Assembly: GCF_001536285.1 (NCBI RefSeq) | Contig: NZ_FAOZ01000038.1 | Span: forward strand, 1-64,000 | Direction: 5' to 3' | DNA length: 64,000 nucleotides | Origin: Parafrankia irregularis | GTDB taxonomy: Bacteria; Actinomycetota; Actinomycetes; Frankiales; Frankiaceae | In this document: positions 1 through 64,000 of the stretch, piece by piece | Numbering within the stretch: the stretch's first letter is position 1 | How the letters are laid out: every line of letters begins with the position of its first letter | Made by a program: the position numbers and the translations under genes | The notes under the pieces: model-generated | The model's input: only the letters and a program-made list of their open reading frames with translations | Database searches by the model: none | What the model was told of the DNA's origin: nothing

Positions 1-3000
1 ACATCACTCCGACCCGGCACACCCGGATCCTCGCTGAAAAGAGCACCCAGATCCCAGCCACGATCCACCGGAAAACCCGACACCATATCCCCACCCCGCA
101 CCACCACATCCCACAGGTCCGCCGGCGACGACACACCACCCGGGAAACGACACCCCATACCCACGATCGCAATCGGGTCGTCACCGGACCCGGTACGGGG
201 GGCTGTCGGCGACCCGGCCAGGGCCACCGCCCAGGCCGCGGGACCGACCGGCGGACGATCCGCGAAGGCGTCCCCGCCGTGATCCCCGCTGCCGCCAGGG
301 GCGTGATCGCCGCCGCTGTCAGGGGCGGCCGGCTCCGGCGCCGGCGCCGGCCGCACGCCCGTGAGCTCACCGGCCAGGAATCCGGCGAGCGCGGCCGGGG
401 TGGGATGGTCGAAGACCACCGTGGTGGGCAGCGCCAGCCCGGTCCGATCCGCCAGCCGGGCACGCAGCTGCACCGCGGTGAGCGAGGTCGAGCCGAGCTC
501 GCTCAGCGCCCGGTCGGCGGGGACCTGGTCGGCCTCGTCGTAGCCGAGCACCGCCGCGGTCTCCGCCCGCACCACGGCGAGCAGCAGCCGGCGCCAGTCG
601 GCGTCGGACATCCCGGCCGGACGGCGCAGCGGGTCCGCTCCCCCACCGGTGTCCGCCGCACCGGCGGTCGACGAGGTGAGCGCTCCCTGCGCGCTCGCTC
701 CCCGCGGGTTCGCCGCCCGCGGGCTCAGTGCGGCACCGGCCTCGGGCAGATCGGCCAGCAGCCGGCTGGGGCGTGCCGCGGTGAAGATCGGTGTGAAGCG
801 GTCCCAGTCGACATCGGCCACGGTCCGCAGGCCCGCGGCGCCGCCGGCCCGCTCCAGCGCGGCGACCGCCAGCTCCGGGCGCAGCGGGCGGAGGCCGCGT
901 TCCCGCAGGTGGCCGGCGATCTCGGGGTCGACAGCCATGCCGCCCTCCGCCCACGGCCCCCAGGCGAGAGCCGACGCGGCCAGCCCGCGCGCCGCACGGT
1001 GCGCGGCGACCGCGTCGAGGCAGGCGTTGGCCGCGCTGTAGGCGCACTGGCCGCCGCTGCCCCAGGTGCCCGCGATGGAGGAGAACAGGACGAACGCGTC
1101 GAGCTCCCGGGCCCCCAGCAGCTCGTCGAGGTGCCGCGCCCCCGCGACCTTGCCGGTGACCACGTCGGCGAACTCGGCGATGTCGATGTCGGGCAGCCCC
1201 GTGAACTGCCCGGCAACGCCGGCCGCGTGGACGACCGCCGTGAGCGGGCTGGTCGCCGGGATGGCCGCGAGCACGGCCGCCAGCGCGTCCCGGTCCGCCG
1301 CGTCGCAGGCGACCACAGTCACCTCGGCGCCCCGACCGGCGAGGTCGGCCACCAGGTCGGACGTGCCCGGCGCCGCCATGCCCCGTCGGCTGGTGAGAAC
1401 GAGTCGGGCGGCCCCCCGGTCGGCGCACCAACGCGCCACCGCGGCACCCAACGCACCGGTCCCGCCGGTGATCAGTACGGTGCCGCGGGGCCGCCAGCCG
1501 ACGCCGGCCGGGTCCGGGCGGGTCCGGATTAGTCGCCGTGCGAAGACTCCCGAGTCGCGGATCGCCACCTGGTCCTCGCCGGTCGCGCCGACGAGGACCG
1601 CCGCCAGCCGACGGGCCGCCGGGCCGTCGACAACCGGCGGCAGATCGACCAGGCCGCCCCACGAGCGCGGCAGCTCCAGCGCGGCGACCCGCCCCAGGCC
1701 CCACACCTGCGCCTGGACCGCGCTGAGCCCAGCAGCAGCCGTGACGGGTTCGGTGTCGGATGCGGTATCGCCCGTGGGAACGGCGTCACCTGTGGCGGAC
1801 GGCCCATCCACACCGGGCGCGTCCTCAGCGGCAGCGGGGTCGCCGTCAGCGGGCTCGCCGTCAGCGGGATGGGCACCGACCAGGCCGGCTGGCATCGCCG
1901 CGTGCGTCGCGCACCACAGCGGCGCGTCGATTCCGGCGTCGCCGAGTGCCTGGAGCAGCGTCAGGGTGGCCGCGAGGCCCCGGGAGACGGCCGGATGGTC
2001 GGTCCGGTCGCGTTCGTCCAGGGCGAACAGGGAGAGCACCCCGGCCAGCGGACCGCCGCCGGTGTCCACCTCGGCCAGCAGTGCTGCCATCGTGTCACGC
2101 TCAGCCTCGCGGGAGTCCGTCCCTACCGGGAGCACCGCGATCACCTGACCGCCGCTCCCCTCGATGGCCCGCACGCACCCGTCCACGACCGCGCCGTCGA
2201 CAACCGCTCCGTTCGTGGACGTGCCGTTCGTGGGCATGCCGTTCGCAGCCGTGCCGTTCGTGGGCGGGCCGCCAACGCCGTCCGCGGGGACCACCAGCAG
2301 CCACCGGCCAGGCGCGCCTTCGACGGGCGGCATCGCTACCGGCCGCCACACCGCCCGGTAGCTCCAGCTGTCGACGGCCTCCTGGCCACGACGGCCCGCC
2401 CGCCAGGCCGCGAGCGCGGGCAGCACCGTGTGCAACGGGGCGTCCGCGGGGACGTCCAGCACCTCGGTGAGGTCGCCTCGCGCCACCGCGTCCCAGAAGG
2501 TCCGCTCACCGGCCTCACCCGCCCGTTCCTGCGGGCCCGCCGCTCCCACGCCGCTGCTGGTGCCGGCCCCCGCGCCGGTCAGGCCGCCGGGGAGCGCCGG
2601 GGTGGAGAGGATGTCACCGAGCCAGAACCGCCGGTGTTGGAACGGGTAGGTGGGCAGATCCACCCGGCGTGCGCCGGTGCCGGCGAAGATCGCCGACCAG
2701 TCGACGTCCACGTCGCTCACCGCCAGGAGTGCCAGCGCGCGGGCCAGGGCCGTGTGCTCGCCGACGTCCCTACGCAGCGTCGGGACGAACACCGCGTCGG
2801 TGTCGCCCACCAGGCACTCCTGGCCCATTCCGGTCAGCACCGCGTCCGGGCCGATCTCGAGGAAGGTCCGCACGCCCCGTTCGTGCAGGCGGTCGATGCC
2901 GTCCCGGAAACGCACCGCGGACCGGACCTGGCGGACCCAGTAGTCGGCCGACCTGAGCTCGTCCGGGTCGGCGATCTGACCGGTGAGGTTGGAGACGAGG

Positions 3001-5726
3001 GGAATCTCCGGCGGACGCATGCTCAGGCCACGGACGAGCTCACCGAACTCGGCCAGCATGCCGTCCATATGCGCCGAGTGGAACGCGTGCGACACGTGCA
3101 GCCGGCTCGCCTTGCCGCCGTCCGCGCGCCACCGCCGCGCGATCTCCAGGACGGCCCGGGCATCACCGGAGAGGACCACCGACTCCGGCCCGTTCACCGC
3201 GGCGACGTCCACCTGGCCCGCGCCGGGGCCGGTCAGCCCACCCCACGCGGCGATCAGGTCGAGCGCCTGCGCCTCGGACGCGCGCAGCGACACCATCGCG
3301 CCCCCGCCGGGCATGGCCTGCATCAGCCGTCCGCGCGCCGCCACCAGCGCGCAGGCGTCGTCCAGGGAGAACACCCCGGCGACGTGGGCGGCGGCGAGCT
3401 CGCCGATCGAATGGCCCAGCAGGAGGTCCGGGCGCACGCCCCAGGAGCCCAGCAGGTCGACGAGGGCGACCTCCAGGGCGAACAGCGCCGGCTGGGTGTA
3501 CTCGGTGCGGTCCAGCGCCGTGTCGGGCGGCACACGGTCGGTGTCGAACACGACGTCGCGCAGCGGGCGGGTCAGGTGCTGGCCGAAGGCGGCGCAGATC
3601 GCGTCGAAGGACTCGGCGAACACCCGGTGGCGACCGTACAGCTCGCGGCCCATGCCCAGCCGCTGGGCGCCCTGGCCGGTGAACAGGAAGGCGAGGCGAT
3701 CGGTGTGGCGCGCGGGACGGGTCACACCCCGGATCAGCGACGCGGAAGGTTCCCCCGCGGCCAGCGCGTCAAGCCCGCGCAGCATGCCGGCGAGGTCCGC
3801 GGCGACGACGGCGGCGCGGTGCTCCAGTACGGCTCGGCCGGTCACCAGGGACCAGCCGACGTCCGCCAGGGCCGGTCGGGGCTCGGAGGTCACCCGGGCC
3901 AGCAGGCGGGCCGCCTGCTCGCGCAGCGCCGGCTCCGACCGGGCCGAGAGCAGAAACGGCAGGTGCCGGCCCAGCCCGCCATCGCCCGCCGCCGGGACGT
4001 CGGCCACCGAGACACCGGCCAGGGACACGCCGTCCAGGGAGGCACCGGCGACGGAGGCATCGGCGACGTGGGGCGCCTCCTCCACTATGACGTGGGCGTT
4101 CGTGCCGCTGACCCCGAACGCCGAGACACCGGCCCGGCGCACCCGGGCGGCCCGCGGCCACGGCACCGGCTCGGTCAGCAGACGCACCTGCCCGGCGGAC
4201 CAGTCGACGCGGGATGCCGGCGCGTACACGTGCAACGTGCGCGGAAGCAGGCCATGCCGCAGCGCCAGCACCATCTTGATCACGCCGCCGAGGCCCGCGG
4301 CCGCGACGGTATGCCCGATGTTCGACTTGAGCGAGCCCAGCCACAGCGGCCGGTCGGCCGCGCGGTCCTGCCCGTACGTGGCGATGATCGCCTGTGCCTC
4401 GATCGGGTCACCGAGCCTGGTCCCGGTGCCGTGCGCCTCCACCGCGTCCACGTCGGACGGGGTGAGGGCGGCCCCGGCCAGTGCCGCCCGGATCACCCGT
4501 TGCTGAGCCGGCCCGCTGGGCGCCGTCAGCCCGTTGGACGCGCCGTCGGAGTTCACCGCGCTGCCCCGGACGACCGCCAGCACCGCATGGCCGTTGCGGC
4601 GGGCGTCCGACTGCCGTTCGAGCACGACCACCGCCGCGCCTTCGGCCCAGCCGGTGCCATCCGCCGCCTGGGCGAAGGACTTGCAGCGACCGTCCGGTGC
4701 CAGGCCCTGCTGGCGGCTGAACTCCACCAGCACGTCGGTGGTGGACATCACCGTGGCGCCACCGACCATGGCCAGCGTGCACTCACCGGCACGCAACGCC
4801 TGCGCCGCCAGGTGCAGGGCCGTCAGCGAGGACGAGCACGCCGTGTCCACTGTCACCGCCGGCCCTTCCAGGCCGAGGGTGTAGGCGACGCGGCCGGAGG
4901 CGACGCTGGGCAGGGTTCCGCTCATCAGGTGGCCCTCGACGGCGGCCGGGGCGGCCCGCCACGGCGGGCTGTAGTCGGCGACCGCGATGCCGGTGAACAC
5001 TCCCGTCGAGCTGCCGCGCAGCGAGAATGGGTCGATACCGGCCCGCTCCAGCGCCTCCCACGAGACCTCCAGCAGCAGTCGCTGCTGCGGGTCCATTGCC
5101 AGCGCCTCCCGGGGCGCGATACCGAAGAAGGCCGCGTCGAAGCCGGCGACGTCGTCGAGGAAGCCACCCTGGCTGGTGTAGAAGGTGCCGGACCGGCTCG
5201 GGTCGGGGTCGTAGCCGGCGGCGAGATCCCAGCCGCGGTCGGTCGGCAGGTCGACGACGGCGTCACGCCCCTCGACAAGCAGCTCCCACAGGTCCTCGGG
5301 GCCCCGAACACCGCCGGGGAACCGGCACGCCATGGAGACGATCACGATGGGGTCGTCCACCGGATCCGGCCGGGCCTCGCCGCCGGGCGACGACCCGCCG
5401 GCGACGCCGGCGGACACCGATGTCCGCAGCACCCGGTCCCGCAGATAGCTCGCGAGACGTTCCGGCGACGGATGATCGAACAGCAGCGTGGCGGGAAGTG
5501 GCAGCCCGAGCTCCGTGCTCAGCGCGTCCCGGAAGCCGGCGGTGCTTCCACCGCCGAGCCCCAGCCGAGTGAAGGGAACACGAGGATCGAACGGGATCCG
5601 TTCGCCCTCGTCACCGACAGCGTGGACCAGGTTTCGGCGCAACAGGTCCAGCAGGACCCGGTGCTGTTCGACCTCCGGAAGACCGAGAAGCGTCTCCCGC
5701 CAGGTGGAACGGTGCTGTCCGGCCAA
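1..5726 (-). CDS. Modular type I polyketide synthase, partial (degenerate ACP, KS-AT-KR-ACP, next KS)
   Basis: Reads right to left and leaves the window at base 1, so the 3' end is missing. Domains in order: an ACP-like segment (about 5480-5720); KS (about 5360-4080) with DTACSSSL, EAHGTGT and NIGH, so all three catalytic residues are present; AT (about 3690-2750) with GHSIGE and HAFH, a signature of malonyl-CoA; KR (about 2390-900) with GGTGALG and a Tyr/Asn pair in AYSAANA; ACP (about 620-380) with Ser in GSTSL; then the start of a second KS (GMGCRFPGG) at the edge. There is no DH or ER. The KR lacks the LDD motif and has Trp eight residues before Tyr, an A-type fingerprint, so this module should add a malonate unit and leave a hydroxyl. 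The start is uncertain: a stop lies at 5829-5831 and the only start codon before the KS is TTG at 5726. The linker at 2160-2280 has short repeats. The polyketide product is unknown. Confidence 0.93.
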   Translation of the reverse strand, partial: MAGQHRSTWRETLLGLPEVEQHRVLLDLLRRNLVHAVGDEGERIPFDPRVPFTRLGLGGGSTAGFRDALSTELGLPLPATLLFDHPSPERLASYLRDRVLRTSVSAGVAGGSSPGGEARPDPVDDPIVIVSMACRFPGGVRGPEDLWELLVEGRDAVVDLPTDRGWDLAAGYDPDPSRSGTFYTSQGGFLDDVAGFDAAFFGIAPREALAMDPQQRLLLEVSWEALERAGIDPFSLRGSSTGVFTGIAVADYSPPWRAAPAAVEGHLMSGTLPSVASGRVAYTLGLEGPAVTVDTACSSSLTALHLAAQALRAGECTLAMVGGATVMSTTDVLVEFSRQQGLAPDGRCKSFAQAADGTGWAEGAAVVVLERQSDARRNGHAVLAVVRGSAVNSDGASNGLTAPSGPAQQRVIRAALAGAALTPSDVDAVEAHGTGTRLGDPIEAQAIIATYGQDRAADRPLWLGSLKSNIGHTVAAAGLGGVIKMVLALRHGLLPRTLHVYAPASRVDWSAGQVRLLTEPVPWPRAARVRRAGVSAFGVSGTNAHVIVEEAPHVADASVAGASLDGVSLAGVSVADVPAAGDGGLGRHLPFLLSARSEPALREQAARLLARVTSEPRPALADVGWSLVTGRAVLEHRAAVVAADLAGMLRGLDALAAGEPSASLIRGVTRPARHTDRLAFLFTGQGAQRLGMGRELYGRHRVFAESFDAICAAFGQHLTRPLRDVVFDTDRVPPDTALDRTEYTQPALFALEVALVDLLGSWGVRPDLLLGHSIGELAAAHVAGVFSLDDACALVAARGRLMQAMPGGGAMVSLRASEAQALDLIAAWGGLTGPGAGQVDVAAVNGPESVVLSGDARAVLEIARRWRADGGKASRLHVSHAFHSAHMDGMLAEFGELVRGLSMRPPEIPLVSNLTGQIADPDELRSADYWVRQVRSAVRFRDGIDRLHERGVRTFLEIGPDAVLTGMGQECLVGDTDAVFVPTLRRDVGEHTALARALALLAVSDVDVDWSAIFAGTGARRVDLPTYPFQHRRFWLGDILSTPALPGGLTGAGAGTSSGVGAAGPQERAGEAGERTFWDAVARGDLTEVLDVPADAPLHTVLPALAAWRAGRRGQEAVDSWSYRAVWRPVAMPPVEGAPGRWLLVVPADGVGGPPTNGTAANGMPTNGTSTNGAVVDGAVVDGCVRAIEGSGGQVIAVLPVGTDSREAERDTMAALLAEVDTGGGPLAGVLSLFALDERDRTDHPAVSRGLAATLTLLQALGDAGIDAPLWCATHAAMPAGLVGAHPADGEPADGDPAAAEDAPGVDGPSATGDAVPTGDTASDTEPVTAAAGLSAVQAQVWGLGRVAALELPRSWGGLVDLPPVVDGPAARRLAAVLVGATGEDQVAIRDSGVFARRLIRTRPDPAGVGWRPRGTVLITGGTGALGAAVARWCADRGAARLVLTSRRGMAAPGTSDLVADLAGRGAEVTVVACDAADRDALAAVLAAIPATSPLTAVVHAAGVAGQFTGLPDIDIAEFADVVTGKVAGARHLDELLGARELDAFVLFSSIAGTWGSGGQCAYSAANACLDAVAAHRAARGLAASALAWGPWAEGGMAVDPEIAGHLRERGLRPLRPELAVAALERAGGAAGLRTVADVDWDRFTPIFTAARPSRLLADLPEAGAALSPRAANPRGASAQGALTSSTAGAADTGGGADPLRRPAGMSDADWRRLLLAVVRAETAAVLGYDEADQVPADRALSELGSTSLTAVQLRARLADRTGLALPTTVVFDHPTPAALAGFLAGELTGVRPAPAPEPAAPDSGGDHAPGGSGDHGGDAFADRPPVGPAAWAVALAGSPTAPRTGSGDDPIAIVGMGCRFPGGVSSPADLWDVVVRGGDMVSGFPVDRGWDLGALFSEDPGVPGRSD

Positions 5727-6398
5727 CGATTCTCCCGGGATGAAGGTCCGACGCGTGAGGACAGGCCCCGGGCGGCGGATATCACCGACCAGGTGCAGGA
5801 ATTCAGGCGGAGAGAAACGGCGACGGAATCAGACCGGGTACAAGGATCCGTCGACCGAACAGAACACGATCGCCCTGTCGGGGTTCAGATGACCGGACCG
5901 GTGGCGGCAGGGAGCAGGGGGCGGCGAGGTACCGTGCGAATCGGCGCGCACACCGACATGGAGAACGGCTGGTCAACGCGACATCATCGGCAGGGATCCG
6001 GCCAGCAACGTTCCACAGCGGGATCAACCCGCGGCACCACCTAAACCCGCGACGCCACCGCGAGCAGTGGATCCCCGGCGCGCGGATCCATACCTGCTTT
6101 CAGTCCCCCGCCTCGCGTTACCTGACCCGACCAGTTGGATGGACATCCCAGTCCACATTCCAATCGTTCCGAGAACAGTCACATCGCATGCATGTCAGCC
6201 CACCGCGCAGCCCGGGCTTCATATAGGAAGGCATCCAGAGGATAGGCACAGGGCGACGCCGTCCGCAAGCAAGTTCGCGCGTTGTTACGCGCCCGGACAT
6301 CACCAGCGGACGGCATCGACGAATGAGCCCGAGCCACCTGGACGAAGGTCAATCCGACCGGAAAACCGTCGCTGACCTGGGCGAAGTGCGGTAGCCGA
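5727..6398. other. Intergenic, no convincing gene
   Basis: About 670 bases of lower GC than the flanks. Short open frames occur on both strands but show neither the codon bias nor any family resemblance seen in neighbouring genes. It probably holds the promoter of the polyketide synthase. I see no clear RNA gene or repeat. Confidence 0.5.
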
Positions 6399-7244
6399 TC
6401 ACATGAGAATCCAGGTGTAGCCGCCGCTGTCGTCCGCCATGGTGACCACCGCGACGGCGACCAGATCGTCGCCTCTGACCGCGCAGTGGAAGCTCGAGCC
6501 GGCCGACAGACGCGGGTCCTCCGGGCAGGACACGATCACCGGGATCCCGGTCTGTCTTTCCACCTCCGCCGCGACGTCCTGCTGGACCCGGTCCCGGTTG
6601 AACACGGCAGTCGACGACCACACACTCCTCGTCAGCGGCTTGGCGAGGACAGCGCTCAGGAGCGTCAGCCCGACGCACAGGCCGAGGGCGGCCCAGGTCG
6701 TCCGGGGTGCGGGCCGCCGACGGAGCGCGCGGGCCAACAGATACGCCCAGGGCGCGATCAACGCCCAGGCCCAGTGCGCCGGATCCTCCCCGAGCACCCG
6801 CAGGAACCGGCGGTCGATGACCGCGACCAGCACGCCACAGCCCCAGCCGACGAGAAGTCCCAGCGATACCGCGGTGGCGATGCCGAGGCCCGGGAACATC
6901 ACGCCGACGACCACGGCGGCGACCAGCCCGACGACCGGCACCGAGGCCGCCACCCAGGCGGTGGCCTCGGCTCTGGAATCACCCGACGCTCCCCCTGGTC
7001 CCGGCGCGGCCGGTCCGCGGTGCGTCCGCGCAGACGCCGGCGGCGGGGGCTGCCAGACCTGTCCGGGCCCGGTGAACCCAGACGCCGCAGGCCCTGGCAT
7101 CACCGGGCCCGTTGGTTCTGGCCATGGTGCTGCGGGGCCCGGCCGAGACGGAGACGGAGACGGAGCAAAGGGCGACGCGGGCGGGTGAGGAGGCGGAGGC
7201 CACGGCCCGGGTGGAGTACCCGGGTTCTCCAGGCCATCGGACAT
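6399..7244 (-). CDS. Proline-rich membrane protein with DUF4333-like C-terminal domain
   Basis: 281 residues. The first 95 or so are Pro/Gly/Ala-rich and cytoplasmic-looking. Hydrophobic segments follow: AWVAASVPVVGLVAAVVVG, a second around GIATAVSLGLLVGWGCGVL, one around WAWALIAPWAYLLA and one around WAALGLCVGLTLLSAVLA. The last 80 residues form a small extracytoplasmic domain with two Cys (VSCPEDP, FHCAVRGDD), the spacing of the DUF4333 family. Start chosen at the ATG preceded by GAAGGAG at suitable distance; a longer reading is open but has no ribosome site. It stands alone between the synthase and decayed genes. Molecular role unknown; DUF4333 proteins are usually small envelope proteins of actinobacteria. 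The DUF assignment is by pattern only. Confidence 0.75.
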   Translation of the reverse strand: MSDGLENPGTPPGPWPPPPHPPASPFAPSPSPSRPGPAAPWPEPTGPVMPGPAASGFTGPGQVWQPPPPASARTHRGPAAPGPGGASGDSRAEATAWVAASVPVVGLVAAVVVGVMFPGLGIATAVSLGLLVGWGCGVLVAVIDRRFLRVLGEDPAHWAWALIAPWAYLLARALRRRPAPRTTWAALGLCVGLTLLSAVLAKPLTRSVWSSTAVFNRDRVQQDVAAEVERQTGIPVIVSCPEDPRLSAGSSFHCAVRGDDLVAVAVVTMADDSGGYTWILM

Positions 7245-7312
7245 GATGAACAACATCTCCTTCGAGGAAATCGGCCCGGTGGCCGGCACGCAACCCGGCG
7301 ACGCCGCCGCGG

Positions 7313-7925
7313 TCAGTCATCTTCCCGCATCCGCAGCGGGCGCTTTTCACTGACCCGCACAACAGTGCGCCCGTCCGAGGCGAACGCCACCGCCAGCGCC
7401 TCGTCATGACGGCCGCCCGTACGATCACAGCCGAGCGGGTGCGGGGTAATCCGGATGGAAACATCCCACAGCTGCACCGCGGTATCCCCTGTGGAACTCG
7501 CAGGAATGTTCCCGTCCTGCGAGAAGAGCATCGCGCACACGCAGTCCTCACGACTGCGACCGTCGCCCGGCTGGTGCCACAGGGGTCCACCAGGCCGGCA
7601 CGGCCCACTTCGAACACAAATCCCACAGCCGCACCGCGCCATCCCAACCGGCGCTGGCCAGAGTGCGACCATCCGGCGCGAACGCCACCGAGAACGCCTC
7701 GTCCGTGTGGCCCGTAAAGGAGCCGCTAAGCTGCCGAGTCTCGATCCCGTCCAGCACGTACCACAACCCGCAGACGGCCATCACCGCAGGCGAAAGCACC
7801 AGGCGCCCGTCCGGCGCGAAAGCCGCCGGCTCGGAACAGCTGTCGCTGGCTCGGGTAGAAACCGCTCGACATCCGAACCTCCGCCGAAACAGACCGCGAT
7901 GCGGCGTACATGAACCGACATACAT
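7313..7925 (-). pseudogene. WD40-repeat gene relic
   Basis: Fragments of at least three WD40 repeats survive in two frames. One frame has a nearly intact repeat (GHTDEAFSVAFAPDGRTL then AGWDGAVRLWDL). After a frame change near 7600 another frame continues with STGDTAVQLWDV and DEALAVAFASDGRTV. There is no start codon in good context and no kinase domain. The wording matches repeats of the WD40 kinase at 15184-17424 closely, even at DNA level (ggcgctggccagagtgcg occurs in both). I read it as the decayed 3' end of a paralogous WD40 kinase, not a working gene. Confidence 0.75.
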
Positions 7926-8033
7926 GAGCCTATCTGCCGATCACCCACTGATCTCTCATAAGCACATCAGCAGTCGATGCGTTCCGGCCTGGCCACGAAT
8001 ATCCGCCCGCCAGGCAGGCCCAGAGAAGTACCC

Positions 8034-8927
8034 TCAGACCCGCCGCAGCTTGTCCGGGTTGCGAACCGTGTCGATGCGGGCAATGCGTCCGTCGCTGACG
8101 ACGAACGACAACACCGCGCGATGACCGTCGTCGCTGGGGAGCATCAGCCCGAGCTGGCCGTTCATCATGAATTCGACCGACAGGTGCGGGGACTCCCGGC
8201 CGAGCGCCGCCCACACCCGCGCGACCCGCTCCCGGCCGTGCAGCGGCTTGCGTAGCGCCGTCGCACGCCCGCCACCGTCCGAGGTCCAGACGACCTCCGG
8301 GTCCAGCACGGCGACGAGGCTCTCGAGGTCGCCCTCGGTGACCGCCTGCGCGAACGCCCGCACGGCGCGATCGTGCTCCGCGGGCGACGCGGCGAAACGC
8401 GGCTCTCCGTGCCCGCGCGCACAGCCCGAAGCGGAGCACGACGGTGTCGCCGTCGAAGAACTCACGTGCGTTGCGCTCAGCCGTCAGCGCGGATGTCGTC
8501 GGGCCACCACCGGCGACCGGCGCGTCCTCGTCGAGCCACCCGTCGCCGCCGTCGGCGTACACGAACGAGATCGACTCCTGCACCAGCCTGCGCGCCCCGG
8601 CGCGCCCTGGGCGGCGCGGGCGGTCGCCTCCGACGCCACGACACGCAGCCGATCGTTCTCCTCCCAGGCGGTCGGATCGGCCATGCGTTCGACGCCGGGA
8701 ATGTGGGTCAGCAGGTTGACGACGACGTCCGACCTGTCGAACGCACGGCGCAGCGACGCCTCGTCGAACACGTCCGCCTCGACGGCCCGCGCCCCGATGC
8801 GCTCAAGCTGCTCCCGACCGCGGGCGGAACGGGTCAGCCCCCGGACCTGGTAGCCGGCGGTCAGCAGCTCACGGACGAGCCGCCGCCCGATGACACCCGC
8901 GGACCCGTTGATCACAATCTCGTCCAT
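8034..8927 (-). pseudogene. Epimerase gene fused by deletion to the 3' end of an ECF41-type sigma factor
   Basis: The 5' part, from ATG at 8927, encodes an NAD(P)-binding epimerase start (VINGSAGVIGRRLVREL, the dinucleotide-binding loop). Near 8590-8605 an insertion of about 8 bases breaks the frame; the epimerase then continues in a second frame (QESISFVYADGGDGWLDED, then DGDTVVLRFGL). Around 8420 it changes again into a third frame that matches the SnoaL-like C-terminus of ECF41 sigma factors (SPAEHDRAVRAFAQAV, PEVVWTSDGGGRA), which ends at 8034. The sigma-2 and sigma-4 regions and the epimerase end are missing. ECF41 sigma genes are commonly neighbours of carboxymuconolactone decarboxylase, oxidoreductase or epimerase genes, so this looks like such a pair collapsed by a deletion and then frameshifted. 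Confidence 0.8.
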
Positions 8928-9002
8928 GCTGCCCTGACGACGCAGACAGCGTGATCGTGACATCCGGGGTCGGCTGGGCGGTAACCGGGCGGCGGCCGGT
9001 GC

Positions 9003-9743
9003 TCAGCTGGTACAGCCGTAACCGTCGCCGTCTCGGTCAAGGTCGAACGGGTCTGGCGGGGTGACGCGCAGCGGGCCACGGATGTAGTTCGGGCCGTCGC
9101 CTTTGCCGCCCGCGCAGTCGTAGTCGCCGATGCCGCTGCGTAGGCAGGTTTCCGGGTAGGACGGCTCGCACCCGGCACGCGGGTCCGGCGCGGGGGCCGC
9201 GGCCGGAGGCGGCGCGGCCTGTGGCGGCACTGCCTGTGGCGGCGCGGCAGCGGCCGTCGGCTGCTGGACGGCCGCCGCTGGCTGCTGCGGCGCGGCAGCC
9301 GGTGCAGGCTGGACCGCAGCCGCCGCGGTCGAGGTGGTCGGCGGCGACGCCGGCGACACCGACCTGTCGGAGGGCCTCCCGGCCGCCGTGCTCGCGGGCG
9401 CCTGCGGCACGAACGTCGCCGACGTGACGGCTGCCGTCGGGCTGACCGACGTGATTGTCGCCGTGAGGGTGCCACCGGCGCTCGGGGACGTCATGGAAAG
9501 CGGGCTGGGCCGCCCCAGTACCGCGGAGGCCGCGACGACCGATCCGTCGCTCTCATCCGCCTCCTCGGTCGGCATCAGGGCAGCACTCACCAGGAAGACG
9601 AGCAGGGCGACGGCCGTCACGCCCGCGGCCGTCCGGCGGTCCCGGATCCGCGCCCAGGCGAGTCCCCGCCGGGCGAACGCGATCAGGCCCACCACGAAGC
9701 CGATCAGGGCGAAGAACACCAGGAACCCGAGAAGCGTCGTCAC
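9003..9743 (-). CDS. Membrane-anchored protein with C-terminal Excalibur calcium-binding domain
   Basis: 246 residues. Two hydrophobic segments near the start (LLGFLVFFALIGFVVGLIAF and VTAVALLVFLVSAAL) are separated by a short basic loop. A long Ala/Pro/Gln low-complexity linker follows (about residues 80-190). The end is an Excalibur domain with Cys at GCEPSYPETC, Cys at DYDCAGGKGDG and the calcium loop DLDRDGDGYGC. The domain is expected outside the membrane; Excalibur domains occur in actinobacterial surface proteins and some nucleases. No nuclease part is present here. A truncated copy of the first 85 or so residues lies at 11931-12152. Function beyond a surface role is unknown. Confidence 0.85.
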   Translation of the reverse strand: MTTLLGFLVFFALIGFVVGLIAFARRGLAWARIRDRRTAAGVTAVALLVFLVSAALMPTEEADESDGSVVAASAVLGRPSPLSMTSPSAGGTLTATITSVSPTAAVTSATFVPQAPASTAAGRPSDRSVSPASPPTTSTAAAAVQPAPAAAPQQPAAAVQQPTAAAAPPQAVPPQAAPPPAAAPAPDPRAGCEPSYPETCLRSGIGDYDCAGGKGDGPNYIRGPLRVTPPDPFDLDRDGDGYGCTS

Positions 9744-10238
9744 AGCTCGACCTCACTTCCGCGGCGAGCGGGCCGGCCGCGACGGACCGGCGTGCTCATG
9801 CGAAGGACACCGCCATCGGGCGTGCCTCGTTTCCCTGCGAGAAGGCCTCGGCGCCCGCACTCCAACAGACCGCATGTCGTTGTCAATCTCTTTTTCCCCC
9901 GTACGCTCATTCAAATAAGAGCGGGTCAGGGTATCCCCCGGGCTCAGGCAGCGCCGATCCAGGGGGCGTCTGCCACCGTGGCGGGCCCGGCATCACGCCG
10001 CCAGCACCATCACCCAGGTGACCGGGGCAGATCGCTGTGAGCTCGATGGCTCGGGCGGCGGGGAACCCGGCCGGCACGTCGTGCCGTGGCCGAGCGCACC
10101 CCCGACGCCGTCGATGTATCGGAGCAGGAGCTGGCACGCCAGATCGTTGACGCCGAACAACTGCGCATGGCCACCGAGGCCGCCACGGGCTGAACCAGCC
10201 AGGGACTCGCCATGCTCAACCCATCAGGCCGTCAACGG
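9744..10238. other. Intergenic with a possible tiny gene remnant
   Basis: The part near 9870-9915 is AT-rich and could hold the promoter of the Excalibur gene. At 10086-10193 (plus strand) a GTG-initiated frame of 35 codons (ends EQLRMATEAATG) has coding-like composition but no ribosome site and no family I recognise; it is closed by stops on both sides and looks like a gene remnant. Nothing else is seen. Confidence 0.35.
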
Positions 10239-11027
10239 TCAGAAGAGCACGCTGCCGGTGGGTGATTCACCGAGGCGGAAGCAGGTGTCGTTGTCGCGCA
10301 GGTAGCCGAAGGTGAACGCCTGGGCGCGCTGGCGGGACGTGCCGTGGGCGCCATCCGACGTGGCGGTTTCGCGGTCGAACCAGCCCCGGTCACGGTTGTC
10401 GCCGAGGCCGAAGAACAGCACGACGCCGGAGAGGGCATCGCCGAGGTCGAGCCGGTCGGCGTCGGCGGCCGTGCGGGCCTGGCCGCCGGCAAGGCAGTCG
10501 GCCTGGTTCTCCTCCGAGCGGGAAACCACTCCGGTGCGGCCGGAGAGGGTGGCGGCCCGGTGAGCCAGCTCGTGCATCAGCACATACATCGGGTAGGACG
10601 GGCCACCGGTGTCGTGCAGTTCGGTCATGAAGTCGACGCTGTACGCGATGGTGTCGTCGAGTGGGCAGTAGAGGGCGTTGTCGGCGAACGCGGCCGGGTC
10701 GGATTCGCCCTGCGCGCAGGCGATCGGTGGGATCTCCCCGTCGCGGTAGGAGATGTAGTGAGGTGAGGTCCACTTCTCACCCAACTCGCCTGCCCAGTAG
10801 GTGTTCACCGCGCCGGGGCAGCCCGCGGGCTCGGCGATGATCGCCTCGACGTCCTGCACCGTTTCGACGGCGCCTCCGCAGCTTCCGGCGGGCAGTGCCT
10901 GCTGGCCGGCGGAAGCCACGATGCCGTCCGAGTCGGATGTCGAGTCCAGCCCGGCGCAGCCCGTCAGCAGACCGCTCCCCAACGCGGCGGCGACAGCGCC
11001 TGCCAGAAACGTGTGTCTGATCCCCAT
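10239..11027 (-). CDS. Predicted neutral zinc metallopeptidase lipoprotein
   Basis: 262 residues from the ATG at 11027. A lipoprotein signal comes first: short basic N-end, hydrophobic core, then lipobox LLTGC at about residues 21-25. The mature part carries the zinc motif HELAH (HExxH) after MYVLM, with EENQADCLAG downstream supplying the likely third ligand, as in the YpfJ/neutral zinc metallopeptidase family (PF04228). The end (TSRQRAQAFTFGYLRDND) is also typical of that family. The protein should be anchored outside the membrane. Substrates are not known. It is convergent with nothing nearby and divergent from the DUF6624 gene. No strong ribosome site is visible at the chosen start; an upstream extension is open but contains no signal peptide. 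Confidence 0.85.
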   Translation of the reverse strand: MGIRHTFLAGAVAAALGSGLLTGCAGLDSTSDSDGIVASAGQQALPAGSCGGAVETVQDVEAIIAEPAGCPGAVNTYWAGELGEKWTSPHYISYRDGEIPPIACAQGESDPAAFADNALYCPLDDTIAYSVDFMTELHDTGGPSYPMYVLMHELAHRAATLSGRTGVVSRSEENQADCLAGGQARTAADADRLDLGDALSGVVLFFGLGDNRDRGWFDRETATSDGAHGTSRQRAQAFTFGYLRDNDTCFRLGESPTGSVLF

Positions 11028-11257
11028 AACGTTCACCGTAGGGATCCCGACGGTCAGAGTGCCCGGTCCGTCGGCACACAGACAAAGCGGACCAGCCAGG
11101 GCGTGCACTTGCGGGCTCAGCAGCAGCTTCGCGACTGGGCGCCATCGGATCTGACCGCGTCGGGCAGCAGCGATTGCGGCTTGGCCGGCGGCAGCCAGCC
11201 CGGCTCTTCGGAGTCGATGGGGCCGCCGCCGTCTCCCGCCTCACCCACAATGAGCCA

Positions 11258-11815
11258 ATGCGAGAGGATCTTCGCGAGGAACTGGCACGGCGGGCAGAGG
11301 CCGACCAGCGAGTGCGGAACGCCTGGCTGGCCCTCACTTCAACCCGGCACGGCGGCCCCACCGGCCGCGACGGCGCAGCCGAGGCAGTCGAGCGTGAGGC
11401 ACTCGCTGATCGGATGCGCGAGATTGACGCGAACAACACCGCTTGGCTTCGGGCAGTCATCGCCGAGCACGGCTGGCTGGGAGAGAGCCTGGTCGGGCCG
11501 GTCGGAGCGAGCGATGCCTGGCTGATCGCCCAGCACGCCGACCATGACCCCGAATTCCAGGCGGAGTGCCTGGAGCTCCTGCGAGCCGCAGCCACGGCCG
11601 GAGACGCATCCACGACGCACCTCGCCTACCTGACCGATCGGGTGCTCTGCGCGCGCGACGAGCCACAGATCTACGGGACCCAGTTCTGGCGCGGACCACA
11701 GGGCACCGACGCCCTCGGCCCTCGCCCCATCGCCGACCCGGAACATCTCGACGCCCGCCGCGCCGCGGCCGGCCTGGATCCCTTTGCCACCTACCTGGCT
11801 CACATGACGGACTGA
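11258..11815 (+). CDS. DUF6624 family protein
   Basis: 185 residues. The body matches the DUF6624 pattern: WLRAVIAEHGWLGESLVG, then a conserved AWLIAQHADHDPEFQ, HLAYLTDRVLCA, YGTQF and a closing DARRAAAGLDPFATYL. The His/Asp-rich QHADHD stretch is the most conserved part of the family. No signal peptide or membrane segment. Start chosen at the ATG before REDLREELARR because that is where family similarity begins; an upstream ATG is open but adds low-similarity residues. Function is unknown. It lies divergent from the metallopeptidase gene and has no operon partner. Confidence 0.8.
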   Translation: MREDLREELARRAEADQRVRNAWLALTSTRHGGPTGRDGAAEAVEREALADRMREIDANNTAWLRAVIAEHGWLGESLVGPVGASDAWLIAQHADHDPEFQAECLELLRAAATAGDASTTHLAYLTDRVLCARDEPQIYGTQFWRGPQGTDALGPRPIADPEHLDARRAAAGLDPFATYLAHMTD

Positions 11816-11930
11816 GCCTCAGGCGAACGTTCCGCATCCGAGATGACACGTACAGCTTGTCGTCTCGCATGTCCAAAACCCCGGTGACACCACAGGGGTA
11901 CCGCCGAGCAGGGGTGTGCCTGACGAAGGC

Positions 11931-12152
11931 TCAGCGCCCGAGGCCGATCTCGGTGGTCGTCGTAAAAGGCGGGCTGGGCCAGCCCAGCACCCCGGACGCC
12001 GCGACCGCAGATCCGTCGTAGTCGTACTCGTCCTCGGTGGGCATCAGGGAGACAGCAAACAGGAAGACGAGCAGGGAAACGACCGTCATCTCCCCGGCCG
12101 TGCGGCGGTCGCGGATCCGTTCCCAGGCGACTCCCGGCTGGACGAGCGACAT
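11931..12152 (-). pseudogene. Truncated copy of the Excalibur-protein N-terminus
   Basis: The 73-codon frame (AWERIRDRRTAGEMTVVSL, then AASGVLGWPSPPF) closely parallels residues 28-85 of the protein at 9003-9743 (AWARIRDRRTAAGVTAVAL, AASAVLGRPSPLS). The first membrane segment is cut by a TGA just upstream, where related codons can still be read, and the linker and Excalibur domain are absent. I read it as a leftover of a partial duplication. Translation of the remaining single-span fragment cannot be excluded. Confidence 0.65.
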
Positions 12153-12187
12153 CAGGGCTCAGGTGACACCGATCCAGAGGTGGCCGC

Positions 12188-13939
12188 TCACGGGAGACTC
12201 CGCAGCCGGGCCACCTCGTCCGAGTCGATCCGCAGGCCTGCGGTCAGAGCGCGCTCAATAATGCCCTGCGCCGCCTCGGCAGCCATTCGGAGCCGGTTCC
12301 CGGAGATGTCGCCGATCAAGGGCTTGTGGGAGTCGGGAAGCAGCTTGGTCAGATGGTCGAGGCTATAGTAGGCAATCTGTAGTGCACACCCCGCCGGCAC
12401 ACCCTGTTCAAGGTGGCCGACGGCGACCTCGACCGTGTTTCCAAGGATTTCGAGCAGCGCCTCGACCGCGGCGACGTTTGCCGGGAATTCGTCGGATCGC
12501 AGTAGGCGCCCGACCACCGGAACATATTCGACGGACAACATCGCCAGCACGGCGTCGGCAGCAGGATCCGGGGGCCCGCCCCGCATGATCAATTTGGCCC
12601 GCCCCGTCGAGTCGACTCTTTCGAAGGCAACACGGTGAACATCGTCCAGGGTTACCGTCACGGGATTCGTAAACCCCAGCCTCCTGAACAGCGCCAAGGT
12701 CGATGCCGAGATCGGGAAGTCCTTCGGACTTTCCCTGTCACCCTCGAACTGGTTTTCTTCGGCCCAGTTCGCATAGCCCGCCACTCGGCTCAGGGTGCGC
12801 CTGACGATGCCCTCGTCGCCGGCCTCCACCTGCCCAGGCAGGTCGCGGGCCACGCTCGCCACGAACCTGTAGCACGCCCCCAGGCTGTGGCGCCCGCTGA
12901 TCGACTCGATGGTCATGTCAAGGCGCGCCGAGTCCTCGGGAGCCAGATCGCCGAGCCCCACTCGGCGCAGCCGGTGCATCACGTAGGCCCGGACCTCCGC
13001 CGCGACCAGATCTTGAACGGTCGCGATCACGTCCTCATACTGCGCGAGTGTCCAGGGTCCAGCGAAGATCTCGGCCACGGAAAGGTCCAGAAAGGCCAAC
13101 CGCTCCACCGACGTTCCTTCACCGGCAACATACCAGGAGACATCTCGGATATCGCCGATGACAGGTGGCCGACTCTCACCGTCGGGCCACATGAAAGCGC
13201 TCGCGGGAGAAGCTGGATGAACGCGCAGAAAACCAGAGTCGACCACGCGATCGAGATAATCCACCTGGAAACCAGGAGTTAAAGGGCGCGACCAGGACGG
13301 ATCCACCACGGCGGGTATGGGGTCATGGCACGGCGCGTACATCGTCAACGCGTCGAGGACCGCGAGACAGGTCATGTCACAGCGTCGCAGATCCTCCACC
13401 AGCACGCCCGTCTCCACAATCGGAAAGAACCTGAGCACAGCGCCGTCGATGCCAACCTGTTCAGGGCCGGACGTTGAGCGTTCCGCCGGTCCTGCCGCCG
13501 AGGCGGCGGGGTTGTCCGCGGGAGCGACGGGGTGGCCGGACAGCGCGACACACCGGGCGCACCGGGACCCCAGCTTCAGATCCAGTTGACTGCGGTTGAG
13601 CGCGACGAAACTGCCACCACATTCCGCGCAGTCGGGCTTCTCGTGCGTGGCGACGCACAACGTGCGGATGTACTCGTCAAGCCGGACCGTCCGCCCTTTC
13701 GTCCTCGCGCGGATCTCGGCGACCTTGACGGCCCACGCGGGATAACCCGGGAGGTAGACGCTGTACGAGTGCCGCCAGTAGTCGAGCGCCACACCCGCAG
13801 CCTCGGGATCAGTGGTGGTGACTGTGACTGTCAGCAAGGGCAGATGGAACACCGTCTGAGCGTCTGCCGCCCGCGGTGTGGAGTCCTCGACCTGGGCCAA
13901 AGGTTCACCTCCCGAATATAGGAATTCTACCGATCCCAT
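12188..13939 (-). CDS. Unknown 583-residue protein with a zinc ribbon
   Basis: Start taken at the ATG (GTG also in frame just before) that begins GSVEFLYSGGEPLAQ; a longer open reading extends into the upstream gene but looks non-coding. Residues about 100-130 contain two CxxC pairs (CAECGGSF and CARC) 22 residues apart, a likely zinc ribbon. The rest has no motif I recognise. A middle section begins FFPIVETGVLVEDLRR and the C-terminal half is helical (RYVMHRLRR-like, ALLEILGNTVEVAVGHLEQ). The codon use is slightly less GC-biased than the neighbours. The first 35 bases overlap the 3' end of the winged-helix gene at 13905-14762, so the two are probably co-transcribed and may work together. No function proposed. 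Confidence 0.7.
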   Translation of the reverse strand: MGSVEFLYSGGEPLAQVEDSTPRAADAQTVFHLPLLTVTVTTTDPEAAGVALDYWRHSYSVYLPGYPAWAVKVAEIRARTKGRTVRLDEYIRTLCVATHEKPDCAECGGSFVALNRSQLDLKLGSRCARCVALSGHPVAPADNPAASAAGPAERSTSGPEQVGIDGAVLRFFPIVETGVLVEDLRRCDMTCLAVLDALTMYAPCHDPIPAVVDPSWSRPLTPGFQVDYLDRVVDSGFLRVHPASPASAFMWPDGESRPPVIGDIRDVSWYVAGEGTSVERLAFLDLSVAEIFAGPWTLAQYEDVIATVQDLVAAEVRAYVMHRLRRVGLGDLAPEDSARLDMTIESISGRHSLGACYRFVASVARDLPGQVEAGDEGIVRRTLSRVAGYANWAEENQFEGDRESPKDFPISASTLALFRRLGFTNPVTVTLDDVHRVAFERVDSTGRAKLIMRGGPPDPAADAVLAMLSVEYVPVVGRLLRSDEFPANVAAVEALLEILGNTVEVAVGHLEQGVPAGCALQIAYYSLDHLTKLLPDSHKPLIGDISGNRLRMAAEAAQGIIERALTAGLRIDSDEVARLRSLP

Positions 13940-14762
13940 CACGTTTGACAGCAGTGAGTGCGGCACGGCAGGCGGCAGCCCCCGCCGCCGTATCACCGGG
14001 CATCGACGCCGAGCCGACCGGCGTAGCGCGCATGGACCGCACGGATTCGGCGTGCAGGCCCGACCAGAGGTCCAGCCAGGCCGACCACCACCTGGCCGGA
14101 TCTGCCGCACGGTGTGCCCGGTAGGAAGCCGAGACCATGGCTCCGACGCCGACACGCCGAAGTGCGGCACGCACACGTTCGGTCTGCTCAGCGGTCAGCG
14201 CGTACGAGGCGCGCAGCCCGCGAGCCGCCAACGCGTCCGCAAGCGGTAGCAGGTCCTCGGGCACCATGCGTCCCCGCCGCGACGCGGCGGCCGGCCGGCG
14301 GGGCCGCCGCGTTCTCCTTCTGGGAGAACGCGAGGTAGATCTACAGAAGGTCGTCGGTCCTGAGGACTGGGGAGCCCGGTCCTGGACCGACGTCTCCGCC
14401 TCTGATGACATCGGGGCTGGCTCCGCTTCTTCCACCGAGCCCGGAGGGCAGACGATGCGGTAGCGGTTCGATCGGCGGCCGCCGCCCCGCTCGGTCGCCA
14501 GAATGCCGATGGCCTCCAGCGCACGCACCGCGCGCCGGGCCGTCGATTCCGAGACCTCGGCCCGCGCGGCGAGTGTGGGCATCGATGGGAAGGCACCCGA
14601 CCAGTCCTCCGCGTCGAGGTAGTAGGCGATCGCGAGCAGCGTGGAACGCAGCACGCGCACCGACACCATGCGCCCGCAGACGACGGTCGGGACGAGCCGG
14701 ATCGCGCGAACATGGGAGTAGAGCGCGGATACGGCGGAACGTTGTGGAATGCTAGAGGCCAC
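13905..14762 (-). CDS. Winged-helix DNA-binding protein, replication-initiator-like
   Basis: 285 residues from a GTG with a good ribosome site (AGGAG, 8 bases upstream). The N-terminal 120 residues hold a helix-turn-helix of the HTH_36/GntR-like fold: FPSMPTLAARAEVSESTARR followed by ALEAIGIL and GGGRRSNRYRI, the wing. A low-complexity Arg/Pro/Ser linker leads to a C-terminal helical part (LPLADALAARGL, RVGVGAMVSASYRAHRAADP, ARWWSAWLDLWSGL). This layout resembles small plasmid or integrative-element initiators and helix-turn-helix regulators of actinomycetes. Which of these it is cannot be told from the sequence. It overlaps the following zinc-ribbon gene by 35 bases. Confidence 0.75.
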   Translation of the reverse strand: MASSIPQRSAVSALYSHVRAIRLVPTVVCGRMVSVRVLRSTLLAIAYYLDAEDWSGAFPSMPTLAARAEVSESTARRAVRALEAIGILATERGGGRRSNRYRIVCPPGSVEEAEPAPMSSEAETSVQDRAPQSSGPTTFCRSTSRSPRRRTRRPRRPAAASRRGRMVPEDLLPLADALAARGLRASYALTAEQTERVRAALRRVGVGAMVSASYRAHRAADPARWWSAWLDLWSGLHAESVRSMRATPVGSASMPGDTAAGAAACRAALTAVKRDGIGRIPIFGR

Positions 14763-15183
14763 GGTTCGGACTCCTGGTTTGGCAGGGTGCGGATCGAGGC
14801 CCCGTTCGGTGCTCGTAACACCGGGCGGGGCCGCCCCATCGATGGGGATGATCCACGTTAGCCCGCAAAACGGGCCGCACTCACCAGCCTTCCTCTGCGA
14901 CCACAACAAAACCACATCTCGCGCAGGTGGCGAGCAATATCTCCAGCATCAGTTCGATATAATCTAGTGAATAATAAAATTCACGACGACGAGACGGGCC
15001 GGCTGACTGCAGGCGAGTGAGCGCGGCCGGTCGGACGAGCACGGACTACCGGTCGAGTACCACGGGCCGCCGGTAGAGCCGGGCCTCGCCCGCCGCCAAG
15101 CGGCGGCCGGCTCCGCTCAGCGGCAGCAGGCCACACTGACGAAGCGGTCGACGGCCCGCCGGCCCTGACCGGAGGTGGCCCGA
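14763..15183. other. Intergenic with an AT-rich promoter-like patch
   Basis: Bases 14925-14985 are strikingly AT-rich for this genome (tataatctag, gaataataaaattc) and probably contain the promoter of the winged-helix gene transcribed leftward. The right part (15000-15183) is GC-rich and holds a short hairpin downstream of the WD40 kinase. No gene is seen. Confidence 0.45.
15090..15106 (-). terminator. Short GC-rich hairpin after the WD40 kinase
   Basis: A perfect 7-bp stem (CCGCCGC / GCGGCGG) with a 3-base loop lies about 80 bases after the kinase stop codon. There is no T-run, so it is only a possible terminator. Confidence 0.3.
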
Positions 15184-17424
15184 TCAGTTCAATGCCCAGA
15201 GGCGCACCGTGAAGTCGCCGCTGCCGCTGGCGATCGTCCGTCCATCCGGCGCGAACGCCACCGAGTAGACGTAGCTGGCGTGATTGGTGAGCGGAGACGC
15301 CACGGGGACCGGCACACCCGGTTCTGTGACATCCCACAGCCGTACCGTGAAGTCGCCACTGGCGCTGGCGAGGGTCCGCCCGTCCGGCGAGAACGCCACC
15401 GAGAACACGTACTCCGTATGACCGGTGACTGGTGCCCCGAGCGGCCGGGGCGCAGCCAGGTCAGTCACGTCCCACAGCCGCACCGTCTTGTCGTCACTGG
15501 CACTGGCCAGGACATGCCCGTCCGGCGAGAACGCCACCGACCGCACGGGGTTGGTGTGGCCGGTGAGCGCCGGGCCCAGTGAACGGGGTGCGTTCCGGTT
15601 GGTGACATCCCATAGCCGCACCGTGTAGTCGCCGCTGGCGGTGGCGATGGTCCGCCCGTCCGGCGAGAACGCCACCGAGAACACGTAGTCCGTGTGACCG
15701 GTGAGCGCGGATTCCAGCAACCGGGGCGCAGCCACGTCGGTCACATCCCACAGCCGCACCGTGTTGTCGTCACTGGCGCTGGCGAGAGTCCGCCCGTCCG
15801 GCGCGAACGCCACCGAATACAGGCCTTCGGCGTGGCCGGTGAGCGGGGCGCCCAGGGGACGGGGCGCATCTCGGTCCGAGACGTCCCACAGCCGCACCGT
15901 GCTGTCCCAACCGGCGCTGGCCAGAGTGCGTCCGTCCGGCGAGAAATCCACCGAGAACACGTAGCCGGTGTGACCGGTGAGCGGAGAGCCCAGCGGGCGG
16001 GGCGCGCTCCGGTCGGTGACATCCCACAGCCGCACCGTGCTGTCCCAACTGGCGCTGGCCATGGTGCGGCCATCCGGCGACAACGCCACCGAGGACACGA
16101 CGTTGGTATGACCGGTGAGCGCGGAGCTCACCGGGCGGGGGTTGAGGGGGGCGATGGGCCCGGGGTTCGCCGTCGGCGCCTGGGAAGCCGTCGATCGCCT
16201 GGAGGCCGTGGGCGTCGTCGAGGTGGGTGTGCCGGCCGACGCACCGGAGGCGGGAGATTCTCCGGCTGAGAGTGCGGCGGGATCCCCTCCCGTCGGAAGG
16301 GTCAGGGCGAGGATGACACCGACGATGGCGAGCAGGGCCGCCGCGGCGGCAGCAGGCAGGCGGAACCGCCGAGGCAGGGATCGACCGGGGCGCCAGGTGC
16401 GTGCTTCACGTGTTGCCCCGTCCGAGTCTGATGCGACGTCCGGGGTGGACGGGTGGGCGGCCCGCTGGGTGGGGAGGTCCGAGGTGCTGTCCGGCTGTGG
16501 CTCGGCGCCGTCCGGGATGTGCGGCGCCAGTACACGGGTGGCGGGCGCTTCGGCCGCGGCTCGGACAGCGTCGTCAATGCTGAGTCCGATGCCGGCGCGG
16601 TCGGACCAGCCCTGGCTGCACACCGCGGCGGCCGCCGCGGCCAGGTCCAGGGCGAAGGCGCGCGCCGATGGATGCCTGTCGGCCGGATCCTTCGCCAGGC
16701 AGCGCATCACCACCTCGGCGATCGGTTCCGCCACACCCGTCGGCGGGGCGGGCATGACGTTGAGGTGATGATGGATGAAACCCGCGGCGGGCAGCGCCGG
16801 GTCGAAGGGCGGGTCGTCCCCCAGCAGTTCGTAGAGCATGATGCCGAGCGCGTAGAGGTCGGTCGCCGCCCCGAGCTGGCCGCCGAGGATCTGTTCCGGC
16901 GCCATGTAGCGAGGGGTGCCGCTCACCGCGCTCGCGGTGGTCACCGTCCCCTGCGCGATCTTGGCGATGCCGAAGTCGGCCACCTTGGGCCGGCCAGCCG
17001 CGTCGAAGAGAACGTTCGACGGCTTGATGTCGCGGTGCAGCACCCCACGCCCATGGGCGTAGGACAGGGCGGCCGCCACCGCCAGCCCCACCGCGCAGCC
17101 CGCCTCGACCGTCATGTCGTATTCGCGGGTGGTCAGCGGGCCACCGGCCAGCAGCTCCATCACCAGCAGATGAAGATCACCAATGGTGAGGGCGTCATAG
17201 ACCCGGATGATGTGGGGATGATCCAACGAGGCCAGCACCCGGGCCTCGCTCCAGCTACGCCCGGCGACGCCACCCTGGTCCGCGGGCAGAATCTTGATCG
17301 CCACATCGCGGCCCAGCTCGCGATGCCGCCCGGCCAGCACCAGCCCGAACGCACCCCGCCCCAGCCGGCCCCCGATCTCGTATCCCGGTAACGCCGCCGC
17401 GATCTGGGCCTTGTCCTCAATCAT
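15184..17424 (-). CDS. Transmembrane Ser/Thr protein kinase with seven WD40 repeats
   Basis: 746 residues from the ATG at 17424. Kinase domain (about residues 15-275): glycine loop GRLGRGAFG, VAIK lysine, HRDIKPSNV catalytic loop, DFGIAK, and GTPRYMAPEQ activation segment, so all catalytic residues are present. A Ser/Ala-rich juxtamembrane part leads to one membrane span (AAAAALLAIVGVILAL) and a Thr/Ser/Pro linker. The outer part is seven WD40 repeats of about 45 residues, each with GHT...SVAFSPDGRTLASASGD.TVRLWDV, enough for one complete beta propeller. The kinase faces the cytoplasm and the propeller the outside, so it probably senses or binds an extracellular partner. The repeats are unusually alike, suggesting recent internal expansion. 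It stands alone. The relic at 7313-7925 derives from a similar gene. Confidence 0.95.
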   Translation of the reverse strand: MIEDKAQIAAALPGYEIGGRLGRGAFGLVLAGRHRELGRDVAIKILPADQGGVAGRSWSEARVLASLDHPHIIRVYDALTIGDLHLLVMELLAGGPLTTREYDMTVEAGCAVGLAVAAALSYAHGRGVLHRDIKPSNVLFDAAGRPKVADFGIAKIAQGTVTTASAVSGTPRYMAPEQILGGQLGAATDLYALGIMLYELLGDDPPFDPALPAAGFIHHHLNVMPAPPTGVAEPIAEVVMRCLAKDPADRHPSARAFALDLAAAAAAVCSQGWSDRAGIGLSIDDAVRAAAEAPATRVLAPHIPDGAEPQPDSTSDLPTQRAAHPSTPDVASDSDGATREARTWRPGRSLPRRFRLPAAAAAALLAIVGVILALTLPTGGDPAALSAGESPASGASAGTPTSTTPTASRRSTASQAPTANPGPIAPLNPRPVSSALTGHTNVVSSVALSPDGRTMASASWDSTVRLWDVTDRSAPRPLGSPLTGHTGYVFSVDFSPDGRTLASAGWDSTVRLWDVSDRDAPRPLGAPLTGHAEGLYSVAFAPDGRTLASASDDNTVRLWDVTDVAAPRLLESALTGHTDYVFSVAFSPDGRTIATASGDYTVRLWDVTNRNAPRSLGPALTGHTNPVRSVAFSPDGHVLASASDDKTVRLWDVTDLAAPRPLGAPVTGHTEYVFSVAFSPDGRTLASASGDFTVRLWDVTEPGVPVPVASPLTNHASYVYSVAFAPDGRTIASGSGDFTVRLWALN

Positions 17425-17652
17425 GAGGCGGCCCCGGCCCCGGTCCCGGCCTCGCATCGAGGAAAACTGCCCTCGTACGCCACTCCGCCCCCCAAGGACC
17501 GTCACGCAACGCGTCCGATCCTAGCGGGCCTCGGCACAATCCCGATCACATCCGACCGATGACAACAAACTGTTGCGCTGAGATGCCGACTCACGGCGGC
17601 ATTGTCACGGCCCGACAGAACGCCGGCGCACCACCAGCTTTCGGTGGGCGGA

Positions 17653-19380
17653 TCAGTCCGGGGCGTTCCCGTCGCGGTGGCTGTCGTAGACGGTGGTCCC
17701 GGCTTTGATGGTCTCCTCCACCACGAGGTCCCGGATGGTCTCCGCGGGCACCGTCAGGGGATTTCGGTCGAGGATGACGAGGTCGGCCAGCTTGCCCACC
17801 TCGATGCTGCCCTTGGTGTCCCGTTCGAAGTACTGGTGGGCGGCGTTGATGGTGATCGCCTTCACCGCGTCGAGGGCGGACACACACTGGTGGGCACCGA
17901 GGGTGTGGTTCGAGCGGGTGGCCCGCGTGACCTGGCTGGCCAGGATCGCAATCGAGTTCGGCAGCGCGACCGGTGCGTCATGGTGGCTGGTGTAGAGCAG
18001 CTGGCGGTCCAGCGCCCACCTGGCCGGGGAGATGTTCTCCGCGCGTTCCTCGCCGAGCACGGTGCTGCGATACCAGTCGCCCCAGTAGTAGGTGTGCATG
18101 GAGAAGAAGGACGGGATGATCCCGAGCTCCGCGAAGGCGTCGAGCTGGTCCGCCCGGGCGGTCTGGGAGTGGATCGCGACCGTCCTGCGGTCGGCGGGTC
18201 CCAGAGCCGCCGTGGCATTCCGTATGGCGGCGATGAACTGGTCGATGGCCGCGTCCCCGTTGACGTGCGCGAGGACCTGCCAGCCCCGCTCGAAACCGGC
18301 CCGCACCTGCCGTTCGGCCACGTCGTCGGTGATGACGGGGTAACCGGCGTAGTCGGCGCCGGTGCCGGGCGGTGGAGTGAGGTAGGGCCGGGTCAGCCAG
18401 GCGGTGCGGCCCTGCGGCGAACCGTCCAGGAACATCTTGATTCCCGCTGCCCGCAGGCCGGCACTGTATTCCTGGGCTTCCTGGAGCCGATCCGGATCCT
18501 GCACGGCTTCGTCCGCCTTGACGTACACGACCAGGTCAATGGGAAGCCCGGCGGGGAACTCCGTCGCGGCCTTGCGCATAGCGGCCAGCTGGTCGAGCGT
18601 GGCGGCCCCCTCCTGCACGGTGGTGAAACCGAAACTCGCGGCCCTCCGTAGCCCCCTGGGCAGGAACTGGGCCTGGTCGTCGGCGTGCATGCCCGCGATC
18701 GCCCTGGCCGCGGCCGGGTTGAACGCGTTCTCCTCCAGAACACCGTCGGGTGTCCCGTACTGCGGCGCCGCATCCTGGCGCCGGATCACCCCGCCGGCCG
18801 GGTTCGGTGTGCCGGCGCCGTATCCGAGAAGCTCAAGTCCACGGCTGTTGACCGCGCCCAGATGGAACGACTGATGAATGGCGAGGACCGGCCGGTCGGT
18901 GGACACCAGGTCCAGCTCGTCACGGGTCGGATGCCGCGTCTCGGCGAGCATCGAGTCGTCGTAGCCGAAACCGATGATCCATTCGGAGCGCCGGCCCACC
19001 TCGCTCACCGCGAACTCCGCCAGCGCGTCCCGCAGCGACGCGATCGTGGTGACATTCCCGTCGGGTTCGGCGAGCAGGTTGGCGACGGACGCCTGGAATC
19101 CGGTACCGGTCAGGTGACCGTGTGCGTCGATGAAGCCCGGCAGCAACGCCCGGCCGCGAAGATCGCGCAGCTGGGTATCCGCGCCCCGCCAGTCCGCCAG
19201 CGCCCGGGAGCGGTCGCCGACGAACACGATCCGGCCCGCCTTCACCACCACCGCCTCCGGTGAACCCGCGTTCACCGGGGTGTCCGCGACGGTGACGATC
19301 GGCCCTCCGAAGAAGATGACGTCCGCGTGGCCGGGCACCACGCCAGGTACCGCACGGCCCGCCGCCGTATTGACCGCCAC
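17653..19380 (-). CDS. Amidohydrolase family 3 (YtcJ-like) metal-dependent hydrolase
   Basis: 575 residues from the GTG at 19380, which has AGGGG at a suitable distance; a GTG 15 bases upstream is also in frame. The N-terminal beta sandwich (DVIFFGGPIVTVADTPV) is followed by the TIM-barrel entry GFIDAHGHL, whose HxH binds metal. Later features are HQSFHLGAVNSRGLELLGY, the FLDGSPQGRTAWLTRPYL section, HVNGDAAID, an HSQTARADQ histidine and a C-terminal LADLVILDRNPL. This is the pattern of amidohydrolase family 3 (PF07969), whose members hydrolyse amide or ester bonds or formamides. No signal peptide; cytosolic. Substrate unknown, and no operon partner helps. Confidence 0.9.
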   Translation of the reverse strand: MAVNTAAGRAVPGVVPGHADVIFFGGPIVTVADTPVNAGSPEAVVVKAGRIVFVGDRSRALADWRGADTQLRDLRGRALLPGFIDAHGHLTGTGFQASVANLLAEPDGNVTTIASLRDALAEFAVSEVGRRSEWIIGFGYDDSMLAETRHPTRDELDLVSTDRPVLAIHQSFHLGAVNSRGLELLGYGAGTPNPAGGVIRRQDAAPQYGTPDGVLEENAFNPAAARAIAGMHADDQAQFLPRGLRRAASFGFTTVQEGAATLDQLAAMRKAATEFPAGLPIDLVVYVKADEAVQDPDRLQEAQEYSAGLRAAGIKMFLDGSPQGRTAWLTRPYLTPPPGTGADYAGYPVITDDVAERQVRAGFERGWQVLAHVNGDAAIDQFIAAIRNATAALGPADRRTVAIHSQTARADQLDAFAELGIIPSFFSMHTYYWGDWYRSTVLGEERAENISPARWALDRQLLYTSHHDAPVALPNSIAILASQVTRATRSNHTLGAHQCVSALDAVKAITINAAHQYFERDTKGSIEVGKLADLVILDRNPLTVPAETIRDLVVEETIKAGTTVYDSHRDGNAPD

Positions 19381-19508
19381 AGCCCCACCCCTCACAGCAC
19401 TGACGCGACGCGACTATCCGCATACTCTCAGTCGCAGGGCGGGATCGCGACCTCACCGCATCGGCGGAACCGACTTGTCCGAAAAACGCGTGCGATGCAC
19501 CATCGGGG

Positions 19509-20495
19509 TCACTCCGGGTGAAGGCGCGTGTGGGCTCGGGCTCGGGCTGTCTCGAACGCTCGGGTGACGGCCTCCGCCGGGTCGTCGACGATGACGACCG
19601 CATCCAGTCGCCTTCCGCCGGTGGCGACCGGGGCGAAGTCGAGGCCGAAGACCGGCACGCCGTTCTTCTTCGCGAGCAGGACCTCGATGACCGTGCCCGC
19701 GTTGCTGCCGATCACCAGAATGGCATCGGACGACTCCACGACCATCTCGTTTCGTTTCTCTCCGACACCGCTGCAGATCGCGGCGCCGAGATACCGGTTG
19801 GCGGCGGTCCGGTCGTGGCCGGGCAGAATGCCGACGCAGAGGCCGCCTGCCTCCTGAACGCCGAGCGCGACGCCCTCCATGACGCCCCCGCGGCCGCCAC
19901 AGACCACCCGCGCGCCGGTGTGCGCCAACAGATTTCCCACCTGGCGCGCCAGCTCGTACTGGGCCGGCGTCGCCTCGCCGGCTCCGGGGCCGATCACCCC
20001 TATCTGAACCTGGGCGGGGCGGTCTGGAACGGCATCCGTCGCAGCGGCCGGATCCGCGGCGCGGCTCACCCCTCGGTCGGCGTACGCCCATCCCCGCCAC
20101 CGTTCGATCTGGACGAGGATCACCGGGCCGGCTGGAACGGCGGCCCGGTACTGGTCGTACTTCGCCGTCAGGTGCCGGATCGCCGCCGATCTCTCGCCGC
20201 CCGGCGTGTCGACGATGCGGGCCTGGCCATCGGCCCGGACCCACCACAGGCCGTGCCAGTTGTCGGTGTACTGATCAACGAGGAGGCTGACCCGCGGGTT
20301 GGCGGCGATGTTCGCCAGTCGCCGCAGCGCCGCCGTGCGTTTCGGTTTGTGGTCCACAGCGGTCACGACCTGATCGCCGGCCAGCGCGAAGGTCACCGGA
20401 ACCAGGTGGGGTGTGCCGTCGGTTCCGACGGTCGCGAGGCGAGCGACCCGCGCCGCGGCGAACCGGCGGCGGCACTCCTGTTCGCTCAGGTCCAC
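19509..20495 (-). CDS. Fusion of a Rv0121-type PPOX (split-barrel) domain and a LOG/TIGR00725 Rossmann domain
   Basis: 328 residues from GTG 20495. Residues 1-140 are a pyridoxamine-phosphate-oxidase-like split barrel of the Rv0121 (TIGR03668) type: RRRFAAARVARLATVGTDG, PVTFAL, DQYTDNWHGLWWVRADG; that family is thought to bind F420 or flavin. After a short linker, residues 160-328 match the TIGR00725/LOG family: QIGVIGPG, CGGRGGVMEGVALGVQEAGG, GILPGHDRTAANRYL, GEKRNEMVVESSDAILVIG and GTVIEVLLA. LOG proteins hydrolyse cytokinin ribotides or related nucleotides; the TIGR00725 branch has no firm function. The two parts are usually separate genes, so the fusion suggests linked roles. The start codon lies inside a 17-bp tandem duplication (20479-20512). 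Divergent from the MerR-like gene. Confidence 0.9.
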   Translation of the reverse strand: MDLSEQECRRRFAAARVARLATVGTDGTPHLVPVTFALAGDQVVTAVDHKPKRTAALRRLANIAANPRVSLLVDQYTDNWHGLWWVRADGQARIVDTPGGERSAAIRHLTAKYDQYRAAVPAGPVILVQIERWRGWAYADRGVSRAADPAAATDAVPDRPAQVQIGVIGPGAGEATPAQYELARQVGNLLAHTGARVVCGGRGGVMEGVALGVQEAGGLCVGILPGHDRTAANRYLGAAICSGVGEKRNEMVVESSDAILVIGSNAGTVIEVLLAKKNGVPVFGLDFAPVATGGRRLDAVVIVDDPAEAVTRAFETARARAHTRLHPE

Positions 20496-20512
20496 TGTTC
20501 GCTCAGATCCAC
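20479..20512 (-). repeat. 17-bp tandem duplication covering a start codon
   Basis: Two 17-base copies, GTGGACCTGAGCGAACA and GTGGATCTGAGCGAACA (minus-strand reading), lie end to end and differ at one base. The downstream copy supplies the GTG start of the PPOX-LOG gene. The upstream copy starts the same codons in another frame and reaches a TGA after eight codons, overlapping the true start, so it forms a small upstream reading frame. Confidence 0.8.
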
Positions 20513-20620
20513 GTGATGGACGCTAACGATCCGGCCGGCCGACCGCGAGACCTGACGAGACCCATGAAGGCCACTTGCTTCACAGCAAATATCGCAGGAT
20601 TGCCCGGTACGTTGACCGGC

Positions 20621-21334
20621 ATGATCGACGCCTCGACACATTCCACGCAGACCCACCCCGCCGGGGAGGCGGAGGATCCGCTGGTCGGCTACCAGGAGAT
20701 GGCCCAGCGGGCCGGGGTCACCCCGGCCACGCTTCGCAGGTACCGCCGACTGAGACAGCTGCCGGCCCCCGACGACGCCTCGGTGCCCAGCCAGCCACGA
20801 TGGCGCCGAAGCACCTTCGAGAGCTGGCTCGCGACCAGGCCCAGCTCCACGCTGCGCACCCGCGTCATGCCGCGGCCACCAGGCGACGTCGACGTGGAAG
20901 CAAACGTGGAACCAAACCCATACCCAAACCCGGAGCCGGAGCCGGAGCCGGAGCCGGCCGAACCAAGCACGCCACCCGAGCCGTCCGAGCCGTCCGAGTC
21001 GCTGAACGAGACGTACATCGAGATACTTCGCCTGGTTGTCGGCTCAGGCAGCGTCGACACCACCGACCTCCGAGCCGCGCTGTCGCCTCCGCCACCCGTC
21101 GGGGACGGCCGCAACCGGGCGCATCGAGTGTGGCGGGCGCGACAGCTGGAACTCTTCGAGGCCCTTCACGAGCTGAGGACGCGTGGCCTGCTCGACCACG
21201 CACACGACGTCAGCGCGGGCCAGGACCAGGTTTTCCTGACACCCGCAGGGCGAGCCCTCGCCGCCCGGCTGCGAGACATTCCACGACCAGAACAACAAGA
21301 GCTTTATGACTCCTCGGCGCCCTCGCCCTTGTGA
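20621..21334 (+). CDS. MerR/excisionase-like DNA-binding protein
   Basis: 237 residues. After about 25 flexible residues comes a small helix-turn-helix of the MerR/excisionase kind: VGYQEMAQRAGVTPATLRRY, with RRLRQLPAPDD and PRWRRSTFESWLATRP as the wing and following helix. Residues about 100-125 are a repetitive Pro/Glu linker (PEPEPEPEP). The C-terminal 95 residues are helical and may form a second winged helix (NETYIEILRLVVGSGSVDT, ELFEALHELRTRGLLDHAH, DQVFLTPAGRALAARL). Start chosen at ATG 20621 since upstream residues lack coding bias; a TACGTT box just before could serve a leaderless message. Probable transcription regulator or element-encoded accessory; target unknown. Divergent from the PPOX-LOG gene. 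Confidence 0.75.
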   Translation: MIDASTHSTQTHPAGEAEDPLVGYQEMAQRAGVTPATLRRYRRLRQLPAPDDASVPSQPRWRRSTFESWLATRPSSTLRTRVMPRPPGDVDVEANVEPNPYPNPEPEPEPEPAEPSTPPEPSEPSESLNETYIEILRLVVGSGSVDTTDLRAALSPPPPVGDGRNRAHRVWRARQLELFEALHELRTRGLLDHAHDVSAGQDQVFLTPAGRALAARLRDIPRPEQQELYDSSAPSPL

Positions 21335-21344
21335 ACGGCACGCA

Positions 21345-21845
21345 TCAGGCTTCACTTCGGTCGGCGCCGGTTCGTTCCTCGCAGCGGGTGCGCAGACCCT
21401 GGGCCTCGGTGTCGACGTAGCGGCGCACCAGCCGCCCCATGAAAAGAGCCACCACCGGCGCCAGCGGCCCGGTCTGGCGCAGGCTCAGCCGCACCGTGAC
21501 CGGGCCGTCGTTCGGGTCGGGCGTGATGCGGTGGTCGGCGACGGTGGTCATTCCGGTCGCGCGGGAGGTCCAGGTGAAGCCCGCACCCGGGAGCAGATCG
21601 GTCACGGTCCACGTCGCCACCGGCAGCCTGGGCTGCCGGATGCGCACCTTTCCGCCTTCACGCAGCTCGCCGCCCGCGGCTTCGACGGCTTCGACGGCTT
21701 CGACGGCTTCGACGGCTTCGACGGCTTCGACGGCTTCGACGGCGGTCATCGTCGGAGTCCAGGTGGGCCAGCGCTCGACGTCCCGCATCACGGCCCAGAC
21801 CTCATCGGGGGTGGCGTCGATGGTCACCGAGGTCTCGTAGTACAT
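21345..21845 (-). CDS. SRPBCC (START/Bet v1-like) family protein with a (Val-Glu-Ala)7 insertion
   Basis: 166 residues. The fold signature is clear: YYETSVTIDATPDEVWAVM, DVERWPTWTPTM, VRIRQPRLPVATWTVTDL, GFTWTSRATGM, and a closing helix FMGRLVRRYVDTEAQGL. Members bind hydrophobic ligands in a deep cavity. Where relatives have a short strand link after the WPTWTPTM helix, this protein carries seven Val-Glu-Ala units coded by a 9-bp tandem repeat. The helix-prone acidic insert sits near the cavity mouth and may disturb or modify it. Transcribed divergently from the TetR gene at 21941, which probably controls it through the palindromes between them. Cytosolic; ligand unknown. Confidence 0.88.
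   Translation of the reverse strand: MYYETSVTIDATPDEVWAVMRDVERWPTWTPTMTAVEAVEAVEAVEAVEAVEAVEAAGGELREGGKVRIRQPRLPVATWTVTDLLPGAGFTWTSRATGMTTVADHRITPDPNDGPVTVRLSLRQTGPLAPVVALFMGRLVRRYVDTEAQGLRTRCEERTGADRSEA
21679..21741. repeat. 9-bp tandem repeat, 7 exact copies, inside the SRPBCC gene
   Basis: Seven identical copies of gcttcgacg, in frame, coding for Val-Glu-Ala on the minus strand. Exact identity of all copies suggests recent slippage expansion, and the length may vary between strains. Confidence 0.95.
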
Positions 21846-21910
21846 CGGGGATACCTCCCAGAGGCGCGATCAAAGGCTCATGGACGGCTACCCGCAGCCG
21901 CCCACGTTCT

Positions 21911-21931
21911 GTACCACGTGGTACATGTACC
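21911..21931. promoter_or_regulatory. Overlapping palindromes, likely TetR operator
   Basis: Between the divergent SRPBCC and TetR genes, GTACCACGTGGTAC (21911-21924) and GGTACATGTACC (21920-21931) are both perfect palindromes and overlap. A further GGTAC half-site follows at 21936. The block ends 9 bases before the TetR start codon, a usual place for autoregulation. Binding is inferred, not shown. Confidence 0.6.
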
Positions 21932-21940
21932 ATCCGGTAC

Positions 21941-22555
21941 ATGTCGTCGCAAGGTCCGCCATCGGACAGCCCGCCCGACAGCGCGCGACAGCGCCTGCTG
22001 GGGGACGTCATCGCCCACCTCACCGCACACGGAATCGGCGACGTGAGCCTGCGGCAGCTGGCCACCGCGATCGGCACCAGCCACCGCATGCTCATCTACC
22101 ACTTCGGCTCCCGCGACGGCCTCCTCGTCGAGGTCGTCCGTGCGATGGAGGAACAGCAACGCGCCGCGTTCGCCGAGATGCGCCGTGAGCCGGCGACGTC
22201 CGCCGCCGAGCTGGGCCGCCGGATGTGGCGACAGCTGCGCCAGCCGGAGCTGGCGCCGTTCGAGCGCCTCTTCTTCGAGATCTACACCCAGGCGCTGCAG
22301 GGCCGCGCCTACGCCCAGCCCCTGCTCGACGGAGTCGTCGACGACTGGCTCGGCCCGATGACCGACTTCCTCACCCGCGACGGCCTCGAGCCCACCGCCG
22401 CACGCGCCCAGGCCCGCCTCTCACTCGCCGCCACCCGCGGGCTCCTCCTGGACCTCCTCGCCACCGGCGACCAGGAAGGCGTCGACCAGGCCATGGAACA
22501 CATGCTCACCTTGTTCACCCATCTCACCCGCTCAGGTGACCGGGAGCCTCGCTGA
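21941..22555 (+). CDS. TetR/AcrR family transcriptional regulator
   Basis: 204 residues. The N-terminal helix-turn-helix is standard: RQRLLGDVIAHLTAHGIGDV, SLRQLATAIGTSHRMLIYHF, GSRDGLLVEVVRAM. The C-terminal helical ligand domain (about residues 65-200) includes PFERLFFEIYTQALQ and a closing RLSLAATRGLLLDLLATGD. It stands head to head with the SRPBCC gene and sits 9 bases after two overlapping palindromes, so control of itself and that neighbour is likely. The ligand is unknown; it could be the same hydrophobic compound bound by the SRPBCC protein. Confidence 0.92.
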   Translation: MSSQGPPSDSPPDSARQRLLGDVIAHLTAHGIGDVSLRQLATAIGTSHRMLIYHFGSRDGLLVEVVRAMEEQQRAAFAEMRREPATSAAELGRRMWRQLRQPELAPFERLFFEIYTQALQGRAYAQPLLDGVVDDWLGPMTDFLTRDGLEPTAARAQARLSLAATRGLLLDLLATGDQEGVDQAMEHMLTLFTHLTRSGDREPR

Positions 22556-22624
22556 AGCCCGGCGGCAACACGCCCACCCAGACGACGCGCCCACCCAGCT
22601 GCGCCACGCGGACCGTGGATGGCG

Positions 22625-24310
22625 TCAGCTGATCGTGAGGGATCCCCCCGCTGCGCCCGCGTCGGCGATGGCCAGGCAGCTGGTCGCGCGGGCGATCAGC
22701 CACAGATGCTGCTGGTAGGAGTTGGCGCTGTAGCTTTCGCCCGGTGCGACGACGGGCGCGTAGCTCACCCGCGCGCCGTAGAAGTCCAGCCAGTAGATCC
22801 GGACGGGTTCCGGGCTCTGGTTCACGAAGGTCACCCGGACACCCGTCGTCGTACGACCTGAGGTGACAGCGCCCTCGTCCGCGCATGGCCGGCGCGCGAG
22901 AGAGCCGGTGAAGGAGAAGACGTGGGCGGCGGTCTGCGCCGGCGACCCCGGCGCGGCCGGCGTTTCATCGCGCGTGATCGGGGGCCGGCTGGTCCCTGCG
23001 TGAGCCGTGCCGCGGGCTGTCCCGGGCACGGTCTCGGTGTTCGCCCGCGGCGGCCCATCTACCGGCGGGGCTGTCGAGGGAGACGGGGACAGGACGGCCG
23101 CCGTGGGACCGGATGTCGTCACCGACGGGGCCGCGGCGGCCGAGGAGGACGCGGAGGCGGTGGAGAGCGGCGCGCCGACAGTCGCGGTGCCGGTCAGATG
23201 ATCCGGCTTCCCGCCCGCGACCACCACGGACGCGGTGACCATGGCTGCCACCGCGAGCACGACGAACCCCGCTGCGAGGCGCCCTCGTCGGCCGCGGCTC
23301 CATCGGCGAGGCGACCAGCCGACCGGCACCCGTTCGGCAGGTGGGGCAGCCCCGGGTCGGGCGGGCGCGGGTGAGGCGCCGGCCATTGGCTCCGCGTTCT
23401 CCGTGACACAGGACGCAAGCGCCGTCGCCACGGCGGAGTCCTCGTCGCGCAGCGCGGCGGCGAGCACGGTTGGCGGCCAGGACGGACCGGTGAGCACCTT
23501 CGTCGCCTGGTCGGCCGAGATCAGACGTTCCAGCAGCGCGCGTGGTGTCGGTCGAGCGGCCTGCTCCTTCGCGAGACAGTCCGCGACGATCCCGCGCAGT
23601 GTGCCGGGGATCCCGTCGAGATCCGGCTCGGCGTGCACAACCCGGTACACCTGCGCGGGCGTCGGGCCGACACCGAACGGCTCGCGGCCGGTCGCGGCAT
23701 AGGCGACGAGCGCGCCGAGGGAGAAGACGTCGCTGGGCGCGCCCGCCTCGGCCCCGGTCATCTGCTCGGGTGACATGAAGCCGGGCGAGCCGATCACCGC
23801 ACCGGTCCTGGTGAGCACGCTGGCGTCGGCGGCCCGGGAGACACCGAAGTCGATCACCTTGGGGCCGTCCACCGCCAGCATGACGTTGGACGGTTTGAGG
23901 TCACGGTGCACGATGCCGGCATCGTGTATCGCGATCAGCGCCTCCGCGAGCCCTGCGGCAAGCGTGGTCAGCGCCGCCTCCTGGAGCGGTCCGTGGCGGG
24001 TGACCGTCACCGCGAGGGACAGGCCGGAGACGTAGGCGGTGGCGAGCCACGGGGACGTCGTGTCAAGATCGGCGTCGATGACCGCCGCGGTGTGGCGGCC
24101 GCCCACCGCACGGGCCGCCGCCACCTCCCGGGCGAACCGGGCGCGGAAGTCAGGACTGTCGGCGAGCTCGGGCCGGATGACCTTCACCGCGGCCAGCCTC
24201 CCGGCCGCGGTGCGCCCCAGGTAGACCCGGCCCATCCCACCGGCGCCCAGCCGCCCCACCACCTGGTACGGGCCGATGCGGACCGGGTCGTCAGTGCGCA
24301 GCGATTCCAT
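22625..24310 (-). CDS. Transmembrane Ser/Thr protein kinase with VHL beta-like extracellular domain
   Basis: 561 residues from ATG 24310. Kinase domain (about 10-265): GRLGAGGMG, AAVKVIR, IVHRDLKPSNV, DFGVSR, GSPGFMSPEQ, all complete. A Pro/Arg-rich stretch leads to one membrane span (RLAAGFVVLAVAAMVTASVVVAG) and a long Ser/Thr/Pro linker. The last 80 residues resemble the beta domain of the von Hippel-Lindau protein: VRVTFVNQSPEPVRIYWLDF, then VAPGESYSANSYQQHLW. In animal VHL this fold binds hydroxyproline peptides; bacterial copies are known from sequence only. The domain should lie outside the membrane and act as a ligand or cell-wall sensor. The gene is divergent from the CoA-transferase operon. 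A longer upstream reading is open but is not kinase-like. Confidence 0.92.
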   Translation of the reverse strand: MESLRTDDPVRIGPYQVVGRLGAGGMGRVYLGRTAAGRLAAVKVIRPELADSPDFRARFAREVAAARAVGGRHTAAVIDADLDTTSPWLATAYVSGLSLAVTVTRHGPLQEAALTTLAAGLAEALIAIHDAGIVHRDLKPSNVMLAVDGPKVIDFGVSRAADASVLTRTGAVIGSPGFMSPEQMTGAEAGAPSDVFSLGALVAYAATGREPFGVGPTPAQVYRVVHAEPDLDGIPGTLRGIVADCLAKEQAARPTPRALLERLISADQATKVLTGPSWPPTVLAAALRDEDSAVATALASCVTENAEPMAGASPAPARPGAAPPAERVPVGWSPRRWSRGRRGRLAAGFVVLAVAAMVTASVVVAGGKPDHLTGTATVGAPLSTASASSSAAAAPSVTTSGPTAAVLSPSPSTAPPVDGPPRANTETVPGTARGTAHAGTSRPPITRDETPAAPGSPAQTAAHVFSFTGSLARRPCADEGAVTSGRTTTGVRVTFVNQSPEPVRIYWLDFYGARVSYAPVVAPGESYSANSYQQHLWLIARATSCLAIADAGAAGGSLTIS

Positions 24311-24536
24311 GCCGGCCGCCCCCCGATGGCGCAACACATCACCGAGAACGGATTCGCTTCGGCGCTGCCGCCAGCATATTGCCGAGTCGACAGGTGAATC
24401 GATCCCCAGCTCATGGCTACCGGATCCGCGGTCATCGGCGCGGCCGGTCACGAGGCTTACTCCGGATGGGGCGCAGCCACAATCGGACATACCAGGACAC
24501 ATATCAGCAATTAGGTCAGGCCTATGGACTTTTCTG

Positions 24537-24548
24537 TCAAGCGCTTGA
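24537..24548. promoter_or_regulatory. 12-bp perfect palindrome upstream of the CoA-transferase operon
   Basis: TCAAGCGCTTGA reads the same on both strands and can be extended on each side with one mismatch. It lies about 50 bases before the GTG of the first CoA-transferase gene, in the gap shared with the kinase gene. It is a good candidate operator; the TetR gene at 28692-29447 is the nearest regulator. Confidence 0.5.
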
Positions 24549-24598
24549 TAGAAACTGGCTCCGCAGATCCGCCGAGGTACAAACCGAGGAGGCAGCGC

Positions 24599-25933
24599 GT
24601 GGTCGGACAGTCGTCAGGACCCGCGGAAGAAACGGTCGACCGTTGGGCGGGGTGCCCACCTGACCTCGAAGCACGGTCGGACGCGTTACGACGCATCCGG
24701 GTGTGCGACCTGAGCGGCCAGCTCGCCGGGGCCGGCTCCACCAGGCTCCTCGCCGCGTTCGGCGCTCAGGTGATCCGAGTCGAGGACCCGGCGACCAGGG
24801 GCGGCTGGGACATCGTCCGCGGGGCCCAGCCGTTCCATGACGATCGCCGCGGTATCGAGTTCGGCGCCACCTTCAACAACCACAACACCGAGAAGCTGGG
24901 AGTCACCCTCAACCTGCGCACCGAACGCGGCCGGGACCTGCTCACCCGGCTGATCGCGGTGTCGGACGTCGTCACCGAGAACTTCGCCGGCGGAGTGTTC
25001 GCCCGCCTCGGCTTCCCGTACGAGCGGCTGCGGGAGATCAGGCCCGACATCGTCTACGTCTCGCACAGCGGCTTCGGGGCCACCGGGCCATACCGGGACT
25101 TCCGCACCTGGGGGCCGATCGTGCAGGCCGTCAGCGGCCTCACCTTCACCTCGGGGCTGGCGGGACATCCGCCGACCGGCTGGGGCTTCTCGTACATGGA
25201 CCACATGGGCGCCTACGCGATGGCGGTCGCGATCCTGGCCGCGCTGTGGCACCGCGACCAAACCGGCGAGGGACAGTGGGTCGACCTGTCCGGCGTCGAG
25301 GCAGGACTCGCTCTGACCGGCCCGGACATCCTGGATCATCATGTGAACGGCCGACCGCCCCGCGCCGCCGGCTCGGTCGACTCCAACCGCGATGCCGACT
25401 CCCCGATGGCGCCGCACGGGATCTACCCCGCCCGTGGGGAGGATCGCTGGATCGCGGTGGCCTGCCGCGATGATCACGACTGGCGACTGCTGGCGGGCGA
25501 GATCGGCCAGCCGTGGGCAACCGCCGGGGAACTGGCGACGCTGGCCGCCCGGCTCGCCGGCCAGGACATGCTGGACGCCCGGCTGGCCGCCTGGACCGCC
25601 GGCTTCGACAACCACGAGCTCGCCGGCCGGCTGGTTGCCGCCGGCATCCCGGCCAGCCCGGTTCGCACGCCGGCCGAACGCATCGACGGCACAGCAGCCG
25701 AACGCGCCGACGGCACGCCCGCGACGTCCGACTGGGGTCTGTGGCCGACGGTCCAGCATCCCGACATCGGCCCGGCCCGGGTCGACGGGATCCCGGTGCA
25801 CCTGTCCGAGACCGACTGGTCGCTGCGTCGCGGCGCACCCCGGCTCGGCGAGCACAACCGGTACGTCCTGGGTGACCTGCTGGGTGTCGACGACGCTGAG
25901 CTGAGTGAGCTGGCAGCGGAGGGCGTCGTATGA
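24599..25933 (+). CDS. Class III (CaiB/BaiF) CoA-transferase, subunit with catalytic Asp
   Basis: 444 residues from a GTG preceded by GAGGAGG at 6 bases; an ATG further upstream is in frame but would place the palindrome inside the gene. Family features: RVCDLSGQLAGAGSTRLLAA, AFGAQVIRVEDP, NNHNTEKLGVTLNLRTERG, VTENFAGGVFARLGF, HSGFGATGPY. The catalytic Asp is at about residue 201 (YMDHMGAYAMAVAILAAL), 11 residues before ILAAL as in formyl-CoA transferase. It transfers CoA between carboxylic acids. The next gene starts inside its stop codon (ATGA), so the two subunits are probably made together. Substrate unknown. Confidence 0.92.
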   Translation: MVGQSSGPAEETVDRWAGCPPDLEARSDALRRIRVCDLSGQLAGAGSTRLLAAFGAQVIRVEDPATRGGWDIVRGAQPFHDDRRGIEFGATFNNHNTEKLGVTLNLRTERGRDLLTRLIAVSDVVTENFAGGVFARLGFPYERLREIRPDIVYVSHSGFGATGPYRDFRTWGPIVQAVSGLTFTSGLAGHPPTGWGFSYMDHMGAYAMAVAILAALWHRDQTGEGQWVDLSGVEAGLALTGPDILDHHVNGRPPRAAGSVDSNRDADSPMAPHGIYPARGEDRWIAVACRDDHDWRLLAGEIGQPWATAGELATLAARLAGQDMLDARLAAWTAGFDNHELAGRLVAAGIPASPVRTPAERIDGTAAERADGTPATSDWGLWPTVQHPDIGPARVDGIPVHLSETDWSLRRGAPRLGEHNRYVLGDLLGVDDAELSELAAEGVV

Positions 25934-27159
25934 ACGGCCCGCTGGACCGGTTACGGGTCCTGGAGATCGCCGGGGAGTTCTCCGCGTACCCGAGCAAGCT
26001 CCTGGCGGACCTCGGGGCCGACGTCATCGTCGTCGAACCACCGCACGGGGCGGCCACCCGTTCCCGGGGGCCGTTCGCGGACGACCAGCCCGGGCCTGAG
26101 GCGAGCCTGTACTGGCGGCACTACAACACCTCCAAACGCGGGATCGTCCTCGACCTCACCGAGGACGCGGGCCGCGAGCGCCTCCACCACCTGCTCGCGA
26201 AGTGCGACGTCCTCATCGAGGGAATGCCCGGCTCCGAGGTCACCGCCGCCCTCGGGCTTGACCCGGGGACGTTCACGGCCACCTTCCCGTCTCTCGTCTG
26301 GGTCTCGGTGACACCCTTCGGCCGGCGCGGCGCGCCACCGGACGTCCCCACCACCGATCTCACCCTGCTGGCCGGCGGGGGCCCGGTGCTCACCTGCGGT
26401 TACGACGACCACTCGCTGCCACCGGTCCGCGGCGGCGGCAACCAGAGCGTGCACGTCGGCGGGATGTTCGCGGTGACGGCCGCCCTCACCGCGCTGCTGA
26501 ACCGCACCGTCTCCGGCCGTGGTCAGCACGTCGACGTCAGCATCGACGCGGCGCTGAACGTCTCCTGCGAGACCGCCACCACCCACCAGCTCACCGACGG
26601 TGGTGTCGTGCAGCGCCAGACCGGACGGCACGCGATGGTGACGCCGACGGCGCCGACCCAGGTCCGCGCCGCCGACGGCAACTACGTGGTGCTCGGCTTC
26701 CCGCCGCGCGCGGCCGAGGACTACGCGTCCATCCTCGAATGGATCGACCTCGTCGGGATCCGCGACGACTTCCCGGACGCCGTGCTGCTGGAGATGGGCG
26801 TCGAGCGTGGCGGGGTCGGTGTCGTGGAGCTCGGGACGGATCCGATCGCGCAGCAGATCTGGAACGCCGCCCGTGACGCCATGGTGCTGCTGGCCGAGCG
26901 GACGCCGGCCTACGAGTACTTCCTGGGCTGCCAGCGCCGCGGCCTGGTCGCCGGGTTCGTCGCCGCCCCGGAGGCGGTGATCCACGACCCGCACCTGGTC
27001 GCCCGCGACTTCGCCACGAAGGTCACCGACCCGCATACCGGCCGCGAGGAGATGCACCCCGGCGCGCCCTACCGTTTCACCCACACCCCCTGGCGGATCT
27101 CACGCCGCGCGCCCCGGCTCGGTGAGCACACCGACGCCGTTCTCGACGACGCCGGATGA
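25930..27159 (+). CDS. Class III (CaiB/BaiF) CoA-transferase homologue lacking the catalytic Asp
   Basis: 409 residues; its ATG overlaps the stop of the upstream CoA-transferase by four bases. Family features: RVLEIAGEFSAYPSKLLADL, ADVIVVEPP, YNTSKRGIVLDL, LIEGMPGSEV, VSVTPFGRRG, SGRGQHVDVS, RRAPRLGEH. At the position of the catalytic Asp, 11 residues before ALTAL, there is Val174 (QSVHVGGMFAV), so this chain should not act alone. Some CoA-transferases such as BbsEF pair one active and one inactive-looking chain. I infer a similar heteromer with the preceding gene product. A binding-protein gene follows 37 bases later. Confidence 0.9.
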   Translation: MNGPLDRLRVLEIAGEFSAYPSKLLADLGADVIVVEPPHGAATRSRGPFADDQPGPEASLYWRHYNTSKRGIVLDLTEDAGRERLHHLLAKCDVLIEGMPGSEVTAALGLDPGTFTATFPSLVWVSVTPFGRRGAPPDVPTTDLTLLAGGGPVLTCGYDDHSLPPVRGGGNQSVHVGGMFAVTAALTALLNRTVSGRGQHVDVSIDAALNVSCETATTHQLTDGGVVQRQTGRHAMVTPTAPTQVRAADGNYVVLGFPPRAAEDYASILEWIDLVGIRDDFPDAVLLEMGVERGGVGVVELGTDPIAQQIWNAARDAMVLLAERTPAYEYFLGCQRRGLVAGFVAAPEAVIHDPHLVARDFATKVTDPHTGREEMHPGAPYRFTHTPWRISRRAPRLGEHTDAVLDDAG

Positions 27160-27196
27160 ACCTTTTCCAACCAACCTCACCCAGATTGGCTGAATC

Positions 27197-28516
27197 ATGA
27201 AGCGCACCAGGATCTCTCGCCCGACCGTGCCCAGTCACAGAGAGGCTCGACACCGAACGCGAGTGCGCTTAGCCGCGGTGGCCGCGTTATCCGCGAGCCT
27301 TTTCACGGTCGCGGCCTGCGGCAGTGGTGACGACGACTCCAGCACCACGGCCACCAGCGGTGCTGGCACCGCCAACGCATCCGACGTGCTCGGGCCGTCC
27401 GCTCCGGCGAAGGGCGACCCGGTGCGGATCGGGATCATCTCCGATGGCAAGGGCCCGGTCTCGGACCTCGCCTACGAAAGCCGAGTGGCCGACGCCACGA
27501 TCGCCTACCTGAACGAACATCATTCCGGGATCGCCGGCCGCCCCATCAGCCTGGTCAAGTGCGAGACCCTCGCCGACCCGGGCAAGGGAACCGACTGCGC
27601 GAACCGGATGGTGGAGGAGGACGTCGTCGCCGTCGTCGTCGGATCATCCTCGGTCGGGGAAAGCATCTGGGAACCGTTGCACCAGGCGAAGATCCCGCTG
27701 ATGTTCGCCAACACGACCGCCACCGGGCCGCTGAAGGACAGTGACACGACCTTCAATCTGACCGACCCGTACTTCGGCCAGATCAACCTCCCCGCCGACA
27801 AGGCCAAGGAGGCCGGCGTCAGGAAGGTGACCGCGGTCGTCATCGACGTCCCGACCGCCACGGCCTTCTACAAGTCGATCGCACCGCGGATGTTCAGGGA
27901 AAAGGGCCTCACTCTCGACGTCGTCGCCGTTCCCGCCGGGACGGCCGACATGACGGCGCAGATGCAGGACATCGCCTCCGGTGAGCCGGGCGTGGTGTCG
28001 ATCATCGGCGGCGACTCGTTCTGCATCAGCGCGCTGAACGGTCTGCGGGCCGTCGGCTATGACGGCCCGACGGTCGCGATCGGGCTGTGCATCACCGACG
28101 CGACACGCAAGGCGGTGCCGGCGTCCACGCTCAGGGGGATGTCCGTCAGCGCGACCGCGCCGGTCGGCACCGACAACTCCTCGACCGGCCTGCTCCAGGC
28201 CGTCGTGAGCACCTACGGCCACGACATCGACGTCAGGCGCGCTGGCACGATGAGCATGTTCACCGTGGTCGCCGCCTTCGGCGCGGCCGTCGAGAAGCTC
28301 ACCGGGGACGTCACAGCCGCGTCCGTCACCGCCGCGATCAAGGCGATGCCGGCGCAGGAGCTGCCGGGCGCCGAGGGCCTGAGCTTCCGGTGCAATGGCA
28401 AGGCCTACCCGGAGCAGCCCGCGGTGTGCGTCCGCGGCGGGCTCGTCGCGACCCTGGACGACAAGGGCCAGCCGGCCGGTTACACGCCGGTCGGGGTCTC
28501 CGCGATCGAGGACTGA
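27197..28516 (+). CDS. Branched-chain-type ABC substrate-binding lipoprotein
   Basis: 439 residues. A basic N-end, hydrophobic stretch and lipobox TVAAC (Cys about residue 41) mark a lipoprotein. The mature part is a type I periplasmic-binding fold of the LivK/Peripla_BP_6 kind: PVRIGIISDGKGPVSDLAYE, ATIAYLNEHHSGIAGRPISL, CANRMVEEDVVAVVVGSSS, IPLMFANTT, VVSIIGGDSFCI. It would capture a small ligand outside the cell. No permease or ATPase genes accompany it, so it must use a transporter encoded elsewhere or act as a sensor. Its place directly after the two CoA-transferase genes suggests the ligand is the acid they activate. A strong hairpin follows. Confidence 0.92.
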   Translation: MKRTRISRPTVPSHREARHRTRVRLAAVAALSASLFTVAACGSGDDDSSTTATSGAGTANASDVLGPSAPAKGDPVRIGIISDGKGPVSDLAYESRVADATIAYLNEHHSGIAGRPISLVKCETLADPGKGTDCANRMVEEDVVAVVVGSSSVGESIWEPLHQAKIPLMFANTTATGPLKDSDTTFNLTDPYFGQINLPADKAKEAGVRKVTAVVIDVPTATAFYKSIAPRMFREKGLTLDVVAVPAGTADMTAQMQDIASGEPGVVSIIGGDSFCISALNGLRAVGYDGPTVAIGLCITDATRKAVPASTLRGMSVSATAPVGTDNSSTGLLQAVVSTYGHDIDVRRAGTMSMFTVVAAFGAAVEKLTGDVTAASVTAAIKAMPAQELPGAEGLSFRCNGKAYPEQPAVCVRGGLVATLDDKGQPAGYTPVGVSAIED

Positions 28517-28589
28517 GCCCGGCCGCTGCAACGCGGCGTGATCCGACAGGAACGACGCCCGGCGGTTGGGCTGGCGGCATCGGCCCGAC

Positions 28590-28634
28590 CCCTGTGAGTC
28601 GCCCGCACCGGCGTGGTGCGGGCGACTCACAGGG
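28590..28634. terminator. 20-bp perfect hairpin between convergent genes
   Basis: The arms 28590-28609 and 28615-28634 are perfect inverted copies with a 5-base loop (ggcgt). It sits between the binding-protein gene and the convergent TetR gene, so it probably ends both transcripts. No T-run follows, as is common in high-GC actinobacteria. Confidence 0.7.
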
Positions 28635-28691
28635 CCGCTTCACCAGCGGTCGCAGATATCGCGGATACGCGGATATCCATGCGGAAAGCCG

Positions 28692-29447
28692 CTACCGCGC
28701 AGCGGCTGGAGAAGCTCCCACCACCGCGTCACCGACCGCGATGGAATCATCGTCACCGGCTCCCTGCCGCCACCGGCGGCCCACCGGATTGCCACCGGCG
28801 GCGGAACCGCGGCCCGAGAGCACATCGGCCACCACATCAGTCAACATCATCGCAAGGTTTCCCGGCGTAGTCTCCACCTGTGCACTGACCCATTTGACAA
28901 CTCCGCCGTCACCGGTTCCGAACAACACCAACAACAGCGCGCTCGCCACTCGGTAAAGGCGTTCCGTCTCACTGATCCCTGGCGTGAGCGGGGTGAGAAG
29001 CTCGACGACCGCCTCGCTCTGCGGGGTGGCCTTCGACGTGGTGAGGTGCTGGTATTCCGGATCATTCATCACCGCGATCAGGAACGGATGGTAGAACCGG
29101 CCGGTCTCGTGGCCGGCCATCTCGTTCGCGGCGACGACCATCGCGTTCGCGATGTCACGAAAACTGACATCGCGATCCGGGACGTTCAATGCGAAGATTC
29201 GTTCGATATCGGCGCGGAGCCCCCCTGTCCGGGCCTCAAGGATCGCGCTCACCAACCCGGCCTTGGAGCCGAAGTGATAATGAATCGCGTCCCGACTGAC
29301 GCCGGCCTCCGCCGTGATCTGCCGAGTGGAGGTCCGCGCGATTCCCTGATCAGCGAACAGTCGCTCAGCCACCCTGAGCAGCTGCTGGCGGGTGTTGACG
29401 CCACGTGCATCAGGGCGAACGTCCGAAGAATCAGGAGAAGGCGCCAC
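28692..29447 (-). CDS. TetR family transcriptional regulator
   Basis: About 251 residues from GTG 29447; the start is uncertain because longer frames are open and no strong ribosome site is visible. The DNA-binding part is clear: NTRQQLLRVAERLFADQGIA, TSTRQITAEAGVSRDAIHYHF, GSKAGLVSAILEARTGGL. The C-terminal part resembles TetR_C regulators with FYHPFLIAVMNDPEYQHL and ends in a low-complexity Gly/Arg/Asp tail of about 40 residues. It is convergent with the CoA-transferase operon and is the most likely controller of it. Ligand unknown. Confidence 0.88.
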   Translation of the reverse strand: MAPSPDSSDVRPDARGVNTRQQLLRVAERLFADQGIARTSTRQITAEAGVSRDAIHYHFGSKAGLVSAILEARTGGLRADIERIFALNVPDRDVSFRDIANAMVVAANEMAGHETGRFYHPFLIAVMNDPEYQHLTTSKATPQSEAVVELLTPLTPGISETERLYRVASALLLVLFGTGDGGVVKWVSAQVETTPGNLAMMLTDVVADVLSGRGSAAGGNPVGRRWRQGAGDDDSIAVGDAVVGASPAAAR

Positions 29448-29794
29448 GAACGACCAGTCTACCGCAACCGCATACCCGCCGCGATTCGCCACTTTGTCGA
29501 ACCCTGATACGAAATTCACTCGCTCGCGGCCACACCACCCGTGGACGGCATGCGGAAAGCCGCCGCCCGCACGGAGACCACCGCGCGGCGGGCATTGTCC
29601 GGCGGACGATGACGACCGGCCGGACACCGCCTTCACGTCGGCCCGGCGACAACCAACCGCCGACATCCGCCGGTGACCGCGGCAAACTCCTCCGGTCAGC
29701 TGACCGGCTCCATGCGGAGATGGTTGGATTCCGGCACGGATGCCGCCCGCACGGCGATGGCGAGGGCGGCGCGACGAGGGGAGCCGGACGACAC
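29448..29794. other. Intergenic between divergent genes
   Basis: About 350 bases between the TetR gene and the DUF4190 gene. It is somewhat less GC-rich near 29490-29530, probably where the two promoters lie. No gene, repeat or clear operator is seen. Confidence 0.4.
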
Positions 29795-30397
29795 GTGAGC
29801 GACGACAAGGGATCCCCCTGGAACCCGGGCCAGGCGGCACCGGGTCAGGGCGGGCCTGGCGGGGGCTACCCGCCATACCCGGACCAGGGCACGAGCAGCG
29901 GTTCCGCCTACCCGCAGAACCCGCAGAACCCGGGGTATCCGGCATATCCGTCGCCTGCTCCGGGTAACCAGCCGGCGCCGGGATTCGGCTATCCGCCCGG
30001 TGGTCAGGGCTACCCGCCTCCGGGCTACGGCCCCTACGGCGGTGGAGTGCAGCCCCGAAACGGTCTCGGCGTCGCCGCGCTGGTCCTCGGCGTGATCGCG
30101 ATCCTGACCTGCTGGACCGTCATCGGCGGCATCCTGCTCGGCATCGCAGCGTTGGTCTGCGGTTTCCTCGGCCGCGGCCGGGCGAAGCGCCAGGAGGCCA
30201 CCAACGGCGGCATGGCGCTGGCCGGCATCATCACCGGCGCGCTCGGCGCGGTGCTCGCCGTGATCTTCCTGATCGCGGTTGTCGCAATCTCCGACGAGGT
30301 GCAGGACCTCCAGACCTGTCTGGACGATGCCGGCACCAGCCAGACCGCGCAGGACCAGTGCGCCCAGGAGTTCGCGGACGACCTGAACGGCAACTGA
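29795..30397 (+). CDS. DUF4190 membrane protein with Pro/Gly/Tyr-rich N-terminus
   Basis: 200 residues from GTG 29795, with GAGGGGAG upstream. The first 85 residues are a low-complexity Pro-Gly-Tyr-Gln tail (YPQNPQNPGYPAYPSP). Two membrane spans follow: GVAALVLGVIAILTCWTVIG continuing to ALVCGFLG, and LAGIITGALGAVLAVIFLIA, with the conserved GRGRAKRQEA loop between, the pattern of DUF4190. The last 35 residues form a short external tail with two Cys (LQTCLDDAG, DQCAQEF) that may form a disulfide. Function unknown; such proteins are common in actinobacterial membranes. Convergent with the molybdenum hydroxylase genes, separated by a hairpin. Confidence 0.8.
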   Translation: MSDDKGSPWNPGQAAPGQGGPGGGYPPYPDQGTSSGSAYPQNPQNPGYPAYPSPAPGNQPAPGFGYPPGGQGYPPPGYGPYGGGVQPRNGLGVAALVLGVIAILTCWTVIGGILLGIAALVCGFLGRGRAKRQEATNGGMALAGIITGALGAVLAVIFLIAVVAISDEVQDLQTCLDDAGTSQTAQDQCAQEFADDLNGN

Positions 30398-30477
30398 CGG
30401 GGCCACCACCCAGATGGCGCCACATCCCGGGCGGTGCCCGCTGACGGCATCATCAGCGTGAGCCCGGGGCCTCGCAC

Positions 30478-30503
30478 CGCGGTCATCTGGCGCGATGACC
30501 GCG
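30478..30503. terminator. Hairpin between convergent genes
   Basis: A perfect 10-bp stem (CGCGGTCATC / GATGACCGCG) with a 6-base loop lies between the end of the DUF4190 gene and the end of the long catabolic operon. Likely a bidirectional terminator; no T-run. Confidence 0.55.
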
Positions 30504-30550
30504 TCCGGGCCGCGGGGGGTGACGCCGGGTGCGGCGAATGGTCCGGTGAG

Positions 30551-32947
30551 TCACGTCCCGGCTGACGGCTCGGCGGCGGCCTGGGCGGCCTTCCAGACGC
30601 GTTCCGGGTGCAGGGGAAGCTCGCGGATGTGGGTGCCGAGTGCCTCGGCGACCGCGTTGCCGATCGCGGCGGGCACCGCCGGGGAGCCCGTCTCCCCCAG
30701 GCCGTGGATGCGGGCACCGTCCGGTCCGGCCGGGTCCTCGGTCATGCCGACGGTGAACGTCTCCGGCAGGTCGCGCACCGACGGGACCCGGTAGTCGAGC
30801 AGGCTGTCGTTGAGCAGCGCCCCCGACTCGCCGCCCCAGACCATCGCCTCCGAGAGGGCCTGCCCGATCCCGAACGCGACGTTCCCCTCACACTGCAGCT
30901 CGGCGAAGGTGGGGTGGACGACCCGCCCGGCGTACGACTCGACGTGCAGGTCGACGACACGCACCGTGCCGGTCTCCAGGTCGACCTCGACCTCGGCGGC
31001 CGCGGCGGCATGGTAGAAGTGCGGCGTCACGACGCCCTGACCGGTCTCGGGGTCCAGGCCCCCGTCGCTGGCGTGCACCTCGGAGACGGTGACGCCGCCG
31101 AGCTTCGCCCGGGAGATCAGCTCGGCGTAGCTCAGACCGGGGCCGAGGCCGCTGCGGATGCGGTCGGCGCGCACGTCCACCGCGGTCGCCGGCACGCCCA
31201 GCAGCGCACCGGCGCGGCGGGCGAGCTCGCCGCGCAGCCGCTCTCCGGCGCGTTCGACGGCCACGCCCATCATCAGCGTCGAGCGTGACGAGCTGGTGGT
31301 CTGGTCCCAGGCGGTGACGGCCGAGTCCGGGTAGGTGACGTGCACCCGCTCGAGCGGGACGCCGGTCGCGTCGGCGGCGAGCTGGGCGAGCACCGTCCGC
31401 GCGCCCTGGCCGATCTCCACCGTGGAGCACACGACGGTGAGGTTGGCGTCCTCGTCGAGCTTGAGCGCCACGGTGGACGTCGACGGTGTCACGGTCGTCT
31501 TCAGGATGGTCGAGACGCCCTTGCCGCGCACGATCCCGGGGGCGACAACGACCCGCCGGGCGGACGCCGGGCCGGGTTTCCAGCCGATGCGGTCGCAGGC
31601 GGTGTCGAGCAGCGCGGCGAGGTGGAAGTCCTCGATGGTCTGCCCGGTGGCGAACGCATCCCCCGGGCGGAGCAGGACGCGGTGGCGCAGTTCGGCGGGG
31701 TCGAGGTCGAGGTGCTCGGCGATGAGGTCGGTGTGGTTCTCGTACGCCCAGGCAACCTGGGGGATGGCGTACCCGCGGAACCCGCCCGACGGGGTGGTGT
31801 TGGTGTAGACGGCGTAGGAGTCGATCGACACGTTCGGGATGTCGTAGGGCCCGGCGGAGCTGTAGCCGCCGTTCTTGATGGTCCGCGGGGAGATGTCGGC
31901 GTAGGCACCGGCGCCCCACAGCACCTCCACCCGACGGGCCAGCAGGGTGCCGTCGGAGCGGAAGCCGGTGCGGATGCGCACCACCGAGCTGTGCCGGGCG
32001 ACGGTGGCGAACTCCTCCGCCCGGGTCAGCTCGACGCGCACCGGCCGGCCGCGGACCGCCCAGGCGAGCACGGCGACGAGCGGCTCCAGCCGCGGGTACG
32101 TCTTCGCCCCGTAGGCACCGCCCACGTTGAGCACCCGTACCCGTACCCGGCTCTCGGGCAGCCTCAGCGTCTCGGCGACCTGACTGCGCACGGTGAAGGG
32201 GGAGGCGGCCGACGTCCATATGTCGACCGTGTCACCGCGCACCGTCGCGATCGTGACGTGCGGCTCCAGCGGCACATGCTGCTGCTGGGGGGTGCGGAAC
32301 TCGTGGGAGAGGATGTGGTCGGAGGCGGCGAACCCGGCGTCGACGTCGCCGCGACGCAGCCTGAAGTGGTTGCAGACGTTGCCGCCGTCGTCGGTGTGCA
32401 GGACGAGGTCGGGAAAGGTCATGACGTCCCGGGTCGGCACGTGCTCGTGCAGGATCGGGGCGTCGGGGGCCATCGCCGCGTCGGGGGTGAACACCGCCGG
32501 CAGCACGTCGTAGTCGACGGTGATGGTGGCGGCGGCCTCGCGGGCGGTGTCGACGTCGCGGGCGATGACCGCGGCGACCGGCTCGCCGGCGAACCGGACC
32601 CGGCCGATGGCCAGCACGGGCCGGTCGGGCAGCACCGGCCCGTAGTACGGGAAGGGCCCGTCCGGCTGCTCCTGCCAGCGGGTCAGGTCCTCACCGGTGA
32701 CGACCGCGACCACACCGCGGGTGGCCCGGGCGGCCGTTACGTCGACCGAGCGCAGGTGGGCGTGGGCGTGCGGGCTGCGCACCAGCACCGCGTGCAGGCA
32801 GCCGGCCGGGACCCGGTCGATGAGGTACGGGAACCGCCCGATCGTGCGGTCGCGGGCGTCACCGACGTCCACCCTGCGCCCGGCCACCTTCATCCCGGGG
32901 TGGCCACCGGCCCGAGCGCGGGGGGCGGTGTCCGCCTCGGGGGTCAC
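30551..32947 (-). CDS. Molybdenum hydroxylase large (Mo-cofactor) subunit, copy 1
   Basis: 798 residues, GTG start overlapping the 2Fe-2S gene stop by four bases. The a/b-hammerhead domain (about 20-130: DRTIGRFPYLIDRV, RSPHAHAHLRSVDV) precedes the Mo-binding part: LEPHVTIATV, NVGGAYGAKTYPRLEP, GGFRGYAIPQVAWAYE, VEIGQGARTVLAQLAA, and the C-terminal GLGETGSPAVPAAIGNA, whose Glu is the catalytic base of the xanthine oxidase family. The GFRGYAIPQ loop is not the CO dehydrogenase loop (AYRCSFR), so it is an aromatic or aldehyde hydroxylase. It uses water to hydroxylate its substrate and passes electrons to the 2Fe-2S and FAD subunits encoded upstream. Last gene of the operon. Confidence 0.93.
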   Translation of the reverse strand: MTPEADTAPRARAGGHPGMKVAGRRVDVGDARDRTIGRFPYLIDRVPAGCLHAVLVRSPHAHAHLRSVDVTAARATRGVVAVVTGEDLTRWQEQPDGPFPYYGPVLPDRPVLAIGRVRFAGEPVAAVIARDVDTAREAAATITVDYDVLPAVFTPDAAMAPDAPILHEHVPTRDVMTFPDLVLHTDDGGNVCNHFRLRRGDVDAGFAASDHILSHEFRTPQQQHVPLEPHVTIATVRGDTVDIWTSAASPFTVRSQVAETLRLPESRVRVRVLNVGGAYGAKTYPRLEPLVAVLAWAVRGRPVRVELTRAEEFATVARHSSVVRIRTGFRSDGTLLARRVEVLWGAGAYADISPRTIKNGGYSSAGPYDIPNVSIDSYAVYTNTTPSGGFRGYAIPQVAWAYENHTDLIAEHLDLDPAELRHRVLLRPGDAFATGQTIEDFHLAALLDTACDRIGWKPGPASARRVVVAPGIVRGKGVSTILKTTVTPSTSTVALKLDEDANLTVVCSTVEIGQGARTVLAQLAADATGVPLERVHVTYPDSAVTAWDQTTSSSRSTLMMGVAVERAGERLRGELARRAGALLGVPATAVDVRADRIRSGLGPGLSYAELISRAKLGGVTVSEVHASDGGLDPETGQGVVTPHFYHAAAAAEVEVDLETGTVRVVDLHVESYAGRVVHPTFAELQCEGNVAFGIGQALSEAMVWGGESGALLNDSLLDYRVPSVRDLPETFTVGMTEDPAGPDGARIHGLGETGSPAVPAAIGNAVAEALGTHIRELPLHPERVWKAAQAAAEPSAGT

Positions 32948-33528
32948 GGGTGTGCCACCTGCGCCGCGCCCGCGCCCGCGGCGGCGGAGGGGCGGGCGTA
33001 GCCGGCGGTGGGGCCCGTGTAGGGGGTGCCGTCGTCGTGGTGGCCGCGCATCCGGTCACGGGCGTCGAGCACCGCGTCCATGATCTTGACGTAGCTGCCG
33101 CAGCGGCACAGGTTGCCGGACAGCTCGGCGCGGATGCGGTCGCGGGAGGCGTCCGGCTCCCGCTCCAGCAGCGACACCGCGGTCAGGATGAACCCAGGGG
33201 TGCAGTACGAGCACTGGAACGCCGTGTGGTCGATGAACGCCTGCTGCACGGGGTGCAGCTCCCCCGGCCGGGCCAGTCCCTCGACGGTGCGCACCGGCCG
33301 GGCGCCGACCACCTGGGCGGGCAGCAGGCAGGAGCTCGCCGGCGCGCCGTCGACCAGCACCGTGCACGAGCCGCAGGCCCCGGCGGTGCAGCCGGGCCGG
33401 GCGCCGAACAGGTCGAGCTCGCGGCGCAGCACGTCGAGCAGGGTGTGGTGGCCGCGCGGGCGGACCTCGACCTCGTCGTCGTTCACGACCAGGCGCAGCG
33501 GCTGTCGCGGGTCGTCGTTGGCCGTCAA
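32944..33528 (-). CDS. Molybdenum hydroxylase 2Fe-2S subunit
   Basis: 194 residues from a TTG preceded by GAGAGG; the start overlaps the previous stop as TTGA. Plant-ferredoxin-like cluster: GCTAGACGSC (C-x4-C-x2-C) with a fourth Cys in ASSCLLPA. Second [2Fe-2S] motif: FQCSYCTPGF and NLCRCGSY. About 160 residues is the family norm; the extra 30 at the C-terminus are flexible (Gly/Ala/His). It carries electrons from the Mo centre to FAD. It lies between two large-subunit genes with 4-base overlaps on both sides, so it may serve both. Confidence 0.93.
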   Translation of the reverse strand: MTANDDPRQPLRLVVNDDEVEVRPRGHHTLLDVLRRELDLFGARPGCTAGACGSCTVLVDGAPASSCLLPAQVVGARPVRTVEGLARPGELHPVQQAFIDHTAFQCSYCTPGFILTAVSLLEREPDASRDRIRAELSGNLCRCGSYVKIMDAVLDARDRMRGHHDDGTPYTGPTAGYARPSAAAGAGAAQVAHP

Positions 33529-35873
33529 CGCGCGATCCTCTCGTAGTCGGCCCGGTCACCCGGGGAGCTGTCGCGGTGGCGCTGGTGCTGGTGCTGGCCT
33601 GGATCGCGCAGTGCGGCGAGCACCCGTTCCGGGCGCAGCGGCAGGTCGGTGAGGACGACGCCGGTCGCGTCCGCGACGGCGGCGGCGACGGCGGGCGCGA
33701 CCGGTGGCACCGCGGTCTCCCCCAGGCCGTAGATCTCGTCGTCGGGCCCGCCGAGCAGGTCGACGGTGATCTCGGGGAGGTCGCTCAGCGCGGGCATCCG
33801 GTAGTCGAGCAGGTCACGCTGCGCCTGGCCGCCGGCCGGGTCGAGGCCGAGCTCCTCACCGAGGACGGAGCCCAAGCCCAGGATCACCGCGCCTTCGACC
33901 TGCATGCGAGCCTCCACCGGGTTGACGACCCGGCCCGCCCAGACCGCGGCGTGGTAGCGCAGGACCCGGACCCGCCCGGTCTCCAGGTCGACGGCGACCT
34001 CGGCGGCGCCGCTCGCCTGGTGCCAGCGGGACGAGGCGATGCCCTGGCCGGTCTCGTGGTCCAGACCGCCCGTCGACGCGTACTCGCCCTCGCAGCGCAG
34101 CTGGCCGGCGCGCAGCACGGTGACCAGCTCGCCGTAGCCGAACGCCGCCGTCCCGGCCTGGACCCGGCCACCCCCCACCTGGACCTGTTCGACGGGAACG
34201 CCGCAGTGGTCCGCGGCGAGGCGGGCGAGCAGCTCGCGCAGGTTCCGGCAGGCGTCCCGCACGGCGCCGCCCATCGCGATCGTGGACCGAGACGAGCTGG
34301 TCTGCTGGTCGTAGGGGGTCACGTCGGTGTCGGGCAGGCTGACCGACACCATCCGCTCACCGATGCCCAGGGCCTCGGCGGCGAGCCGGGCCAGCGCCAG
34401 GTGGGCACCCTGGCCCATCTCGACGGTGCTGGTCAGCACCTGCAGGCTGCCGTCCCGGTTGAGCAGCACCGCGGCCTGGGAGACCGACGGGGTGTTGGTG
34501 CCCTTGACCGTCAGCGCGAGACCCCGGCCGCGGGCCTCCCGCACCTCGGTTCCCGGCCACTCGGTTCCCGGCCACTGCGGGGGGATCGGCTCCCGGCCGA
34601 ACGCGTTCTCGGCGACGTCGAGAAGGGTGTCGTAGTGGCAGTCGGTCATCGACTCGCCGGTGACGTTGCGGGAGCCGTCGCGCAGCAGGTTCACCCGGCG
34701 GACCTGGCGCGGGTCCAGACCCAGGCGGCGGGCGATCTGCTCGGTCTGGCCCTCGTAGGCGAACGCGGCCTGCGGTGAGGCGTACCCGCGGAACGCTCCG
34801 GCCGGCGGGCGGTTGGTGTACACGGCGTACACGTCGACCCAGATGTCGTCGATGTCGTAGGGCCCGCCGAAGCCGTACGCGCCGTTCTTGATCACGCGCG
34901 GGCTGATGTCGGCGTAGGCGCCGGCGTCGAACCAGGCGGTGACGTGCCGGGCGGTGATGCGGCCGTCGGCGCGGACCCCGGTCTCGATCGTGGAGCGGGT
35001 GGCGTGCCGGGTGACGGTGGTGAGGCTCTGCGCGCGGTCCAGGCTGACCCGGACGGGCCGGTCCATGGCCCGGGCGAGGCAGGCGGCGAGCGGCTCGATC
35101 TTCGCGTAGCACTTCGCCCCGAACGCACCGCCCAGGTGGAGGGTGCGTACGGTCACCCGGTCGAGCGCCACGCCGAGCATCTCGGCGAGCTGGACCCGCA
35201 CCTTGTACGGCGTCTGGGTCGCCGACCAGACGACGAGCCGCTCCGCGTCGGGCACCGCCAGCGCGATGTGGTTCTCCAGCGCGCCGTGGTGCATCGCCGG
35301 GGTGGTGAAGGTGTCGGTGAAGACGTGGTCGGCCCGCGCGAGCGCGCCGGGAGCGTCACCCTTGCGGATGACGAAGTGGTTGACCAGGTTGGTGCCCGGC
35401 TCCCGGCGCAGCCGGATCTCGGGGAACGCCGCGGACGGCTCGGCGTCGCGCGGGTGCAGCACCGCACCGGACGGCGGCAGGTCCAGCGCCGCGACCGGGT
35501 CCGTGACCAGCGGCAGCGGGTCGTAGATGACGCCGACGTGGCGCAGCGCCTCGTCGGCGTCATCCGGGTCGGTGGCCAGCGCGACCGCCACCGGCTCCCC
35601 GGCGTAGCGGACCCGTTCGACGGCCAGCGGCGGCTGGTCGCGCAGCACCGGGCCGAAGCGCAGTGGACGTCCACCGAGCGCCGCCTCCAGCTCGCGGCCG
35701 GAGAACACCGCGGCGACCCCGGGCACCAGCCGGGCCGCCGCGGTGTCGACGGCGAGCCGGGCGTGCGCGACGGGGGCGGTCAGCAGCCGGGCGTGCAGCA
35801 GGCCCGGGCCGACGTCCATGAGGTCGGCGAGCATCGGCAGCCCACCGGCGACCTTCGTCCGCGGGTCGATCAC
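33525..35873 (-). CDS. Molybdenum hydroxylase large (Mo-cofactor) subunit, copy 2
   Basis: 782 residues, GTG start overlapping the FAD-subunit stop (GTGA). Same plan as copy 1: hammerhead (about 1-110), then HHGALENHIALAV, HLGGAFGAKCYAKIEP, GAFRGYASPQAAFAYE, VEMGQGAHLALARLAA, and the C-terminal GLGETAVPPVAPAVAAA with catalytic Glu. It is clearly related to copy 1 yet well diverged throughout, so the two are not a fresh duplication. Probably acts on a different substrate or an intermediate of the same pathway, sharing the single 2Fe-2S and FAD subunits. Confidence 0.93.
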   Translation of the reverse strand: MIDPRTKVAGGLPMLADLMDVGPGLLHARLLTAPVAHARLAVDTAAARLVPGVAAVFSGRELEAALGGRPLRFGPVLRDQPPLAVERVRYAGEPVAVALATDPDDADEALRHVGVIYDPLPLVTDPVAALDLPPSGAVLHPRDAEPSAAFPEIRLRREPGTNLVNHFVIRKGDAPGALARADHVFTDTFTTPAMHHGALENHIALAVPDAERLVVWSATQTPYKVRVQLAEMLGVALDRVTVRTLHLGGAFGAKCYAKIEPLAACLARAMDRPVRVSLDRAQSLTTVTRHATRSTIETGVRADGRITARHVTAWFDAGAYADISPRVIKNGAYGFGGPYDIDDIWVDVYAVYTNRPPAGAFRGYASPQAAFAYEGQTEQIARRLGLDPRQVRRVNLLRDGSRNVTGESMTDCHYDTLLDVAENAFGREPIPPQWPGTEWPGTEVREARGRGLALTVKGTNTPSVSQAAVLLNRDGSLQVLTSTVEMGQGAHLALARLAAEALGIGERMVSVSLPDTDVTPYDQQTSSSRSTIAMGGAVRDACRNLRELLARLAADHCGVPVEQVQVGGGRVQAGTAAFGYGELVTVLRAGQLRCEGEYASTGGLDHETGQGIASSRWHQASGAAEVAVDLETGRVRVLRYHAAVWAGRVVNPVEARMQVEGAVILGLGSVLGEELGLDPAGGQAQRDLLDYRMPALSDLPEITVDLLGGPDDEIYGLGETAVPPVAPAVAAAVADATGVVLTDLPLRPERVLAALRDPGQHQHQRHRDSSPGDRADYERIAR

Positions 35874-36817
35874 GCCGCACCCGCCTCGTAGGCCGCGGCG
35901 ATCGCCCGCCGGACATAGACCCGGACCATCTCTACCCGGTAGGCGGCACCGGCGCGCAGGTCGTCGACGCAGGTCACCCGGTCGGCGTACCCGTCGGCGA
36001 CGGCCTTCGCCGAGGTGGAGCCGCGGCCCTCACCGAGCAGCAGCGCGTCGAGGTCGGTGAAGGTGACGGGGCGGTCCGTCGCGCTGCCGACGGCCAGCCG
36101 GGCCCGCACGCACACCCCGGACGGGTCGAAGCCGAGCACGACCGCGACCCCGAGTGCCGAGGAGTCCTCCGCCGAGCGGGTCTTCAGCGTCAGGTAGCGG
36201 CTCACCGTCCGCGGCGGCGGGACGTCGATCTCCACCGAGGTGAGCAGCTCCCCCGGCTCGATCACGGTGATGCCCCCGGCGGGGTAGAAGTCCTCGACGG
36301 CCACCGTGCGCCGCCCGTTCGGGCCATCGAGGCGCACCCGCGCGTCGAGCGCGTGCAGCACCGTCGGGGGATCCCACGCGTAGACCGCGCCGGCGAGGAC
36401 ACCGCCGACGGTGGCGACGGACCGCACCCGGACGTTGCCGACGCGGGAGAAGACGTCTCCGAGCAGCGGCACGGCCGCCCGCAGGTCGGCGTCGGCGGCC
36501 ACCCGGGCGTGGGTGACCGCGGCGCCCAGCACCACCGTTCCCCGGCCGTCCGCCCAGTTCATCTGCTGGACGGCGGAAAGTTCCGGGACGCCCCCGAGCG
36601 CCACCAGCCGGCCGGGCCGACGGCGCGGGTCGGCCAGCGCGAAGGCGAGCTGGGTGCAGCCGGCGGCCGGGACGCTGCCCGGCACGGCCAGCTCGGCGAG
36701 CGCCTCGGCGAGCGATGTCGGGTGCGCCCACCGGGTGGTCGCGGGCGACGCCGCCGGCGGGGCCTCCGGTGCCGTGGGCGGCGCGGCGTCCGTGGGTGTC
36801 GCGGCTGTCGTGCTCAT
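35870..36817 (-). CDS. Molybdenum hydroxylase FAD-binding subunit
   Basis: 315 residues. After an Ala/Pro-rich lead of 25 residues it has the CoxM-type FAD fold: RWAHPTSLAEALAELA, VPAAGCTQLAFALADPR, VLGAAVTHARVAADADL, VRSVATVGGVLAGAVYAWDP, and the C-terminal CO-dehydrogenase flavoprotein domain (YLTLKTRSAEDSSALGVAV, RLAVGSATDRPV). It takes electrons from the iron-sulfur subunit. Unusually for the family the usual AGGTD-type loop reads AAGCTQ, and the second glycine loop has VGGVLAGA. The gene overlaps its neighbours by four bases on each side within the operon. Confidence 0.9.
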   Translation of the reverse strand: MSTTAATPTDAAPPTAPEAPPAASPATTRWAHPTSLAEALAELAVPGSVPAAGCTQLAFALADPRRRPGRLVALGGVPELSAVQQMNWADGRGTVVLGAAVTHARVAADADLRAAVPLLGDVFSRVGNVRVRSVATVGGVLAGAVYAWDPPTVLHALDARVRLDGPNGRRTVAVEDFYPAGGITVIEPGELLTSVEIDVPPPRTVSRYLTLKTRSAEDSSALGVAVVLGFDPSGVCVRARLAVGSATDRPVTFTDLDALLLGEGRGSTSAKAVADGYADRVTCVDDLRAGAAYRVEMVRVYVRRAIAAAYEAGAA

Positions 36818-37668
36818 CGGTCCTCCCCGTCACCCTCACCGTCACCCGCGGCGGCTCCGATGCCGGCGCAGGCGTCCGCCCAGATGGCGGTCATCCGGCC
36901 GCGGTGGCCGGCTTCGAAAGCGCCGCGGAGCCGGTCGAGGGTCACCGGTGGAAGCGGGCGCGGGCGGCCCACCGCCATCGCCGCGAGCCGCACCGACACC
37001 GCCCGGTGCAGCAGCAGCGCGAGCGCGGTGGCCTCCGCGACATCGGCGCCGACCGTCACCAGGCCATGTGCCCGCAGCAGCGCGCCTCGCGCGCCGCCGA
37101 GGCAGGTGGCGAACCCCTGCGCGCGGGCGGTGTCGGCGACCAGGTCCGCGTCGTCGTACCAGGCGAGCCCGGCGGCGAACGGCACCTCGTCCTGGCTGAA
37201 GACACCGTCCGGCAACGGGCCGAGCGTCGTCGCGCTCTGCACCGCGAGCGGATGGGTGTGCACGACCGCGCCGACGTCCGGGCGGGCGGCGTACACGGCC
37301 TGGTGTAGGGCGGTCTCCTCGTGCAGGCGCAGACCGGGGGTGCGCAGTGATCCGTCCGGGCTGATCTCGGCGACCCGGGCGGTGGTGACCCGTGCCAGCG
37401 ACGGGCCGACCGCCTTGACGAACAGGCCGCCGTCGGCCCCGCGCGCACTCACATGCCCGAAGCAGAAATGGTCCTGGCCGTCGGCCGCGAGCACCCGACA
37501 CGCCGTCGCGACCAGCCCGGGCAGCATCCCGCCGGCAGACATCCGGCCGCCGGACATCCCGCCAGCCGGCATCCGGCCGGCAGACGTCCCCCCGGCCAGT
37601 GCGTCGTCAGCCGGCACGTCGCGGGCCGACCCTGCGGGAAGGGTCGGTGAGCTGGCTGGCAGGCTCAC
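36814..37668 (-). CDS. Class II aldolase/adducin family protein
   Basis: 284 residues, GTG start overlapping the preceding stop. The first 45 residues are a Ser/Gly/Met repeat-rich stretch (PAGGMSGGRMSAGGM). The domain follows: LVATACRVLAADGQDHFCFGHV, FVKAVGPSLARVTTARV, LHEETALHQAVYAARP, then the zinc site HTHPLAVQ and a third His in RAHGLVTVGADVAEA. The family splits or isomerises hydroxy-acid or sugar substrates using zinc and a general-base Glu. In this operon it could release a small aldehyde or decarboxylate a ring-cleavage product. Substrate unknown. Confidence 0.9.
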   Translation of the reverse strand: MSLPASSPTLPAGSARDVPADDALAGGTSAGRMPAGGMSGGRMSAGGMLPGLVATACRVLAADGQDHFCFGHVSARGADGGLFVKAVGPSLARVTTARVAEISPDGSLRTPGLRLHEETALHQAVYAARPDVGAVVHTHPLAVQSATTLGPLPDGVFSQDEVPFAAGLAWYDDADLVADTARAQGFATCLGGARGALLRAHGLVTVGADVAEATALALLLHRAVSVRLAAMAVGRPRPLPPVTLDRLRGAFEAGHRGRMTAIWADACAGIGAAAGDGEGDGEDR

Positions 37669-38420
37669 GCCGCGCCCCGGTCGCGGGTGCCGGCCGTCAG
37701 CGTGTCGAGCACCCCGGCGAGGTCCTCCACATCGCCGTACTTGGCATCCAGGTCGAACAGGCTGACCTCGTGTACCAGCGCCGAACGGTCGCCGACCGCC
37801 TCACGCACGACGATGGGGCGAAACCCGAGCCCGCACCCGTCCACCACCGTGGCCCGCACACAGCCGCTGGTGGTGCAGCCGGCGACGAGGATGGTGTCGA
37901 CGCCGTCGCGGCGCAGCCGGTCGGCGAGGTCGGTGCCGAGGAAGGCCGAGGCGTGCTTCTTCACCACCCGTGGCTCCCCCGGCCGGCGGGTCAGCCGCGT
38001 GTCCAGGCCGGTCCACTCGCCGCCCTCGACGAGCAGCCGCTGGGCGCTGATCTTGCGTGGCCAGACCCCGGCGTCGCTCATGTCCGGGGCGTAGGCGACC
38101 TCCGCCCAGTAGACCGGGACGCCCACCCGCCGGGCCGTGGCGACGAGCACGCCGGTCGCCTCGACCACATCACCGAGGTCGCCGCCGAGCGGCGACGCGG
38201 GGTCGGTGAAGCCGCGGATCAGGTCCACGACCACGACGGCCGGTGCCTCACCCCAGCCAACCCGGCCGACCATCCCGGAGGCCGCGAACCGGGCCCGGAG
38301 CCGGTCGAGCTCGGCGAGCGCCGCCCCCGCGCCCGCCCCCGGATCCGATTCCGCTTCCACGGACGGGTTCGGGCTCGGGCTCCCCGGCTGCCGGTCAGGC
38401 ACAGGTGGCTGGTCAGGCAT
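37665..38420 (-). CDS. Cysteine hydrolase, isochorismatase-like (maleamate amidohydrolase type)
   Basis: 251 residues. A flexible Pro/Ser lead of about 30 residues is followed by the hydrolase fold: APAVVVVDLIRGFTDPASPL with the catalytic Asp, VVKKHASAFLGTDL with the catalytic Lys, and ILVAGCTTSGCVRAT with a cis-peptide loop and nucleophilic Cys. This close spacing and the DLIRGFTDP wording match N-carbamoylsarcosine amidase and NicF, which turns maleamate into maleate plus ammonia. Next to a NicX-like ring dioxygenase that role is attractive, but sequence alone cannot fix the substrate. It overlaps both neighbours (4 and 8 bases). Confidence 0.88.
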   Translation of the reverse strand: MPDQPPVPDRQPGSPSPNPSVEAESDPGAGAGAALAELDRLRARFAASGMVGRVGWGEAPAVVVVDLIRGFTDPASPLGGDLGDVVEATGVLVATARRVGVPVYWAEVAYAPDMSDAGVWPRKISAQRLLVEGGEWTGLDTRLTRRPGEPRVVKKHASAFLGTDLADRLRRDGVDTILVAGCTTSGCVRATVVDGCGLGFRPIVVREAVGDRSALVHEVSLFDLDAKYGDVEDLAGVLDTLTAGTRDRGAA

Positions 38421-38832
38421 AGATGTGGGGGTGCCAGCGAACCGGCTCGTCGCACAGCTCGACGATGTTGCCTTCCGGGTCCATCAGCTGCGCGACCCGC
38501 CAGCGCGGGGCGTCCATGCCGTCGATGACGACCGGCGCGACGTGGATCGGCTCGACGCCGCGTTCGGCGAGCTCGGCAAGCTCGGCGTCCATGTCGTCGA
38601 CCTTGAAGGTGAACAGGACCTGGTTACGCTCCCAGCCCGTGCGGTCCGGGTTGCCCGACGGGCCGTTGTCGTGCCGGCCGATGAGCACGAGGATGCAGGG
38701 CCCGGTGTCGAACACCGCCGACTGCTCGGTGGTCGACAGCACCTTGAGACCGAGGCCGTCGCGGTACCAGCCGGTCATCAGGCTGATGTCATGGGCCCAC
38801 ACGAGGTTCCAGCTGATCGCTCCGAGTGGCAT
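38413..38832 (-). CDS. VOC (glyoxalase/dioxygenase-like) protein
   Basis: 139 residues with one pair of beta-alpha-beta-beta-beta units. It begins AISWNLVWAHDISLMTGWY and ends VAQLMDPEGNIVELCDEP, where the final Glu is a usual metal ligand. A clear metal His at the N-terminal position is present (WAHD). Very similar in wording to the VOC protein at 41241-41696 (both have SWNLV, NGP, GWxRN, EGNIxELCDEP). The family includes extradiol dioxygenases, isomerases and glyoxalases; the small size suggests a lyase or isomerase acting on a pathway intermediate. Its end overlaps the cysteine hydrolase gene by 8 bases. Confidence 0.85.
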   Translation of the reverse strand: MPLGAISWNLVWAHDISLMTGWYRDGLGLKVLSTTEQSAVFDTGPCILVLIGRHDNGPSGNPDRTGWERNQVLFTFKVDDMDAELAELAERGVEPIHVAPVVIDGMDAPRWRVAQLMDPEGNIVELCDEPVRWHPHIYA

Positions 38833-38929
38833 GCCGTGTGGCCTCTTTCTGTGATGCGTTGGACGGAAGCAGCCAGCCCGCCGGCCCGGCCGGGAGGGCA
38901 GACGGAGCGGCGGACCGGCGGACCTGGGT

Positions 38930-38973
38930 GGTCAGGCGACGCGGTGGTCAGGCGACGGGAGGGTCAGGCGACG
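38930..38973. repeat. 16-bp tandem repeat, 3 copies, at the SDR gene end
   Basis: GGTCAGGCGACG occurs at 38930, 38946 and 38962, each followed by four variable bases. The last copy contains the stop codon of the SDR gene, so the repeat duplicates the gene end into the intergenic gap. Confidence 0.85.
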
Positions 38974-39791
38974 GCCGCGACTCCGCCGTCGACGACGAGC
39001 GTGGTGCCGTGGACGAAGTCGGCCGCGCCGGAGGAGAGGTAGACCGCGGCGGCACCCATGTCGACCAGCAGCCCGTTGCGCCGCGCCGGGGTGGCGGCGG
39101 CCGACTCCTCGGCCGCGCCCGGCCTGTTCAGCAGCCAGTTCGTCGGCGTCTCGATGCTGCCCGGGACCAGGCAGTTCACGTTTATGCCCTGCGGGGCCAG
39201 CTCGCCGGCGAAGACCTTCGTGAGGTGTTCGACGGCGGCCTTGCTCGCGCCGTACACCGACGACCCTGGGAACGCCCGCCTGCCGGCGACCGAGCTCACC
39301 GTCAGGATCTTCCCGGGACGCCTGTCCGCCAGGAAGTACCGCGCGGCCGCCTGGACGCCGAAGAAGGTGCCCTTCAGGTTGAGGTCGATCTGCGCGTCGA
39401 AGTCGGCCTCGGTGACCTCCACCAGCTCGGCGGGGCGGAACACGCCGGCGACTGCGGCGAAGATGTCCAGCCCGCCGAAGTGGGCGACGCAGGCCTGCAC
39501 GACCGCGGTGTTCGCGGCGACGTCGAGGACGTCCACCTGGATGCCGGTGATGTTCGCCGGCCCGGCGACGCTCGCGAGGTCCTCGACGACGGCGTCCATC
39601 CGGGCCTTGTCCCGGCCTGCGACGGCGACCCGGGCACCGGCGGCGAGGTAGGCCCGCGCGATCCCGATGCCGATGCCCTGGGTGCCGCCGACGACGAGGG
39701 CGACCTTCCCGGCCAGCAGCGAACCGGGAATCGGCTCCGCGGCGGCCTGCCCGGTGGTGGTCTGCCCGGTGGTGGTCTGCTCCGTGGCCAT
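38964..39791 (-). CDS. Short-chain dehydrogenase/reductase (SDR)
   Basis: 275 residues. Classical SDR: cofactor loop VGGTQGIGIGIARAY, VAVAGRDKARMD, the NAG-like AAVAGVF, catalytic Ser in TVSSVAGRR and YxxxK in VYGASKAAVEHL, and PGSIETP after. It oxidises an alcohol or reduces a ketone with NAD(P). A Thr/Gln-rich lead (TTTGQTTTGQ) of about 20 residues is unusual. Its ATG shares one base with the stop of the Rieske gene (TGATG), so translation is coupled; a dihydrodiol made by that oxygenase would be a fitting substrate. Confidence 0.93.
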   Translation of the reverse strand: MATEQTTTGQTTTGQAAAEPIPGSLLAGKVALVVGGTQGIGIGIARAYLAAGARVAVAGRDKARMDAVVEDLASVAGPANITGIQVDVLDVAANTAVVQACVAHFGGLDIFAAVAGVFRPAELVEVTEADFDAQIDLNLKGTFFGVQAAARYFLADRRPGKILTVSSVAGRRAFPGSSVYGASKAAVEHLTKVFAGELAPQGINVNCLVPGSIETPTNWLLNRPGAAEESAAATPARRNGLLVDMGAAAVYLSSGAADFVHGTTLVVDGGVAAVA

Positions 39792-41161
39792 CAGGACCGT
39801 CCTCGGGTCGGGTTGCGGCGGCTGCGCGGCTTGATCAGCTTGTCGGGAGTCTGGATGTCCCGGGCGTGCTCGCTGAAGAACTTGCGGAACATGGTGATCT
39901 CCAGATCGGGGCGGTAGAGCCGTTCCCGGTCCCAGCCGTTCTCCTTCTCGTAGAACGTCTGCATGCTTTCCCGGGCCTTGTTGTCGTCGATGAGGAACTT
40001 CTCGACGGTCGGCACGTACCACTCGGTGTGGCCGGTCTCGCCGCGCCAGGCTTCCGCCTCCTCCTCGGTCGCGCACGGCTTCGCCCCGAACATGAAGGAG
40101 CGGGTGTGGTTCTCGTCGATCGGGACCAGCCAGTCAAAAGTGATCATGTCGGACGGGAAGTTCACCGTCTCGTTGCAGGACGGCAGCCAGATGCCGACCT
40201 CGATCGGCGGCATCGCCAGGAAGGAGGAGATCAGCTCCTCCCGGCTCTTCCCGACCGCCGCCGGCGCGGTGTAGGTGGTGTCCGGGCGGCCGTCCTTGCC
40301 CGGGATGACCGCGGAGAAGATCAGCTCGGCGGTCGCGGTGCAGCGGGAGAAGCCCTTCGGGCCGGGTGCGTCGACGACGTAGGTCGTCTCGCCGGCCTCC
40401 TCGCCCTTCTTCGCCACGTACCCGAACGTCATCGGGAAGCCCGACTCGATGACGTACGGCGACCAGTTGTGGATGAAGTGGTGGCCCGGGTCGAACGAGT
40501 TCTCCAGCGCCAGCCGCCAGTTCGCGCGGATGATGTCCGGCTGGGCGTAGTGCATGACCGTGTCGGCGGCCAGGAAGCTCCCCGGGACGTCCGCCTCCAG
40601 CGGCGGCGGCTCCTCGTCACCGATGTAGACGAACAGCAGGCCCTTGGCCTCGACGATCGGGTAGGCGCGCACGCCCGTCCTGCCGACCAGCGCGCTTTCC
40701 GGCTCGTTGAGGATGCAGCGCAGGTCGCCGTTCTCCATGTCGAACGTCCACGTGTGGTACCAGCACGTGATGGTGTCCTCCGACAGGACCAGCGGGCGCT
40801 CGGAGAAGCGGGTGCCACGATGCGCGCACCGGTCCTCGACCGCGTACAGCTTGCCGTTCTTGCGGACGAGCAGGATCTCCTCGCCGAGCATCGTCACCGC
40901 GTGGGTGCCGCCCTCGGGCAGCGCGTCGGACAGTGCCGCCGGATACCAGTACTCGCGCAGGCCCAGGTTCGCCTCCAGGTAACGCTGCCAGGGCCTGGCC
41001 CGGCGCGGCGGGGCCTCGACCCGGTCGACCTGGTCCCGGGTCTGCTCGGCGAGCTCGTTGGCCATGGCCATGCCCGCGGCGGTCGGCTCGGTGTGCCGGG
41101 CCTGGGCCTGGGTCTGGGTCGGTTCGCTCGCCGAGGCCTGCTCGGGAACGCTGATGCTCAC
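39791..41161 (-). CDS. Rieske non-heme iron oxygenase, large subunit
   Basis: 456 residues from GTG 41161. Rieske cluster: C112-x-H114 (CAHRG) and C133-x2-H136 (CWYH). The catalytic domain has the usual mononuclear iron region ENSFDPGHHFIHNW, with ligand His residues, and a long C-terminal part (FLAMPPIEVGIWLPSCNE). It would hydroxylate an aromatic ring or demethylate a substrate using O2. No small subunit, ferredoxin or reductase gene is present in the window, so electrons must come from elsewhere. Coupled to the SDR gene. The N-terminal 30 residues are Gln/Thr/Glu-rich and probably disordered. Confidence 0.92.
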   Translation of the reverse strand: MSISVPEQASASEPTQTQAQARHTEPTAAGMAMANELAEQTRDQVDRVEAPPRRARPWQRYLEANLGLREYWYPAALSDALPEGGTHAVTMLGEEILLVRKNGKLYAVEDRCAHRGTRFSERPLVLSEDTITCWYHTWTFDMENGDLRCILNEPESALVGRTGVRAYPIVEAKGLLFVYIGDEEPPPLEADVPGSFLAADTVMHYAQPDIIRANWRLALENSFDPGHHFIHNWSPYVIESGFPMTFGYVAKKGEEAGETTYVVDAPGPKGFSRCTATAELIFSAVIPGKDGRPDTTYTAPAAVGKSREELISSFLAMPPIEVGIWLPSCNETVNFPSDMITFDWLVPIDENHTRSFMFGAKPCATEEEAEAWRGETGHTEWYVPTVEKFLIDDNKARESMQTFYEKENGWDRERLYRPDLEITMFRKFFSEHARDIQTPDKLIKPRSRRNPTRGRS

Positions 41162-41192
41162 GTGATCACTCCTCGGCGGGAGGTCGAAGGGA

Positions 41193-41223
41193 CGAGATGG
41201 GGCGAGGGGCGAGATGGGGCGAG
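41193..41223. repeat. 17-bp tandem repeat, 2 copies
   Basis: CGAGATGGGGCGAG occurs at 41193 and 41210 in the gap between the Rieske gene and the upstream VOC gene. It is purine-rich on the plus strand. Confidence 0.75.
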
Positions 41224-41240
41224 ACGAGAGGGGGCTGAGC

Positions 41241-41696
41241 TCAGAAGAACAGCGGCTCGTCGCAGAGCTCGAAGATGTTGCCCTCGGGGTCGATGAACTG
41301 CGCGACCTGGCCCTCCGGCGGCAGCCCGTCGGCGGAAACCGTCGGTGACGGGCCGTGCAGCAGCGTCGCGCCGCGCCGGGTGAGCTCGGCGACGACCGCG
41401 GTCATGTTCTCGACCTTGAACGACATCAGCACGCGGTTGCGGTCCCAGCCCCGCGCCGGGCTGCCCGCGGCCGGCCCGTTGTCCTTGCGGGCCATCAGCT
41501 CCAGGGTGCAGCCGCCGGTGTGGTAGGCAGCGAAGTACGGCGAGGCGTTCTTCACCGGCAGGCCGAGGACGCCCTCGTAGAAGGCCCGCATGGCGGCGAG
41601 GTCGTCGACGTACACCAGGTTCCACGACAGCGGCCCGAGCAGCGGCCCGCCGGTGGACGCGGCCGGTGCGGGGCTCTCGACGGCTTCAGCTGTCAC
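41241..41696 (-). CDS. VOC (glyoxalase/dioxygenase-like) protein
   Basis: 151 residues from GTG 41696. After 20 flexible residues: LGPLSWNLVYVDDLAAMRAFY, GVLGLPV, CTLELMARKDNGP, VLMSFKVENMTAVVAEL, and VAQFIDPEGNIFELCDEP with the metal-binding Glu. It is a paralogue of the protein at 38413-38832, yet the N-terminal His of that copy is replaced (VYVDD), so metal binding may differ. Lies between the ring-cleavage dioxygenase gene and the Rieske gene in the operon. Confidence 0.85.
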   Translation of the reverse strand: MTAEAVESPAPAASTGGPLLGPLSWNLVYVDDLAAMRAFYEGVLGLPVKNASPYFAAYHTGGCTLELMARKDNGPAAGSPARGWDRNRVLMSFKVENMTAVVAELTRRGATLLHGPSPTVSADGLPPEGQVAQFIDPEGNIFELCDEPLFF

Positions 41697-41720
41697 GTTC
41701 TCTCCTCCGGACAGGACGGA

Positions 41721-41759
41721 CGATCAGGGCAGGCGATCAGAACGGGTGATCAGGACGGG
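41721..41759. repeat. 13-bp tandem repeat, 3 copies
   Basis: Three units CGATCAGGGCAGG, CGATCAGAACGGG and TGATCAGGACGGG stand end to end between the NicX-like gene and the VOC gene. Confidence 0.8.
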
Positions 41760-41786
41760 CAAGGCGGTCGGACCGGGGCCGACCGG

Positions 41787-42896
41787 TCAGAGCGCGCCGA
41801 CGAGCGGGGCACCGAGCCGGGCGGCGCCGTCGTCCACCCGCAGCTCGTCGACGACGAAACGGCCGTGGTCGAGGATCTGCCGGCCGTCGAGCCACACGCT
41901 GCACCGGCGTACCGGGACGTCCGAGTGCGCGAGGGTGAACCGGCTGCCACCGGCCTCGTTGTTGGGCCCGGTGGAGAACAGCACGTTGCCGGCGAAGCAG
42001 CGGCCGTCCATGCCCTGGGTGGCGGATCGGTCGAGCAGCGCCAGCGCGTTCCAGCGGGCCTTCTCGTTGAGACCCCACCCGATGTGGGACATCGCGAAGC
42101 CCTCGGGGTCGCCCCAGCTCTCCAGGTAGTCCCGGTACAGCTCGGCGTCCGCCCCGGGGCCCTCGATGGAGCGGATGAACCCGTCGACGACGTCGATCGT
42201 GATCGGCGCGTTCACGTAGGTCTTGAACGGGAAGATGATGTCGCCACTGTTGATCACCCAGCGGCCGTTGGCGCTGCCCTCGTTCGGGTAGGCCGCCGCC
42301 AGACCGGCGCTGAGGTGGGCGTGGGTGCCGGGGCCGTTGGTGAACCCCCAGCCACCGCCGGCGCCGAACTGGCCGAGGCCGAAGGTGATGTCGGTGCCGG
42401 CGTCCGAGGTGATCCGCAGCTCGCTGCCCCCGCTGAGCATGGCCACGCTGGCCTGCACCCGCCGCCGCAGGTCGTCCGTCGGGAACAGCCGCTCCAGGAT
42501 CTCCGGCGGCTCGGTGATCATCAGCATCCGGGTGCCGGCGGAGAGGATCTCCTCCTGCTCCGCCGAATGCAGCAGGATGGACAGGTCGACCACCATGTCG
42601 GCCGACTTGAGCGCCTCGACCACCGGGCGCAGGCCGGTCAGGCCGGTCAGGCCGTACACCTCGCCCACCCCGGGGACCGTGGCGGCCGAGCGGGTGATCG
42701 ACGGCAGCATGACAGTGAAGACCCGGGCGCCCAGCGACGCGGCCGCGGCCGCGGTGGTCTCCAGGTACAGCGGCGGCGACTGGGCGTTGCCGAGCACGGC
42801 CACCGTCTCGCCGGGCCGCACGTCGCAGCCTTCGAGCGCACGGCGGAACAGGGTTGTGAGGGTGCCGCCGTCGGCGGCCTGGTTGGGAACGAGCAC
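41787..42896 (-). CDS. Ring-cleaving dioxygenase of the 2,5-dihydroxypyridine dioxygenase (NicX) family
   Basis: 369 residues from a GTG with AGAGG six bases upstream. The chain parallels NicX along its length: ADMVVDLSILLHSAEQEEIL, GTRMLMITEPPEILERLFPT, AAAYPNEGSANGRWVINSGD, IIFPFKTYVNAPITIDV, MSHIGWGLNEKARW, GNVLFSTGPNNEAGG. The iron ligands of NicX (recalled as His265, His318, Asp320) match His271 (SHIGWGL), His324 and Asp326 (AHSDVP), a constant offset of six. NicX opens 2,5-dihydroxypyridine to N-formylmaleamate; the broader family is often labelled leucyl aminopeptidase (M29-like). The substrate here is likely a hydroxylated N-heteroaromatic, which fits the Mo hydroxylases and NicF-like hydrolase downstream. 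Confidence 0.85.
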   Translation of the reverse strand: MLVPNQAADGGTLTTLFRRALEGCDVRPGETVAVLGNAQSPPLYLETTAAAAASLGARVFTVMLPSITRSAATVPGVGEVYGLTGLTGLRPVVEALKSADMVVDLSILLHSAEQEEILSAGTRMLMITEPPEILERLFPTDDLRRRVQASVAMLSGGSELRITSDAGTDITFGLGQFGAGGGWGFTNGPGTHAHLSAGLAAAYPNEGSANGRWVINSGDIIFPFKTYVNAPITIDVVDGFIRSIEGPGADAELYRDYLESWGDPEGFAMSHIGWGLNEKARWNALALLDRSATQGMDGRCFAGNVLFSTGPNNEAGGSRFTLAHSDVPVRRCSVWLDGRQILDHGRFVVDELRVDDGAARLGAPLVGAL

Positions 42897-43360
42897 GATG
42901 CACCTCTCACCGGTGTGGCTTGCCGCTGTGCCGCGATGCCGCGGCCCTTCCGTTCCCCCCAGGGGCGCCGGTCCCGGGAGACTCCCCGTCGGGCCGGGAT
43001 GAGCCCACGAACCGCCGCGCGCCGAGGCACGGCCCGAATTCGTGAAGCCCCGCCGGCCGGGCGCCCGGCCGGCGGTTTTCATGCTCCGTGCACCATGTTT
43101 CGGGGTTTTGTCTCGTCTGTCTCGGAGCCATGAAATCGTGTTCCAAAATGCTCCGGAGATACCGCGGCGCGACGGTTCGGGAGACCGGCGCTGACTGGAT
43201 TCGGCACGGCCGGTCACGCTGACAACAGATATGTCGCGCCGGATCACGGCCCGCTTCGCACCAGGCCCTGCGCCGGATCAGCGGCGGATCGGCACCTGGT
43301 CGCGCCCGGGGAATTAGCCCCGACGAAGAGAACAGAAGGATGGGAAGGAAAATCGGGAGA
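42897..43360. other. Intergenic gap within the catabolic block
   Basis: About 460 bases between the FAA hydrolase gene and the NicX-like gene, with a 26-bp perfect palindrome (43050-43075) and a moderately AT-rich stretch at 43080-43160. A gap this long suggests that the NicX-like gene has its own promoter. No gene is seen. Confidence 0.45.
43050..43075 (+). terminator. Perfect GC palindrome followed by TTTT
   Basis: The arms 43050-43062 and 43063-43075 are exact inverted copies, and TTTTC follows on the plus strand. The form is that of an intrinsic terminator for plus-strand transcription, although the flanking genes run leftward; on the minus strand there is no T-run. It may isolate the two parts of the operon. 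Confidence 0.5.
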
Positions 43361-44188
43361 TCAGGAGAAACGGACGGTGTTCTGCGTGGTGCCGATACCC
43401 TCGATCTCGACCGTGACCACGTCGCCGTCGGCGAGATAGACCTTCGGGTCACGGCCGTGCCCGACACCACCCGGGGTTCCGGTGGTGAGGACGTCACCCG
43501 GCGCGAGTGTGATGAACTGGCTGACGTAGGCCACGATCGTGGCGGGCGGGAAAAGCAGGTCCGAGGTACGCGACTTCTGCATCACCTCACCGTTCACCAG
43601 GGTGCGCAGGGCGAGGTCGTCCGCATTGTCGAGCTCGTCGGGAGTAACCAGTTCGGGGCCGAGCGGGGTCGATCCCTCGAAAGTCTTGCCCTGCAGGAAC
43701 TGCAGGGTGCGGAACTGCCAGTCCCGCATGGTGATGTCGTTCATCACGGTGTAGCCGGCGATGGCGGCGCGGGCCGTGTCCTCGTCGGCGAAACGAACCG
43801 TGGAGCCGATGACGAAGGCGAGCTCGCCCTCCCAGTCGACCTCGCTGCTCACCGGCGGCACGATGATGTCGTCGCGCGCGCCGATCAGGGAGCTGGCGTA
43901 CTTGGCGAACAGCGTCGGGTGGGTCGGTGGGGTGCGCCCCATCTCCTTCAGGTGGGTCGCGTAGTTCAGACCCATGCAGACGATCTTGGGCGGCTGCGGC
44001 ACCAGCGGTGCCAGGTCCGCGCCGTCACGCTCGATCCTCTCGCCGTCAACGGCGGCGGCCTGGCGCCAGTCCGGGCCCGAGGCGATCAGAGTGCCCACGC
44101 TCGCGAACGGGAGCAGGACGATCTCGTCACCCTCGACGCGACCAGCGGCGGTTTCGCCACCGGGACGACGGACAGTGGACAAGCGCAC
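43361..44188 (-). CDS. Fumarylacetoacetate hydrolase (FAH) family protein
   Basis: 275 residues from GTG 44188 with GAGGAG upstream. The N-terminal 60 residues form the small domain; the FAH fold has KIVCMGLNYATHLKEMG, the metal-binding EVDWEGELAFVIG (Glu and Glu/Asp ligands), NDITMRDWQF, GKTFEGSTPLGPELV and PGDVLTTGTPGGVG. Members hydrolyse C-C bonds, hydrate 2-hydroxypentadienoates or decarboxylate oxo-acids in aromatic catabolism. Probably acts on a ring-cleavage product. It follows the LLM gene by 150 bases in the same direction. Confidence 0.92.
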   Translation of the reverse strand: MRLSTVRRPGGETAAGRVEGDEIVLLPFASVGTLIASGPDWRQAAAVDGERIERDGADLAPLVPQPPKIVCMGLNYATHLKEMGRTPPTHPTLFAKYASSLIGARDDIIVPPVSSEVDWEGELAFVIGSTVRFADEDTARAAIAGYTVMNDITMRDWQFRTLQFLQGKTFEGSTPLGPELVTPDELDNADDLALRTLVNGEVMQKSRTSDLLFPPATIVAYVSQFITLAPGDVLTTGTPGGVGHGRDPKVYLADGDVVTVEIEGIGTTQNTVRFS

Positions 44189-44292
44189 GGTTTCTCCTCA
44201 GGTATGTGCGGCCGACCGACTGGCCGGCCGGGCTATCCGGTATCTCTGGCTGGCTGGGCCAAGCGGGCGGCTCTGTTCGACCCGCCCAGCCG

Positions 44293-44353
44293 TTCAGCTG
44301 CTCGGCGGCTGAGCTTTTCAGCTGCTCGGCTGCTGAGCCTCTTCAGCTGCTCG
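44293..44353. repeat. About 25-bp tandem repeat at the LLM gene end
   Basis: TTCAGCTGCTCG occurs at 44293, 44317 and 44342, with GGC.GCTGAGC filling the gaps. The last copy contains the stop codon of the LLM gene (TCA on the plus strand), so the gene end is echoed twice downstream. Confidence 0.8.
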
Positions 44354-45479
44354 CGGTCACCGGAACCGACGCCGCCGCGACCGCGGTCGCCGCCGCCGCC
44401 TCGGCCGCGACACCGTTGTCCGGCGCCGGGAAGGCGGGCATGACCTCGGCGGCGAAGAGCTCCAGCGTGCGGCGGGCATCCGACAGCGGGGTCGCCGCGA
44501 AGTTGATCTGCATGGAGGGCTCGACGTCGCCGAACACCTCGAGGGTCGCGGCCACCTGCTGGCGGACGTCCGCCGGGGTGCCGACGTAGACTTGGGCCTT
44601 GTCCTCGAGCTCGGCCAGCGTCTTCCTGCGCATCCCGGTGATCATGTCGGCGTAGCCCGCGTACTGCGACGGGCTGCGCTCCATGTAGTCCTCCCAGGTG
44701 GAGGCCATCTTGTCGACGTAGTCGGCGTAATGCACGGCGGCGTTGCGCCGGGCCCGGTCGCCGTCGGTGTCGACGAAGCAGTGGATCCCCATCTGAATCC
44801 GCTCGGAGCCGGCCGGGTAACCGGCGTCGAGGCGGGCCTTCCGGTACAGGTCGAGCAGCCCGGCGACCTTCTCGTTCGTCGAGGTGAACGGAATGAACAT
44901 CAGATTGAAGCCCTGGCTGCCCGCCCAGACGAAACTCTCCGGGGTGGACGTCGCCGCGATGAAGACCGGCGGATGGGGCCGCTGGTAGGTCAGGGGAAGC
45001 ATACTCACCGGACCGAACCTGTGAAAGGTGCCGTTCCACACCACATCGGTCTCGGTCCACAGCTTGAGGACCGCGGCAATACCTTCCTGGTGCCGCGCCC
45101 GGCTGGTGTCCATGTCGACTTCGAATGCCTCGAACTCGCCGGGGAGGAACGCCCTCGCGAAGCCGACGTCAAGGCGGCCGTGGGACAGGTTGTCGAGCAT
45201 CGCGAGCTGCCCCGCGAGCTTGATGGGGTGGTTGAACGCCGGGATGTTCGCACCGGTTATCAGCCGAATACGTTCGGTCCTGGTCGCGACGGCCGCGAGG
45301 AAGGTGACGGGGTCCGGGCTGTAGCCCCCGTAGGGGTAGAAGTAGTGTTCGACGATCTTCACCGAGGAGTAGCCGAGGCGGTCCGCGAGGATCGACAGAT
45401 CGAGAGCCTCGTCAAAGAACTGCACAGCAGACTTCTCGGCGGGCGAGACCGTGGGGAAGAAGTTCACTCCGGCGAGCAC
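44343..45479 (-). CDS. LLM class flavin-dependent oxidoreductase
   Basis: 378 residues from GTG 45479, preceded by GGTGGAGG; a GTG 12 bases upstream is in frame but lacks a ribosome site. Bacterial luciferase fold: AGVNFFPTVSPAEKSA, LADRLGYSSVKIVEHYFYP, ERIRLITGANIPAFNHP, LDNLSHGRLDVGFARAFLPG, LTYQRPHPPVFIAATSTPE. It probably uses reduced FMN or F420 with oxygen to oxidise the pathway substrate. It is the first gene of the leftward block, divergent from the GntR/FCD gene. The Ala-rich C-terminal tail is not conserved in such enzymes. No flavin reductase gene is seen nearby. Confidence 0.92.
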   Translation of the reverse strand: MLAGVNFFPTVSPAEKSAVQFFDEALDLSILADRLGYSSVKIVEHYFYPYGGYSPDPVTFLAAVATRTERIRLITGANIPAFNHPIKLAGQLAMLDNLSHGRLDVGFARAFLPGEFEAFEVDMDTSRARHQEGIAAVLKLWTETDVVWNGTFHRFGPVSMLPLTYQRPHPPVFIAATSTPESFVWAGSQGFNLMFIPFTSTNEKVAGLLDLYRKARLDAGYPAGSERIQMGIHCFVDTDGDRARRNAAVHYADYVDKMASTWEDYMERSPSQYAGYADMITGMRRKTLAELEDKAQVYVGTPADVRQQVAATLEVFGDVEPSMQINFAATPLSDARRTLELFAAEVMPAFPAPDNGVAAEAAAATAVAAASVPVTASS

Positions 45480-45548
45480 CGGCACCTCCACCTAACTATA
45501 TCGTCGGTAGACGCTGAAATCACAGTCGAAAGTGCAGCCTTGAGACAT

Positions 45549-45602
45549 TTTTCGTGCTATCGTGCGAAAACTGTTCCAGACTGTGGGGTTCCACCGTGGA
45601 AC
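45549..45602. promoter_or_regulatory. Two palindromes in the divergent promoter region
   Basis: At 45549-45570 the arms TTTTCG and CGAAAA flank ten bases. At 45588-45602 GTTCCAC-C-GTGGAAC is a perfect 15-bp palindrome. Both lie between the LLM gene and the GntR/FCD gene and may bind the regulator or another factor. Confidence 0.45.
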
Positions 45603-45687
45603 ACGAGTTTCCGCCGGGTGCGTCAGGGTGGTTTCGACGGCCAGGGACAGGAGCTCACTCCAGCCGACGACGACGTCGATTCATTTC

Positions 45688-45702
45688 TGTATACTGTCCA
45701 CA
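45688..45702. promoter_or_regulatory. Likely GntR operator (TGTATAC type)
   Basis: TGTATACTGTCCACA lies 22 bases before the start of the GntR/FCD gene. The core TGTATAC recurs in two inverted sites at 48446-48458 and 48575-48587 upstream of the second GntR gene. TGTATACA-like sequences are typical of FadR-type GntR proteins. Confidence 0.55.
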
Positions 45703-45724
45703 ATTCTGCGGCTGAGGTGCACGG

Positions 45725-46393
45725 GTGGGAGATATGAAGACGACGATCGGCGCGGCCTACCGTCCGCTGCGGCAGCTCGTCGCCGACGAGCTGCGCGGTC
45801 GCATTCTTCGCGGCGAGCTCACCCAGGGCAGCCGTGTCATCGAGGACCGCCTCGCCGAGGAGCTGGGGGTCTCCCGCAACCCTGTCCGCGAGGCGATCCG
45901 GCTGCTGGAGTCGGAGGGCCTCGTCGAGGTCACCCCGCGCAAGGGCGTCATGGTCACGGTGATCAGCGGCGAGGAGGCCGACGACCTCATCGAGGTCCGC
46001 GCCGCGCTGGAGGTCACCGCGGTACGCCGGGCGGCGACCAGGGGCATCACCGCCGAGATCGACGCCGAGCTCGAGGCGGTGCTGGTCGAGGGCGAAGGCG
46101 TCACCGAGGCGGGCGCCTACGAGCGCCTCTCCGCGCTCAACGCCCGCTTCCACGACCTGCTCGCGCGGGCCAGCGGCAACAACCACCTCGTCGAGGTCCT
46201 GCGTGACCTGCAGAACCGGCTGCAGCTGCTGTTCTCCGTCGGCGTGTCGCGCCGCTCGGGGCGCGCCTGGGAGGAGCACCGCCGCATCCTGGAGGCGATT
46301 CGCGCCCGGGACGCGGACTGGGCGGAGGCGGAGATGCGCGCACACATCAACGGCGCGGCGCACCGCTACCAGAAGGAGAAGCCGCCGGCCTAG
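45725..46393 (+). CDS. GntR family regulator, FadR/FCD subfamily
   Basis: 222 residues; GTG 45725 has GAGG upstream, and an ATG 9 bases later is also possible. The winged helix is standard: LRQLVADELRGRILRGEL, DRLAEELGVSRNPVREAIRL, LEVTPRKGVMV-like wing (VEVTPRKGVMVTVI). The FCD ligand domain (about 85-210) has DLIEVRAALEVTAVRRAA, the metal-binding LNARFHDLLARASGNNHL and EEHRRILEAIRARDADWAE, with the expected Asp/His residues. FCD regulators respond to carboxylic acids or aromatic intermediates. Divergent from the long catabolic operon and preceded by a TGTATAC site, it is the likely regulator of that operon. Confidence 0.92.
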   Translation: MGDMKTTIGAAYRPLRQLVADELRGRILRGELTQGSRVIEDRLAEELGVSRNPVREAIRLLESEGLVEVTPRKGVMVTVISGEEADDLIEVRAALEVTAVRRAATRGITAEIDAELEAVLVEGEGVTEAGAYERLSALNARFHDLLARASGNNHLVEVLRDLQNRLQLLFSVGVSRRSGRAWEEHRRILEAIRARDADWAEAEMRAHINGAAHRYQKEKPPA

Positions 46394-46452
46394 CCGGGAT
46401 GCCGGTGCCGGCTCCCTCGATGGCGCCGGCACCGCGAGGGCTGCCGGCAGCG

Positions 46453-46524
46453 CCGGAGACGTCAGTGCCACTGGATACGTCAGTGCCACCGGATACGTCA
46501 GTGCCGCGGGAGGCGTCAGCGGTG
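46453..46524. repeat. 18-bp tandem repeat, 4 copies
   Basis: Units of 18 bases (ccggatacgtcagtgcca type) stand at 46453, 46471, 46489 and 46507; the last is degenerate. It fills the gap between the convergent GntR/FCD and amidase genes. Confidence 0.85.
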
Positions 46525-46557
46525 TGGCAGCGGCGGCGCGAACGCGCCGAACGGCCG

Positions 46558-47967
46558 TCACCATGGCGAGGCTGGCGCGACGAGTGGCCAGGGGCGGTCG
46601 CGCTCGACCGCCGCGGCAAGCTCGAGCAGCAGGTCGTCGCGGTGGTGCGGCGCGAACAGGTGCAGGCCCACCGGCAGGCCGGTCGGGCCCGTCCCCACCG
46701 GGATGGAGATCGCCGGGCAGCCGCTGATGTTCGCCAGGGGAAGCGGGCCCGGCGCGGGGCTGCCCGTCTCGGCGTCGAAGGCCTCTCCCGTCGTCGGGCA
46801 GGCCACGAGGTCGACGTCGTCGAACAGCGCCGCCATGGTCTCGATGACGTCGATCCGGTAGGTGTCCAGCTCGGTGAGGACCCGGGCGTCGAGGCTGTCC
46901 GCGGCCACCATCACGTCGCGGATCTCCGTCGTGAGCTCGTCCGCGCACGCGGGCCAGTAGGGGCCCAGGAACCGCCGGATGCGCAGCGCGCCGATCGCGG
47001 CGAACGCCGCCGACGGTCCGGGGACCACCGGGGTCGCCAGCGCGGCCAGCCGCAGGCCCGCGGCCGCGACGAGGTCGCGCAGCGCCCGCTCCACCACCGT
47101 GACCACGCCCTGGTCGTGCGCGGCGCCACCGAGGTCGGGCAGCCAGGCGACCCGCAGGCCCGCGGTGGGCACTGTCCCGAGACCGACCTCGAACCGCGCA
47201 GAGATCGGGGCACTGAACGGATCACGCGGGTCGAAGCCGGCGGTGGCGTCGAGCGCGCGGGCGATGTCGCGCACCGAACGGCTCAGCGTGGTCGTGACCA
47301 CGGTGAACGGCTCCAGCACCGGCTCCGGTCCACCGGGCACGATCCGCCAGCTGACCTTGAGCCCGGGCAGGCCGCACATCGCCGCCGGCTGACGGGTCGA
47401 GCCGCCGCCGTCCGTCGCCGTCGCCAGCGCGAACAGGCCACCGGCCACCGCGGCGGCGCTGCCACCCGACGAGCCGCCGGCGGACGCCGTCAGCCGCCAC
47501 GGGTTGCGGGTGATGCCGTGCAGGCGGCTCGCGGTGTGCGCGCCGCGGGCCAGCTCACTGGACGTCGTCTGCGCCACCGGGATCGCCCCGGCCGCGACGA
47601 GCCGCCGAACCTGGGTCGAGTGGCGGGCGGACCGCCTCCCCCGCAGGGGCACCGACGCGTCAGCCCGCGGCCAGCCGGCGACCTGCTCCAGTTCCTTCAC
47701 CGCGAACGGCACGCCGGCGAGCGGCAGGGCGAGGTCGACCTGCGCGGCCGCCCGGCGCGCCGCGTCGGCGTCGACATGGCACACCGCGCCCAGCCGCGAC
47801 CGCTCCAGCGCGCCCAGCACCCGTTCCAGTTCGGTGACCGGGTCGCGGTCCCCACGCCGGTAGCTGTCCACCAGCCCGACCGCGTCCCCGGCCCAGGGCG
47901 CGGCCGTCCCGCCGGAGGCCGTCCCGCCGGAGGTCACCTCGGTGGTCGCTGCCGGCTGGCTCAGCAC
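46558..47967 (-). CDS. Amidase signature family hydrolase
   Basis: 469 residues from GTG 47967. Amidase signature: PLAGVPFAVKELEQVAGW with the catalytic Lys, SAGGSSGGSAAAVAGG with the cis-Ser, and ATDGGGSTRQPAAMCGLPGL with the nucleophilic Ser. The C-terminal part has LACPTTGEAFD-like and NISGCPAISIPVG. It hydrolyses an amide to acid plus ammonia. Its start overlaps the end of the upstream VOC gene by 7 bases, so the two form an operon. In a pathway for N-heteroaromatics it could deamidate or deformylate a ring-opened product such as a maleamate. Substrate not proven. Convergent with the GntR/FCD gene. Confidence 0.92.
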   Translation of the reverse strand: MLSQPAATTEVTSGGTASGGTAAPWAGDAVGLVDSYRRGDRDPVTELERVLGALERSRLGAVCHVDADAARRAAAQVDLALPLAGVPFAVKELEQVAGWPRADASVPLRGRRSARHSTQVRRLVAAGAIPVAQTTSSELARGAHTASRLHGITRNPWRLTASAGGSSGGSAAAVAGGLFALATATDGGGSTRQPAAMCGLPGLKVSWRIVPGGPEPVLEPFTVVTTTLSRSVRDIARALDATAGFDPRDPFSAPISARFEVGLGTVPTAGLRVAWLPDLGGAAHDQGVVTVVERALRDLVAAAGLRLAALATPVVPGPSAAFAAIGALRIRRFLGPYWPACADELTTEIRDVMVAADSLDARVLTELDTYRIDVIETMAALFDDVDLVACPTTGEAFDAETGSPAPGPLPLANISGCPAISIPVGTGPTGLPVGLHLFAPHHRDDLLLELAAAVERDRPWPLVAPASPW

Positions 47968-48413
47968 GGTCCGTCCAGCTGGGACGGACCGTAGTGACGG
48001 AGCTCGACGACGTTGCCGTCGGGATCCCGGATGTAGAGCAGATCGCTGTTGCCGTAGGCGCCGTAGCGATGGAACGGGCCACCGACGACGTCGAAGACCC
48101 CGGACGCGGCGAGCTCGGCGAGGTCACACGGCTCGATGACGACGCAGAAGTGGTTCACGTTGCGACCGGGGCCACCACGCGGGGTGCGGGCGTCCAGGTC
48201 GATGATCACTCCTGGTGCCACCTCGACCGACGGGAACGGCGCCCGGCCCTCGCGCCAGGCCTCGAGACGGTGGGTCCGCATGCCGAACTTCTCGACCCAC
48301 CACCGGACCGAACGCTCCGGATCCTCGACGTTCAACACGATGTGGTCGAAGGCCTTGGTCACGATCGGTGGCCGGACTACTGGCAGCGATTCGACTGTGT
48401 CGCCCACGGTCAC
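47961..48413 (-). CDS. VOC family (extradiol dioxygenase-like) protein
   Basis: 150 residues from GTG 48413, which has GGGAGGG six bases upstream; a TTG 6 bases earlier is possible. VOC units: TKAFDHIVLNVEDPERSVRWW (His and first strand), APGVIIDLDARTP, VNHFCVVIEPCDLAELAA (second His) and LLYIRDPDGNVVELRHYG with the Glu ligand, so a complete His-His-Glu metal site is visible. This fits a small extradiol-type dioxygenase, a lyase or an isomerase. First gene of the VOC-amidase pair, divergent from the GntR/UTRA gene, with two inverted TGTATAC sites in between. Confidence 0.9.
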   Translation of the reverse strand: MTVGDTVESLPVVRPPIVTKAFDHIVLNVEDPERSVRWWVEKFGMRTHRLEAWREGRAPFPSVEVAPGVIIDLDARTPRGGPGRNVNHFCVVIEPCDLAELAASGVFDVVGGPFHRYGAYGNSDLLYIRDPDGNVVELRHYGPSQLDGPC

Positions 48414-48445
48414 GTTCAACCCTCCCGGTTCCTCCGACGAAGTTC

Positions 48446-48458
48446 GTCGACTGTATAC
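48446..48458. promoter_or_regulatory. GntR operator candidate, copy 1
   Basis: GTCGACTGTATAC, 33 bases before the VOC start. It is the reverse complement of the site at 48575-48587; a preceding C extends the match to 14 bases. Confidence 0.6.
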
Positions 48459-48574
48459 CGACAGCCCCGCTCCGCCGCTACCCCCACAGCCGTCCGTTCA
48501 CTGGGAGAACACGCTGTGACGTGCATGTTTCGCGATTCCCGCCAACCCTCGGCATTCCCTGTGACGCCACAACC

Positions 48575-48587
48575 GTATACAGTCGAC
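48575..48587. promoter_or_regulatory. GntR operator candidate, copy 2
   Basis: GTATACAGTCGAC, inverted relative to the copy at 48446-48458 and 116 bases away from it. Two inverted sites in one divergent promoter would allow looping by a dimeric regulator. Confidence 0.6.
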
Positions 48588-48702
48588 GGCGAGTCGAGAA
48601 GTTCTTCCGCCTTGGGGCCGTACCTGGGCCACCAGGCATGGAGGACGGATCGGTAGCGGTGTGTAGCGCAGGGCAGATAGGACGAGGCACCAGGAGGGCA
48701 CG

Positions 48703-49611
48703 ATGGCAGCGGACCGATCCGCGGAGATCGAGCGGTCCCGAGTCGAGTTCAGTCGCGCCCGACGGGCGCAGAGCGCCGGGCGCCAGCTTCAGGTCTCGTC
48801 CCGGCGGGCCTACGAGATGCTGCGCGCCGGCCTACGCGCCGGGCACTTCGACGGCCCGGAGGAGCTCGCCGAGAACACCCTCGTGAACACCCTCGGGATC
48901 AGCCGCAACTCGGTGCGCCGCGCCCTGTCCATGCTGGCCGACGAGGGCCTGGTGACCCGCGCCCCGCGTCGGGGCACCACAGTCCGGCGCGGCATCGTCC
49001 AGGTCCACGAGGGCGAGATGCTGCCCCGCGAGCTGCACGAGGAGGAGAGCTGGCGTCGGCTGGAGATCGAGGAGATCAGCCAGTGCGTCGTCCCGACGAC
49101 CCGGCTGCTGCGTGAGCGGCTGGAGATCGAGGACGCCGAGGTGGTCATGATCGAACAGGTCTTCCGCCTCGACGGCGAGCCGCTGTGCGTCCGGGCCGGC
49201 TACGTGCCGCTGCCCGCGACACCTGAGCGCTACTTCGCCGACGTGGTCGCCATCGACCGTCGCCCACCGCGCTACGAGGCCCTGTTCGAGCAGCTCTTCG
49301 ACGCCCCGTACGGCGGCGGGCGGGCCGTGGTGGAGGCCGTTCCCTGCGAGGAGCGCACCGCGCGACTGCTCGGCGTCACGCCGGGAACCCCGGTCCTGCT
49401 GCGGGAGGTCGTCGTCCGCGACAGCAGCGGACGTGCCCGTGACCTGCACTGGACCCATTTCCGCGGCGATCGCGTCGCGCTCTCCTTCGGTGTCGACGCG
49501 CCGACGGCGGCACGGGCGAGCGCCCCGGCGGCCGCCGCACGCGTGACGGGTGCGGCGGCTACGGGCGCGCAGCGGGCGGGAGCGATGTCCGCGCGGGCCG
49601 ACGTTGCCTGA
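48703..49611 (+). CDS. GntR family regulator with UTRA domain
   Basis: 302 residues; ATG with AGGAGGGC upstream. Winged helix at about 30-95: SSRRAYEMLRAGLRAGHFDG, NTLVNTLGISRNSVRRALSM, LADEGLVTRAPRRGTTV. The UTRA ligand domain (about 125-270) has LLRERLEIEDAEVVMIEQVF, RLDGEPLCVRAGYVPL, AVPCEERTARLLGVTPGTPV and LHWTHFRGDRVALSF. UTRA domains bind small effectors such as sugars, amino acids or histidine-like compounds. The C-terminal 30 residues are Ala-rich and not conserved. It is the first gene of the rightward block with exporter and ABC importer genes, and is divergent from the VOC-amidase pair. Confidence 0.92.
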   Translation: MAADRSAEIERSRVEFSRARRAQSAGRQLQVSSRRAYEMLRAGLRAGHFDGPEELAENTLVNTLGISRNSVRRALSMLADEGLVTRAPRRGTTVRRGIVQVHEGEMLPRELHEEESWRRLEIEEISQCVVPTTRLLRERLEIEDAEVVMIEQVFRLDGEPLCVRAGYVPLPATPERYFADVVAIDRRPPRYEALFEQLFDAPYGGGRAVVEAVPCEERTARLLGVTPGTPVLLREVVVRDSSGRARDLHWTHFRGDRVALSFGVDAPTAARASAPAAAARVTGAAATGAQRAGAMSARADVA

Positions 49612-49619
49612 CGGGACCG

Positions 49620-49673
49620 CGGTACCAGAGGTAGCCGCGGTATCCGAGGCTGGCGCGGTACCCGAGGCTGGCG
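49620..49673. repeat. 18-bp tandem repeat, about 3 copies
   Basis: CGGTATCCGAGGCTGGCG (49638) and CGGTACCCGAGGCTGGCG (49656) are near identical; a degenerate copy precedes at 49620. The repeat lies just after the GntR/UTRA stop and before the exporter start. Confidence 0.8.
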
Positions 49674-49684
49674 CCGCATCCGGG

Positions 49685-51016
49685 GTGGCGTGCCCGCGGA
49701 CGACGTCCCGATCGCGGCTGGCCTTCCGGCAACAGGCGACGTCCCAGCCGAAGGTGGCCGCGCGCGAGACCGGGCTGGCGCGGACCGTCCCGCTGGCGGC
49801 GCTGGTGCTGTTCGGCGCGATGACCGGGCTCGGCCCGTTCTCGATGAGCGTGCACCTGCCGGGCCTGCCCGACATGGCCGACGACCTGCGCACCTCCCAG
49901 CCGTCCATCCAGCTGACGATGACCGCGTGCGTCGTCGGGATCGCGGTGGGCCAGCTGATCGCCGGGCCGATCTCGGACGCGGCCGGGCGCCGCCGCCCGC
50001 TGCTGGCGGCGATGGCGCTCTACGCCGCCGCGTCCGCCGGCTGCGCGCTGATGTGGTCGGTGCCCGCGCTGGCCGCGTTGCGCTGCGCGCAGGGCATGTT
50101 CGCCGGGTTCGGCATGACGATCGCCCGCGCGGCGATCCGTGACCTGGCCGAGGGCCAACGCCTGGTCCGCCTGTTCGCCCGGATGGCGATCATCAGCGGC
50201 CTGACCCCGATCCTGGCTCCGAACCTCGGCGGTGCGCTGCTCGCCGTCACCGACTGGCGCGGTGTCTTCGTGGTGCTCGCGCTGCTCGGAGTGGTGCTGG
50301 CCGGCGCCAGCGCCGTCAGCATCCGCGAGAGCCTGCCGCCGGCCCGGCGGGTGCCGTTGCGACCGGTCGCGACGTACCGGACGTACCGGACGATCGCCGG
50401 CGACCGGTCCTTCCTGACCGCGGCGCTGGTCGTCGGGCTGGCCTACGGCGCGATGTTCTCCTACGTGTCGTCCTCCTCGTTCGTGCTGACCGACGCCTAC
50501 GGGGTGTCGAAGACCCAGTTCGGGCTGCTGTTCGCCCTGAACGCGCTCGGTTTCATGGGCGGCAGCCAGGTCGGAGCCGCGCTGTCGGCACGGTTCGGCT
50601 CGCTGGGCGCACTGGGCCGCAGCCTGCCGACAGCCGCCCTCGGCAGTCTCCTGATCATGGTGGGTGCGGCCACGCACCTGGCGGCGCTGGTGATCGCCGC
50701 ACTGTGGTTCACCGTCGCGTCGATCGGCATGTGCATGCCGGTCGCCTCCGCCGAGGCGATGCGCTCCCAGTCCGCGAACGCCGGGACGGCCTCCGGGCTG
50801 CTCGGGCTCATCCAGTTCGCGCTCGGAGGTCTGGTCGGCCCGATCGCCGGCGCCTTCGGGTCCGCCAGCGCTCTGCCGCTGGGCGCGACGATGTGCGTTC
50901 TGCTCTGCGCCGCATGCGTGTTGTGCGCCCGGTCGGCGAGCGGATCGCGAGCCACCGCCGCCACCGCCGCCACGGCCGCCACGGCCGCCACGGCCGCCAC
51001 GGCCCGACCGGAATAG
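49685..51016 (+). CDS. MFS transporter, Bcr/CflA-type multidrug exporter
   Basis: About 443 residues; start uncertain between GTG 49685 and GTG 49754. Twelve hydrophobic segments are visible. Near the first is ALVLFGAMTGLGPFSMSVHL, then LPGLPDMADDLRTSQPSIQL, the MFS motif GPISDAAGRRRPLL in the second loop, and AQGMFAGFGMTIARAAIRD in helix 4. This is the Bcr/CflA drug-export family, moving small molecules out with protons. The C-terminus ends in an Ala-Thr repeat (about five AAT units) coded by a 9-bp repeat at about 50955-51003. In this context it may export toxic substrate or intermediates. Confidence 0.9.
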   Translation: MACPRTTSRSRLAFRQQATSQPKVAARETGLARTVPLAALVLFGAMTGLGPFSMSVHLPGLPDMADDLRTSQPSIQLTMTACVVGIAVGQLIAGPISDAAGRRRPLLAAMALYAAASAGCALMWSVPALAALRCAQGMFAGFGMTIARAAIRDLAEGQRLVRLFARMAIISGLTPILAPNLGGALLAVTDWRGVFVVLALLGVVLAGASAVSIRESLPPARRVPLRPVATYRTYRTIAGDRSFLTAALVVGLAYGAMFSYVSSSSFVLTDAYGVSKTQFGLLFALNALGFMGGSQVGAALSARFGSLGALGRSLPTAALGSLLIMVGAATHLAALVIAALWFTVASIGMCMPVASAEAMRSQSANAGTASGLLGLIQFALGGLVGPIAGAFGSASALPLGATMCVLLCAACVLCARSASGSRATAATAATAATAATAATARPE

Positions 51017-51397
51017 TCCTGCCGGCGCCCGGTGGCAATCCGCCTCCGAGGACCGGCAGCAATCCTCGCCGACCCGACGCCAATCCCCCGCGGGATCTCC
51101 GTCATCCGGGTATGGAGGGCTTATCCAGGCCGAAATTCCCCGCCTTTCGATGAACATCCCTCCGCACCTCGTTCGATCATGCTTCCAGGCCGGCTCCCGG
51201 CCGCCCAGCAGGCACCCGGCAGGCGGCGCAATCATCTGGATCACGCTGTGTGCCAGGTACTTCTCCACACTTCGTGTGGCGCAAAGCGCGGGTTACCGCT
51301 CCCGCGCCGCAGAGAAACAATGCGGCGGAAATATAGGCCTCCGACGCCCGGCACCGGGACGGCTTCGGGGCAGCGATCGACCGGAAGGTGGCCCGTG
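51017..51397. other. Intergenic before the ABC importer operon
   Basis: About 380 bases without a convincing gene. A small hairpin (CCACAC, loop TTC, GTGTGG) is at 51265-51279 and might form in a leader RNA. The promoter of the importer operon probably lies here. Confidence 0.4.
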
Positions 51398-52510
51398 ATG
51401 ACCACTGGCACCGTGATCAGCGACACCGCACGGCGGGAGGATCTCGCCGAGGAATCAGGCCCACCGATTCTTCGCGTCGAGGGAATGACCGTCCGCTACG
51501 ACTCGTCTCGTGGCGACGTCGTCGCCGTCGACGACGTGAGTTTCTCGCTCGGCCGCGGCGAACGGGTTGCCCTCGTCGGCGAGTCCGGCTCGGGCAAGAC
51601 CACGCTCGGGCTGGCGCTGGCGGGTTTCCTCACCCAGCCGTCCGTACACATCACGCACGAGCGGCTGGAATTCGACGGCGTGCCCGTCTCCCGCGTGGTC
51701 CGCACCCGGCTGCCGGTGCGGACACCCGGGCTCTCCATGGTGTTCCAGGACGCGATGACCACCCTTGATCCGGTCTGGACGATCGGCAGCCAGCTCGCCG
51801 CCGTCATCCGGGCTCAGCGCGCCGGCGCCACCGGCACCGACGGGGCCGACGCTGGTGCTGGTGCTGGTGCTGGCCGCCGCTGGCTGCACCGGCGGGCGGA
51901 CCGGGCGGCCATCCGTGAGATCTCGCGCCACTGGCTGACAAAGGTCGGTCTGCGCGACACCGACCGGGTGCTGCGAGCCCGCCCGTACGAGCTGTCCGGC
52001 GGCATGCGGCAACGCGCGATGATCGCCATCGCTCTGTGCGGCTCACCCCGGCTGCTCATCGCCGACGAGCCCACCTCGGCGCTGGACGCCTCCCTCGCCC
52101 GCGACGCCATGGAAATGCTGCTCGGGCTCACCCGGGAATCGGGTGCGTCGGTACTGGTGATCAGCCACGACATTCTGCTGGCACAGGAGTACACCGACCG
52201 CACCTTCGTCATGTACGGCGGCCGGATCGTGGAGAAGCGCAGTTCGGCGAAACTCGCCGAGACGGCCACCCATCCGTACACAGTCGGCCTTCTGCGGTGC
52301 GTACCGACGCTCGACAGCGCCGAGCTCGACGAGCTCCCGACGCTGGCGAGCGTCGCCGCCGCGAGCGCACCCGCCGCACCGGCACCGACACCCGCAACGG
52401 CACCCGTCGCGAAGGCACCCGCACCCGCACCGCCCGCACCCGCGCGCACGCCAGTGGCGCCCGCACAGCGGCGCCCCCTCATCCGTACCGATCGCCGAGA
52501 AGGGCAGTAA
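51398..52510 (+). CDS. Dipeptide-type ABC importer ATPase (DppD-like)
   Basis: 370 residues from ATG 51398 with GGAAGG upstream. Walker A GESGSGKTTLG, Q-loop VFQDAMTTLDPVW, signature LSGGMRQRAMIAIAL, Walker B LLIADEPTSALD and H-loop VISHD are all complete. The C-terminal VGLLRCVP-type region is the Opp/Dpp signature. Residues about 135-155 carry a Gly/Ala-rich insert (GADAGAGAGAG), and the last 60 residues are a low-complexity Ala-Pro tail. It pairs with the ATPase two bases downstream to power uptake of a peptide or similar solute. First gene of the importer operon. Confidence 0.92.
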   Translation: MTTGTVISDTARREDLAEESGPPILRVEGMTVRYDSSRGDVVAVDDVSFSLGRGERVALVGESGSGKTTLGLALAGFLTQPSVHITHERLEFDGVPVSRVVRTRLPVRTPGLSMVFQDAMTTLDPVWTIGSQLAAVIRAQRAGATGTDGADAGAGAGAGRRWLHRRADRAAIREISRHWLTKVGLRDTDRVLRARPYELSGGMRQRAMIAIALCGSPRLLIADEPTSALDASLARDAMEMLLGLTRESGASVLVISHDILLAQEYTDRTFVMYGGRIVEKRSSAKLAETATHPYTVGLLRCVPTLDSAELDELPTLASVAAASAPAAPAPTPATAPVAKAPAPAPPAPARTPVAPAQRRPLIRTDRREGQ

Positions 52511-52512
52511 GA

Positions 52513-53307
52513 GTGGACGCCTTCGCGCAGCTGGCGGTCAGTTCCGTGGTGAAGTACTTCGGGCCCGCCCGAAGTCGGCATGCCGCCGTCGACGGCGTCT
52601 CACTCTCGGTCGAGCCGGGCCAGCGCCTCGGCGTGGTCGGCGAGTCCGGTTCCGGGAAGTCGACCCTGGCCCGGATGATGGTCGGCCTGGAGCGGCCGGC
52701 GGCCGGCGAGATCTCCTTCAACGGCGTCGCGATGGGCACCCTGCTGAAGATGCGGGCCTCACGGGTGGAGCTGCGCCGGGAGGTGCAGTTCGTCGCGCAG
52801 GACACCACGTCGTCGTTCGACCCGCTGCGCACGTTGCGCGACTCGATCCGCCAGCCGGCGCAGCATCTGCTCGGGTTGAGCAGCCGTGACGCCGACGCGA
52901 AGGTCGACGAGACGGTCGCCCTGCTGGGCCTGGCGCCGGCGCTGGTGGACCGGCATCCCGCGGAGGTCTCCGGCGGGCAGCGGCAGCGTTTCGCGATCGC
53001 CCGGGCGCTCGTCGTCCGTCCGCGGCTGCTGGTGTGTGACGAGGTGGTCTCCGCGCTCGACGTGTCGGTGCAGGGCTCGATCCTCAACCTGCTCAAGCGG
53101 TACTGCCTGGAGTCGGGGGCAGCACTCGTCTTCGTCTCGCACGGCCTGCCGGCCACCGCGTTCGTCTGCTCGGAGCTCGTCGTCATGCGGCACGGCAAGG
53201 TCGTCGAGCACGGCGACACCCGGCAGGTGCTGCACGAGCCGAAGCATCCCTACACCGCCAGCCTGCTCGCCGCCTTCCGCGGCGGCGGGGCCCGCAGCGC
53301 CGCCTGA
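52513..53307 (+). CDS. Dipeptide-type ABC importer ATPase (DppF-like)
   Basis: 264 residues; GTG start two bases after the previous stop. Walker A GESGSGKSTLA, Q-loop VAQDTTSSFDPLR, signature VSGGQRQRFAIARAL, Walker B LLVCDEVVSALDVS and H-loop VSHG (His followed by Gly instead of Asp). The DEVVSALD variant in Walker B is unusual (family norm is DEPVSALD). The C-terminus EPKHPYTASLLAA is the Opp/Dpp zone. Second ATPase of the same importer. Confidence 0.92.
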   Translation: MDAFAQLAVSSVVKYFGPARSRHAAVDGVSLSVEPGQRLGVVGESGSGKSTLARMMVGLERPAAGEISFNGVAMGTLLKMRASRVELRREVQFVAQDTTSSFDPLRTLRDSIRQPAQHLLGLSSRDADAKVDETVALLGLAPALVDRHPAEVSGGQRQRFAIARALVVRPRLLVCDEVVSALDVSVQGSILNLLKRYCLESGAALVFVSHGLPATAFVCSELVVMRHGKVVEHGDTRQVLHEPKHPYTASLLAAFRGGGARSAA

Positions 53308-53322
53308 CCACTCCTGCTCCCG

Positions 53323-53364
53323 TTCCCGCTTCGGCCGCTGTTCCCGCTTCGGCCGCTGTTCCCG
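53323..53364. repeat. 18-bp tandem repeat, 2.3 copies
   Basis: TTCCCGCTTCGGCCGCTG occurs at 53323 and 53341 and starts a third time at 53359, in the gap between the ATPase and permease genes. Confidence 0.8.
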
Positions 53365-53437
53365 GCACGTCCCGTCCGCTTCCGCTTCCACTCCCCCTTC
53401 GCCCGACCGTCCGTCCGGAGAAAGGACCACCGGCCAT

Positions 53438-54475
53438 ATGGAGATCCTGCGCCGACAGCGGTGGTGGTTGGGCCGCATCGTCGCGCTGCCGTTTCAGCTG
53501 CTGGTGTTCGCGGCGGTGTCGTTCCTGCTGGTCCAGAGCATTCCCGGCGATCCCGTCGCGGTGCTGACCGGCGGGCAGGCCACCGAGGAGAACCGCGCCG
53601 CCATCGAGAAGGAGCTCGGCCTCGACGGCAGCCTGCTCCACCAGCTGCTGCACTACCTGGGCAACGTCATCCACTTCGATCTGGGCAACTCGATCATGTC
53701 CGGGCAGTCCGTCGCCGACCAGTTCGGTGAGCGGCTCCCGGCGACCGTCGAACTCGCGCTGATGGGGGTGCTGCTGTCGATCGTGGTCGCGGTGGCGTTC
53801 GCCTACCTGGCAGTGATGCGCCCGAAGAGCCCGCTCGCCTACCTGGTCCGCGGCTTCGCCCGGATCGCCGGTGGACTGCCGGAGTTCGCGGTGGCCGTCG
53901 CCGCCGTGTTCGTCTTCTACGCCACCCTGCACTGGGCACCCGCCCCGCTCGGACGTCTCTCCGGTGACATCGCGGAGGTTCCGAAGGTCACCGGGATGCC
54001 GTTCCTCGACACGGTCCTGACACTGCGCTTCGACGCGACCTGGTCGATGCTCGGTCACCTGGTGCTGCCGGTGGGCGTGCTGGTGATCTGCCAGTCCGGT
54101 GTGCTGATCAAGATGCTGCTGGCCGGGCTGGAGGAGGCCGTCGACTCGGCGCCGACCCGGTTCCGGATCGCGACGGGCGCCTCGGCGGCGACGGTGCGGG
54201 CGAGCCTGTTCCGCCGCGCGCTGCCGCCCGCGGTCACCACCTGCGGCACCCTGTTCGGCTACACCCTCGGTGGCGCGGTGATCATGGAGTCGATCTTCGG
54301 TTTCGCCGGGATCGGCGGCTACCTCGCGGACGCGGTCTCCTCCGGTGACATCCCGGCGATGCAGGGCTTCCTCGTCATCGTCGCCGCTGTCTCCCTGCTG
54401 GTCTTCCTCGCTGTCGACCTGGTCAACATGACGCTCGACCCGCGCCGGCGGCCGGGCGTGCGGGCGGAAGGGTAA
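53438..54475 (+). CDS. Dipeptide-type ABC importer permease (DppB-like)
   Basis: 345 residues. Typical DppB: first span PFQLLVFAAVSFLLVQSIPG followed by GDPVAVLTGG, then an external loop with LGLDGSLLHQLLHYLGNVIH and further spans. The EAA loop for the ATPase is GASAATVRASLFRRALPPA. Near the end, TLGGAVIMESIFGFAGIGG is the usual C-terminal signature. About six spans in total. It forms the channel with the permease two bases downstream. The ATG is preceded by GGAG/AAAGGA at slightly long distance. Confidence 0.93.
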   Translation: MEILRRQRWWLGRIVALPFQLLVFAAVSFLLVQSIPGDPVAVLTGGQATEENRAAIEKELGLDGSLLHQLLHYLGNVIHFDLGNSIMSGQSVADQFGERLPATVELALMGVLLSIVVAVAFAYLAVMRPKSPLAYLVRGFARIAGGLPEFAVAVAAVFVFYATLHWAPAPLGRLSGDIAEVPKVTGMPFLDTVLTLRFDATWSMLGHLVLPVGVLVICQSGVLIKMLLAGLEEAVDSAPTRFRIATGASAATVRASLFRRALPPAVTTCGTLFGYTLGGAVIMESIFGFAGIGGYLADAVSSGDIPAMQGFLVIVAAVSLLVFLAVDLVNMTLDPRRRPGVRAEG

Positions 54476-54477
54476 CC

Positions 54478-55401
54478 ATGGCTGTCGTCGACACCGCCGA
54501 TCGTCCGGAGACACCCGCATCCACCGCGACTTCCGCGGTTCCTGCCCCGGCTCCGACCGACGCGGCATCCGTGGCCGCCGGCGGCGGGCGCCCGGGCTGG
54601 CTGCGCCTGCTGATCAGCCTGCTGCCGCTGGTCCTGCTCGCCGTCGTCGCCGTCATCGGCCCGTGGATCACGCCTTACGACCCCGAGCGGGTCGCGGGGC
54701 CGTCGTCGAAGGGGCCGAGCGGCGACCACTGGTTCGGCACCGACGGTTCCGGGCTGGACGTCCTGTCGCAGCTGCTCGCCGCGACCCGTACCAACGTCGG
54801 GGTGGCCACCGTCGTCGTCCTGCTCGCCACCGTCGGCGGCGCGTTCCTCGGCCTGCTGACCGGGATGAACGAGTCGTCGCGGGGCCCGCGCGGGGTGCTG
54901 GCCCGGATCATCGGTCGGGCCGTCGACTTCGTCCAGGCCGTGCCCGGGATGCTGGTCGGCCTGGTCGCGGTGGCCTTCTACGGGGCCTCGTTGACCACGC
55001 TGGTCGCGACGCTCGCGATCGTGCTCGCGCCGCTGCAGGCGCGGCTGGTGCGCACCGAGGTCCTGCGGGTCCGGTCGGACGCCTACGTCGACGCGGCCCG
55101 GCTCGCCGGGCTGAGCGAGCTGCGGCTCACGCTGCGCCATGTCCTGCCGAACTCCTGCCGGCCGGCGCTGGAGAACATCTCGGTGATCTTCGCGGTGAGC
55201 ATCATCCTCACCGCGTCGCTCGGCTTCCTCGGCGCCGGGCTGCCCCCGCCCCATCCGGAGTGGGGATCGATGATCTCCCGCGGTGCGACCGACGCGGCCG
55301 TCGGCCGCTGGTGGCCCGCCACCTTCCCCACCATCGCCCTGATTCTCACCGTCGCGATCATGGCTTCCTCGGCCGCGAAACTGTTCGGCCGCCGCCGCTA
55401 G
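54478..55401 (+). CDS. Dipeptide-type ABC importer permease (DppC-like)
   Basis: 307 residues; ATG two bases after the previous stop. A Pro/Thr-rich lead of 35 residues precedes the first span (LLISLLPLVLLAVVAVIG). DppC pattern: ITPYDPERVAGPSSKGPS, HWFGTDGSGLDVLSQLLAAT, spans, and the EAA loop YVDAARLAGLSELRLTLRH. The close is SLGFLGAGLPPPHPEWGSMI. Completes the heterodimeric channel. A hairpin follows just after the stop, before the binding-protein gene. Confidence 0.93.
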   Translation: MAVVDTADRPETPASTATSAVPAPAPTDAASVAAGGGRPGWLRLLISLLPLVLLAVVAVIGPWITPYDPERVAGPSSKGPSGDHWFGTDGSGLDVLSQLLAATRTNVGVATVVVLLATVGGAFLGLLTGMNESSRGPRGVLARIIGRAVDFVQAVPGMLVGLVAVAFYGASLTTLVATLAIVLAPLQARLVRTEVLRVRSDAYVDAARLAGLSELRLTLRHVLPNSCRPALENISVIFAVSIILTASLGFLGAGLPPPHPEWGSMISRGATDAAVGRWWPATFPTIALILTVAIMASSAAKLFGRRR

Positions 55402-55405
55402 CGGC

Positions 55406-55438
55406 TGGTGGCTGATGCCGGGACCGCATCAGCCACCA
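55406..55438. terminator. Hairpin between permease and binding-protein genes
   Basis: A perfect 13-bp stem (TGGTGGCTGATGC and its complement) with a 7-base loop lies 5 bases after the permease stop. Inside an importer operon such hairpins often stabilise or partly terminate the message so that the binding protein is made in excess or separately. Confidence 0.5.
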
Positions 55439-55544
55439 CCACCTCCACCGGCTGCCTCCCGATCAGGCGGCCGTCCGTCCAGCAGCACCACTACGCCGAC
55501 GTGGTGGCCACCGCAGATCTCTCACCATCGACAGGAGCTCTCTC

Positions 55545-57281
55545 ATGCCTGCCCACAACACCCTCCGACCAGGGGGTAATGATGGCGCCGGTGATCCGGT
55601 CGCCATACCCGTCGTGACCAGCTCTCGAGGGCAGCACGGGCGGCGCCTGCGCCGCGCGGGCGCCGCGATCACCGCCGGCGGAGTCGCGATCGCGCTCATC
55701 GCCGCCTGCTCCGGCGAGACGACCTCCTCGTCGTCCGAGGGCTCCTCAAACGGAGCCGACAGCATCGTCGAGGCTGTCGCCGCGCTGCCGACCGCGTTCG
55801 CCTACGACGCCGGCGCGTTCACCTACGAGGGCTTCGAGTTCCAGATCAACACCCAGGCGCAGCTCATCCGCAACCCGATCGTGACGGCGGACCGCGCCGA
55901 CGGGTCGCAGGAGCAGGACTTCTTCAAGTTCGAGGGCGAGCTGGCGGAGAGCTACGACGTCAGCGCCGACGGGCTGACCTACACCTTCCACCTGCGCAAG
56001 GGCGTGAAGTCGTTCGCCGGCAACGAGCTCACCGCCGACGACGTGCTCTGGTCGTACGAGCGGAAGTGGAACTCGACGTCGGTGGCACCGGCCATCTCGG
56101 CCCCGGCGATCACCGACCCGGCGAAGCAGTTCAAGAAGATCGACGACTACACGGTCTCGATCACCATCGACCGCGCCGGTGACGGTTTCACGCTGCTGTC
56201 CCTGCTCGCCAACGTCAGCGGCGACATCTTCGACAGCGACCTGCTCAAGCAGCACGTGACAACGGACGATCCGTACGCGGTCAAGTGGTCGGCCGAGAAC
56301 GGGAACTTCGGCTACGGCGCCTATGTGCTCGACAACTGGAAGTCCGGCCAGAGCCTGACACTGAAGGCGAACCCGAACTACTGGGCGGGCGAGCCGGCGA
56401 TCAAGACGATCACGCAGCGGGTGGTCGCCAACCCCGGAACCCGCACCAACCTGCTGACCAACGGTGATGCCGACATCGCCGTCCAGCTTCGCCCGCAGGA
56501 CGTCAACGGGATGAAGGACGACGACAGCCTGCAGACCTTCAACATCGACTCGATCGAGTACCTGAACACCAACATCAACATCAAGAAGGCACCGTTCGAC
56601 GACAAGCTCGTGCGGCAGGCGCTGAGCTACGCCATCCCCTACGACGAGATCATGAAGCAGGTCTTCCTCGGCCGTGCCGACGCGATGACCGGCTTCATCA
56701 ACCCCCGCTACCCCGGATACACCACCGACGGCCTGCGGACCGGATCGTATGACCCGGACAAGGCCAAGAGCCTGCTCGCGCAGGCCGGTGTCAGCGGTGT
56801 CTCGGCGAAGATCCTCGTCGAGAACAGCATTCCGGCGCTGGAGGAGGCCGCGGTCCAGATCCAGTCGTACGCCAAGGACGCCGGCTTCAACTTCACCATC
56901 GACAAGCAGCCGGCCACCGCGGTGCAGGACCAGCGCTCCAACGGCACGTACGACATCCAGCTGGTGACCGACAAGGCGATCAGCCAGTCGCCGCCGTACG
57001 AGCTGCTGCTCGCGTTCACGAAGGGCTCGCCGCTCAACGCCACCGGCTTCGCGAACGACGCCTACTACGCCGCTGTCGACAAGGGCGTCGCCGCCGGCGA
57101 CCCGCTGTCGGAGGCAGCCGGCACGGCCTGGAACGAGGCCGTGAAGATCTGGCAGGACGAGCAGCCGACCGTTCCGGTCGCGTTCATCCAGCCGAACGTG
57201 GTCTTCGGCGCCGGTATCGACGGCTACTACTACCGCTCGGACAGCGCGATCGACTTCGCCGCGCTCTCGAAGACCCAGTAG
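55545..57281 (+). CDS. Extracellular solute-binding lipoprotein, family 5 (dipeptide type)
   Basis: 578 residues; ATG with AGGAG seven bases upstream. A twin-basic start (RRLRRAGAA), hydrophobic core and lipobox LIAAC (Cys about residue 50) precede a Ser/Thr linker. The family 5 fold has FFKFEGELAESYDVSADGL, TYTFHLRKGVKSFAGNELTA, DDVLWSYERKW, YGAYVLDNWKSGQSLTLKAN, PNYWAGEPAIKTI, KLVRQALSYAIPYDEIMKQV. It captures the solute outside the membrane for the importer upstream. Family members bind peptides, opines, nickel or aromatic compounds; context favours an N-containing aromatic or amide. A good terminator follows. Confidence 0.94.
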   Translation: MPAHNTLRPGGNDGAGDPVAIPVVTSSRGQHGRRLRRAGAAITAGGVAIALIAACSGETTSSSSEGSSNGADSIVEAVAALPTAFAYDAGAFTYEGFEFQINTQAQLIRNPIVTADRADGSQEQDFFKFEGELAESYDVSADGLTYTFHLRKGVKSFAGNELTADDVLWSYERKWNSTSVAPAISAPAITDPAKQFKKIDDYTVSITIDRAGDGFTLLSLLANVSGDIFDSDLLKQHVTTDDPYAVKWSAENGNFGYGAYVLDNWKSGQSLTLKANPNYWAGEPAIKTITQRVVANPGTRTNLLTNGDADIAVQLRPQDVNGMKDDDSLQTFNIDSIEYLNTNINIKKAPFDDKLVRQALSYAIPYDEIMKQVFLGRADAMTGFINPRYPGYTTDGLRTGSYDPDKAKSLLAQAGVSGVSAKILVENSIPALEEAAVQIQSYAKDAGFNFTIDKQPATAVQDQRSNGTYDIQLVTDKAISQSPPYELLLAFTKGSPLNATGFANDAYYAAVDKGVAAGDPLSEAAGTAWNEAVKIWQDEQPTVPVAFIQPNVVFGAGIDGYYYRSDSAIDFAALSKTQ

Positions 57282-57302
57282 CCGCCTGGCTCCCGCTTTC
57301 CC

Positions 57303-57338
57303 TCCGCCGTGCCGGCGCAATTTCGCCGGCACGGCGGA
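57303..57338 (+). terminator. Intrinsic terminator-like hairpin after the binding-protein gene
   Basis: A perfect 15-bp stem (57303-57317 with 57324-57338) and a 6-base loop, followed by ATTCCTTT on the plus strand. It lies 22 bases after the stop codon. Confidence 0.7.
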
Positions 57339-57513
57339 TTCCTTTGCGGCCACGCAGCGGGCCGGACCGCACTCCCCACCCACGACCGCCGGCGTAATTC
57401 CGGACGAACCCGGCGGCACCCCGACCGAAACACGGCTGGGATTTTCTGCAGGAAAGAACGGGCCGCGCGACGCGCGGATGGACGGGCTTCATGCCCCGGG
57501 CGAGGGAGAGAAC

Positions 57514-58827
57514 ATGTTCCACATGGGCTGGTTCGTCGGGTCAGGCTTCAGCGTCCAGTCGTGGCGCGGCACGTGGGGCGGCTCCGGTGCCCGGGAATGG
57601 ATGAAGCCCGATCTCTACGTCGACATGGCCCGCTCCCTGGAACGGGCCTGCTTCGACTACATGATCTTCGAGGACGGCCTCATGATCCCGGACGCCTACC
57701 AGGGGAACATGCAGGCCTACCTGAAGTACAACATGGAGTCCCCGCGGCACGACCCGACCGCGCTCATCGGCATTCTCGGCCAGGCGACGTCCCGTATCGG
57801 GCTCATTCCCACCCTTTCCACGTCGTTCTACCCGCCGTTCATGGCGGCGCGGATGCTGGCCACCCTGGACCACCTCACCGACGGCCGGGTCGGCGGGAAC
57901 CTCGTCACCTCCTCCAGCCACCGGGCCGCGCAGAACTTCGGCTACGAGAAGCACTTCGAGCACGACCTGCGGTACCGGATGGCCGACGAATGGATCGACC
58001 TCGTCGGGAGGCTGTGGGAGTCGTGGGAGCCGGGTGCGGTCGTCTTCGACGAGGAGACCGGCACCTTCGCCGACCACACCAAGGTCCACACGGTCGACTT
58101 CGAGGGTGAGTTCTTCCGCTGCCGCGGCCCGCTGAACGCCGTGCCCGGGCCGCAGGGCCGCCCGGTGATCTGCCAGGCGGGCGGCTCCCCCGCCGGCCGC
58201 GAGTTCGCCGCCCGCAACGCCGACACCGTCATCTGCGTGCCGCTGGGAGTGGAGGCGATGAAGGCCTACCGCGACGACATGTCCGCCCGGCTCATCGCGA
58301 ACGGGCGCAAGCCGTCCGACTGCAAGGTGCTCTACCTCGTGCGCCCGGTGCTCGGCGCGACCGACGACGAGGCCCGGGAGAAGCGCCGGCGCATCCAGGC
58401 CGCCCAGCGCACCGACGACGCCATCGCCACCCAGCTCGCCGTCATGTCCTACTTCTCCGGGCTGGACTTCTCCCAGTTCGACCTCGACAAGCCGCTGCCC
58501 GACCTCACCGGCCAGGTCAACGGCCACCAGTCGTCGATGTCGCGTTACGCCAAGGACAGCGAGGACGGCAAGACCCTGCGCGAGCTCGCCGCCACCCACG
58601 AGACGACCGTCTCCCTCGAGCTCGTCGGCACCCCCGACACCGTCGCGGCGCTGATGGGCGAGGCGATGGAGGAGGTCGGCGGCGACGGCTTCCTCATCTC
58701 CAACGAGCTCGACCGGCGCGGCATCGCCGAGATCGCCGACGGCCTCGCCCCGGCCCTCAAGCGCCGCGGACTCATCCGCGAGTCGTACACGCACGAGTAC
58801 TTCCGCGACAACCTGCTGGAGTTCTGA
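57514..58827 (+). CDS. Flavin-dependent monooxygenase, NtaA/SnaA-type luciferase family, copy 1
   Basis: 437 residues; ATG with GGGAG six bases upstream. Starts MFHMGWFVGSGFSVQSW; then DYMIFEDGLMIPDAYQGN, SRIGLIPTLSTSFYPPFMAA, LATLDHLTDGRVGGNLVTSS, the conserved AQNFGYEKH, DEWIDLVGRLWESW, FRCRGPLNAVPGPQGRPV and ICQAGGSPAGREFAARNADT. This is the two-component FMNH2-dependent group (nitrilotriacetate or pristinamycin monooxygenases), which need a separate flavin reductase. The second copy starts on the last base of its stop codon (TGATG). Such enzymes oxidise amines or thioethers, and some open heteroaromatic rings. Substrate unknown. Confidence 0.92.
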   Translation: MFHMGWFVGSGFSVQSWRGTWGGSGAREWMKPDLYVDMARSLERACFDYMIFEDGLMIPDAYQGNMQAYLKYNMESPRHDPTALIGILGQATSRIGLIPTLSTSFYPPFMAARMLATLDHLTDGRVGGNLVTSSSHRAAQNFGYEKHFEHDLRYRMADEWIDLVGRLWESWEPGAVVFDEETGTFADHTKVHTVDFEGEFFRCRGPLNAVPGPQGRPVICQAGGSPAGREFAARNADTVICVPLGVEAMKAYRDDMSARLIANGRKPSDCKVLYLVRPVLGATDDEAREKRRRIQAAQRTDDAIATQLAVMSYFSGLDFSQFDLDKPLPDLTGQVNGHQSSMSRYAKDSEDGKTLRELAATHETTVSLELVGTPDTVAALMGEAMEEVGGDGFLISNELDRRGIAEIADGLAPALKRRGLIRESYTHEYFRDNLLEF

Positions 58828-60116
58828 TGTTCCACCTCGGCCTGTTCACCGGATGCGGCGTGCAGTCCTGGAAGGACATGTGGTCGGGCGAGGGAGCGAC
58901 CGACTGGATGAGCCCACAGCTCTACATCGACGTGGCCCGGGCGGTCGAGCGGGCCGGTTTCGACTGCATCATCCTGGAGGACGCCCACTTCGTTCCCGAC
59001 GTCTTCCGCGGCAACACCGACTTCGCCCTGAAGAACGGCTTCCACGCACCGAAGATGGACCTGTTCGTGATGACGCCGTTCATGCTCACCGCGACGAAGC
59101 ACCTCGGGATCCTCCCCACGCTGACGACCACCTTCCACCCGCCCTACATGGCGGCCCGCACGCTTGCCACCCTCGACCACCTCTCCGGCGGGCGCGGCGG
59201 CGCCAACCTGGTCATGTCGCACAACGACCGCACCGCGCAGAACTTCGGCCTGGACGGACAGGCCGACCACGACCTGCGCTACGACCAGGGTGACGAATGG
59301 GTGCAGCTCGTCACCGAGCTGTGGAACTCCTGGGACGCCGACGCGCTCACCGTCGACCGCGACAACGGCGTCTACGTCGACCCGGCGAAGGTCCACGAAA
59401 TCCATTTCTCCGGCCGCTTCTACCGTTCCCGGGGCCCGTTGAACTCGCTGCACCCACCGCAGGGGCGCCCGGTGTTCTCCCAGGCCGGCGGATCGGGCCG
59501 CGGCAAGGACTTCGCCGCGCGCAACGTCGACCTGGTGATGACCAACGTCACCGGCATCGACACCATGAAGGCCTTCCGCGACGACCTGGTCGCCCGGCTG
59601 GAGACCTTCGGCCGCAAACCCGACTCCTGCAAGGTGATGTTCAACGTCGCCCCGGTCCTCGGGGAAACCCAGCGGGAGGCCGAGGAAAAGCGCGCCGCGG
59701 CGGTCGCCGCCCGCGAGGCGAACATCGAGTCGAACCTGGGCTGGATGTCCTACTACAGCGGCATCGACTTCGGGAAGTTCGACCTGGACGCCCCGATGCC
59801 GCAGATGCACACGAACGCCAGCCGCAGCACCACGCAGAACCTGCAGGCGAAAAGCACCGGCCTGACGCTGCGCGAGTTCGCCTCGTATCCGTCCGGGGGC
59901 GCCGTCGAACTGGTCGGCACGCCGGACGCTGTGGCCGCCCAGATGGGCGAGGTGATGGTCGAGGTCGGCGGCGACGGCTTCCTCATCCAGCAGCCGATGT
60001 TCCGCCGTGCGATCAGCGAGATCACCGACGGCCTCGCTCCGGCGCTGCGCCGCCGCGGCCTCATCCGCGACGGCTACTCCTACCCCCACTTCCGCGACAA
60101 CCTGCTGGAGTTCTGA
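58827..60116 (+). CDS. Flavin-dependent monooxygenase, NtaA/SnaA-type luciferase family, copy 2
   Basis: 429 residues; ATG overlaps the previous stop by one base. Same family and order of motifs as copy 1: MFHLGLFTGCGVQSW, DCIILEDAHFVPDVFRGN, KHLGILPTLTTTFHPPYMAA, LATLDHLSGGRGGANLVMSH, AQNFGLDGQAD, FSQAGGSGRGKDFAARNVD, and both end RDNLLEF. They differ in most of the centre, so they are old paralogues. A tandem, translation-coupled pair suggests a hetero-oligomer, as SnaA/SnaB or consecutive reactions do. No flavin reductase gene is in the window. Confidence 0.92.
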   Translation: MFHLGLFTGCGVQSWKDMWSGEGATDWMSPQLYIDVARAVERAGFDCIILEDAHFVPDVFRGNTDFALKNGFHAPKMDLFVMTPFMLTATKHLGILPTLTTTFHPPYMAARTLATLDHLSGGRGGANLVMSHNDRTAQNFGLDGQADHDLRYDQGDEWVQLVTELWNSWDADALTVDRDNGVYVDPAKVHEIHFSGRFYRSRGPLNSLHPPQGRPVFSQAGGSGRGKDFAARNVDLVMTNVTGIDTMKAFRDDLVARLETFGRKPDSCKVMFNVAPVLGETQREAEEKRAAAVAAREANIESNLGWMSYYSGIDFGKFDLDAPMPQMHTNASRSTTQNLQAKSTGLTLREFASYPSGGAVELVGTPDAVAAQMGEVMVEVGGDGFLIQQPMFRRAISEITDGLAPALRRRGLIRDGYSYPHFRDNLLEF

Positions 60117-60283
60117 CCCACGCCGCCCCGCCGGACCCACCGGACCCGGACCCAGCGGGCCCGGATCCACCGGACCGTGATCGGGCTTCTGGCCGGTGAC
60201 GCGCTGGCAGGATCTGACCGCGGGGCCGGTCGTCCCATCGACCTGCCCATCCACCCGGCCGAACGCCGCACGGAAGGCACTCC

Positions 60284-61114
60284 ATGGACCTCGCCACCGA
60301 CCTGCCGATCTGTGCCACCTGCGGCGTGCAGTACGACGCGCCGCGGCCCGACTGCCCGGTCTGTGAGGACGAGCGCCAGTACGTCGGCTGGGACGGTCAG
60401 CGTTGGACCACCCTGGGGACGCTGCGCGCCGAGGGCTTCCACGGCCGGCTGGAACCCGAGGGCCCGGGCGTGTACGGCATCGGCGCCGAACCGAAGATCT
60501 CCATCGGCCAACGGGCACTGCTGGTCACCACCCCGGGCGGCAACATCCTCTGGGACTGCGTGCCCTACCTCGACGACGACCTGATCGCCCAGGTCAACGC
60601 TCTGGGCGGCATCAGCGCGATCGCGGTCAGCCACCCGCACTTCTACGGCTCGATGATCGACTGGAGCCACGCGTTCGGGAATGTGCCCGTCTACGTCCAC
60701 GCCGCCGACGAACAGTGGCTCGGCCGCCGCTCCCCCGCCGTCGAGCTGTGGACGGGCGACACCCTCACCGTCGGCGAGGGCCTCACCCTCGTCAACGGCG
60801 GCGTGCATTTCGACGGCGGCACCGTGCTGCACCACGCCGGCGGCGAGAACGGCCAGGGGGCGCTGTTCTCCGGGGACATCCTGCAGGTTGTTCTCGACCG
60901 TCGGTATGTGAGCTTCATGTACTCGTACCCGAACTACATCCCGGAGCGGCCGGCGACCGTCCGCCGGGCCATCCGCCTGCTGGAGCCGTTCGCCTTCGAG
61001 GCCATCTACGGTGCCTTCTGGCAGACCATCGTCCGCACCGACGGCCGCGCCGCCATGCACCGCTCCGCGGACCGCTACCTGCGCTTCGTCGCCGACCCGG
61101 CCCACCCGTCCTGA
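60284..61114 (+). CDS. MBL-fold protein with N-terminal zinc ribbon and altered metal motif
   Basis: 276 residues; ATG with GGAAGG eight bases upstream. A rubredoxin-like pair CATC and CPVC (residues about 10-26) opens the protein. The MBL part has IGQRALLVTTPGGNILWDC, ISAIAVSHPHFYGSMIDWSH, VYVHAADEQWL, VNGGVHFDGGTVLHH, GALFSGDILQV and ERPATVRRAIRLL. Instead of the usual HxHxDH the loop reads HPHFYGS, so the second metal site is changed. Probably hydrolyses an ester, lactone or thioester made by the monooxygenases just upstream. It may form an operon with them, 168 bases apart. Confidence 0.85.
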   Translation: MDLATDLPICATCGVQYDAPRPDCPVCEDERQYVGWDGQRWTTLGTLRAEGFHGRLEPEGPGVYGIGAEPKISIGQRALLVTTPGGNILWDCVPYLDDDLIAQVNALGGISAIAVSHPHFYGSMIDWSHAFGNVPVYVHAADEQWLGRRSPAVELWTGDTLTVGEGLTLVNGGVHFDGGTVLHHAGGENGQGALFSGDILQVVLDRRYVSFMYSYPNYIPERPATVRRAIRLLEPFAFEAIYGAFWQTIVRTDGRAAMHRSADRYLRFVADPAHPS

Positions 61115-61218
61115 CCGGCCCGATCTCACCGGGCGCGACCGGACATGTCATTCCCGACTGTTCTCGCCACCAAGATTCCCAACCCGAAGCCCTGGACAGG
61201 AAGGGCGCGGACGACGCC

Positions 61219-62604
61219 GTGGCCGAAAGCCTCGGCTTCAAGATTGTCACCGGCAAGGGTGTGCTGGTTCCGCCCGGCGTCCAGACCGTGCGCCGGATGT
61301 CGCTCGATCTGCGGGCCGCCCAGCTCGGCATCGACTGCGTCACCCAGCAGGGTATTCCGGTGGGAATCCGCGGCGTGGTCATCTTCAAGGTCGGCGACGA
61401 CTACGTCTCCATCGCGAACGCGGCCCGCCGCTTCCTCGACCAGCAGGACAAGATGGACACCCGCGTGCACAACGTCTTCGCCGGCCACCTGCGCGCCATC
61501 GTCGGGCAGCTCACCGTCGAGGACCTCATCCGTGACCGGGAGAAGCTGACCCATCTGACCCGGGCCAGCTCCGGCACCGAAATGGAGAAGCTCGGCCTGA
61601 TCGTCGACTCGCTGCAGGTCCAGGAAATCGACGATCCCACCGGATACATCCGTAACCTCGGCCGCCCGCACGTGGCCGCGGTGGCCGCGCAGGCCCGGAT
61701 CGCCGAGGCCGAGGCCGACCGCGAGGCCACCGAGCAGGAGCAGATCGCGCTGGCGCTGAAGGCCGAGGCGCAGCGCAACAGCTCCATCAAGCAGTCCGGC
61801 TTCCAGGCCGAGATCGACGAGGCCACTGCCCGCGCCGCCCAGGCCGGCCCGCTGGCCGAGGCCGCCGCGCACCAGCAGGTCGTGGTGGAGCAGACGAGGG
61901 TCGCCGAGCTCGAGGCCGAGTTGGAGGAGCAGCGGCTGCAGGCCTCGATCCGCAAGCCTGCCGACGCCCGTGCCTACGAGCAGACCACGCTCGCACGCTC
62001 CACCCGGGACGCGCAGATCAGCGCGGCAGAGGCCGCGGCCCGGGAGGTCGAGCTCGCCGCCGCCGCCGACGCCACCAGGATCCGCACCGACGCGGACGCC
62101 CGGGCGACCCAGATCCGGATGCTGGCGACCGCCGAGGCGGAGTCGACCCGCGCGGTCGGGGACGCCAACGCCCATGCCCGCCGTGCTGTCGGCGCGGCGG
62201 AAGGCGAGGCGCTGCGGGCCTGGGGCCTGGCCGAGGCGGAATCCATCAAGGCCCGCGCGGACGCACTCGCCACAAACCAGGAAGCCGTCATCGGCCAGCA
62301 GCTCGCCGAGCAGTGGCCGGCCATCGTGGAGGCCGCGGCCAAGCAGTTCAGCGCGATCGACCAGCTGATCGTCCTGAACGGGGCGGCCGGCCTGAGCGAG
62401 ACCCTGGCCGCCGCGCTCTCCCAGGGCGCGACAGGCCTGCAGCTGGCCCGCTCCCTGCTGAGCGGCGGGTCGTCGGACGGTAAGCCGTCGGCCGCGGCCA
62501 CCACCGACGGCACCAGCACCGGCACCAGCACCAGTCCCAGGACTGGCGGGAGCGACACGGCGTCGGTTCCGGCCGTGCGGTCGCCCGGTGGAGCTGGTCG
62601 ATAG
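61219..62604 (+). CDS. SPFH/flotillin-like protein, start uncertain, no membrane anchor
   Basis: 461 residues from GTG 61219. SPFH domain: AESLGFKIVTGKGVLVPPGV, TQQGIPVGIRGVVIFKVGDD, FAGHLRAIVGQLTVEDLIRD, MEKLGLIVDSLQVQEIDD. A long helical stalk follows (about 165-400: AEAEADREATEQEQIALAL, SSIKQSGFQAEIDEA, AAEGEALRAWGLAEAES). The tail is Ser/Thr/Gly-rich. Flotillins normally begin with a membrane span and a hairpin (xKVPxPxxALxxxG); here that part is missing in frame. The frame from ATG 61145 reads TKIPNPK just where expected, so a one-base frame change near 61190 is likely. It may scaffold a membrane-linked complex, or be a damaged gene. Confidence 0.75.
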   Translation: MAESLGFKIVTGKGVLVPPGVQTVRRMSLDLRAAQLGIDCVTQQGIPVGIRGVVIFKVGDDYVSIANAARRFLDQQDKMDTRVHNVFAGHLRAIVGQLTVEDLIRDREKLTHLTRASSGTEMEKLGLIVDSLQVQEIDDPTGYIRNLGRPHVAAVAAQARIAEAEADREATEQEQIALALKAEAQRNSSIKQSGFQAEIDEATARAAQAGPLAEAAAHQQVVVEQTRVAELEAELEEQRLQASIRKPADARAYEQTTLARSTRDAQISAAEAAAREVELAAAADATRIRTDADARATQIRMLATAEAESTRAVGDANAHARRAVGAAEGEALRAWGLAEAESIKARADALATNQEAVIGQQLAEQWPAIVEAAAKQFSAIDQLIVLNGAAGLSETLAAALSQGATGLQLARSLLSGGSSDGKPSAAATTDGTSTGTSTSPRTGGSDTASVPAVRSPGGAGR

Positions 62605-62674
62605 TCTCGCGCGATCGGCCCTGCGGGCCGCTTCGCATCGTCCGGCGCGGGTCGGGCTTCGACCGGGAGCGAGC

Positions 62675-63535
62675 TCAGCGACTGCCGGGGCCTGCGGTGC
62701 GAGCGCCCCCGATGTTCGTGGTGATCTGTGCCGCGACCTCGACCAGGCGGGCGGCGATGTGCCGCGTCTCGGCACCGCTGAGGTCGCGGGGCAGGGCGGT
62801 CAGCGCGAGGGAGCAGGCCAGCGTCCCGTCCGCGGCCCAGACGGGGGCGCTCACCCCGATCACGTGCAGCCGGGTCGCGACCAGGTCCGTGGCTGTGATC
62901 TCGTGGACCGCGGGCACGTCGTGGGCCTGCACCGCCTCGTGGGCTGTGGCCTGATCGCGGTGGGATTGGACGGTCGCGCTCCAGCCGCGGGCCCGCACCT
63001 CGGCCAGTGCCGCGCGGTGGACGTCGCACTGGGGGGCGGACAGCGCCGGCTGGGCGCGGGCCAGCCAGCCGGCCTCGGCTTCGTCGCCGGCCCAGGCGAC
63101 GTAGATCGGGCCGACCGGGGCACGAAACGGCAGTCGTGACCCGCTTCTGGCGGTGAGTCCGTACGGATGCGGCACGGGGTAGGCCGCGGTGACGACGACG
63201 GCGTCGCCGTGGACGGCGCCGGCCATCGCGGTCGCCTGGAACTCGTCCCGTAGCCGCGGCAGTTCGTCGGCCAGGATGTCGGCGAGGACGACAGCCTGGC
63301 TCGCGGCCCGGCCGAGCCCGAGAAGCTCGGGGCCGAGCCGGTAGTGCGGCCCGGGTTCCCGGCGCAGCGCCAGCCCCTCGTCGCACAGTGCGAGCAGCAG
63401 TGCCTGACAGGACGAACGGGGCATACCGACCGCCCGCGCGAGGTCGGACAGGGTCCGGTCGGTCTCCGGGGTGGCGGCGAGCACCTTCAGGACCCGCGCT
63501 GCCCGCTGGACGGAGCGTGCCGGCTGGGTGGGCAT
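62675..63535 (-). CDS. IclR family transcriptional regulator
   Basis: 286 residues from ATG 63535 with GAGGAGG nine bases upstream. Winged helix: SVQRAARVLKVLAATPETD, TLSDLARAVGMPRSSCQALL, ALRREPGPHYRLG. Effector domain: LADELPRLRDEFQATAMAG, SGSRLPFRAPVGPIYVAWAG, HEITATDLVATRLHVIGVSA, PVWAADGTLACSLALTALPR, all usual for IclR. These proteins sense aromatic or small organic acids and mostly control adjacent catabolic genes. It is divergent from the LLM gene at the right edge. Cytosolic dimer or tetramer by family. Confidence 0.92.
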   Translation of the reverse strand: MPTQPARSVQRAARVLKVLAATPETDRTLSDLARAVGMPRSSCQALLLALCDEGLALRREPGPHYRLGPELLGLGRAASQAVVLADILADELPRLRDEFQATAMAGAVHGDAVVVTAAYPVPHPYGLTARSGSRLPFRAPVGPIYVAWAGDEAEAGWLARAQPALSAPQCDVHRAALAEVRARGWSATVQSHRDQATAHEAVQAHDVPAVHEITATDLVATRLHVIGVSAPVWAADGTLACSLALTALPRDLSGAETRHIAARLVEVAAQITTNIGGARTAGPGSR

Positions 63536-63553
63536 GCGTTGACGCCTCCTCGC

Positions 63554-63600
63554 GACACGTCCTACCGTGTCCTGTGTCGAGAACACTGTCTCTATATACA
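63554..63600. promoter_or_regulatory. Inverted repeats and TATATA box in the IclR-LLM promoter region
   Basis: GACACG-N6-CGTGTC (63554-63571) and GTGT-N5-ACAC (63574-63586) are followed by an AT-rich box (tctatatacata, 63591 onward) on the LLM side. Likely operators for IclR plus a -10 element for the LLM gene. Confidence 0.5.
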
Positions 63601-63617
63601 TACATCCTTGTCCGAGT

Positions 63618-64000
63618 GTGTCACTCGTGACGGGCGCCCGCCCGCGGCTCGCGCTCGGGCTACCGGTCGCCACCGCCGTGTACGGCGCGGGCGAGCAGCA
63701 CCGGATCATCGAGCTCGCCAAAGCGGCCGACGGCGCCGGCATCGACACGCTGGTGCAGAGCGATCATCTGGTGATGGGTGAGCGCACCGACCGCTACCCG
63801 TTCGGGACGTTCAAGTACCCGCACGGCTCGCCCTGGCTGGAACCGCTCACCACCCTGGCCGTGATCGCCGGGGCGACGTCGCGGGTGCGGCTGTCGACCG
63901 GGATCCTGATCGCCGCGCTGCGCCGCGCGCCCCTGCTCGCGAAGTCCGCGGCGACCCTCGACGCGCTGTCCGGGGGCCGCCTCGAGCTCGGTGTCGGGAC
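63618..64000 (+). CDS. LLM class flavin-dependent oxidoreductase, partial
   Basis: Runs off the right edge; 127 codons visible. Start GTG 63618 or the in-frame GTG 63627; no clear ribosome site. RLALGLPVATAVYGAGEQHR, IIELAKAADGAGIDTLVQSD, HLVMGERTDRYPF, PWLEPLTTLAVIAGATSRVR, LSTGILIAALRRAPLLAKSA and TLDALSGGRLELGVGT show the F420- or FMN-dependent luciferase fold, probably the F420 side by its GRLELGVG end. Divergent from the IclR gene, which likely controls it. Confidence 0.85.
   Translation, partial: MSLVTGARPRLALGLPVATAVYGAGEQHRIIELAKAADGAGIDTLVQSDHLVMGERTDRYPFGTFKYPHGSPWLEPLTTLAVIAGATSRVRLSTGILIAALRRAPLLAKSAATLDALSGGRLELGVG

Follow-up and report, generated by a model that had tools for sequence, protein, structure and literature searches.

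The locus considered here raises the question of which ring is opened by the product of a NicX-like dioxygenase gene of Parafrankia irregularis, and of how far the gene block around it extends. A preliminary description of the window (the whole 64,000-nucleotide stretch analysed, from contig NZ_FAOZ01000038.1) had proposed an N-heteroaromatic degradation operon at positions 30551-47967, and the genes it named are all present, on the minus strand. The conserved unit is, however, larger than that range: it comprises 25 genes, from 30551 to 61114, and the order and relative strand of all 25 are kept in three other genomes belonging to two genera (G331, G347 and G038). Because of this collinearity, and because dN/dS lies between 0.06 and 0.51 for every one of the 25 genes (comparison with two genomes), the block is more than a chance assemblage. 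The four genes tested (NicX, the Rieske oxygenase, LLM2 and MoL2, all described below) were present in the identical six of 35 Frankiaceae genomes, and the block has so far turned up in certain Frankia-type bacteria of soil and root nodules and nowhere else. On balance, we favour the view that 30551-61114 is one catabolic island, carried by some Frankia and Parafrankia and dedicated to the uptake and breakdown of an N-heteroaromatic compound. To the genes first reported, the unit adds three luciferase-like monooxygenases (LLM), a second Mo hydroxylase large subunit and importers; LLM1 (44343-45491), a regulator (45725-46393), the second large subunit and the continuation to 61114 had been overlooked. 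A 464-base gap separates the NicX gene from the FAA hydrolase gene, and the leftward run is possibly split there.

Judged by sequence and by its predicted model, the 41787-42896 product (minus strand) genuinely belongs to the NicX family of Fe(II) ring-cleavage dioxygenases. A sequence comparison with the PDB at E<=1 gave NicX alone (7cn3, E 1.9e-82), and the model superimposes on NicX with a Z of 48.2 and an rmsd of 1.5 A over 346 residues, with 42% identity by structure alignment. The fold of the M29 peptidase PepS is akin to it but further removed (Z 22.8, rmsd 4.2), and an M29 aminopeptidase identity was ruled out on this difference and on the lack of any match to PF02073 at E<=1; thus, the grouping with peptidases that had been named beforehand as a refutation did not occur. 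The iron ligands proposed at the outset, His271, His324 and Asp326, do align at a constant offset of 6 with His265, His318 and Asp320 of PpNicX, the 2,5-dihydroxypyridine 5,6-dioxygenase of Pseudomonas putida KT2440 (7cn3, 7cup), and with Ser308, aligned to Ser302, all four iron ligands are retained. All 112 aligned rows have H265, S302, H318, D320, R293 and H189, and the His105 equivalent is also kept in the Frankia copy.

The pocket, in contrast, is altered. In PpNicX, Glu177 bonds N1 and O1 of 2,5-dihydroxypyridine, its ring nitrogen and C2 oxygen, and the E177A variant keeps 2.7% of the activity (PMC7910607). Of the substrate-recognition pair of NicX proper, Glu177 and His189, the Frankiaceae copies keep His189, while position 177 (Gly182 in the protein studied here) is Gly in 15 of 15 rows, which represent all six orthologue-bearing genomes, duplicate loci included; across the 112 rows this position is E in 86, G in these 15, S in 6 and Q in 5. 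The Frankia pocket has Gly, Gly and Tyr where PpNicX has Val175, Glu177 and Cys76, and its substrate is therefore probably another molecule than that of the nicotinate-pathway enzyme, a ring substituted or fused at that face. Probable candidates, from the residues lining the pocket, would be an N-substituted hydroxypyridone or the ring that remains after part of a quinoline-like two-ring compound has been removed. Other pocket residues might compensate for the missing Glu177. In the tree, the Frankiaceae copies form a separate branch (support 100/99), joined with the S177 rows in an arrangement flagged as a possible long-branch artefact, and the support of the E177 branch (91/75) falls under the threshold mark. 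The best reading is that the Frankia protein is a NicX-subfamily enzyme of predicted changed specificity.

Another departure from Glu177 is found in genome G241, whose Gln177 copy (L033) lies near a Rieske oxygenase, an SDR, an isochorismatase and a GntR/FCD regulator, as in Frankia, but shows 34% NicX identity, and its cluster has a Rieske protein of another family, its own LigB-type dioxygenase and a nitrilase-type hydrolase. The association between a non-E177 NicX and a Rieske gene is not general, and the Rieske motif is absent at the wide-flank loci L138 (Gln), L139 and L140 (both Ser). At L140, an alpha/beta hydrolase adjoins NicX, in the placement expected of a deformylase.

The island encodes a Mo hydroxylase, amide hydrolases and a Rieske enzyme from the carbazole/oxoquinoline family, all of them kinds of protein characteristic of N-heteroaromatic pathways. 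The Mo hydroxylase seen in the initial survey is encoded on the minus strand with two complete large subunits, MoL1 (30551-32947; PF02738, PF20256, PF01315; a GLGETG motif, whose Glu is presumably the catalytic residue) and MoL2 (33525-35873; PF02738, PF20256; GLGETA), which are 45% identical and are served by one 2Fe-2S subunit gene (MoS, 32944-33528; PF01799, PF00111; both cysteine motifs) and one FAD subunit gene (MoM, 35870-36817; PF00941, PF03450). The system thus has the full complement of an XDH-type Mo hydroxylase: all three kinds of subunit, the catalytic Glu and the Cys motifs. The Rieske oxygenase (39791-41161, minus strand; CxH/CxxH motif) and the SDR dehydrogenase coupled to it (38964-39719, minus strand; PF13561; GGTQGIG and YGASK motifs) are likewise as first described. 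The former scores 347 bits against PF11723, the homotrimeric ring hydroxylases of carbazole/oxoquinoline type (cut-off 24.4), a family shared with CarAa (carbazole 1,9a-dioxygenase) and OxoO (2-oxoquinoline 8-monooxygenase), and its Rieske motif and Fe-site residues, at what we take to be the 2-His-1-Asp positions, align with CarAa. It is about 37% identical to plasmid-borne relatives, and among 396 genomes of the phylum it was recovered at E<=1e-60 in one, its own. The chosen ORFs that were scanned, inside the block and next to it, yielded no partner ferredoxin or reductase, and no CarB dioxygenase, CarC hydrolase or CarAc/CarAd electron carriers.

Three VOC proteins had also been counted; all exist, two inside the range first given, while the third overlaps its end by 7 bases. 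VOC1 (38413-38832) and its paralogue VOC2 (41241-41696), both on the minus strand and matching PF00903, are 47% identical; VOC1 lacks His metal ligands by inspection, and VOC2 was found at E<=1e-20 in three of 246 class genomes, all Frankiaceae. VOC3 (47961-48419, minus strand), whose gene overlaps that of the amidase, carries His26, His90 and Glu139 at metal-triad positions, conserved in three of three aligned copies. Its family scores are weak (PF00903, 34 bits) and the pLDDT of its predicted model (47) is too low for use; from these residues, it may be a candidate second ring-opening enzyme, of extradiol type.

These enzymes could also be arranged in a quinoline-type pathway, which we regard as unlikely. 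In it, the Mo hydroxylase would produce a 2-oxo ring, the Rieske oxygenase, SDR and VOC3 would remove the carbocycle, and the NicX variant would open, for instance, 2,3,6-trihydroxypyridine to N-carboxymaleamate, which would lose CO2 without NicD before the isochorismatase-type hydrolase released maleate and ammonia. A trihydroxypyridine route exists in quinoline breakdown, and it would explain the absence of NicD; in addition, quinoline 2-oxidoreductase is the second-best PDB match of MoL1 (229 bits, after 298 bits for 4-hydroxybenzoyl-CoA reductase alpha), PF11723 includes 2-oxoquinoline 8-monooxygenase, and VOC3 retains its His-His-Glu set. However, carbazole dioxygenase matches the Rieske protein better (269 bits) than 1z01 does (174.5 bits), the likeness of VOC3 to extradiol enzymes is weak, and the Gly is left unexplained because a trihydroxypyridine still presents N1-H and the C2 oxygen to Glu177. 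Moreover, no maleate isomerase was seen in the block, and PF17645 is matched elsewhere in the genome only weakly (36 bits).

The hydrolases bear on the nicotinate-like reading. An isochorismatase-fold cysteine hydrolase of the NicF/N-carbamoylsarcosine amidohydrolase group (37665-38420; PF00857) is preceded in coordinate order by a class II aldolase/decarboxylase family protein (36814-37668; PF00596; HTH and HGL motifs), which scores 78.5 bits against the NCBIfam model for 3,4-dihydroxyphthalate decarboxylase, under the cut-off of 200. The FAA (fumarylacetoacetate) hydrolase family protein (43361-44188; PF01557, 239 bits; 6j57, 234 bits) and the amidase-signature amidase (46558-47967; PF01425; GGSSGG and DGGGSTRQPA motifs) complete the set already assigned, all four on the minus strand, and family matches bear out these assignments. 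The Mo large subunit, FAA and aldolase families are each too wide-ranging for membership to identify a substrate. The label NicF-like agrees with the isochorismatase family and with the catalytic Asp, Lys and Cys, which align with 3ot4 and 3uao, structures we take to be NicF; the protein is nearer, though, to 26st (238 bits) than to these (125 bits).

In a nicotinate/hydroxypyridine pathway, NicX would cleave 2,5-dihydroxypyridine despite Gly182, with LLM1 standing in for NicC, the amidase for NicD and the isochorismatase acting as the maleamate amidase NicF. Bacterial nic clusters do share a Mo hydroxylase, a NicX-family dioxygenase and a NicF-like amidohydrolase with the island, the iron site and the equivalents of His105 and His189 are retained, and since E177A still turns over 2,5-dihydroxypyridine weakly, the Gly is compatible with that substrate. 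Nevertheless, position 177 is Gly in six of six genomes, whereas canonical actinobacterial copies from the same class retain Glu177 and are accompanied either by a NicC-like flavoprotein (L031) or, at L029, by a NicE-like protein matching PF17645. As had been noted at the outset, NicC and NicD homologues are not seen: the chosen ORFs scanned within the block and next to it contained neither and gave no match to FAD_binding_3 or an alpha/beta hydrolase. No NicE homologue turned up among the ORFs scanned in the block. The Rieske, SDR, FAA and aldolase genes, absent from nic clusters as are the three LLM monooxygenases and the importers, would be superfluous. We consider this pathway still less likely than the quinoline-type one. 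An N-heteroaromatic operon around a NicX-family enzyme is well supported, but its nicotinate-like form is weakened by the Gly of every Frankiaceae copy and by the lack of NicC, NicD and NicE homologues among the ORFs scanned in the block, and the variant pathway offered as an alternative fits better.

The first gene of the leftward run encodes LLM1, a luciferase-like FMN monooxygenase (44343-45491, minus strand; PF00296). Its closest match (358 bits) is 7bip, probably RslO1, a luciferase-like protein referred to in a paper on polyketides. LLM2 (57478-58827; TIGR03860, 400 bits; dibenzothiophene desulfurization enzyme A, 5tlc, 264 bits) and LLM3 (58827-60116; TIGR03860, 378 bits) are NtaA/DmoA-family FMN monooxygenases on the plus strand; their DszA- and YtnJ-type relatives have sulphur-compound substrates. 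No flavin reductase for the three was found among the ORFs scanned. The plus-strand run also encodes an MFS transporter (49550-51016; PF07690), an oligopeptide-type ABC importer ATPase (51032-52510; PF00005), two ABC permeases (52886-54475 and 54478-55401; PF00528), a family 5 solute-binding protein (55545-57281; PF00496) and, closing the conserved run as far as it was followed and present in G331, G347 and G038, a metallo-beta-lactamase-fold hydrolase (60284-61114; PF00753, 26.5 bits). This importer/LLM2/LLM3 half could act on another compound and be merely linked to the rest. That the NicX-family enzyme opens a nitrogen-free ring, or that the island is biosynthetic or detoxifying, is very improbable: the loss of Glu177, the ring-N contact, the likeness of LLM1 to 7bip and VOC1 and VOC2, which without His ligands could be binding proteins, would suit it, but the amide hydrolases, Mo hydroxylase and FAA hydrolase indicate N-ring catabolism, and the scanned ORFs revealed no core enzyme of biosynthesis.

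Two regulators are encoded on the plus strand, a GntR/FCD protein (45725-46393; PF00392, PF07729) and a GntR/UTRA protein (48703-49611; PF00392, PF07702). An operator-like site, GTATACTGTCCAC (45689-45701, plus strand), is identical in six of six island genomes amid poorly conserved DNA and is the single exact match in the 9.54-Mb genome. A second form, GTATACAGTCGAC, occurs at 48446-48458 (minus strand), where the core ACTGTATAC (plus strand) is kept in four of four genomes, and at 48575-48587 (plus strand), identical in G331 and G347 and reading GTATACAGTGGAC in G038. The general motif, GTATACNGTC[CG]AC, is conserved across genera and occurs at three places in the genome, all within two divergent promoter regions. 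We infer that the GntR/FCD protein reads it.

Returning to the catabolic island, its substrate is best read as a substituted or two-ring N-heteroaromatic compound, and the order of reactions and the role of each hydrolase would be as follows. After import by the ABC and MFS transporters, the compound would be oxidised by LLM2/LLM3 and LLM1; the Mo hydroxylase, with two alternative catalytic subunits, would hydroxylate next to the ring nitrogen; the Rieske oxygenase would dihydroxylate and the SDR rearomatise the product. The NicX-family dioxygenase would then open the hydroxylated N-ring, with a possible second, extradiol-type opening by VOC3, after which the isochorismatase-type hydrolase and the amidase would hydrolyse amides, freeing nitrogen, and the FAA hydrolase and class II aldolase would carry out C-C cleavage or decarboxylation to central metabolites. 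The lum operon for lumichrome/riboflavin catabolism (PMC12746152) offers a parallel, since, in the part of that account available, a xanthine-oxidase-type hydroxylase and a Rieske oxygenase act on a two-ring N-heteroaromatic and a putative FAA hydrolase gene is listed. In contrast, its four-component Rieske system, TPP decarboxylase, catechol dioxygenase and P450, as given there, had no counterpart seen in the Frankia block, and that part mentions no NicX-type gene.

In the open-licence literature, we found no account of Frankia degrading N-heteroaromatics by way of a NicX enzyme, and the island is best read as a variant of the known NicX-centred catabolism. A more speculative and less probable reading is that the Gly177 subfamily opens N-substituted or fused hydroxypyridines and acts in Frankia alongside a carbazole-type Rieske enzyme and a small VOC enzyme of extradiol type; a two-ring N-heteroaromatic from plants or soil would then be taken apart in a root-nodule symbiont by two different ring-opening dioxygenases, along a pathway not yet described. 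The distribution in six of 35 genomes and the shared operator-like motif provide a ready comparison between strains, and a natural subfamily in which the recognition Glu is replaced makes NicX specificity testable with one assay and one point change.

All the genes named in the preliminary description, which had proposed an operon for N-heteroaromatic degradation built around a NicX-like dioxygenase, were recovered by family models (for NicX, through a PDB relative) and lie on the minus strand of the window, which is contig C38 of a 9.54-Mb genome. The observation held and its interpretation proved partly right, the unit being larger and more unusual than stated. Absent from that account were a second complete molybdenum (Mo) hydroxylase large subunit and LLM1, a luciferase-like monooxygenase whose best PDB match is 7bip (358 bits). 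PMC8093152 cites 7bip once, gives 7BIO to RslO4 and names RslO1 as the luciferase-like protein, so that 7bip is probably RslO1. The third VOC protein (VOC3) is located at 47961-48419. From the large subunit MoL1 to VOC1, seven genes overlap their neighbors by 4 to 8 bases, and from VOC1 to LLM1 the gaps span about 70 to 155 bases, with the exception of 464 bases between NicX and the fumarylacetoacetate hydrolase (FAA) family gene. These overlaps and short gaps make the 13 genes from LLM1 (45491) through MoL1 (30551) look like a single operon, whose 464-base gap may house an internal promoter; an ORF at 42907-43497, which has no family and is matched only in part in Parafrankia, was treated as intergenic. 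The Mo large subunits MoL1 and MoL2 (30551-35873) are 45% identical, both carry a GxGE motif, and share a single 2Fe-2S subunit gene and a single FAD subunit gene, all within the same run. Elsewhere in the window, WD40 repeats are fused to a serine/threonine kinase (15184-17505).

The NicX candidate (41787-42896, minus strand) found no Pfam or NCBIfam model in profile searches, and a canonical NicX copy at locus L031 is likewise without a Pfam match; at E<=1, NicX is the sole PDB relative of the candidate by sequence. Whether the protein would group with NicX or with M29 peptidases had been set beforehand as a check. Its predicted model (pLDDT 81.8) matched the NicX structure 7cn3 with a Z of 48.2 and an rmsd of 1.5 Å over 346 residues (Foldseek E 1.4e-43), whereas the M29 peptidases, under which further PDB rows were left out, reached a Z of 22.8, well below the NicX match. 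On sequence and fold comparison, the M29 peptidase reading was rejected and the protein placed with NicX. The same genome encodes a remote NicX/M29-like paralogue (G000:C6:171326-172249, locus L003), 27-28% identical and with a PF02073 match below cut-off.

The Fe ligands, Arg293 and His189 (numbering of PpNicX) are invariant in 112 aligned rows, in which several genomes are counted more than once; position 177 is Glu in 86 of these rows, Gly in 15, Ser in 6 and Gln in 5. The Gly177 rows are precisely the 15 from Frankiaceae, representing six genomes. According to PMC7910607, Glu177 of PpNicX makes bonds to substrate atoms N1 and O1, and an E177A variant is left with 2.7% of the activity. In the Frankiaceae rows, Val175 is also replaced by Gly and Cys76 by Tyr. 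His105 is retained in Frankiaceae but is Phe in 85/112 of all rows. In a tree of 47 rows, the Frankiaceae form one branch (support 100/99) and the 33 E177 rows fall on another, whose support (91/75) is under the mark; a long-branch warning attaches to the node that joins the Frankiaceae with the S177 rows. A shift to other substrates may have taken place in NicX relatives without Glu177.

The candidate belongs to an island that extends well beyond the operon. All 25 window genes from MoL1 (30551) to a metallo-beta-lactamase-fold gene (61114) were found in the stretches searched of three other Frankiaceae genomes (G331, G347 and G038), with identical order and relative strands, and the short contigs of G215 and G300 show the same arrangement over the part that they cover. 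In comparisons with G347 and G038, dN/dS ranged from 0.06 to 0.51 across all 25 genes. Left of MoL1, two class III CoA-transferases, a solute-binding protein and a TetR regulator (24524-29390) are common to the window and G331, but not to G038. A search of genome contigs with the NicX query alone (80 of 179 loci kept) gave, among the matches listed, Parafrankia sp. EUN1f (L034, 98%) as the closest relative, followed by Frankia sp. EI5c (L035, 92%), AiPs1 (L036, 84%) and AgKG'84/4 (L037, 83%). One and the same set of genomes, 6 of the 35 from Frankiaceae (an order-level search covers the same 35), carries NicX, the Rieske oxygenase, the luciferase-like LLM2 and MoL2, these island markers being present in 3/6 genomes of the window's genus, 3/13 of genus g3 and 0/16 others. 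Outside the family, the island was not detected when 396 Actinomycetota genomes were searched with the Rieske protein (E<=1e-60) or 246 genomes of the class with VOC2 (E<=1e-20); NicX, searched in 393 class genomes (E<=1e-40), left a gap in identity from a partial match at 47% up to 82%, and its plasmid matches were all below 60% (206/206 records). A second LLM2 paralogue (66-68%), at G000:C18:49928-51235 and in four other genomes, was detected in 5/6 island-bearing Frankiaceae genomes and 0/29 others (E<=1e-150); its surroundings differ between genomes, not being kept in G038 and sharing three matching neighbors in G347.

The intergenic DNA between LLM1 and the GntR/FCD gene is poorly conserved apart from GTATACTGTCCAC, identical in 6/6 genomes. 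Two copies of GTATACAGTCGAC lie between VOC3 and the GntR/UTRA regulator gene (48703-49611): G331 and G347 have the plus-strand copy unchanged, G038 has GTATACAGTGGAC in its place, and the other copy has the core ACTGTATAC in 4/4 genomes compared. Scanned with GTATACNGTCCAC allowing one mismatch, the own genome gave 12 places versus 4 for a reversed control, and the form GTATACNGTC[CG]AC occurs at only three places, which are the three sites of the island. With three mismatches, a 15-base form matched twice in the window against 0.23 expected, a count reached by 2/100 shuffles. A consensus scan of 45400-48800 returned no promoter-like site and one terminator-like site (45665-45678), no more than in shuffles.

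Canonical actinobacterial E177 clusters differ from the island: at L031, NicX is accompanied by a flavin hydroxylase, a Mo hydroxylase and an isochorismatase, and at L029 a PF17645 protein adjoins it. As the preliminary description had remarked for NicC and NicD, neither these nor NicE had a homologue among those ORFs of the block that were chosen for scanning; one weak PF17645 match lies outside it in the own genome. A Rieske motif was found near 1/76 named E177 loci (L078, probably spurious), a rough count because the scan missed a weak Rieske match at L104. The neighborhood of a Gln177 NicX (L033, G241:C57:81000-100900) includes genes for Rieske oxygenase, LigB dioxygenase, SDR, nitrilase-type hydrolase, isochorismatase and Complex1_51K proteins, possibly another two-dioxygenase N-heteroaromatic pathway. 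Non-Glu177 NicX with a Rieske oxygenase was seen only in Frankiaceae and one other genome, and this is no general rule because the motif scan found none at L138 (Gln177), L139 or L140 (both Ser177). At L140 (G272:C1:10000-29900), NicX and an alpha/beta hydrolase form an apparent operon, near glutamine synthetase-like, acetoacetate decarboxylase-like and luciferase-like proteins. The lumichrome/riboflavin pathway, which also joins xanthine-oxidase-type and Rieske enzymes, was considered and rejected, its gene content as described being different. Among open-licence papers, two bring Frankia and dihydroxypyridine together, each with a single mention of Frankia, and one of two that combine dihydroxypyridine with Rieske is the NicX structure paper. 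Judged by title and opening of the abstract, none of the 15 papers listed out of 26 on Frankia and aromatic ring oxidation or degradation deals with this island.

The gene set fits import, several oxidations, opening of the N-ring and hydrolysis of amides. Catalytic residues of the hydrolase encoded at 37665-38420 are common to 3ot4/3uao (NicF) and N-carbamoylsarcosine amidohydrolase, so that they do not point to one substrate. Some members of the class II aldolase family are ring decarboxylases, and a below-cut-off match to 3,4-dihydroxyphthalate decarboxylase, together with a weak one to 2z7b (the vitamin B6 pathway decarboxylase), allows such a role for the island's member. The final step of other pyridine pathways may fall to FAA-family enzymes, KpiD being proposed as the last enzyme in 4-hydroxypyridine breakdown (PMC7356986). 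VOC3 keeps His26, His90 and Glu139 in three copies, its predicted model (pLDDT 47) being set aside; by inspection of a three-VOC alignment that is poor in its first half, VOC1 and VOC2 are without matching His residues. Each enzyme of the island is a member of a known family, and the Gly177 subfamily constitutes a clean test of NicX specificity.
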